Source: a virus. From it: a DNA stretch of 24,563 nt. Shown one piece after another: positions 1-24,563 of this stretch. Positions within the stretch are counted from its first letter, which is position 1, and each line of letters starts with the position of its first letter. The position numbers were made by a program, and so were the translations under genes. Below the pieces are notes generated by a model. That model did no database searches. It was not told the origin of the DNA and was given only the letters and a program-made list of their open reading frames with translations. The stretch spans positions 1 to 24,563 of IMG/VR virus record IMGVR_UViG_3300006026_000093. The stretch is one strand, 5' to 3'.

Positions 1-2
1 AG

Positions 3-404
3 TCATGGGACCCGCTTGCGAGGAGTCGCCGGAAGGACCCGCCCGCCGTACGTGTAGGTGGTCGCGTCCTGGCGCGGCCTCATCCGCTCATTGATGATCC
101 CAAACCGCTTGGAGAAATTATTCACGGCGCGGCAGAACGATTGATGGTTGAGCCCATGACGCCTTGCAAACTCCTTCTGCTTGAACTCCCTGAACTGAGT
201 GGGATCAGTCACCCATGATGACGCGAGTGCTCGGTAGCGGATGTTTTGTCGCGACTGGCTGGCGTATCCCCCGCGAACCCAATCCATCATGCCGACAAAT
301 CCAGCCTGCGCGATGTCACGCGCGGCCGTTGATTGATCGACAGACTCGCTCAGCTCATCGGTGTGGACTGGGACAGGTCGGCCATTTTCGAATCCGTGGT
401 GCAT
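3..404 (-). CDS. Hypothetical phage protein with possible helix-turn-helix
   Basis: A 133-residue protein if translation starts at the ATG at 404. An upstream in-frame ATG at 476 would run through the palindrome beside attP and is less likely. The middle of the protein (TQFREFKQKEFARRHGLNHQ and following) looks like a short helix-turn-helix, which suggests DNA binding, but I recognise no family. It lies on the far side of attP from the integrase and is transcribed away from it. Its stop codon overlaps the start codon of a next minus-strand gene (ATGA at 3-6) that runs out of the window, so it probably opens another operon. The palindrome at 463-480 lies 59 bp upstream and could be its operator. 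Confidence 0.6.
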   Translation of the reverse strand: MHHGFENGRPVPVHTDELSESVDQSTAARDIAQAGFVGMMDWVRGGYASQSRQNIRYRALASSWVTDPTQFREFKQKEFARRHGLNHQSFCRAVNNFSKRFGIINERMRPRQDATTYTYGGRVLPATPRKRVP

Positions 405-431
405 ACGTTCCGAGGTCAGCCTGAAAATTAG

Positions 432-449
432 CACCAAATCAGAACCAGT
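432..449 (+). promoter_or_regulatory. Putative integrase arm-type site, left (P arm)
   Basis: CACCAAATCAGAACCAGT here closely matches CACCTAAATCAGCACCAGT at 631-649, in the same orientation, with the tRNA-derived core between them. Paired direct repeats on both sides of a core are typical of tyrosine-integrase arm-binding sites. Assignment is by position and repeat only. Confidence 0.5.
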
Positions 450-462
450 AAACCCAAAGAGC

Positions 463-480
463 CAAATTGTTAACAATTTG
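463..480. repeat. Perfect 18-bp palindrome beside attP core
   Basis: CAAATTGTTAACAATTTG is a perfect dyad ending 10 bp before the tRNA-derived core. It could be an operator for a dimeric repressor controlling the minus-strand gene to its left or the integrase to its right, or a site for an integration or excision accessory factor. No T-run makes a terminator less likely. Confidence 0.6.
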
Positions 481-490
481 AAGGATTTCC

Positions 491-537
491 GTTCATTCGT
501 AATGAACGGGTCATCAGTTCGAATCTGATCGCTGGCT
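491..537 (+). other. attP core: 3' half of tRNA-Thr(CGU)
   Basis: This segment folds as the 3' half of a tRNA. It has an anticodon arm with stem GTTCA/TGAAC and loop TTCGTAA (anticodon CGT), a 5-nt variable region, a T arm ATCAG-TTCGAAT-CTGAT and an acceptor strand CGCTGGC plus discriminator T. No D arm or 5' acceptor strand precedes it, so it is not a working tRNA gene. Temperate phages commonly integrate into tRNA 3' ends and carry this part in attP. The adjacent integrase and flanking direct repeats support that role. Confidence 0.8.
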
Positions 538-630
538 TTCTTTTTGTGCCTTTTCTGGTGTTTTTTTGGATTATTAAGACACGTCCATTGATCACCCCCG
601 CCTATCTATGCACAGTCAGGCAGCAAACAT

Positions 631-649
631 CACCTAAATCAGCACCAGT
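631..649 (+). promoter_or_regulatory. Putative integrase arm-type site, right (P' arm)
   Basis: CACCTAAATCAGCACCAGT repeats the element at 432-449 and is followed by a partial second copy, CAGCACCGG. It ends 14 bp before the integrase start codon, so integrase binding here could repress its own gene. Confidence 0.5.
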
Positions 650-663
650 CAGCACCGGATTGG

Positions 664-1824
664 ATGACTATCAAGCCCACCCAAAAAAACGGCAGGAAGC
701 AATGGCGCGTGTCATGGCAGGAGTGCGATACGCAGCGCCGGAAGTTTTTCGGAACGAAATCAGAGGCGATTCAGTTTTCCGAGACACTCCATGCTGGCGA
801 CAGCTCATTTGCTCGATGGATGGCGCTGCCAGAATCGGCGCGCATGGAGGCAATCGTCAGTGCTGAGCGGGCTCAGGATGATGGGTTTTCGTTGGTCGAG
901 GCGGTGGACTATTTCGCGCGGCGGGCGGGCGTGATCGACGTTGAGGCGCGGCGGGCATGGGCGCAGTATCTGGCGGTCAAAAGGGAGATCCGAGGTGCCT
1001 CTGCTGAGTCCCTCAAAAATGCGCGCATTGCGGGTCGCTTCGTGGATGAAATCCCCTCCTTATCGGTGTCGTCTATCTCATCCGATCAGATAGAGCAATG
1101 GATCACCACCCACGACTGGTCGCCCTCATCGATCAACACGTTCCGCGCACAGTTGGGAGCGTTTTTGACCTGGTGCATCGGCAAGGGATATCTCGACAAA
1201 TCCCCTCTGACATCGATCCCGAAAGCACTGGAGACGGAGACAGAGGTTGGCATCCTGTCAGTCAGTCAGTCCGAGCAACTCATGCGCGCGTGCGAAACGC
1301 ATGATCGCGACCTTATACCGATTGCCGCGCTTGGTTTATTCTGCGGCCTACGCCCCAGTGAGTGCCACCGCCTCACATGGGACGACATCAACCTGCCTCA
1401 CAAAATCATCACCATGCGCGGCGCTACCGCGCGGAAGACTCGCAAGGGCCGCATGATCCACATCACCCCCAATGCCGAAGCATGGCTCGCGCTGGGTGGC
1501 AAGATGGCCCCGCAAAACTTCCGTCGGCGGTGGGATTGCGTCCGCGAATCCGCCGGGCTCATCAAGCGAATCCGCATCGAAAATCAGCGGCGCTACGAGA
1601 TCGAAAACATCCACTGGCCCAAGGACTGCCTGCGCCACTCATTCGCAAGCTACTACACTGGGCTGCACGGCATACCCGCCGCTGCGCTGGAATGCGGGAA
1701 CTCCGAACAGGTGCAGATCAAAAACTATCGCCAGCCCGTGGCAAAAGACAAATGCCAGAAATATTTCGCGATCTACCCATCGGGCGAGCCGGAGCGCGGA
1801 AGGGCTAAATCAAAACTGGCCTGA
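664..1824 (+). CDS. int: Phage tyrosine recombinase (integrase)
   Basis: A 386-residue tyrosine recombinase expected to integrate and excise the phage at the adjacent tRNA-Thr attP core. The N-terminal part (about 1-60) resembles an arm-binding domain, about 75-180 a core-binding SAM-like domain, and 195-370 the catalytic domain. Visible catalytic residues are Arg230 in FCGLRPSE, basic residues around 258-261, Arg324 in DCLRHSFASY and the probable nucleophile Tyr355 in KNYRQ. The first His of the usual HxxR is Asp321, and the later His/Trp position appears to be Asn346 (CGNS), both departures from the consensus. It is the only clear gene on the plus strand. Its end overlaps the converging lectin gene by 15 bp. 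I see no integron-integrase-specific extra domain, so I do not call it IntI. Confidence 0.93.
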   Translation: MTIKPTQKNGRKQWRVSWQECDTQRRKFFGTKSEAIQFSETLHAGDSSFARWMALPESARMEAIVSAERAQDDGFSLVEAVDYFARRAGVIDVEARRAWAQYLAVKREIRGASAESLKNARIAGRFVDEIPSLSVSSISSDQIEQWITTHDWSPSSINTFRAQLGAFLTWCIGKGYLDKSPLTSIPKALETETEVGILSVSQSEQLMRACETHDRDLIPIAALGLFCGLRPSECHRLTWDDINLPHKIITMRGATARKTRKGRMIHITPNAEAWLALGGKMAPQNFRRRWDCVRESAGLIKRIRIENQRRYEIENIHWPKDCLRHSFASYYTGLHGIPAAALECGNSEQVQIKNYRQPVAKDKCQKYFAIYPSGEPERGRAKSKLA

Positions 1825-2517
1825 GCCATCGACAAATCGACCTGTGCCTCCGTTGTAGAGCCACGACACCTGCGCGGCAGACAACTCACCGTCAAACAGG
1901 TAATACTCGTCCACCATCATTAGGTCGCCGCCTGAGACGCCGGCACTGCCCGAATTTATTTCGATCACATCCCCGTCAACGGCCATTGCGTCTGGGTGAG
2001 TCAACACCTCATCGTTGACATGCAGCACCAGTGACGTGTCCGTTTTTCGGATCAGGCAAAAAAAGTTCCATTGATTCGAATAAAGGTCTGACAGAGAGCC
2101 CGTCTCGCTGGTCCCCTCATTGATCAAATCAGCCTCCCAAACGCCACTGCCATATGAGACAACCTCAAAAGAAACCAATGCCCCACCATTCACAATCCGA
2201 GCAGGTGTGAATCGAGTGCTGCCACCCGCGATATGGCCAACCTGGAACCATCCGCAAATCGAAAACTCACTCGCGGAAATCGCGTTTGATTCGGTGAGGT
2301 ATTGCGAGACGCTGGTAAATTTGATGCATTGGCCATTGATCCCGTTATCGGTGGAGGGTGAGCCGAATTGGGTAAAATCATCACCCGCCACCACATCGAC
2401 CAAAGTATTCGGCGCGCTCTCAAATCTCCAAGCGTGGTCCGGGTTGCCGGGCGTGGTGCCGGCTGACGCAGCCGAAGGGATGGCATTGAATCCGTGCAGT
2501 TGCGAGATTCGCAGCAT
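1810..2517 (-). CDS. LamG/concanavalin-like tail or receptor-binding protein
   Basis: A 235-residue protein with the pattern of a LamG-type jelly roll: an N-terminal strand region with AWRFESAPNTLVD, FSICGWFQVG near residue 90, then WNFFCLIRKTDTSLVLHVND and a C-terminal segment MVDEYYLFDGELSAAQVSWL (a common LamG ending) followed by YNGG. Such domains bind carbohydrate, and in phages they are often found on tail-tip proteins that contact the cell surface. It is the last gene of the late block and starts in a 1-nt overlap with the stop of the preceding fibre gene. Function is inferred from fold pattern and position. Confidence 0.75.
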   Translation of the reverse strand: MLRISQLHGFNAIPSAASAGTTPGNPDHAWRFESAPNTLVDVVAGDDFTQFGSPSTDNGINGQCIKFTSVSQYLTESNAISASEFSICGWFQVGHIAGGSTRFTPARIVNGGALVSFEVVSYGSGVWEADLINEGTSETGSLSDLYSNQWNFFCLIRKTDTSLVLHVNDEVLTHPDAMAVDGDVIEINSGSAGVSGGDLMMVDEYYLFDGELSAAQVSWLYNGGTGRFVDGSGQF

Positions 2518-4379
2518 TAAAGATCCTCGCTCCCGTTGGTTGCTTTGTAGAGTATTTCGACGCCAATCAATTTCGCGTCAGTGGCCAGCGTATCCCCGAC
2601 TGCCGCCGCGTCTCGGTAAACCTGAAACCACGTCATCGCATCGGATGCCGCATCGGCGGGCGTAATGTCGCTGGTCCAGTCGCTGACATGATTGCGGCTG
2701 GCATTCAGGGTTGTGTCCGTGACGGTGCCGGCAGTTCCGAACGCAGCATCGATAACGGCGTTGTTCTCGACGCACACCGCCTGGATTCCCCAAATCACAT
2801 CCCCGCTCGTGCCGGCTGTTTGCCAGTGGACGCGCGCGATCAGGGCCGTTGTTGCATCCCATGACTTTGGCAGCGCGATGGAAAATTGCGCGTACTCATT
2901 CGTGGTCGCGTCGAAGTCGAGCGACTTCTGCATTATCTTGTTGGTTGCACTCTCCGCCGTGCTCTCCGCTGCTCCATTGGTCGTGCGCGGAATCATGGCA
3001 GCCGCAGGTATGACGATGCTCTGCAATCCGTCAGCCCGGCCGACGCTCGAAAATATCAGATCCCATTCGGTGTTTGAATTGTCCCATGCGAGTATCAAAA
3101 CTTCCTGCTTGGCGGTGTTCGCGCTGCCGGAAATGCTGATCTCCAAAACATCGTCACTCGTGGGATCCGTTGCGCCCTCGTCGTATATCCGTATCGTCGG
3201 ATTCGCACTCTCCGGCATGTTGATATGGATCATCACGATCGGCGCAGTCTCGCCGGGCGTGATTTGCTGGAGAATGTAATCGTGAGTGTAGGCACCCGCA
3301 CCCGCGCCCGGCGTGATCATGTGAGTCGTGATTGCGTGCGCGTCGTTCGGATCGATGTTTGTGGACCCAGCCGCACTGGGCGTGTATGCCGTCAGCGCAG
3401 TTTTCGTAGCGCTCACTCCATTGGTTCGATCCGCCAATTCATCCAGTGCCTCCTTGACCTCGGCAGGCGTGCTGGACCAGTCGCCAGCTACTGCTGGAGC
3501 ATATGGCGTATTTGCTCCCGAGATTCCTAGATTGGTCCGAGCGGTGGCAGCGTCGGCCAGGTCGGCCAGGTTCTGCGCCTTCTTGAGAAAGAGATTATCC
3601 GCCTCAGTCTCCGTGTAGTAGTCCTCCGGAGTGTTGAGCGCCGGAGAGCCGGTATCGATGCCGTGGGCTCGCACTGTGCAGGCCACCTGCGCCACCGTGT
3701 AGATGTCACCGCTGGCGTCCGTGATCTCCACCTCCAGCGTCGTATTGACCGACGAGGATGTTCCGAGCAGTTCGCAGAGCCCTTTTGTACGGGTCGGTAG
3801 GACACCGCTCCACCCGTCCGTGATCCTGGTCCAACTGGTTTGCAGCGTATGAGGTGCACGGCGTATCTCCAGCAGCAGCTTCTCCTTGTTGCTCCCATCG
3901 CCGTCTACCAATTTGGAAACGCTGATCGCACCGTCGGGCGTCAAAGCGTTGTCGTCGCTGGCACCCGTTGCGGCGGTGATGTCATTCTGCGCGCCCGTCG
4001 AATCCCACTCGATCTCATAGCACGGAAACGAGCCCGTGACGGCCACCGAGACTCCGGCAATGGCATCGAGCGCGGTCTCGATCGTCGCGGCGCTGGCGTT
4101 GTATGCTATGGCGGCGCTCTTGGTGCCGGCGTTGTATTGCAACTTGTAGGTGCCGCTGGTGGGATTGCTGCCCGGCGTGACAATGCCCACCTTGAGCGTG
4201 ACCCCGACAGCTCCCGAGTCGCTGTCAAACCCGCCCTGCCCGTCAGTCATGTAGACCTCGACCGGGTTGTTGTCTCCGTAGATCAACTGCGGCGCTGGGG
4301 CGTCGCCGCCTGTCTCTGATTTGACCAAAGCCTGCTGCGGGGATCGCGACCGATCGAAGTATAATTTCCTGGCACCCAT
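2517..4379 (-). CDS. Large tail fibre or tip protein
   Basis: A 620-residue, Ala/Thr/Ser/Asp-rich structural protein. The middle contains NLADLADAATARTNLGIS, a phrase seen in many phage tail-fibre proteins, and nearby TPEDYYTETEADNLFLKKA looks like fibre-shaft connector sequence. The N-terminal part (to about 240) may attach to the baseplate; the C-terminal 200 residues look like a beta-rich distal domain. It is followed by the LamG-like gene, so the two may form the adsorption apparatus. One of the five 15-bp late elements lies 16 bp before its ATG, and I see no good Shine-Dalgarno sequence. Confidence 0.75.
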   Translation of the reverse strand: MGARKLYFDRSRSPQQALVKSETGGDAPAPQLIYGDNNPVEVYMTDGQGGFDSDSGAVGVTLKVGIVTPGSNPTSGTYKLQYNAGTKSAAIAYNASAATIETALDAIAGVSVAVTGSFPCYEIEWDSTGAQNDITAATGASDDNALTPDGAISVSKLVDGDGSNKEKLLLEIRRAPHTLQTSWTRITDGWSGVLPTRTKGLCELLGTSSSVNTTLEVEITDASGDIYTVAQVACTVRAHGIDTGSPALNTPEDYYTETEADNLFLKKAQNLADLADAATARTNLGISGANTPYAPAVAGDWSSTPAEVKEALDELADRTNGVSATKTALTAYTPSAAGSTNIDPNDAHAITTHMITPGAGAGAYTHDYILQQITPGETAPIVMIHINMPESANPTIRIYDEGATDPTSDDVLEISISGSANTAKQEVLILAWDNSNTEWDLIFSSVGRADGLQSIVIPAAAMIPRTTNGAAESTAESATNKIMQKSLDFDATTNEYAQFSIALPKSWDATTALIARVHWQTAGTSGDVIWGIQAVCVENNAVIDAAFGTAGTVTDTTLNASRNHVSDWTSDITPADAASDAMTWFQVYRDAAAVGDTLATDAKLIGVEILYKATNGSEDL

Positions 4380-4395
4380 TTGCGAAAAAGGTGCG

Positions 4396-4410
4396 GAAAT
4401 TGACAGGCTG
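4396..4410 (-). promoter_or_regulatory. 15-bp late element, copy 1
   Basis: Minus-strand CAGCCTGTCAATTTC, exact, ends 16 bp before the fibre-protein ATG at 4379. It is one of five exact copies, all on the coding strand and just upstream of late genes. Probably a late promoter or activator site; the mechanism is inferred. Confidence 0.65.
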
Positions 4411-4416
4411 CGCAGC

Positions 4417-5217
4417 TCAGCCGTTTTCCGTCGGCGGGTCTACCGGATACGGATCAATGGTGGAGATGGCCACCGGAAAAACCTCCCCGATCGATTCGTT
4501 CCGGGTAAATATCATCACCCGAAAAAACTCCGCAGCGGCGACTTGGTGGAAGCCCACATTGCCAAACAGATAAAGCGTATGAGTCTCGCCGCCGGCGAAC
4601 ATGGCGCCGCTCAAGACCTCCGCATAGTCCGAGTTGATCGCGACTCCTGACCCGTACGGACTGCCGCCGGCATACACCTTCAGCGGCGCGGCATTGGTGC
4701 TGTTGCCGGAGGTATACGGCGGCTGGTATTCCGTCGCGTTGATGGTCGCGCGCGTTGACCATGCCTGCCCTGTTACCCACTCGGGATGCCCATCATCATG
4801 CGGGCTGGCGATATACATCTCTATCGCGTCGATCGAGAAATTCAGCTCCGATTTTAGCTGCACCCGCCAAGCGTAATCTCCGGTGACATCCGGATCCCAA
4901 TTGCCGATTCCACCCACGAAATCCGGCACGATAAAAACCTCGCCGGGATCATTCCATTTCCGGATCCGCTGCCATGCGTATTCCTCCGGCACCTCTCCGG
5001 GGCGGTATGTCAGATCGAATTTGCCGACGTGGATAAAATCCTTGATGATCGAATCCAGCCCGGTCAGTCCGTCGTCACTGATCGAAGGATCGATCTCGAT
5101 CGTCCCGCCCGATTCCGTCAGCGATACCCTGACACCGGATGCGACACCGCGCAGATTCCAGAGCGCGTTCACGCGCTGGGCCAGTGCGTTCCATTCATCC
5201 GCGCGTCCCAGGTCCAT
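4417..5217 (-). CDS. Tail-tip/baseplate-associated protein, unknown
   Basis: A 266-residue protein starting at the ATG that overlaps the preceding stop as TGATG; an in-frame GTG lies one codon upstream. The N-terminus contains RVNALWNLRGVASGVRVSLT, nearly repeated in the next upstream gene product, and the DNA behind it is a 28-bp exact repeat. The rest has mixed beta character with many Gly and aromatic residues (GAMFAGGETHTLYLFGNVGF) and no recognised family. Its position between tape measure and fibre genes suggests a tail-tip component or a fibre adaptor. Confidence 0.7.
   Translation of the reverse strand: MDLGRADEWNALAQRVNALWNLRGVASGVRVSLTESGGTIEIDPSISDDGLTGLDSIIKDFIHVGKFDLTYRPGEVPEEYAWQRIRKWNDPGEVFIVPDFVGGIGNWDPDVTGDYAWRVQLKSELNFSIDAIEMYIASPHDDGHPEWVTGQAWSTRATINATEYQPPYTSGNSTNAAPLKVYAGGSPYGSGVAINSDYAEVLSGAMFAGGETHTLYLFGNVGFHQVAAAEFFRVMIFTRNESIGEVFPVAISTIDPYPVDPPTENG
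5142..5169. repeat. 28-bp direct repeat, copy 1
   Basis: Identical to 5273-5300. It encodes the VNALWNLRGV segment of the 266-residue tail gene and probably arose by local duplication. Confidence 0.8.
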
Positions 5218-5402
5218 CACGTTGCCGATTCGATCGTCACGTTTGACTCGGTTTTCAAGATCTTCACGTTTCCGACACCGCGCAGATTCCAGAGCGCGTT
5301 AACTTTGCGCTCCAGCAGATCCATCACCACCGGCTCAAACGCGGGTGCCGGCTGGCCTGGCTCCACCAGTGGCAGCGGCGTATCGATCGGCAGCTGATTC
5401 AT
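5217..5402 (-). CDS. Small tail-region protein with VNALWNLRG motif
   Basis: A 61-residue protein starting at 5402, where ATGA overlaps the stop of the preceding gene. After a Pro-rich N-terminus (PLPLVEPGQPAPAFEP) it carries KVNALWNLRGVGNVKILKTE and ends in TIESA. The same motif opens the next gene product, so this may be a duplicated trimerisation or attachment module. Function unknown; it belongs to the tail-tip operon. Confidence 0.65.
   Translation of the reverse strand: MNQLPIDTPLPLVEPGQPAPAFEPVVMDLLERKVNALWNLRGVGNVKILKTESNVTIESAT
5273..5300. repeat. 28-bp direct repeat, copy 2
   Basis: Identical to 5142-5169, in the same reading frame relative to the encoded VNALWNLRGV motif. Confidence 0.8.
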
Positions 5403-6280
5403 ACCGCCGGCCCGCTCCTCACCGCGCGCTCGATGATGTTCCACCCGTTCCAGCGTCGGAGCGTACTGCCCTCCACGACGATCCTGGTAGAGTTGCCGAT
5501 TTGCGCAAGATACTCTGCAATGGTCGGGTCGGTCGTCTCGGACAGCGCGTTGGTAAATCCACCATCGACACTCACCGCCTCAAACGCCTCGATGCGCGGG
5601 ATGTCGGCCGGCGTCGAAATTCCCGGACTCACCCCCGGCAGGAAGTAGTCATACTCAACCTCGCTTGGGATGCTCACAGTCGTGGCTGATCGGCTCGGGC
5701 TGACCTCCTGCGCGGTCAACCATCCCGTGATCGCTCCGCCCGTCAATATGCGTTTCACCCCCACGACATTGCCGGCGATGCTCTGGATTGTCCGGCGGAC
5801 GGTCTGCGTGACGGTGCCGACGTTGTAGATATATTCGTTGTAGCGGATCAAGAGGAAATCATCCACCGCCATCCCGACCACGGAATCCAGGGTGAGCATG
5901 TGACGAGAGTTGGAGATGCTCGCCGAATTGATATCCACCTTAACGCCGGGAGGATTTTCGGAGTTGAACGCCGGCCGATACCAACTGTAACCGATCGACA
6001 TCCGGCGCGGCTCTGGAATCCGTGAGTAGGTGCGGGAAAATTCCACCACCCCGCCCTGCTGCACCGGCTGCAATCCCGACTCCTCCACCAGGTAATAGCC
6101 CGACTCTTCCGGGTGTGCGCTATCGAGCACACCGGGCTCATAATCGCTGGCGAGCTGGTAATATTTTTGCCGGAAAATAAACTTTTGCGACACGTCCGGG
6201 AATGGCCGCAACCATTGGCGCGCACCCGTCTCGGTGGGAGTTCGTAGTCCGTCGGAGGAGTCGATGAATGGCAGTGACAT
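5399..6280 (-). CDS. Tail structural protein, unknown (distal tail region)
   Basis: A 293-residue protein located directly after the tape measure, where siphoviruses usually encode distal-tail and tip proteins. The sequence is beta-rich with many aromatic residues (FIFRQKYYQLASDYEPG, MSIGYSWYRPAFNSE) and has no motif I can assign. AAGGA about 9 bp before the ATG at 6280 is a good ribosome-binding site. It is translationally coupled to the following 61-residue gene by ATGA. Confidence 0.7.
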   Translation of the reverse strand: MSLPFIDSSDGLRTPTETGARQWLRPFPDVSQKFIFRQKYYQLASDYEPGVLDSAHPEESGYYLVEESGLQPVQQGGVVEFSRTYSRIPEPRRMSIGYSWYRPAFNSENPPGVKVDINSASISNSRHMLTLDSVVGMAVDDFLLIRYNEYIYNVGTVTQTVRRTIQSIAGNVVGVKRILTGGAITGWLTAQEVSPSRSATTVSIPSEVEYDYFLPGVSPGISTPADIPRIEAFEAVSVDGGFTNALSETTDPTIAEYLAQIGNSTRIVVEGSTLRRWNGWNIIERAVRSGPAV

Positions 6281-6308
6281 CAGTAGGATTCCTTTTCGTG
6301 GTTGAGGC

Positions 6309-7859
6309 TCATTGCGCGATCACCTTTTTCAAAACGATTCCCTCTCCGGCCGCCTTTTCGTTGAGCGCCGCAATCTGCTCCTTCATTCCTTTGATCCCCT
6401 CCTCCATATTCGCGAACGGCCGCTCCGTGCTTTTGAGATTCGAAATCGTTTTCCGGATCGCGTCCGCCTGTCCAAACAACTCCTGGCTGCGCCCCACGTT
6501 GCCAAAATCAAACCGAGCCGATTCCGCCTGCCGTTGCAACTCCATCACTTGGCGGGCCTTCGCCGCATCCGCCAACACATCCTTGGACCCAAATCCGCCC
6601 TGCCGATAATTGGCCAACTCATCGAGGGTAAACATACTGCGGTCGCCCTTCGTCTGACGCAGCCCACGCTGCTGCGCTGTCAATTGCTGCTGCAACTGTA
6701 TAGACCGCTCCTGCAACTGCGCCTGCCTCGCCTTCTGGTCGGCGATCGCCTTCTCCTTTTCATTCTGCTTGTCGAGCAGTCGGAGCTTGATGTTGGATAA
6801 GCGCAAATCGCCTTTGATCTCGGAATCAGCCTTGCCTTTTATCATCTCCAGCAGGTCTGCCTCTTCATCCTTGAGCCTCGCGATACGCTGCGTGGATGTC
6901 TCCAAAGCGGCCGCGCGTTCCTGCTCGGCTTTGACAATCTTCGCAAGGATGGGGCCGAGTTTTTCCGACTCGCGAACCTGTTGCTGGATCGCCGCGCGCA
7001 CCTCATCGTTGCGCCCTGCGTCAGCCACGGCATCAAATGCCGCGTCCATGTTTTCCGCGATCTGGCCGGACATTTGGAGTGCCTTGATGGGATTCATCCA
7101 TGCTTCGGCCAGATCGGCCAATCCTATGCCATTGGATAGCGCACCGACGAAGGCACCCAATTGCTTGAGCCCGAGCAACGCCTTGCCAACCTTATCCGTC
7201 ACCATTGATAGCGCGCCGCCGAGATGGCGATTCAATGTGTCCGTCAACTCGACAATGGCGTCATTCGCGCTCGTGCTGATCACGTCCCCGCTCTCGATCG
7301 CGAGGCGCTTCAATTCCGCCAATCCATCCGCACCATCGCCGAGAGTCTGGATCAAGCCCACGCCGGATCGGCCGAGCAATTCAAACGCGATCGCGGAGGC
7401 GTTCGCACCGCCGCCCGCAGCCTGGATCTTGTTGGCTATCTGATCGAGCACCTGAGTCGTTGACAGCAGTTCGCCTCGTGCATCGCGGATCGCAATGCCG
7501 TAATCTTTGAATTTCAGGATCGCTTCAGCATCTCCCGCGTTCGCTTTGCCGAGATTCACGGAGAGCTTCACGAGCGCCTTGTTCATCTCCTCCACGGAGG
7601 ATCCGTTCTGGCTTGCCGCAAATCCCAGAGATTGGACCTCCTCCACCGTGAGCCCGACAGCTTCCCCCGTTCTTTTCAGCTCCGCCGCAGCATCGGCGGC
7701 AGATTTCGCCAACGCCACAAAACCCAGAACGCCCAATCCCATACCCAGCGAATTCAGCCCCTGTTGGAACTGCATCGCCGCCGCCTTGGACTTCGTAAGC
7801 CCGGACTGAAACGGCCGCGCGTCCAGCCCCATCCGCACAAGTATTGATTCGCTGGCCAT
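6309..7859 (-). CDS. Tail tape measure protein
   Basis: A 516-residue protein that sets tail length and is ejected with the DNA. The N-terminus (SILVRMGLDARPFQSGLTKS) is the usual start of phage tape-measure proteins. A small-residue hydrophobic stretch follows at about 38-60 (GLGVLGFVALAKSAADAAAE), then Ala-rich helices and a long charged coiled coil at about 300-410. It is short for the family, so the tail should also be short (roughly 75-80 nm by the usual 1.5 angstrom per residue rule). Its ATG overlaps the preceding stop by one base, linking it to the assembly protein. Confidence 0.88.
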   Translation of the reverse strand: MASESILVRMGLDARPFQSGLTKSKAAAMQFQQGLNSLGMGLGVLGFVALAKSAADAAAELKRTGEAVGLTVEEVQSLGFAASQNGSSVEEMNKALVKLSVNLGKANAGDAEAILKFKDYGIAIRDARGELLSTTQVLDQIANKIQAAGGGANASAIAFELLGRSGVGLIQTLGDGADGLAELKRLAIESGDVISTSANDAIVELTDTLNRHLGGALSMVTDKVGKALLGLKQLGAFVGALSNGIGLADLAEAWMNPIKALQMSGQIAENMDAAFDAVADAGRNDEVRAAIQQQVRESEKLGPILAKIVKAEQERAAALETSTQRIARLKDEEADLLEMIKGKADSEIKGDLRLSNIKLRLLDKQNEKEKAIADQKARQAQLQERSIQLQQQLTAQQRGLRQTKGDRSMFTLDELANYRQGGFGSKDVLADAAKARQVMELQRQAESARFDFGNVGRSQELFGQADAIRKTISNLKSTERPFANMEEGIKGMKEQIAALNEKAAGEGIVLKKVIAQ

Positions 7860-8590
7860 CAGTTAAGGATCAGTGGGAGTGGTGGGAGTGGTGGAAAATA
7901 GAGTTCGCGGAATCTCTGCTGCTCGGCGCGGGCTTGACGTTGCACATCCTCGAAAATCTCCATGCGCTGTCGCTCACTGGGATTGCTGCCGACGCTTTCA
8001 GGATCGCTCGCCTTGTCGATCAGACGGAGGTATTGCCACAGCCGCGCCAATGGCAGGTCGTGGATGATTGCCCGCTCCGCCCAGTGGTAGTGGGACGCGA
8101 TATTGTGGACCACATAGGCCAGGTGGGACGCGAATGATTGACCGGCCACCGCCTCGCCAGATTGCGCATCAGCAAACGCCGCGCGCAGATGTTCGATCGT
8201 GAGCAATGACGCCTCTCTCAACTGCGCGCGATCCGTGAAGGTATCGTCCAGCCGGCGAATGAAATTTTCGCGGTGCCACTGTATGGGGCGCGCGGATTGT
8301 GGACAGTTGCGAAACTCGGACGACATCACCCAAATGGCCTGCGCCAATGCCTCCGGATGGATGGCCAGATATCCTTGCAGCAGCTCGGCCGTCTGCTCGT
8401 TGTGGGCATCGCTCGCCATCAGCAGCGGCGAGCGGATCGCATCCAGCATCGCCCACTGATGGAGTGTAAATGGGACAATATCGACGCCGGCGATTTCTAA
8501 TGGCGCGTCTAAAAATGCGTCCTCGCGGCGCTCACGCTCCGCGTTGAGGATCGGGATGAACCGGCGCTGAAATTCCGCTGCAAGATCCAC
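7859..8590 (-). CDS. Putative tail assembly protein (chaperone position)
   Basis: A 243-residue, helix-rich, acidic protein immediately before the tape measure, the place of tail-assembly chaperones. The N-terminal part has FTLHQWAMLDAIRSPLLM, resembling the start of many phage chaperone proteins. The likely start is GTG at 8590; no ATG fits the frame better. I see no convincing slippery sequence for the frameshift that classical G/GT proteins use. It ends with a Pro/Leu-rich tail. Assignment rests on position and composition. Confidence 0.65.
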   Translation of the reverse strand: MDLAAEFQRRFIPILNAERERREDAFLDAPLEIAGVDIVPFTLHQWAMLDAIRSPLLMASDAHNEQTAELLQGYLAIHPEALAQAIWVMSSEFRNCPQSARPIQWHRENFIRRLDDTFTDRAQLREASLLTIEHLRAAFADAQSGEAVAGQSFASHLAYVVHNIASHYHWAERAIIHDLPLARLWQYLRLIDKASDPESVGSNPSERQRMEIFEDVQRQARAEQQRFRELYFPPLPPLPLILN

Positions 8591-8591
8591 A

Positions 8592-8744
8592 TCATTGATC
8601 CGTCAAATCGAGTGACAACAAACGGGTCTGGCCGTCCGGGCATTTGGCCCACGCCTTACCCTTGGGCGCTTCCCTGTCCGCCATGATGCAGACCTCTCCG
8701 TAGGTCGCATGTCGCACCGTGTCAGATTTGGGTTTGGCCGCCAT
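8592..8744 (-). CDS. Small 50-residue hypothetical protein
   Basis: The frame runs from ATG at 8744 to TGA at 8592-8594 (MAAKPKSDTVRHATYGEVCI to DLTDQ). It begins 2 bp after the stop of the tube-like gene and ends beside the start of the next gene, filling the gap with tight operon spacing. Two Cys residues are widely spaced. No family recognised; probably a small tail-operon protein. Confidence 0.6.
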   Translation of the reverse strand: MAAKPKSDTVRHATYGEVCIMADREAPKGKAWAKCPDGQTRLLSLDLTDQ

Positions 8745-8746
8745 GA

Positions 8747-9091
8747 TCAGTTGTATTTTTTGACGAGCGTCACACTGTATTTGTGCTGCTCGGCCAACTT
8801 CTTGGGCTTGTTGACGGATGTCACGATCCAGGTCTCGCCTTCGTAGGAGGAGGTCTCGGCACCTTTGGCCAGCGTGGTTGACTCCGTGCTGGGCTTTTGC
8901 AGGGTTGCCGTCGCCGTCTTGAGTCCGGACGTGCCAAATGATCCCGTGGCGTTACCATCCTGATCAAGGATGGGCACCGTATTCGAGGGCTCGTCCGGGG
9001 TAAATTCCTCTACGAGATAAGAGTCTCCCGTGATGGTGATTGCCCCTATCCCTACCCCGAGGGATCCAGTGTCGTCGTGATTCAGTGCCAT
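8747..9091 (-). CDS. Putative tail tube-like structural protein
   Basis: A 114-residue beta-rich protein (ITITGDSYLVEEFT, GLKTATATLQKPSTES, WIVTSVNKPKKLAEQHKYSV) with the small, Thr-rich character of tail-tube or stopper proteins. It lies between the tail-completion gene and the assembly protein, the normal tube position, and has its own copy of the 15-bp late element upstream, which fits an abundant virion protein. The leader between that element and the ATG is 35 nt, longer than for the other four copies. Confidence 0.55.
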   Translation of the reverse strand: MALNHDDTGSLGVGIGAITITGDSYLVEEFTPDEPSNTVPILDQDGNATGSFGTSGLKTATATLQKPSTESTTLAKGAETSSYEGETWIVTSVNKPKKLAEQHKYSVTLVKKYN

Positions 9092-9126
9092 GATCTAAAC
9101 GCGGTTCGTCGCGCATAAATCAGCGG

Positions 9127-9141
9127 GAAATTGACAGGCTG
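9127..9141 (-). promoter_or_regulatory. 15-bp late element, copy 2
   Basis: Exact minus-strand CAGCCTGTCAATTTC, 35 bp before the ATG at 9091. It lies in a 123-bp intergenic gap that otherwise holds only an inverted repeat. Confidence 0.65.
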
Positions 9142-9151
9142 GGGGGGAGGC

Positions 9152-9216
9152 GAGAGGAGGACTGGACGCATTCAATCCGCGCCGGGAAATAACTCACTCC
9201 CCGCTCAACTCCTCTC
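9152..9216 (-). terminator. Weak hairpin between tail genes
   Basis: GAGAGGAG (9152-9159) and CTCCTCTC (9209-9216) can form an 8-bp stem with a long loop, starting at the stop codon of the tail-completion gene. There is a C-run rather than a T-run on the coding strand after it, so intrinsic termination is doubtful. Confidence 0.3.
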
Positions 9217-9718
9217 ACGGCCACGCCGAGTCCTGGATGCAGTAGATCAGCGACCAGTTGATATCCGTATCGTCAAAGCCCTCATCCTCGCTGATCGGGT
9301 ATTCGGTGGACTCCTCGTAGATGCCCCGGATGCTGTGGTATGAGAGCTGCGCATTGATGCCGGCCGTTGACTTAAGGCAGTCATACAGAGAGGCGCGAAG
9401 TTTTTTACGGATCAGCCGGTGATCGTCATCGGCGGCATCCGCCTGGCGATTCGTGCGGATCGTCGCGATCAATCTCCCCTCGAAAAATCTGTCCTTGCTG
9501 AAATTGCCGTCCGTCGTGAACAGCTTCTGGGCGTTTTCGAATCCTTGCGCTGCGCCGCCATGCTCCACGCGGAGCAGGACAGCCGGAGCCGACTGCACGT
9601 CAATACTGCGTGCAATCTGCGGCGTGGCTCCTATATCCTCCGTTGTCAGATAGGTTTGGAATGCCGCTACGAGAGTGTCCTCGAAATCGTAGAGAGTCGG
9701 TAAGTCAGGGGCGGGCAT
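9215..9718 (-). CDS. Tail completion/terminator-like protein
   Basis: A 167-residue protein with the look of phage tail-terminator or neck proteins: an N-terminal helix in LYDFEDTLVAAFQTYL, a strand with VQSAPAVLLRVEHGG, a central FEGRLIATIRTNRQ and the segment DDDHRLIRKKLRASLYDCL, then a C-terminal strand ending in Trp-Pro. It overlaps the DUF1353 gene by 14 bp and precedes the tube-like gene. No catalytic motif is visible; the family call is by pattern and position. Confidence 0.55.
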   Translation of the reverse strand: MPAPDLPTLYDFEDTLVAAFQTYLTTEDIGATPQIARSIDVQSAPAVLLRVEHGGAAQGFENAQKLFTTDGNFSKDRFFEGRLIATIRTNRQADAADDDHRLIRKKLRASLYDCLKSTAGINAQLSYHSIRGIYEESTEYPISEDEGFDDTDINWSLIYCIQDSAWP

Positions 9719-10109
9719 GGGGCGGTTTAATGGTGGGTGATTTTCGAAATGATCCGCCGAATATCCTTACGGCCAGATACATCATGCGGCGCTGAATCCA
9801 CGGCACGCCGTCCGCCCGCATCGCTTCGCGAAACAGGCGATCGGCATAGGCGCGCGGAATGTCCGATTGCGCATATGCCCAGTCGTGCAGGATCGCCGCT
9901 TTTTTGACCCGGCCATGCGGCGGGAACAATGGCCAAAGAAAGCGCGGGACGCTGGCGAAGTCGCTCCTGAATCCGCGCGGAACAATGAGCCACTTCGCGA
10001 TGGGCTGATGGTGCCAATAACAAAACGTGAGCGGCTGCGTGAGTTGCACCCGGAACCCGTCCAGCGTCCGAACGTACAACTCTCCCATGAATTTACCACG
10101 GCAGCTCAT
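9705..10109 (-). CDS. DUF1353 phage protein
   Basis: A 134-residue protein matching the DUF1353 pattern: LIVPRGFRSDFASVPRFLWP, LFPPHGRVKKAAILHDWAYA and the following acidic and basic helix with ADRLFREAMRADG. The Asp, His and Trp of these motifs are present. The family is common in tailed phages and usually lies near lysis or tail genes; its biochemical role is not settled. The start at 10109 is supported by an ATGA overlap with the stop of the membrane-protein gene, and an internal ATG (MGELYV) is an alternative. Confidence 0.85.
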   Translation of the reverse strand: MSCRGKFMGELYVRTLDGFRVQLTQPLTFCYWHHQPIAKWLIVPRGFRSDFASVPRFLWPLFPPHGRVKKAAILHDWAYAQSDIPRAYADRLFREAMRADGVPWIQRRMMYLAVRIFGGSFRKSPTIKPPHARP

Positions 10110-10546
10110 CGCTTTGCGGTGACGTGACCAAACAGGAAGCCGGTGACGCTCATCAGCACGGAGTAATTAAGTGGAGTGATCATGATCGGGTTGCGCCCCG
10201 AGCCGACGGTGAAGCTGTGCAGCTCATCCTGTGAGATCTGCCAGGGGAAGAATCCGGCGGATTGCTCGTAGTAGAAAAACGTCACCGTGACATCCATGAA
10301 CGCCGGCGCGACGATTGTGAATACATGCACGGAAATGAACGCGGCCACCACCATCCAGCGCATCAGGCTTACCCATGGATTTGAGTCCACCTTGCGCGCC
10401 TTGTCCCACATCGCCGCCCGCTTTTCCTCGGCCACGATGCGCAGCTCGTCCATCGTGCGTTGATGCTCCTGCTGGTTGGCCTTGAGAGTCATAAACGCCC
10501 CGAGCGCAGCCGTGCCAGCGAGATTTGCCAGTTCGAATCCTACCAT
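10106..10546 (-). CDS. Membrane protein, possible holin
   Basis: A 146-residue protein with a weakly hydrophobic N-terminal segment (about 5-22), a charged helical stretch with QQEHQRTMDELRIVAEEKRA, a strong membrane segment at about 61-84 (WMVVAAFISVHVFTIVAPAF) and another near the C-terminus (125-142). The topology resembles three-segment phage holins. The adjacent lipoprotein and DUF1353 genes support a lysis module, but no endolysin motif is visible nearby, so the holin call is tentative. Confidence 0.5.
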   Translation of the reverse strand: MVGFELANLAGTAALGAFMTLKANQQEHQRTMDELRIVAEEKRAAMWDKARKVDSNPWVSLMRWMVVAAFISVHVFTIVAPAFMDVTVTFFYYEQSAGFFPWQISQDELHSFTVGSGRNPIMITPLNYSVLMSVTGFLFGHVTAKR

Positions 10547-10722
10547 GATCGCAGCGAGAGGTGAGCGGAACTCGACGGAGTTTCGTTACGTGGTTTGATC
10601 CAGATATGGCGCTTACCCTGGTGGACCTTCGGGGCCAGCGTCTTGCTCTCCGTGGCCACCACGTGATTCGTCCGGCACCCGCAAAGGAGCAACCCGGAGA
10701 TCATCGCGGTGAAATACTTCAT
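10540..10722 (-). CDS. Small lipoprotein, spanin-like candidate
   Basis: A 60-residue protein with a lipoprotein signal MKYFTAMISGLLLCGC; the lipobox is LCGC with Cys16 as the likely lipidated residue. The mature part is about 44 residues and basic. It overlaps the membrane-protein gene by 7 bp. A tiny outer-membrane lipoprotein next to a holin-like gene suggests an o-spanin-type lysis protein in a Gram-negative host. Copy 3 of the 15-bp late element is 12 bp upstream of the ATG. Confidence 0.6.
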   Translation of the reverse strand: MKYFTAMISGLLLCGCRTNHVVATESKTLAPKVHQGKRHIWIKPRNETPSSSAHLSLRSW

Positions 10723-10734
10723 AAAAATATTCCC

Positions 10735-10749
10735 GAAATTGACAGGCTG
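10735..10749 (-). promoter_or_regulatory. 15-bp late element, copy 3
   Basis: Exact minus-strand CAGCCTGTCAATTTC, 12 bp before the lipoprotein ATG. The short AT-rich stretch GGGAATATTTTT between element and ATG could hold a -10-like sequence, which would imply an almost leaderless transcript. Confidence 0.65.
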
Positions 10750-10797
10750 GGAGATGGGATATGGCGCATCACTGATTGCGGTCGGTCCTGCGCGAGC

Positions 10798-10841
10798 ATC
10801 ACCTTGTCACCTTGTCCCCTTGTCACCTTCCCCTTGCCCCA
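10798..10841. repeat. Short tandem repeat of CACCTTGTC-type units
   Basis: About four degenerate units of ACCTTGTC or CCCTTG in tandem. They overlap the last codons of the gp10-like gene, whose C-terminal Gly-Ala-Arg-Gly-Arg and stop are encoded by them. Comparable short purine/pyrimidine repeats occur in intergenic DNA of some bacteria. Confidence 0.6.
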
Positions 10842-11605
10842 TGCTTAATCAAATATTTCACCCGGCGCGCCATGGTCTTCGTGCGGACGCTCACGGCCCC
10901 GTTTACCGCATTGGCCAGCACGCCGATACCTTTGGTGCTGTTCCTCATTTGGATTTCGATACCGTGCCGCCGGAGGATCACGCTGCCGGAACCTTTGGCG
11001 TAGCCCGCGTGGCGGCTGATCATCTTTGGCGCGGCGCGCCAGCCTTTTGTTGAGCGGAGCGCGTTCCATGATTTCAGCCAGCCGGATTTCATGTATCCAA
11101 TCCTGGCCTGCATGGCCTTGTAATGGCGCTGCCACTGCTTGGTATCCATCGACACCAAACCCGTGGCTCGAGGCACCCGGCCCCGTCGATTGCGGGCGGA
11201 TCGGTGGGCGGCGGGAATGTTGCCAACGGCGGTATGCCCGAAGACCTTGCCGGCCGGGAGATCGAGGAATTTTTGCAGCAGCTTCAGGTCGTTTTTTTCG
11301 ATCGCGGCCTTTAGCATCGGGTGCTTGGGATCCAGGGAAATCGGCGTCACCGCTTTGCGCAGATCCGCCAGTATGGCGCGGCTTGCGATCCGCTTCACGG
11401 TCGCGTTTTTGAATCCGGGATTCGATGCCTTGAGCCCGGCGGCGGTGGCCTTGTTGACGGCAGGCGGTGTGAACTTGATCAGCTGCCGGCAAAACCGCAT
11501 CGCCTCCTCTTTGGCGATCTCATTCGCCGGCTTCCCGCTCAGTGCGGCGAGTCGCGCCAGTTGGCGGTTGAAGCCTCTCAGGTCTACCGTGGCGGGCGCA
11601 CTCAT
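10823..11605 (-). CDS. HK97 gp10-like / tail morphogenesis protein
   Basis: A 260-residue, very basic protein. The start (VDLRGFNRQLARLAALSGK) and the early CRQLIKFTPPAV segment resemble the phage virion-morphogenesis/gp10-like family of head-tail connectors, in which a short helix is followed by RTPVD/TG-type sequence; here the protein is longer, with an insertion at about 75-190. It lies between the head-to-tail genes and the lysis-like pair. Translation ends inside a tandem repeat. Confidence 0.55.
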   Translation of the reverse strand: MSAPATVDLRGFNRQLARLAALSGKPANEIAKEEAMRFCRQLIKFTPPAVNKATAAGLKASNPGFKNATVKRIASRAILADLRKAVTPISLDPKHPMLKAAIEKNDLKLLQKFLDLPAGKVFGHTAVGNIPAAHRSARNRRGRVPRATGLVSMDTKQWQRHYKAMQARIGYMKSGWLKSWNALRSTKGWRAAPKMISRHAGYAKGSGSVILRRHGIEIQMRNSTKGIGVLANAVNGAVSVRTKTMARRVKYLIKHGARGR

Positions 11606-11617
11606 GGCGGTGGCCGA

Positions 11618-12064
11618 TCAACTGGCGACTGCGGCCATCCCCACCGTCATCACGCGCGTGCCGTCCTCGATCGATTTGGAAAACATGGCGCGCGGGTGGA
11701 GTCGGCGGAGCAGTCGGCGGGTGTTGCTCTCCTCAACGGCAGCGTTAACACTCGCGCGGATTATATCCGGAGTGGCGGAGAAGTTTTTGCTGAGCACATA
11801 GGGATGTACGGGATGGTTTTCCTCACCCGTCACGACAACCACCGGCCCCCCGTAGATACGCATCATATCCGAGTAGGTGCGGGCGGGTGGACTGTCGGGC
11901 AGGTTGAGATCCAGAACGATGCAGTCGGGACTGTGGCGAGCGAGACAGGCGGCGGCGTTTTCGAAGGTGGCGGCTGTTTCCAACTCCGCGTCTTCCATGG
12001 TGTCGAGGGCGCTGGTTAGGATTTCGGTCCATACCTTGGAGTCTTCAACGATCAGGATTTTCAT
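11618..12064 (-). CDS. Orphan response-regulator receiver domain
   Basis: A 148-residue protein with a full CheY-like receiver: acidic pair Glu7-Asp8 in MKILIVEDS, phosphoacceptor Asp52 in CIVLDLNLPD, Thr79 in VVVVTG and Lys93 in VLSKN. About 45 further residues form a helix and basic tail (TRRLLRRLHPR) with no clear DNA-binding domain. It sits in the middle of a phage structural operon, overlapping the preceding coiled-coil gene by 20 bp, so it is transcribed with virion genes. No partner kinase is seen. It could titrate or mimic a host phosphorelay, or be a recently captured host gene; both are inference. Confidence 0.85.
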   Translation of the reverse strand: MKILIVEDSKVWTEILTSALDTMEDAELETAATFENAAACLARHSPDCIVLDLNLPDSPPARTYSDMMRIYGGPVVVVTGEENHPVHPYVLSKNFSATPDIIRASVNAAVEESNTRRLLRRLHPRAMFSKSIEDGTRVMTVGMAAVAS

Positions 12065-12284
12065 ACTTCAGTTTTTCCAATTGCGCCTCTGCGTCCAATC
12101 GTTTGCGGTGTTCGATCTCCGCATTTTCCGCGTGCAGCTTCGCCAATTGCTGATACGCCTGGTTGACCTTTTCGAACCGATCCGAAGCGGTGGCAGCCAT
12201 CCTCCGGCGGTACAATCCCAGACCACCGAGCACAGCGCCCATTCCTCCCAGAAACGCTGATATCAATTGCGCCATGTCCCACAT
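12045..12284 (-). CDS. Small membrane-anchored coiled-coil protein
   Basis: A 79-residue protein with one N-terminal membrane segment (AQLISAFLGGMGAVLGGLGL) followed by basic residues (YRRR) and a charged helix (QAYQQLAKLHAENAEIEHRK). This layout resembles inner-membrane spanins or phage membrane adaptors, but a role in signalling with the overlapping receiver gene cannot be excluded. The start at 12284 (MWDMAQ) could alternatively be the second ATG three codons later. Confidence 0.6.
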   Translation of the reverse strand: MWDMAQLISAFLGGMGAVLGGLGLYRRRMAATASDRFEKVNQAYQQLAKLHAENAEIEHRKRLDAEAQLEKLKYENPDR

Positions 12285-12290
12285 TCAAAA

Positions 12291-12488
12291 TCACGCTTCC
12301 AAAGCTTTCACCCGATCTTCCAGTTCCTGGATCTTTTTTTCCTGCGCGTCGATCTTGTCGAGCTTGGCTTTCAGATCTGCCTGGAGCGCCCGCAACGCCT
12401 CACCGCAGCTTATCAGCTCATCGATTGAGAGCGTCACTTTTACGCGCGGATCATTCAGCAGCCGCCCCAATATCTCGTGTGCATTCAT
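12291..12488 (-). CDS. Small coiled-coil protein
   Basis: A 65-residue protein from ATG at 12488 (MNAHEILGRLLNDPRVK). Residues about 30-65 form a regular heptad helix with LKAKLDKIDAQEKKIQELED, so it is probably an oligomer. It lies 8 bp after the fibre-like gene and 6 bp before the membrane-anchored coiled-coil gene; the two may interact. No family recognised. Confidence 0.65.
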   Translation of the reverse strand: MNAHEILGRLLNDPRVKVTLSIDELISCGEALRALQADLKAKLDKIDAQEKKIQELEDRVKALEA

Positions 12489-12496
12489 AAAAAAAA

Positions 12497-13684
12497 TCAG
12501 CCGGCGGATACTTTGACAGTGCCGGAATCGCTCCACAGCCGGCCCGCTACCGCCGGATCCGAAGTGGGCAGACCATCAAATTTCACATTGCCGTCCACCT
12601 CAAATTCACCCGTCGATCGCAGATACATTTTGCCCGTGCCGCCGATCGAAAATCGCAAGTCCTGCCCGCTGGCACTGTTCAAAAACGTCGCGCCGGCAGA
12701 ATCCTGGAGAATGCCGTATTCGTTGGTTACGTTGTAATTGTCCTTGTGACAAAAGACCGCGTAATCTGCTGAGCCATTCCAGTTTCCGACAAACGCCTTG
12801 CCCACCCTGGCACCTTCTGCGACCAGATTAACCGCGATGTCGAGCTTGTGGGTGGGATCCACATTCATGCCGATATTGCCATCGATCCGGCAAATGCCGC
12901 CGGCCACATTTACAGCGTAGGCAGAGCCGCTGCCGCCGTTGGCGGGCGCAGTGATGTGCAGCGCGGTATTGGTGCCGCTGGTGTTGCCGGTGGGCCCCAG
13001 AATCTGCACGCCGTATTTGTTGGTCCCGGAAGTGCGAGCGTGGACCTGCACACCGTAGGATGTATTCACGGCGGCGTTGTCGCCCACGGTCCAATCCTCA
13101 ACCAGCAGACCAGTGGCGGACGTTACTGTGCGCAAGGTGCCGTCACCCATCACCGTGGGTTTGATCGTCGTGCCGTAGAGCGCGGACACATTCGCACTCA
13201 TCTGGAAAGATGGTTTGGAGCAGATGCCGCCATAATCCACCGCCGTGGACACGTCATAGTTGGATGAGTGATTCGTACCGATGCAGAGCAGATAATTCGT
13301 CAGCACGCCCGTCACATCACGGCCACAGATCCATGCCCGACTGCCAACATCCAGCCCCACCGATGCATCCGCAGCGGCTACCCCGATGCCGACAGATGCG
13401 GAAGACAACAGATCCCCGCTGAGCGTGCCGCCGGCCAAGGGCAGCCGGTCGTTGATCTTGGCCAGTGCCTCGTTCAGCGTATTTCCGTCCGCCACCGCCC
13501 CCGTCTCCGACCCTAGTCCCGAGATGGCGGAGGAAAACAAAATCCCTGTGACGACGTTTTGTTTTTCGATCAACGCCATCGAGCCGTCTGCGCCCTGCGT
13601 TGTGTCGGACCTGTCAATGGCGATGAGGTAGTCCGTATCGGCGAGCGAGGTAACAACGGTTTGATCCGTAATCTCTTCAGGCAT
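12497..13684 (-). CDS. Tail-fibre-like protein
   Basis: A 395-residue protein. After an N-terminal region with TSLADTDYLIAIDRSD it has LNEALAKINDRLPLAGGTLS, the head of many phage fibre shafts. A long Gly/Ala/Thr-rich beta region follows, and it ends with DGLPTSDPAVAGRLWSDSG, a C-terminus typical of phage fibre or appendage proteins. It is placed among head-to-tail genes rather than at the tail tip, so it may be a head or neck appendage. GGAACGGAAAAG before the ATG at 13684 is a good ribosome-binding region. Confidence 0.75.
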   Translation of the reverse strand: MPEEITDQTVVTSLADTDYLIAIDRSDTTQGADGSMALIEKQNVVTGILFSSAISGLGSETGAVADGNTLNEALAKINDRLPLAGGTLSGDLLSSASVGIGVAAADASVGLDVGSRAWICGRDVTGVLTNYLLCIGTNHSSNYDVSTAVDYGGICSKPSFQMSANVSALYGTTIKPTVMGDGTLRTVTSATGLLVEDWTVGDNAAVNTSYGVQVHARTSGTNKYGVQILGPTGNTSGTNTALHITAPANGGSGSAYAVNVAGGICRIDGNIGMNVDPTHKLDIAVNLVAEGARVGKAFVGNWNGSADYAVFCHKDNYNVTNEYGILQDSAGATFLNSASGQDLRFSIGGTGKMYLRSTGEFEVDGNVKFDGLPTSDPAVAGRLWSDSGTVKVSAG

Positions 13685-13724
13685 TCTTTTCCGTTCCTTC
13701 CGTGTCTTCCGTGGTTGAAAATTA

Positions 13725-14111
13725 CTATCCGATCAAAAGCGCCTTACCACCTGGCGTTAGTAGCTGCTCCCCATTCGGCAACAGCAAAAATGGCAGTGCC
13801 GCCTCATTCGCAAACTGGCCACGAATCAACCAGGCGCCCGCGCCCTGCTCGATCTCCGTCACGCGATATACGCGCGACTCCACCGTGAGCCGTTCGCGCT
13901 TCGCCGGTCGGGTGGTCGGCAGATTTGCCACCGGCACAAACAGCTCGATCTCCGAATCGATCAGATGCCCCACCTCCTGCATGTCCTGCTCGGTGGAAAT
14001 GCCGTAGCCCTTGCGGCCCGTGAATCCAAACCCGCGCTGGTCGGTGACCGTCACCGGAGATTCGGCGACGATCTCCGCGAAGGCGGCGGCGAGTTCAGTG
14101 GCGTCTGACAT
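13725..14111 (-). CDS. Putative head-tail joining protein
   Basis: A 128-residue protein in the connector position after capsid and small head genes. The sequence begins with an Ala/Glu helix and continues with strands including LIDSEIELFVPVAN and RVYRVTEIEQGAGAWLIRGQ, a pattern fitting small beta-barrel head-tail joining proteins of lambda FII type. No specific signature is visible. A hairpin with a T-rich tract lies directly upstream. Confidence 0.5.
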   Translation of the reverse strand: MSDATELAAAFAEIVAESPVTVTDQRGFGFTGRKGYGISTEQDMQEVGHLIDSEIELFVPVANLPTTRPAKRERLTVESRVYRVTEIEQGAGAWLIRGQFANEAALPFLLLPNGEQLLTPGGKALLIG

Positions 14112-14160
14112 AAAAATAAAACGGGTGCCGGCAGGAAATGCACCGACCCACCAGCACCCG
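14112..14160 (-). terminator. Possible intrinsic terminator or leader hairpin
   Basis: On the minus strand a 7-bp stem CGGGTGC/GCACCCG with a 25-nt loop is followed by TTTTATTTTT, directly before the ATG at 14111. It could attenuate transcription from the small Glu/Pro-rich gene into the connector genes. The large loop makes it weaker than the hairpin at 14402-14439. Confidence 0.4.
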
Positions 14161-14177
14161 CATGACCAATGGAGCGG

Positions 14178-14396
14178 TTAATCTTTTTTGGATCGCCCGC
14201 GCTTTTGCTTCGGCGCAACTTCGGCTTCAGGCTCGGCTGCAGGCTCGGCTTCAGGCTCGGCTTCAGGCTCGGGCTGAGCGATCGCTTTACCCATCGACAA
14301 AAGTTGATTGGCGGTATCCGGATCCACGTCGGCCGTGTCGCCGGCTTCCACGTGGGTGCCTTTCACAAAAGTACTGCGAGTGATTTTGATTCTCAT
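14178..14396 (-). CDS. Small head-region protein with EPEA repeats
   Basis: A 72-residue protein. Residues 1-40 (MRIKITRSTFVKGTHVEAGD, then DPDTANQLLSMGKA) match the short folded domain seen in many phage head genes beside the capsid. Residues 41-60 are a low-complexity EPEAEP-type repeat made by a 12-bp DNA repeat, and the end is highly basic (KQKRGRSKK). It may be a minor capsid or assembly factor. It lies between two hairpins, so it may be a separate short transcript. Confidence 0.65.
   Translation of the reverse strand: MRIKITRSTFVKGTHVEAGDTADVDPDTANQLLSMGKAIAQPEPEAEPEAEPAAEPEAEVAPKQKRGRSKKD
14220..14275. repeat. 12-bp tandem repeat (GGCTCGGCTTCA type)
   Basis: Four to five near-identical 12-bp units inside the small head gene encode alternating Glu/Pro/Ala. 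Copy number is likely to vary between relatives by slippage. Confidence 0.75.
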
Positions 14397-14401
14397 GATT
14401 C

Positions 14402-14439
14402 AAAAAGCGGCGGGTGGTTTTTACGCCACCCGCCTTTTG
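14402..14439. terminator. Strong, possibly bidirectional terminator
   Basis: A perfect 9-bp stem, GGCGGGTGG (14409-14417) with CCACCCGCC (14426-14434), and an 8-nt loop. There is an A-run before and a T-run after it on either strand. It lies between the capsid-associated gene and the small Glu/Pro-rich gene, so it would limit read-through after the highly expressed capsid genes. Confidence 0.8.
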
Positions 14440-14444
14440 ATTGA

Positions 14445-14822
14445 TCAGCTCACCCGCTTGCATCCGACCAGCGCGCAGGCGCAGTCGAAGGTGGGCGAGG
14501 TGCCAGTCACGGTTTTCACGGCGCGGACGTAGCGTTCTGCGCCATCCACATCGAGGCTGTAAGCCTGATCGGAATCAGCCGCATCAGTCACCTGGGTAAA
14601 GGTGGCCCCGCTGATATCCGTCCACGTGGAGTTGTCCGGCGAGTCCTGCAACTTCACGTCGAGCGTGGGCGAGGTGCCACCGCCAGCCGAGCTGAGCAGC
14701 AGGACCTTGGCCCGGCCCACGTAGTCCTGAATATCAACGCCAGTGCCGTTGCCGCTTGCCGTAACGCGCACACCGGGCAGCAGCTCGGCATGTGAGGTTT
14801 TGTCTCCGATATTATTGTCCAT
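14445..14822 (-). CDS. Capsid-associated small protein, possibly decoration
   Basis: A 125-residue beta-rich protein with LLPGVRVTASGNGTGVDIQD, TLDVKLQDSPDNSTWTDISG and YSLDVDGAERYVRAVKTVTG, the pattern of a common uncharacterised phage protein found next to major capsid genes. It lies 29 bp after the capsid start-side gene boundary and directly before a strong terminator, which suggests stoichiometric expression with the capsid. A decoration or head-stabilising role is inferred. Confidence 0.6.
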   Translation of the reverse strand: MDNNIGDKTSHAELLPGVRVTASGNGTGVDIQDYVGRAKVLLLSSAGGGTSPTLDVKLQDSPDNSTWTDISGATFTQVTDAADSDQAYSLDVDGAERYVRAVKTVTGTSPTFDCACALVGCKRVS

Positions 14823-14851
14823 GATTCGGTATTCCTTTCGGTTCAGGGTGA

Positions 14852-16216
14852 TCAGGCGGCGGCGGTATCGCTCGACACGCAGAAGCTCTGCGGGCGGCGG
14901 ACGATGTGGTCCTGATCCTGCATCATGATGATGCGGGCGACGTTCTGTTCCGCCTTGGTAACGAGGTCAATCGTCACGTCCAGGCCGGCCCATTCGAGGA
15001 TCACAGAGTCGGCCCAGTTGCCGAAGATTGCCTTGTTGCCGGGAACCTGCTTGGTGCAGGCAGCCCGGTAGCCGTTCACTTCGCCGTCCTGATTGGCATC
15101 GCCGCGCATCGTGGTCCACACGAAGTCGGAGCCGGCGGAGCTGGCCACCAGCTTCTGCTTGAGCTTGCCCTTCGCGGTCGGGGTGGTGACATAAGCCATT
15201 GCACCCATCAGCGCGTTGTCGTCGTCGATCGCGGTTTCCATGTCCACCATCTTGCCGAAGGTGGCCGCGCCCCCGAAGGTCACGGAGTTCACGCCGGTGG
15301 TGTTCATGATGCCCAATGGCTCATCGCCCGATCCGGATCCGTTCAGGCAGAAAAGATCCTGCTTGATGGCGAGTTGCTTGGTCATGTCATCCTCGAAAAA
15401 TCCAGCGGTAGCGAGTGCGCTCTGCGCAATCAGCCGCTTTGAATACTCCGTGTAGACACTCACCGAGTGCGGATTCGCATTGACCTGCTCGTAGGTGATG
15501 CTCGATTTGGTGGCAGCCTCAGTCTCGCCACGGGCGTTCGCCGTGCTGGCGGTCAACTGGCGCGGGATCGAGACGTTGCCAGTGAGCCCGCTCAACACGG
15601 TGGCACCCAAGCGGCGGACAACCGTGCGGTTGCGAAGCAGCTCGATGAAGTTGCCGACCAACAGATTGGTGGAAACGAGATTGCCGCCCACGTTCGCCGT
15701 GCCGGCGACCTGGGTTCGGGTGTTGAATGCGCCACGGTTCAGGAAATCCTGCGGGATGTAAAATCCCTGCGCACTGCGGCCTACTACCTTGGCCATCTGA
15801 TCACTGACTTCGCGTTCGAAGCCTTCGACCTTGCCACCACTGGCGAGCGATTGGATGGCGCGAGCAATGTTGTATTGCTTCACCTCATTATCGCTCATGC
15901 CGATCTCGGTGGATTCGAGGCGTTGGCTGTTGGTTTCCTTCAGTCGCTCAAAGGCGATCTTCTGGAACGCGGCGGCGGATTGCTCCGGATTGGCGATCGC
16001 GGTGCGGGCTTCGGTGGACAGATCCACCTGTTCCCGGACACCATCCGCGATGGCGAGGATTTCCGACACGCGGCCGGCTTCAGCCTGTCCCGCCTCACGG
16101 CGGATTTGCGCCTCGTCAACGGGCGGGGCCTGGCGATTGTCAATGACTTCGATTACCGGCGCAGGCGCACCACTTGCAGATGGGGCGGCAAGGCCATTCG
16201 GATTGTCTTCTGGCAT
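14852..16216 (-). CDS. Major capsid protein, HK97 fold
   Basis: A 454-residue protein that forms the icosahedral shell. About 1-120 is a charged helical scaffold-like delta region (RREAGQAEAGRVSEILAIAD) expected to be removed by the prohead protease. The rest matches the HK97 capsid family, with NLVSTNLLVGNFIELLRNRT, a region rich in AKSSITYEQV-type sequence and the segment FCLNGSGSGDEPLGIMNTTG, followed by the P-domain and A-domain strands. Its start overlaps the protease gene by 64 bp in another frame, so the two are likely translationally coupled. Confidence 0.92.
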   Translation of the reverse strand: MPEDNPNGLAAPSASGAPAPVIEVIDNRQAPPVDEAQIRREAGQAEAGRVSEILAIADGVREQVDLSTEARTAIANPEQSAAAFQKIAFERLKETNSQRLESTEIGMSDNEVKQYNIARAIQSLASGGKVEGFEREVSDQMAKVVGRSAQGFYIPQDFLNRGAFNTRTQVAGTANVGGNLVSTNLLVGNFIELLRNRTVVRRLGATVLSGLTGNVSIPRQLTASTANARGETEAATKSSITYEQVNANPHSVSVYTEYSKRLIAQSALATAGFFEDDMTKQLAIKQDLFCLNGSGSGDEPLGIMNTTGVNSVTFGGAATFGKMVDMETAIDDDNALMGAMAYVTTPTAKGKLKQKLVASSAGSDFVWTTMRGDANQDGEVNGYRAACTKQVPGNKAIFGNWADSVILEWAGLDVTIDLVTKAEQNVARIIMMQDQDHIVRRPQSFCVSSDTAAA

Positions 16217-16791
16217 ATTGCTTGATTGATTGAATTTGCTTTTTGTCGGGCCAAATCAATGGCGTTTTGGTTTTGCAGCGAGCGTCCAAAACCCACGGAT
16301 GCGTCCGCAGGAATTGCCACCGTGCTGCCTTCGTATGGCTCCCAATCAACAACGCGGACAAGTTCCACCCCGCCCTTTTGCTTCGTTGCTTTCACCTCGT
16401 GGATCCGATACCCGACGCTGACCAGAACGCGGATTTCATCCTCGATGTCTTGGAAAATCTCTTCCCCTCGGGGCGAGCGACTGAACTTCACTGTTACTCT
16501 CAGTCTTTTTGCTTTGACCTCTGATTGGACGATTCGGCCGACCTGATCATTGGTGTCGTGGTTGACCAACCACGCGGCACCGCCTTGGAATCGATCGAGC
16601 CGGATAGAGCTTGGACTGTGGTCCAATACTTCGATCCCGAAATAGCGTTCAACCTGCGTCTCGCTGGAGAGGCTGAATTCCGCCGTGCGGGACTCGCGAT
16701 CAATTACACCGCGCGACACCAGGGCGAACTCACGACGCAACGGCTCATCGCTACCACGGATCGCATTTATGATTTCCGCGTCTCGCGTCAT
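16153..16791 (-). CDS. HK97-family prohead protease
   Basis: A 212-residue serine protease that matures the procapsid. I chose the ATG at 16791 (MTRDAEIINAIRG) because the region just upstream is the 15-bp late element and not coding-like. Motifs include the His-containing AAWLVNHDTNDQVGRI (His78) and VLVSVGYRI with Ser125, corresponding to the conserved His and Ser of peptidase family S78. It lies between portal and capsid, the normal order, and its 3' end overlaps the capsid gene by 64 bp. Confidence 0.88.
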   Translation of the reverse strand: MTRDAEIINAIRGSDEPLRREFALVSRGVIDRESRTAEFSLSSETQVERYFGIEVLDHSPSSIRLDRFQGGAAWLVNHDTNDQVGRIVQSEVKAKRLRVTVKFSRSPRGEEIFQDIEDEIRVLVSVGYRIHEVKATKQKGGVELVRVVDWEPYEGSTVAIPADASVGFGRSLQNQNAIDLARQKANSINQAICQKTIRMALPPHLQVVRLRR

Positions 16792-16803
16792 CACAATTAT
16801 CCG

Positions 16804-16818
16804 GAAATTGACAGGCTG
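16804..16818 (-). promoter_or_regulatory. 15-bp late element, copy 4
   Basis: Exact minus-strand CAGCCTGTCAATTTC, 12 bp before the protease ATG, in the 55-bp gap after the portal gene. GGATAAT follows the element. This would allow capsid and protease to be expressed independently of the portal. Confidence 0.7.
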
Positions 16819-16846
16819 CACATAACCGCTCCGTTGATTCCGGGAA

Positions 16847-18445
16847 TCACTTGGGCTTGCCGCCTTTCGCCGGTCGGGCGTCATCATCCGCATCGGGATC
16901 AGGTGGCGGCGCGTCCGATATTTTCACGGGCGGCAGCCCGTGCTTCTCGTCCATGGCGACATCGGCGGCGATCTCGGCGGCCACTTCGGTGGCGTCCACG
17001 CCCTGCTTGGCAGCTTCGCGGCGGCGGCTGGTGAGCCGGAGCTGCATCAACTTCTCGATCGCATTGGCATCCTTCAGCGGATCCACCCAGCCCCAGCGGC
17101 GGCCGGTGAATTGGTAACGATTGAATTTCTTTAGGCGCGTGAAAGGGAGCGCGGAGCCGTTCGGCATTTTCACCATGGACGCCATCAGCGCCATGCGCAG
17201 CCACGCCTCAAAAATCGGGTTGGCCCATTCTTCGATAAACCACTCCTGATCGTTCATGTATTCTTCGCGATCCTCCAACACGCCCGCGCGGGCGCTCGAA
17301 AAGTTCACGCTCTCCAGATCGCTCGCGAGGCTGAAATAACTGATCCCGAGCGCGCCGGAAATGCGGCGCACAATCGCCTTGGTGAAATCGCCAAAGTTGC
17401 TGTGCGGATAGTTCGGATTATTGCTGACGGCTTTGACGCCCATCGGCAGCTCGCGCCATTCGCCGGGCTCCACCTCATACACACCGACGCCTTGCGCGTC
17501 CTCCGGCAGTTCCAACCCATCCGGCACTTGCTTCTCGAAAAAACCACCCTGGCAGGCCCCCGCCCGTGCGGCGATCAAGGCGGCCTCGTTGTAGCCGTCC
17601 AGCATTTTGGCGTCCAACATCGCCGCGTGATTGTCCGGCACGCCACGGCTTTGAGAAATCCGCTTGGGCGCAAACAGATGGATCACCCGATCCGCCGGCC
17701 AGCGGTCGCGGGACATCGTATCCGCCGCACTCATGTGCCAGCGGTCGCCGGGATGATGGCGAAAAAGGTGGTAGGCCACCACGCGGCCGAGCGAGTCGTA
17801 TTCGACCCCCATCCGCACATGGTTCCCGTTTTCCAGATTCCCGTTGTGATTGATGTCCAGGTGGTCGGCCTCCCGCAACTCGATCGCAAAGCCATACGGG
17901 TTATCCTTCGGCGCATGGATCAACCCGAAACACTCTCCATCCCGCTTGGCACTGCGCAAGGCGAGCTGGCACAAGCGCCGCCAGGTGAGCCGTCCAGAAA
18001 GCGAGGCGTACGACGCCTTTCCTTGGCCGGGCAGGTAGCGGGATTTTCCCCATTCTTTCCACGCCAGCTCGATCGCCTTGTTGGCCAGCTCATCCGGTTC
18101 GCCGGGAATCAAGGTGGCCTTGGGGCCGATGCGGTCCGGCTCTCGGACTTTGGCGTCCAGCTTCAGCCCCATGGAGCCGAGCACGTTGTTACGGCTGAGC
18201 CGCAGCCAGTTCAGGGTAAGCGGATCGTCGCGTTCCAGCGCCCGCGCGCTGTCTCGCAGAGTCTGGATCGCCTGCCGTGATTCCGCGTCCGCCGAAGTGG
18301 AGGACGTGAGAAAATCCGCCGTCAATCTATCCTTGCGCGCGGCTGCGTAGCGCAAGGCGAATTCGGACTGCGCGTTTGATCGGCGCGGCTGGGCCGCAGA
18401 TTTGGAGTAGCCAAAATAGCCGGCGATGCTGGAAAAAAGTCCCAT
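16847..18445 (-). CDS. Portal protein, lambda family
   Basis: A 532-residue protein that forms the dodecameric DNA-entry ring. It matches lambda-type portals: an N-terminal RRSNAQSEFALRYAAARKDR region, LERDDPLTLNWLRLSRNNVL near residue 90, central LAKRDGECFG-like sequence at about 170, FAPKRISQSRGVPD, and the C-terminal wing and crown segment with SVNFSSARAGVLEDREEYM and FTGRRWGWVDPLKDANA. The last 60 residues are Ala-, Asp- and Pro-rich. It begins 3 bp after the stop of the head-completion gene. Confidence 0.93.
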   Translation of the reverse strand: MGLFSSIAGYFGYSKSAAQPRRSNAQSEFALRYAAARKDRLTADFLTSSTSADAESRQAIQTLRDSARALERDDPLTLNWLRLSRNNVLGSMGLKLDAKVREPDRIGPKATLIPGEPDELANKAIELAWKEWGKSRYLPGQGKASYASLSGRLTWRRLCQLALRSAKRDGECFGLIHAPKDNPYGFAIELREADHLDINHNGNLENGNHVRMGVEYDSLGRVVAYHLFRHHPGDRWHMSAADTMSRDRWPADRVIHLFAPKRISQSRGVPDNHAAMLDAKMLDGYNEAALIAARAGACQGGFFEKQVPDGLELPEDAQGVGVYEVEPGEWRELPMGVKAVSNNPNYPHSNFGDFTKAIVRRISGALGISYFSLASDLESVNFSSARAGVLEDREEYMNDQEWFIEEWANPIFEAWLRMALMASMVKMPNGSALPFTRLKKFNRYQFTGRRWGWVDPLKDANAIEKLMQLRLTSRRREAAKQGVDATEVAAEIAADVAMDEKHGLPPVKISDAPPPDPDADDDARPAKGGKPK

Positions 18446-18448
18446 GGT

Positions 18449-19021
18449 TTAGCGGGTCTGCATGAAGTGAATACGATGAACGCCGCGCGGCGATTTCCCT
18501 TGCTGGATCCGTTCGGCGTCCTGCTCCTGGCGGTAAAAAACCTTGTATTTCTCAATCGCCGGGATGAGTTCGGACACCATGTTTTTCCGGGTGTAGGTCG
18601 TGCCCAGGATGCTCGTGCTGGTCATCGTGCCGGTGGCGAGCGATTCCATGGCGGCCTCCAGCAGATCGAGCGTTTTTTTGACGTGGCTCCGGTTGTCCAA
18701 CCCACCGCTGGCCGCAGCCAGATCGGGCAAAATCTTGATATCCCCCTTGTAGACCAGATGCCGCGCGCTGCCGTTGGTGGCGTATCCCTGGATCGCGTAG
18801 GTGCCGGCCACCCAAGCCGCCGAGGTCGCCGCCGCGACGGAAATCAGATGATCATCACCACTGGCCGAACTCGTGATCGAGATCAGCGCAGTCGCGCTCG
18901 TGAGGGCATAGGACAGCGCCCAGCCATCGCCGGCCGGGTAATCGCCATGAGAAATCTTCCAGGTAATGAGATCGCCGGCCGTGATCGTGTCCGGCTCGGA
19001 TGTGGGGACTTGATGCGCCAT
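18449..19021 (-). CDS. Head completion protein (gpW-like position)
   Basis: A 190-residue protein starting at the ATG at 19021 (MAHQVPTSEPDTITAG). About 10-100 is an Ig-like beta domain (TITAGDLITWKISHGDYPAG, then GSARHLVYKGDIKIL). The C-terminal part is helical (KKTLDLLEAAMESLATGT, then SELIPAIEKYKVFYRQEQDA) and resembles lambda gpW-type connectors encoded just before the portal. Copy 5 of the late element lies 16 bp before the start, with a small inverted repeat CCACAATTTTTGTGG between them. Confidence 0.7.
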   Translation of the reverse strand: MAHQVPTSEPDTITAGDLITWKISHGDYPAGDGWALSYALTSATALISITSSASGDDHLISVAAATSAAWVAGTYAIQGYATNGSARHLVYKGDIKILPDLAAASGGLDNRSHVKKTLDLLEAAMESLATGTMTSTSILGTTYTRKNMVSELIPAIEKYKVFYRQEQDAERIQQGKSPRGVHRIHFMQTR

Positions 19022-19037
19022 TTCCACAATTTTTGTG

Positions 19038-19052
19038 GAAATTGACAGGCTG
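19038..19052 (-). promoter_or_regulatory. 15-bp late element, copy 5
   Basis: Exact minus-strand CAGCCTGTCAATTTC, 16 bp before the head-completion ATG. It partly overlaps an inverted repeat CCACAATTTTTGTGG (19024-19038). It is the most upstream copy and so may mark the start of the late transcript. Confidence 0.7.
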
Positions 19053-19100
19053 GCAGGTTTCGCCTGCACTCATTATGCGGATCCCCCGCAACGAAATCGA

Positions 19101-19313
19101 TCAGTCGATAATCTCGAACGTCACGCGGACATTCACGCCCTTCCTGCCGGCTCCCATTTCAATTCCCGGAATCAGCTTTTCAATGAGATCCTCGATCGAC
19201 AATTCATCGTTTCCGGTAGGCCGCACCCCGATATACGGACTGCAATTTCCGCCCTCCTCCTCCCATATGATCAACTCGCCTTCGGCGCTGGTAGATTTTT
19301 TTTCTTTACCCAT
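19101..19313 (-). CDS. Small acidic hypothetical protein
   Basis: A 70-residue protein from ATG at 19313 (MGKEKKSTSAEGEL). The start overlaps the stop of the nuclease gene, so they are coupled. It contains IIWEEEGGNCSPYIGVRPTG and NDELSIEDLIEKLIPGIEM, suggesting a small strand-helix fold. No family recognised. Confidence 0.65.
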   Translation of the reverse strand: MGKEKKSTSAEGELIIWEEEGGNCSPYIGVRPTGNDELSIEDLIEKLIPGIEMGAGRKGVNVRVTFEIID

Positions 19314-19680
19314 AGTCTTTTTTAATCGCCTCGATGAACTCACCGAAATCCCGAACCACCCGGTAATCATGCCCCAGCTTGCGGTAATGCGCGCGCATCC
19401 CCTGCTGCGAGACGCTTAGCTTCCCGGTGCGCGTCTTGCACTCCACATGCATCACGCGACCGCCATCAGCGAGGATGATAAAATCCGGTTCCCCGGAATT
19501 CCGATGCGTGCGCCGATTCATGGCCGAGTGTAGCGCGATCCACCCGCGCCGCCGGCACTCCGCCAAAATCGACTGGTGCAGCTCATGCTCCGCGCCTGGT
19601 CGCACTCCCCCACCGCCGCGCGCATCTGGCCGCCGCCTCGACTCATAGGCCAGGAATTCCGCCTCCGTCATGTTCGGCAT
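19306..19680 (-). CDS. VRR-NUC domain nuclease
   Basis: A 124-residue PD-(D/E)XK nuclease of the VRR-NUC family. Key residues are Glu31 and His35 in the first helix, Asp66 in SGEPDFIIL, Glu80-x-Lys82 in VMHVECKTRTGKLS and the Gln pair at 92-93 in VSQQGMRAHY, followed by a C-terminal strand DYRVVRDFGEF. Stand-alone VRR-NUC proteins occur in many phages, often near terminase or replication genes, and can cut branched DNA. It is the last gene before the cassette array, so branched-structure cleavage beside an array of hairpins is notable. Confidence 0.9.
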   Translation of the reverse strand: MPNMTEAEFLAYESRRRPDARGGGGVRPGAEHELHQSILAECRRRGWIALHSAMNRRTHRNSGEPDFIILADGGRVMHVECKTRTGKLSVSQQGMRAHYRKLGHDYRVVRDFGEFIEAIKKDYG

Positions 19681-19683
19681 ATC

Positions 19684-19779
19684 TCAGTTCATCCGCCTGG
19701 AGGCATTTCGCGATCCCATATCACCACCGAATCCACAGATAGCAGTGATACCATTGATGATCCATGCATGTGCTCGCAA
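19684..19779 (-). CDS. Possible 31-residue peptide
   Basis: A short frame from TTG at 19779 with a strong AGGAGG eight bases upstream, ending at TGA 2 bp before the nuclease leader. The sequence includes IINGITAICGFGGDMGSR. There is no family and no ATG at the preferred spacing, so it may be only a leader or chance frame in the 131-bp gap between the nuclease and the array. Confidence 0.3.
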   Translation of the reverse strand: MRAHAWIINGITAICGFGGDMGSRNASRRMN

Positions 19780-19806
19780 TTGATATACCTCCTAGCGGAC
19801 CAATAC

Positions 19807-20064
19807 TTAGTTGGTAGGTGTCTTTAGTATTCGTTCATACTTGGCCCGACACGCCCTTGGCGACCTGTGGTTTCCATACTCTCGGTTCAGCATCTTCGAT
19901 ACCCACGGCCACCCCGGCCATTGGAATTGCCAAGCGGCTTCAACTAGATGCACCAGTTGATGAGTCTCGCCATCATAGTCACTGACAGATGGCCACGGTT
20001 TACGCCTGCCAAGTCCATGGATCACTTCGGGGGCAGGTGTATTTGTTATGATGCCATCCTCCAT
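19807..20064 (-). CDS. Cassette 1 gene b: Myb/SANT-like small protein
   Basis: An 85-residue protein from ATG at 20064 (MEDGIITNTPAPEV), overlapping the end of the membrane-protein gene by 19 bp, with AGGAGGG upstream; a longer frame starts at 20223. The C-terminal half, WPWVSKMLNREYGNHRSPRA followed by CRAKYERIL, looks like a helix-turn-helix of the Myb/SANT or homeodomain-like type. Its last codons lie in the terminal core box and encode Thr-Pro-Thr-Asn. Confidence 0.55.
   Translation of the reverse strand: MEDGIITNTPAPEVIHGLGRRKPWPSVSDYDGETHQLVHLVEAAWQFQWPGWPWVSKMLNREYGNHRSPRACRAKYERILKTPTN
19812..19828 (+). other. Array-end core box (attI-like candidate)
   Basis: TGGTAGGTGTCTTTAGT contains the outer R' core GGTAG but has no matching L'', L' or hairpin to its left, unlike the eleven internal sites. 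Its first ten bases are the exact reverse complement of the R'' box of site 1 at 20220-20229. A lone core at the end of a cassette array is what an attI or array boundary would look like. The same 17 bases occur at 24446-24462. Confidence 0.5.
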
Positions 20065-20285
20065 GTGGACACGCCCTCCTGTATGCTCATATACCTCACT
20101 GCGATCAGAGCGCAGTAGATGAACAGAAAGCCCATTGCTGGCACACCCCACGCCACGTTCCAAATGATTTGCCACCACGGAGCCATGTTTGGCCGGGCTT
20201 CCGTATTCGGCCACGCCATACACCTACCAAAATGGTGGAGCCAAGCCGGGATGCCGCTCTCTGCTGTGTTCGGTTCTGTCTTCAT
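20046..20285 (-). CDS. Cassette 1 gene a: small membrane protein
   Basis: A 79-residue protein starting in the loop of site 1. Residues 1-22 are site-encoded (SGIPAWLHHFG is the L''/R'' translation). One or two membrane segments follow at about 38-64 (WWQIIWNVAWGVPAMGFLFI and on). It overlaps gene b at its 3' end. Role unknown; small membrane proteins are common in phage accessory regions. Confidence 0.55.
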   Translation of the reverse strand: MKTEPNTAESGIPAWLHHFGRCMAWPNTEARPNMAPWWQIIWNVAWGVPAMGFLFIYCALIAVRYMSIQEGVSTWRMAS

Positions 20286-20329
20286 AGTCTCAGGTTTGCG
20301 CCGTCTGGCTCACCGTGGTGGTAGGTGTC
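20220..20329 (+). repeat. attC-like site 1
   Basis: R'' ACACCTACCA, L'' GTGGAGCC (20235-20242), loop with the start codon of cassette 1 gene a at 20285, L' GGCTCAC (20307-20313), R' TGGTAGGTGTC. Spacers are AAATG and CGTGG. Confidence 0.8.
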
Positions 20330-20498
20330 ATTCAGAATCCCGCTTTTTGTGACCCGCCCACCGTGCGGCTGCCGCCTTCTGAGCTCGCGCCTTTGCCTTC
20401 GCCGGGGAGACTTTCCCTTGCCTCGATTTGTTGAGCTGGCCCCAGAGGCTTTTGATTTCCTTGGGGCTCAGTTCGCGGTTGCAGTGCGGGCAGTTCAT
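20328..20498 (-). CDS. Cassette 2 gene c: zinc-binding small protein
   Basis: A 56-residue protein from ATG at 20498, which overlaps the stop of gene b as ATGA. The N-terminus MNCPHCNRELSPKE has a CxxC zinc-binding pair and the rest is very basic (KAKARAQKAAAARWAGHKKR), consistent with nucleic-acid binding. The stop codon falls at the edge of the R' box of site 1, so it does not run into the hairpin. Confidence 0.65.
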   Translation of the reverse strand: MNCPHCNRELSPKEIKSLWGQLNKSRQGKVSPAKAKARAQKAAAARWAGHKKRDSE

Positions 20499-20665
20499 TC
20501 GCATCCGCAACACGGGTAGTCTTCGCATCCGCATTTAGTTTCTTGGTCGTAGATAGGATCTCCTATGCCGTCTGGATCGAACATTTCTTTAGCACATTCG
20601 TTGCATAGGTCCACAGTCCAAGGGATTTCCACCCCGCAATTACAGTAGTCGATTTCAAACACCAT
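20495..20665 (-). CDS. Cassette 2 gene b: Cys-rich small protein
   Basis: A 56-residue protein, MVFEIDYCNCGVEIPWTV and on, with nine Cys residues: CxC at the start, CNEC in the middle and CGC and CCGC near the end. It is probably a zinc ribbon or knuckle. It starts in a TAATG overlap with gene a and ends in an ATGA overlap with gene c, so the three genes form one tightly coupled set in a single cassette. Confidence 0.65.
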   Translation of the reverse strand: MVFEIDYCNCGVEIPWTVDLCNECAKEMFDPDGIGDPIYDQETKCGCEDYPCCGCE

Positions 20666-20850
20666 TAGTCCAACACCTCCTTAGCCTTGGAGATGGCGGA
20701 AGACAAGGGGAGCTTTACGTATGCAACAGGGAAGAATTCCCCGGAGTCATCGTCGCGCACAGTGACGTTGTATCCGACATCGGTAGATGCGTGGACAAAA
20801 GCGGAAATTCCGGTTTCCGAGTTAGTGAAGGTTTCGATTGCGTTCTTCAT
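20665..20850 (-). CDS. Cassette 2 gene a: 61-residue hypothetical
   Basis: The protein MKNAIETFTNSETGISAFVH and on has alternating strands (GYNVTVRDDDSGEFFPVAYV) and a final helix (SSAISKAKEVL), typical of small conserved phage proteins. It starts 49 bp after the site-encoded peptide, with an 18-bp palindrome in the gap, so it may have its own regulated promoter. Function unknown. Confidence 0.6.
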   Translation of the reverse strand: MKNAIETFTNSETGISAFVHASTDVGYNVTVRDDDSGEFFPVAYVKLPLSSAISKAKEVLD

Positions 20851-20868
20851 TGTGGTAACACAATACCA

Positions 20869-20886
20869 TGCTTAACATGTTAAGCA
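20869..20886. promoter_or_regulatory. 18-bp palindrome, operator candidate
   Basis: TGCTTAACATGTTAAGCA is a perfect dyad 19-36 bp upstream of the cassette 2 gene a ATG, in the largest gene-free gap inside a cassette body. A dimeric repressor could bind here. It suggests that this cassette carries its own promoter. Confidence 0.6.
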
Positions 20887-20899
20887 AGCATATCTTCGT

Positions 20900-21004
20900 T
20901 TATTTCACATTTATTCTGACACCTACCAAATCCGTGGAGCCAATCGGATTGGCCGCTCGCTGCTCTGCCTCCTTGGAGGCTTCGATTACTTCTTGGGTTG
21001 TCAT
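20900..21004 (-). CDS. Cassette 2 site-encoded leader peptide (34 aa)
   Basis: The frame starts in the loop of site 2 (MTTQEVIEASKEAEQRAANP), crosses L''/R'' as IGSTDLVG and stops nine codons later in AT-rich DNA. In cassettes 3, 4, 5 and 10 the same site frame runs on into a real protein. Here there is no fusion partner, so the peptide may be a non-functional leftover or a leader. Confidence 0.45.
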   Translation of the reverse strand: MTTQEVIEASKEAEQRAANPIGSTDLVGVRINVK

Positions 21005-21045
21005 TGTTCGGTTTCCATCCGATGGCTCACGTTGGCGGTAGGTCT
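20917..21045 (+). repeat. attC-like site 2
   Basis: R'' TGACACCTACCA is the exact 12-nt reverse complement of the R' box of site 1. L'' GTGGAGCC (20934-20941), L' GGCTCAC (21024-21030), R' CGGTAGGTC. The loop holds the methyltransferase stop and the next start as ATGA. Confidence 0.8.
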
Positions 21046-21696
21046 CTGTTGATAGTAGGTCGTCCATTGGTCCGCGATGGCTTCCGCTATCCCGGCGTAT
21101 GTTCGTGACCGTTCCTTTTGCCGGTTCTCTCCCGGCGGCATTTTCCAGATTCTTTGCTCGCGGCCTTCCACGATGTTTGACGGTTGCAGATTCGGCAGAT
21201 TCTTGAGCCAGAGGCAGGTAGCCTTGGTTTCGCCGTGTCCATACTGCCATGGCTGTATTGTCTGCGATTGCTTCACGCCGATCAGCCGTTTGGCGTATTT
21301 GTGCATCACCGGATTCTCGATTGCGACATGACGCACGGGTGCATTCAGGAGATCGCAGAAGAGTTCAGCGCCATCATACATTTTCACCCATCGGGATGGA
21401 TCGGTGTGCAGCCATCGCACCCCGGAGTTTGAAAGATACGTGCATGGAGGGTGCCCTATCAGCAGGTCCCACGGCTCAGTCAGCATGTCGCGCACATCTC
21501 CTGCGTAGTGGTTGCCTGGTTGCTCGGTTTCCAATATATCACACGACCAGGCGTCCCACCCCTTTGCTACCAGCGCATCCCTCACCACGCCCGAGTATTC
21601 ACAGGCCACCAGTGCCCGACCTACCAAATCAGTGGACCCAATAGCAGGGGCCGCTTGCTGCGCGGGCTCGGAGTCAATTAGGAGCATCTGGGTCAT
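21001..21696 (-). CDS. Cassette 3: C5-cytosine methyltransferase-like protein
   Basis: A 231-residue protein. Residues 1-27 are site-encoded (ending IGSTDLVGR). A Rossmann start follows at 28-47 (ALVACEYSGVVRDALVAKGW). The catalytic-type PPC motif lies at 83-85 (LIGHPPCTYLSNSG) with Cys85, and an ENP motif at 127-129. QPWQYGHGETKATCLWLKNL resembles later motifs. It lacks a clear target-recognition domain, as in the short Dcm-like proteins common in phages, so activity is uncertain. The last residues (TANVSHRMETEQ) are encoded by the neighbouring site 2. It could protect phage DNA from restriction. Confidence 0.85.
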   Translation of the reverse strand: MTQMLLIDSEPAQQAAPAIGSTDLVGRALVACEYSGVVRDALVAKGWDAWSCDILETEQPGNHYAGDVRDMLTEPWDLLIGHPPCTYLSNSGVRWLHTDPSRWVKMYDGAELFCDLLNAPVRHVAIENPVMHKYAKRLIGVKQSQTIQPWQYGHGETKATCLWLKNLPNLQPSNIVEGREQRIWKMPPGENRQKERSRTYAGIAEAIADQWTTYYQQRPTANVSHRMETEQ

Positions 21697-21727
21697 TCGC
21701 TGCTATGGGTCACTTTGGTGGTAGCCC
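21618..21727 (+). repeat. attC-like site 3
   Basis: R'' GACCTACCA, L'' GTGGACCC (21632-21639), L' GGGTCAC (21707-21713), R' TGGTAGCCC. Compared with most sites, L'' has C for G and L' has the compensating G for C, so pairing is preserved. Confidence 0.8.
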
Positions 21728-22031
21728 AACCGTCCGGCAGCGGCGTCTCTTGATTGGTCATCACCGCCGCGAAGAAAGCGCGGTCGGGGATGCGGCCCTG
21801 ATACACGAATGAGCAGAGTTCGGCGGCATCACTACGCTCGATGCGCCACACATCGCTGTGCATGTGTTCGAGATGGTATTCAGTCCAGTCTCTTTCCGGG
21901 TCTGGGCAAGACGTGATTTTTCCATCTTGCACGCAGAGTATGCCATCAGCGTCGAATGGGGCTACCAAGACGCCGGAGCCAATCGAGGATGCCGCCTTTT
22001 GCGTGGGTTCGGTTTCAGTTTGTTCACTCAT
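21693..22031 (-). CDS. Cassette 4: hypothetical phage protein
   Basis: A 112-residue protein starting in the loop of site 4. Residues 1-25 are site-encoded (SSIGSGVLVAPF). The body is acidic with DWTEYHLEHMHSDVWRIERS and ELCSFVYQGRIPDRAFFAAV and is unknown to me. The C-terminal TTKVTHSSE is encoded by site 3. The start overlaps the upstream gene by 8 bp, and the stop overlaps the methyltransferase start as ATGA. Confidence 0.6.
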   Translation of the reverse strand: MSEQTETEPTQKAASSIGSGVLVAPFDADGILCVQDGKITSCPDPERDWTEYHLEHMHSDVWRIERSDAAELCSFVYQGRIPDRAFFAAVMTNQETPLPDGWATTKVTHSSE

Positions 22032-22068
22032 GGTTTTCGCCTCTCTGGCTCAGCTGGGTGGTAGACGC
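21959..22068 (+). repeat. attC-like site 4
   Basis: R'' GGGCTACCA is the exact 9-nt reverse complement of the R' of site 3. L'' is CCGGAGCC (21973-21980), L' GGCTCAG (22047-22053), R' TGGTAGACGC. L'' is the most divergent of the set, with a matching change at the end of L'. Confidence 0.75.
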
Positions 22069-22428
22069 TTGCGGTATCGGACGCCAATGGTAGACGGGGT
22101 TGTTTGGTGGTCCATCACTCAGTGCCGGATGGTATGCCAGTTCGACATCATACCGATCTTCACACCTCCCCGCTTCCAGCCATTTTGCAGGCCATTGGGT
22201 CTCCCCAAATTCACGCTTACCGACTCGGCGGTAGAGCATCGGACTTCCATCGTCATGGGTCGGATCTTCGGAATATTCCAGTGATCTCCCCTTGTAGAGG
22301 AAGAAGCATTTCCCGTGGATTTCCACTCCCAGTTCTCCCAGATCATTCACTATCCATTGGACATCGTTGGCGTCTACCAAGCGAGTGGAGTCAACCACGG
22401 CAGTCGGCTTTTGTTCATTCTCATTCAT
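22024..22428 (-). CDS. Cassette 5: conserved phage hypothetical protein
   Basis: A 134-residue protein from ATG at 22428, chosen because AAGGAG lies at good distance; the longer frame from 22464 starts inside L'. Residues 1-22 are site-encoded (VVDSTRLVDAND). The body has WIVNDLGELGVEIHGKCFFL, YKGRSLEY, DDGSPMLYRRVGKREFGETQ and WRPIPQ, resembling an uncharacterised protein seen in many temperate phages. The tail TTQLSQRGENHE is encoded by site 4. Confidence 0.7.
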   Translation of the reverse strand: MNENEQKPTAVVDSTRLVDANDVQWIVNDLGELGVEIHGKCFFLYKGRSLEYSEDPTHDDGSPMLYRRVGKREFGETQWPAKWLEAGRCEDRYDVELAYHPALSDGPPNNPVYHWRPIPQASTTQLSQRGENHE

Positions 22429-22481
22429 AGATTCAGTCTCCTTCGGTTTCGCGTGGTGGCTCACTCTTGGTGGTAGACGCC
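22370..22481 (+). repeat. attC-like site 5
   Basis: R'' GCGTCTACCA is the exact 10-nt reverse complement of the R' of site 4. L'' GTGGAGTC (22385-22392), L' GGCTCAC (22458-22464), 6-nt right spacer, R' TGGTAGACGCC. Confidence 0.8.
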
Positions 22482-22511
22482 TCCCGGTTGTCCGAGAGAC
22501 GGCGTTCCAGT

Positions 22512-22814
22512 TCAGACTGCGATGAGCTTGCGCCCGTTGTTCTCATCGTCCGCGATTTTCACACCCGGCACGAAGGTCAGTGCCTCAGCCAGCGAGTAGG
22601 TGCCATCGATGTTCTTCTGCTGCGTCGTCACTTGGACGACGCAGCCGTGCGGCACTTCCATCGCCTTCGTTGATTTCATCCAGCCTTGGGCTTGGGAGCT
22701 GGCCTTGCACAGCAGTCGGAAGGTGTCGCCGTTCCCGACCACGTTGATGTCTGGCACATTCTTACGTGCCCCGCTTACGTCACTGTTATGTAGTGTCTTT
22801 TCGTCCATGTTCAT
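22512..22814 (-). CDS. Cassette 6: conserved phage hypothetical protein
   Basis: A 100-residue protein, MNMDEKTLHNSDVSGARKNV and on, with NGDTFRLLCKASSQAQGWMK, HGCVVQVTTQQKNIDGTYSL and ALTFVPGVKI. It resembles a small protein widespread in temperate phages with no defined role. Unlike its neighbours it starts and stops inside the cassette body and has no site-encoded tags. Its ATG overlaps the stop of a 22-residue site-encoded leader as ATGA, so translation probably depends on that leader. Confidence 0.75.
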   Translation of the reverse strand: MNMDEKTLHNSDVSGARKNVPDINVVGNGDTFRLLCKASSQAQGWMKSTKAMEVPHGCVVQVTTQQKNIDGTYSLAEALTFVPGVKIADDENNGRKLIAV

Positions 22815-22879
22815 CTTTCAGTTTCGACGCGCCGACGGCTACCAAAACAGTGGAGCCAATCGCGGGCGTCAGGTTTCAT
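22811..22879 (-). CDS. Cassette 6 site-encoded leader peptide (22 aa)
   Basis: It starts in the loop of site 6 with GGAG five bases upstream, reads L''/R'' in the second frame (DWLHCFGSRRR) and ends in an ATGA overlap with the conserved hypothetical gene. This fits a coupling leader that lets a tag-free gene use the ribosome-binding site in the hairpin loop. Confidence 0.55.
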   Translation of the reverse strand: MKPDARDWLHCFGSRRRVETER

Positions 22880-22947
22880 TTTACTCCATTGGGAGATTGT
22901 CATCAGTGGCGGGTTCGCCGCTCTGGCACACTTCGGTGTTCGGCACC
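22837..22947 (+). repeat. attC-like site 6
   Basis: R'' GGCTACCA, L'' GTGGAGCC (22850-22857), L' GGCACAC (22925-22931), R' TGTTCGGCACC. This is the only site whose R'' matches the preceding R' poorly; its own R' has a GTTCGGC core close to the integron consensus. Confidence 0.7.
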
Positions 22948-23231
22948 ATAGCTATCAGTGCGTCCACTAGCTTGGATCGGTCTTTATATGCCTTCTGTTT
23001 AACGTCGTCCGAGTATCCACCCCGTTGCACATCGATGTAGTCGATATGACGGTTTATCGAGTCTATTGCTTTCCGTATTTCGACCGCTATTGGTGCCGAA
23101 CAAGTCAGTGGAGCCAACGGGAGGGGGCCGCTTGTTCGGTCAGTGCTTTCGCCATCCATGCGTGGGGCGGTTGTGCTTGTTACGTCTTGGGTATTCCACC
23201 TGGTTCCGTGATTATCTGGTGCTTCATTCAT
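22881..23231 (-). CDS. Cassette 7: small helical protein with site-encoded tag
   Basis: A 116-residue protein starting in the unusually long loop of site 7; an internal ATG 24 codons later (MDGESTDR) is an alternative. The L''/R'' stretch is read in the third frame (LPLAPLTCSAPI). The body, AVEIRKAIDSINRHIDYIDV and VKQKAYKDRSKLVDALIAMV, is a helical hairpin. The C-terminus (CQSGEPATDDNLPME) comes from site 6. Function unknown. Confidence 0.6.
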   Translation of the reverse strand: MNEAPDNHGTRWNTQDVTSTTAPRMDGESTDRTSGPLPLAPLTCSAPIAVEIRKAIDSINRHIDYIDVQRGGYSDDVKQKAYKDRSKLVDALIAMVPNTEVCQSGEPATDDNLPME

Positions 23232-23273
23232 CGCGTCTTATTCGTCCCGTGGTTCACTTCGACGTTAGACGCC
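23091..23273 (+). repeat. attC-like site 7 (long loop)
   Basis: R'' TGGTGCCGAACA is the exact 12-nt reverse complement of the R' of site 6. L'' GTGGAGCC (23108-23115), L' GGTTCAC (23251-23257), R' GTTAGACGCC, a perfect integron-type GTTRRRY core. The loop is about 135 nt, twice the usual length here. Confidence 0.8.
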
Positions 23274-23295
23274 ATCGGCGGGTTAGTTTGCCGAG

Positions 23296-23405
23296 GGCGT
23301 CTAACATGTCAGTGGAGCCAAGCCGGTAGGCCGCTCTCTGCTCGTGTTCGGTTGAGGATTGTTTGTCATTGAGTTTTCGCCGGCTCACTTTTGGTGGTCG
23401 GCGTC
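23296..23405 (+). repeat. attC-like site 8 (gene-less cassette)
   Basis: R'' GGCGTCTAAC is the exact 10-nt reverse complement of the R' of site 7. L'' GTGGAGCC (23312-23319), L' GGCTCAC (23382-23388), R' TGGTCGGCGTC. Only 22 bp separate it from site 7, so the cassette is essentially the recombination site alone. Confidence 0.8.
23301..23369 (-). CDS. Cassette 8 site-encoded peptide (22 aa)
   Basis: It starts at 23369 in an ATGA overlap with the cassette 9 stop and reads L'' in the third frame as LAPLTC before TAG in the R'' box. It is the only frame cassette 8 can encode and is probably a by-product of the loop start codon. Confidence 0.35.
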   Translation of the reverse strand: MTNNPQPNTSRERPTGLAPLTC

Positions 23406-23683
23406 TCGCTCCGCTTACACATCTGGCATGGCTTTCCTTTGGCCGCCTGATAGCCGACCCTGTCACCGCACGCGCACACCCACCACCCATTCGGATAGAT
23501 GATATCCATGCCCTCATTCCATAGCTGTTTACGTTCTGCCTGGGTCAGGTTGGCCATGCGCCGCCCCGAGTCACGCACAGCGCGATCTATTTCACGGGAG
23601 CTTCGACGCCGACCAAAGCAGTGGAGCCAACCGAGTAAGATGCTCTTTGCGCGGGACCAGATGGATGTTGATTGCGTTTTCAT
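23366..23683 (-). CDS. Cassette 9: zinc-ribbon protein
   Basis: A 105-residue protein starting in the loop of site 9. Residues 1-26 are site-encoded (ILLGWLHCFGRRR, second frame). The body has AVRDSGRRMANLTQAERKQL, then a four-Cys zinc ribbon: WWVCACGDRVGYQ and KPCQMCKRSE. An internal start at Met43 is possible and would remove the tag. The end, PTTKSEPAKTQ, is encoded by site 8. Possibly a small nucleic-acid-binding protein. Confidence 0.65.
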   Translation of the reverse strand: MKTQSTSIWSRAKSILLGWLHCFGRRRSSREIDRAVRDSGRRMANLTQAERKQLWNEGMDIIYPNGWWVCACGDRVGYQAAKGKPCQMCKRSETPTTKSEPAKTQ

Positions 23684-23719
23684 GATTCGCCTCTCTGGCT
23701 CAGCTGGGTGGTAGCTGTC
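23605..23719 (+). repeat. attC-like site 9
   Basis: R'' GACGCCGACCA is the exact 11-nt reverse complement of the R' of site 8. L'' GTGGAGCC (23621-23628), L' GGCTCAG (23697-23703), R' TGGTAGCTGTC. Confidence 0.8.
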
Positions 23720-23916
23720 TTTGACTGTTTGGGTGATTCAGTCATGTTCTTGATTATCCCACGTAGCATATCCGCGCACTCGGGACATAATCTCATCGTG
23801 AGCATTCTGGTTTCTATCACAATGACCCGATGGTCGTCTCTGGTTTGGCAACTGTTGCATGATCCGCTCTCTGAACTATTGGACCAGAATCCAACCACCC
23901 ATTTTGGATATTTCAT
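23680..23916 (-). CDS. Cassette 10 gene b: zinc-ribbon-like protein
   Basis: A 78-residue protein from ATG at 23916, overlapping the previous stop as ATGA; a longer frame starts at 24024. MKYPKWVVGFWSNSSESGSC is followed by CNSC and later RLCPECADMLRGI, giving a CxxC...CxxC zinc-binding pattern. The C-terminal TTQLSQRGES is encoded by site 9 and nearly equals the tail of the cassette 5 protein. Confidence 0.65.
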   Translation of the reverse strand: MKYPKWVVGFWSNSSESGSCNSCQTRDDHRVIVIETRMLTMRLCPECADMLRGIIKNMTESPKQSKTATTQLSQRGES

Positions 23917-24110
23917 TGTTCCCTCTCCGTCCACCATACCAGCGCAATCATAGGCAGAGTCGCTGCCCAGAATTGCCACGTCCAGAATTGCCATCCAGCG
24001 GCCCCGCATATCCCTCCAGTCCAAACGGCATATGAATATCGTTTGACAGCTACCAAAGCAGTGGAGCCAACCGGGGTTGGCGGGTTTGCGTTGTTCGTTG
24101 TGTCTTTCAT
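23913..24110 (-). CDS. Cassette 10 gene a: small membrane protein
   Basis: A 65-residue protein from ATG at 24110 in the loop of site 10, with GGAG upstream. Residues 1-20 are site-encoded (TPVGSTALVA). The rest is Trp-rich and hydrophobic (YAVWTGGICGAAGWQFWTWQ, then FWAATLPMIALVWW), probably two short membrane segments. Function unknown. Confidence 0.6.
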   Translation of the reverse strand: MKDTTNNANPPTPVGSTALVAVKRYSYAVWTGGICGAAGWQFWTWQFWAATLPMIALVWWTEREQ

Positions 24111-24154
24111 GATTGTTCTCCGTTCGCCCGGCGGCTCACTTCGGTGGTAGATCC
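24045..24154 (+). repeat. attC-like site 10
   Basis: R'' GACAGCTACCA is the exact 11-nt reverse complement of the R' of site 9. L'' GTGGAGCC (24061-24068) followed by AACCGGG, L' GGCTCAC (24133-24139) preceded by GCCCGGC, so pairing extends inward. R' TGGTAGATCC. Confidence 0.82.
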
Positions 24155-24340
24155 TTTCCGGCTTCCTAGTGCCTCTATATACCAGTCGAAATGCTTCGTG
24201 CTTTCGACCTTTTCCTTTTCGTATCGATCCTTCCACCAGTGGCGGTCATCTACATATAGTTTATTGAGGGCCTTCAGTCCAACTATTCGGCTCAGCGCAA
24301 GCCCATGCACCAAGATTGAGAACCATATTAGCATTTCCAT
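24107..24340 (-). CDS. Cassette 11: small membrane-anchored protein
   Basis: A 77-residue protein from ATG at 24340; an upstream TTG frame would add a site-encoded tag. MEMLIWFSILVHGLALSRIV is an N-terminal membrane segment, followed by a charged cytoplasmic helix with DDRHWWKDRYEKEKVESTKH. The C-terminus TTEVSRRANGEQS is encoded by site 10 and its stop overlaps the cassette 10 start as ATGA. Unknown function. Confidence 0.6.
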   Translation of the reverse strand: MEMLIWFSILVHGLALSRIVGLKALNKLYVDDRHWWKDRYEKEKVESTKHFDWYIEALGSRKGSTTEVSRRANGEQS

Positions 24341-24346
24341 TTTCGT

Positions 24347-24456
24347 ATCTACCAAACCAGTGGACCGCAACCGGGGATGCAGCCATGTGCTTGGGTCTGT
24401 TTCGTTGTCATGTGTTCGGTGACTCGCCCCGGCGGGTCACTTTGGTGGTAGGTGTC
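24347..24456 (+). repeat. attC-like site 11
   Basis: R'' ATCTACCA is the exact 8-nt reverse complement of the R' of site 10. L'' GTGGACCG (24360-24367), L' GGGTCAC (24434-24440), R' TGGTAGGTGTC. As in site 3, L'' and L' carry matching base changes. Confidence 0.78.
24349..24411 (-). CDS. Cassette 11 site-encoded leader peptide (20 aa)
   Basis: It starts in the loop of site 11 (MTTKQTQAHGC) and stops at the TAG in the R'' box, eight bases before the ATG of the membrane-protein gene. It may couple translation to that gene, as in cassette 6. Confidence 0.4.
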   Translation of the reverse strand: MTTKQTQAHGCIPGCGPLVW

Positions 24457-24457
24457 T

Positions 24458-24563
24458 TTAGTCCTGCCCCGGTTTTCCTGCCACGCGCAGCTCTACCCAC
24501 ATCGCCTCCCATGTTGTTGCATCTGCCCCGGTGAGCCGGTTATATGCCCTCGCTTCCATGTGG
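24458..24563 (-). CDS. Cassette 12: partial hypothetical protein
   Basis: Only the C-terminal part is in the window. It includes MEARAYNRLTGADATTWEAM and ends WVELRVAGKPGQD just before the R' box of site 11. The Met in this stretch could be the start, but the frame is open to the window edge. Resembles small phage proteins; unknown role. Confidence 0.5.
   Translation of the reverse strand, partial: HMEARAYNRLTGADATTWEAMWVELRVAGKPGQD

Follow-up and report, generated by a model that had tools for sequence, protein, structure and literature searches.

An exact 15-bp element heads five late-gene blocks of an uncultured temperate phage and is a candidate core late promoter

The sequence analyzed here, a 24,563-nt window (the whole stretch of DNA under study) of IMG/VR record IMGVR_UViG_3300006026_000093 from an uncultured bacterial virus, covers part of the genome of a temperate tailed phage, with all morphogenesis genes on the minus strand. 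A tyrosine integrase gene (664-1824) adjoins a tRNA-Thr call, and the tRNA-Thr-like sequence itself (469-537; 69 nt, perhaps only the 3' part of a real tRNA) is likely the attachment site. About 27 kb of this incomplete genome is known, since a 22.5-kb sister contig (L114) extends the sequence by 2.66 kb on the upstream side and brings in a gene for a DnaC-like loader; no terminase was recognized among the proteins examined in this known part, and some of the replication region is absent from it as well. The nearest other phages and prophages are related almost exclusively through head proteins, with roughly 30-50% of residues shared, and searches for closer relatives through the capsid, tail, integrase, and DnaC proteins returned the same phage species or nothing.

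Within the window, the 15-mer CAGCCTGTCAATTTC occurs in five exact minus-strand copies, that is, on the coding strand, and the start codon downstream of each is ATG. The element is asymmetric and not palindromic. Copy 1 (19038-19052) stands ahead of the first late gene, 16 nt from the ATG of a head-tail joining gene (18449-19021; phrog_5774, 2.8e-31), which together with a lambda-type portal gene (16847-18445; PF05136, 7.3e-83) forms late unit 1 (16847-19021). Copy 2 (16804-16818) lies within the 55-bp gap behind the portal gene, 12 nt from the ATG of an S78-like protease gene (16153-16791) that is followed in unit 2 (10823-16791) by an HK97 capsid gene (14852-16216) and then by head and unknown genes, with profile matches to PF05065 (1.5e-31) and phrog_617 (6.4e-44). 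Copy 3 (10735-10749), in a 100-bp gap, is 12 nt from the ATG of a small lipoprotein-like gene, the first of four overlapping genes in unit 3 (9215-10722), the others encoding a 146-aa protein, a DUF1353 protein (PF07087, 5.1e-29), and a 167-aa protein. Copy 4 (9127-9141) occupies a 123-bp gap, 35 nt from the ATG of a 114-aa tail-tube-like gene that opens unit 4 (4417-9091), in which a 243-aa gene, a tape measure gene (phrog_8462, 8.3e-21), and further tail genes follow; here, another ATG, out of frame and opening about 50 codons, is found 10 nt past the element, ahead of the ATG at 35 nt. Copy 5 (4396-4410), in a 37-bp gap, is 16 nt from the ATG of a large tail fiber gene (phrog_2282, 2.5e-06), which with a 235-aa gene makes up unit 5 (1810-4379). 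The gene labels of the preliminary description largely hold: those for the head-tail joining, protease-capsid, and fiber genes are backed by profile matches, and the lipoprotein and tube-like labels, which match no family, are readings of the sequence alone.

Several features of these units lie apart from the element. The head-tail joining gene is preceded here by a VRR-NUC nuclease gene (19306-19680), whereas in the relatives Bas97 and CRP-811 it is preceded by the terminase. The protease and capsid occupy two overlapping frames (64-bp overlap, 16153-16216), in contrast to the single fused gene of relatives such as Bas97, and the capsid frame could be reached by a separate start or by frameshifting. 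A stand-alone response-regulator receiver domain (PF00072, 1e-10) is encoded at 11618-12064 within the late block, and a strong, terminator-like hairpin with GGCGGGTGG arms (14409-14434), readable on both strands, fills the gap between the genes at 14178-14396 and 14445-14822.

The five exact copies previously described at 4396, 9127, 10735, 16804, and 19038 were recovered in full by exact and mismatch scans, and the measured distances to the ATG (16, 35, 12, 12, and 16 nt in that order) match the reported 12 or 16 bp in four cases and 35 bp in one. The window contains no further site with one to three mismatches on either strand; in dinucleotide shuffles, sites with at most three mismatches numbered 0.68 on average and 3 at maximum. 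The probability that five random positions all land 10 to 36 nt 5' of minus-strand gene starts is about 4e-9, and together with the shuffle counts this leads us to reject a chance origin. Taken modulo 3, the distances (from the copy at 4396 upward) are 1, 2, 0, 0, and 1, so that the copies stand in three reading frames relative to their genes; the constraint therefore acts on DNA or RNA rather than on protein, and a conserved peptide is rejected as the cause of the repeat. Near-identical IMG/VR contigs retain every copy that they cover (four in L114, two in L060, and two in L100) and represent the same phage, at 99.97-99.99% identity across long blocks, making an assembly error unlikely. We conclude that the 15-mer is a real, non-random control element.

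The position of the copies follows the layout of the late genes. Of the 23 junctions at which one late gene follows another, 8 leave a gap of at least 37 bp and 15 are shorter or overlapping; copies occupy four of the former and none of the latter (Fisher's exact test, approximately 0.008 by arithmetic). This gap structure supports the earlier proposal that the element divides the late block into five units, each of them compact and headed by one copy. No convincing terminators were found ahead of the copies, and transcription may therefore run on from one block into the next.

Downstream of the element, an AT block with the consensus ATTTT recurs at a fixed offset, 6 nt past the 15-mer (positions +7 to +11): AATTG at 19027-19031 after copy 1, ATTGT at 16793-16797 after copy 2, ATTTT at 10724-10728 after copy 3, ATTTA at 9116-9120 after copy 4, and TTTTT at 4385-4389 after copy 5, all on the minus strand. 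When the five sequences were jittered at random, a window as conserved as this one arose in about 1% of trials, a figure to be read in light of there being only five sequences and of the block having been noticed post hoc. The arrangement suggests a bipartite signal consisting of the 15-mer, six free bases, and the AT block. Relative to this unit, the position of the ATG shifts by at least 4 nt, a freedom that would be expected of a unit recognized at the DNA level, which the start codon has only to follow. Upstream, no 7-mer is common to three or more copies within 120 bp 5' of the element, and no sigma-70-like promoter (TTGACA and TATAAT separated by 16 to 18 nt) precedes the copies, the sites detected scoring below the shuffle mean. 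A plus-strand promoter using the TTGACA contained in the element's reverse complement was also discarded, there being no minus-10 box at 16 to 18 bp.

These observations tip the balance modestly toward reading the 15-mer as a late promoter core specific to this phage. This reading is favored because the copies are exact, with no degenerate versions, and lie 12 to 35 nt ahead of an ATG on the coding strand, because they fall in four of the eight large gaps and in none of the 15 other junctions with an AT block at fixed offset, and because no sigma-70-like promoter, common fold, Shine-Dalgarno sequence, or 16S complementarity explains the element. In such a scheme, a phage-encoded or phage-modified specificity factor of RNA polymerase would read the 15-mer, and transcription would start no more than about 15 nt past it, just ahead of the start codon. 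The resulting late mRNAs would be leaderless or carry leaders of about 0 to 11 nt (20 to 30 nt at 9127) and would need no Shine-Dalgarno sequence, and the five promoters together would switch on the head, capsid, lysis-like, tail, and fiber blocks.

The two copies that lie 12 nt from the ATG could not have a standard minus-10 box at the AT block, and the geometry of a promoter would thus be non-canonical. One arrangement that fits all five copies places an extended minus-10-like box, TGTCAATTT, across -20 to -6 (with TG, A-11, and T-7 kept), which could be read as TG-n-CAATTT. The +1 position would then be A or T seven bases past the element (A in 4 of 5 copies), the first bases of the messages would be AUUUU-like, and the leaders would measure 6, 6, 10, 10, and 29 nt, the last at 9127. 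In P2 and Mu, activator sites lie around -40 or beyond; the distance to the ATG excludes such a role for the element, provided that translation does not begin elsewhere.

In kind, such a device is ordinary; in sequence, it is new. T4 late promoters consist of a single TATAAATA box without a -35 element, and those of T4 and T7 class III, like the present element, are exact repeats ahead of late genes. The sequence here is different, however: the T4 box is absent from the element and its flanks, and the known part of the genome yielded neither a gp55 or gp33 gene nor one for a T7-type polymerase. The scatter of one short conserved site over late genes recalls phage P1, in which 11 late promoters share a common activator site and are activated by Lpa (PMC10695390), but that site is a 9-bp inverted repeat, whereas the present element is not palindromic, has no common upstream k-mer, and is accompanied by no identified Lpa homologue in the ~27 kb. 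The proposed short late motif close to the transcription start without a -35 element resembles the late promoters of phiKZ, although the motif there is only TATG, lies at the transcription start, and is read by the multisubunit phage polymerase of jumbo phages (PMC4666361).

In appearance, the nearest known phenomenon is that of the start-associated sequences (SAS) of cluster K mycobacteriophages, which are 13 bp long, asymmetric, in one orientation, near start codons, and confined to one phage group, and whose function is not established (PMC3203893, PMC11373665); Adephagia carries 14 identical copies (PMC11373665). Like the SAS, the present element is short, asymmetric, and in one orientation, with multiple identical copies near start codons. 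The SAS consensus, GGGATAGGAGCCC, however, contains the Shine-Dalgarno core AGGAG, lies 3 to 9 bp from the start codon, and marks mainly non-structural genes (PMC3203893, PMC11373665), while our element lacks this core and precedes structural and lysis-like genes, at a distance of 12 to 35 bp, and the two sequences are unrelated. Because it departs from the SAS in core, spacing, and gene class, the element is not a member of that group, even if it should prove similar in action.

The likeness to SAS nevertheless frames the foremost alternative, in which late transcripts are longer and contain the 15-mer in their 5' leaders, where a protein or RNA of phage or host origin would use it to recruit or block the ribosome, in effect replacing the Shine-Dalgarno sequence. 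Placement near the start codon in one orientation and in identical copies, as in SAS, speaks for it, as does the setting of the five genes: in keeping with the earlier remark on the absence of clear Shine-Dalgarno sequences at some copies, anti-Shine-Dalgarno pairing upstream of them is weak or absent, and most are not translationally coupled to the preceding gene. Against it, the element contains no Shine-Dalgarno core; its pairing with the universal 16S region near Escherichia coli position 915 is matched by 52% of shuffled 15-mers; and a common RNA hairpin was rejected, as the five leader folds differ (z scores of -0.2 to -1.6). The distance to the ATG varies from 12 to 35 nt, and several uncoupled late genes, such as those starting at 8590, 14396, and 14111, have no element. 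An Rfam search gave no match. We regard an RNA-level element as a possible but doubtful explanation. The earlier choice between a leaderless promoter and an RNA-level element is thereby partly upheld, with the AT block, the placement at operon heads, and the lack of a shared fold favoring the DNA level. As an observation on copy 1 alone, a perfect 9-bp inverted repeat, TTTCCACAA-AAA-TTGTGGAAA (19021-19041), links the end of this copy to the head-tail joining ATG and is absent at the other copies.

A special case of the late-promoter reading, in which a T7-type single-subunit RNA polymerase would recognize the 15-mer and melt the DNA at AATTT or ATTTT, would likewise give very short leaders, and both the succession of a GC-rich recognition part and an AT-rich part and the exact repeats of T7 class III promoters at the heads of late blocks are in its favor. 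We consider it improbable, as the base after the element is C rather than G in 4 of 5 copies and the genome is that of a temperate phage with a lambda-type portal; PF00940 was also unmatched in the 22.5-kb sister contig and 15 other records, although this search had no positive-control match and says little. Slightly less credible still is a processing site at which a sequence-specific endoribonuclease would cleave one long late message, once at each copy. The motif is exact, there are no terminators between blocks, and each copy lies just 5' of the first gene of its block, but no structure is present, an exact requirement of 15 nt would be unusual, and we know of no candidate nuclease for the motif; the VRR-NUC gene noted above is present, but its family is known for DNA cleavage. 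Very unlikely is a reading in which the 15-mer has no role in regulation and is a border remnant of modular recombination between phages: the copies do lie at module borders, and a cassette array with site-specific exchange exists elsewhere in the same phage, but their flanks share nothing (see the upstream comparison above), they occur on one strand only in tight placement ahead of an ATG, and the relatives offer no example of a module that has the element or of one that lacks it.

Under the favored late-promoter reading, a trans-acting factor is expected to read the element, and the preliminary description had envisaged a dedicated activator or sigma factor. No polymerase, sigma factor, or activator gene was identified in the ~27 kb known of the incomplete genome. 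An early open reading frame upstream has a Myb/SANT-like C terminus (phrog_37969, 5.5e-9; its AlphaFold model is poor, with a pLDDT of 47), and we rejected it as the activator, as the near-identical L100 phage is without its cassette and retains the two copies covered.

The distribution of the element is narrow. The 15-mer was found in 102 viral DNA stretches and is repeated only in this phage; elsewhere it is single, mostly away from gene starts, and about as frequent as expected by chance, and a widespread motif is thus rejected. In two bacterial groups holding distant relatives, counts are at or near chance level, with a single copy in 2 of 388 genomes from the phylum of the Opitutae relative and in 4 of 195 genomes from the class of another relative (L129). 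No relative carrying the element emerged. De novo searches of about 165 loci with related portals revealed no convincing comparable repeats, those in L141 (Opitutae) and L242 being set aside as coding or resembling ribosome-binding sites, and the relatives were too variable for the portal-protease gap to be read as a derived insertion. As far as the searched collections show, the element appears private to an orphan lineage.

In its boldest form, which we consider less likely than not, the promoter reading would have a temperate phage run its whole morphogenesis from five identical 15-bp core promoters, with transcription starting on the start codon or only a few bases away from it, leaderless mRNAs, and an undescribed phage specificity factor. 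Were the 15-mer a promoter, its defined 15 bp could be used to find the late-transcription factor in a phage lineage that has no characterized member, and the five late messages, with leaders short or absent, would form a natural set in a weak Shine-Dalgarno setting. If it instead acts at the RNA level, it would constitute a second case of start-associated sequences, here without a built-in Shine-Dalgarno sequence.

The early region of the phage contains at least 13 small-gene cassettes (window positions 19818-24463, minus strand, and L114 positions 1058-2656), the gene bodies of which are bracketed by a B site (ctCCACTGnCTTGGTAGG) near the N terminus and an A site (CCTACCACCAAAGTGA) near the C terminus. 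The last 6 nt of B and the first 6 nt of A from the same gene form covarying inverted repeats (11 of 13 perfect, 76 of 78 positions; permutation p, 5e-5), and the A and B ends do not covary across cassette junctions (p, 0.82). One pair reads GTCTAAC...GTTAGAC, the integron core consensus, and most read GCCTACC...GGTAGGC; A and B lie 86 to 105 bp apart, with the cassette start codons inside the A-to-B unit. Judged by these repeats, the array follows the logic of integron cassettes and may be more unusual than the 15-mer element. Phages carrying integron cassettes are already known (PMC9892861). The L100 phage, which equals the window in the late region (0 mismatches over 3.7 kb), is without the methyltransferase cassette (21042-21725) and the Myb-like cassettes (19818-20325), both bounded by A sites, as established by comparing L100 positions 1189-1310 and 1906-1921 with these two intervals of the window. 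At the first L100 junction, the A site is a composite such as site-specific cassette excision would produce, one cassette having supplied the first base and the other cassette all the remaining ones.
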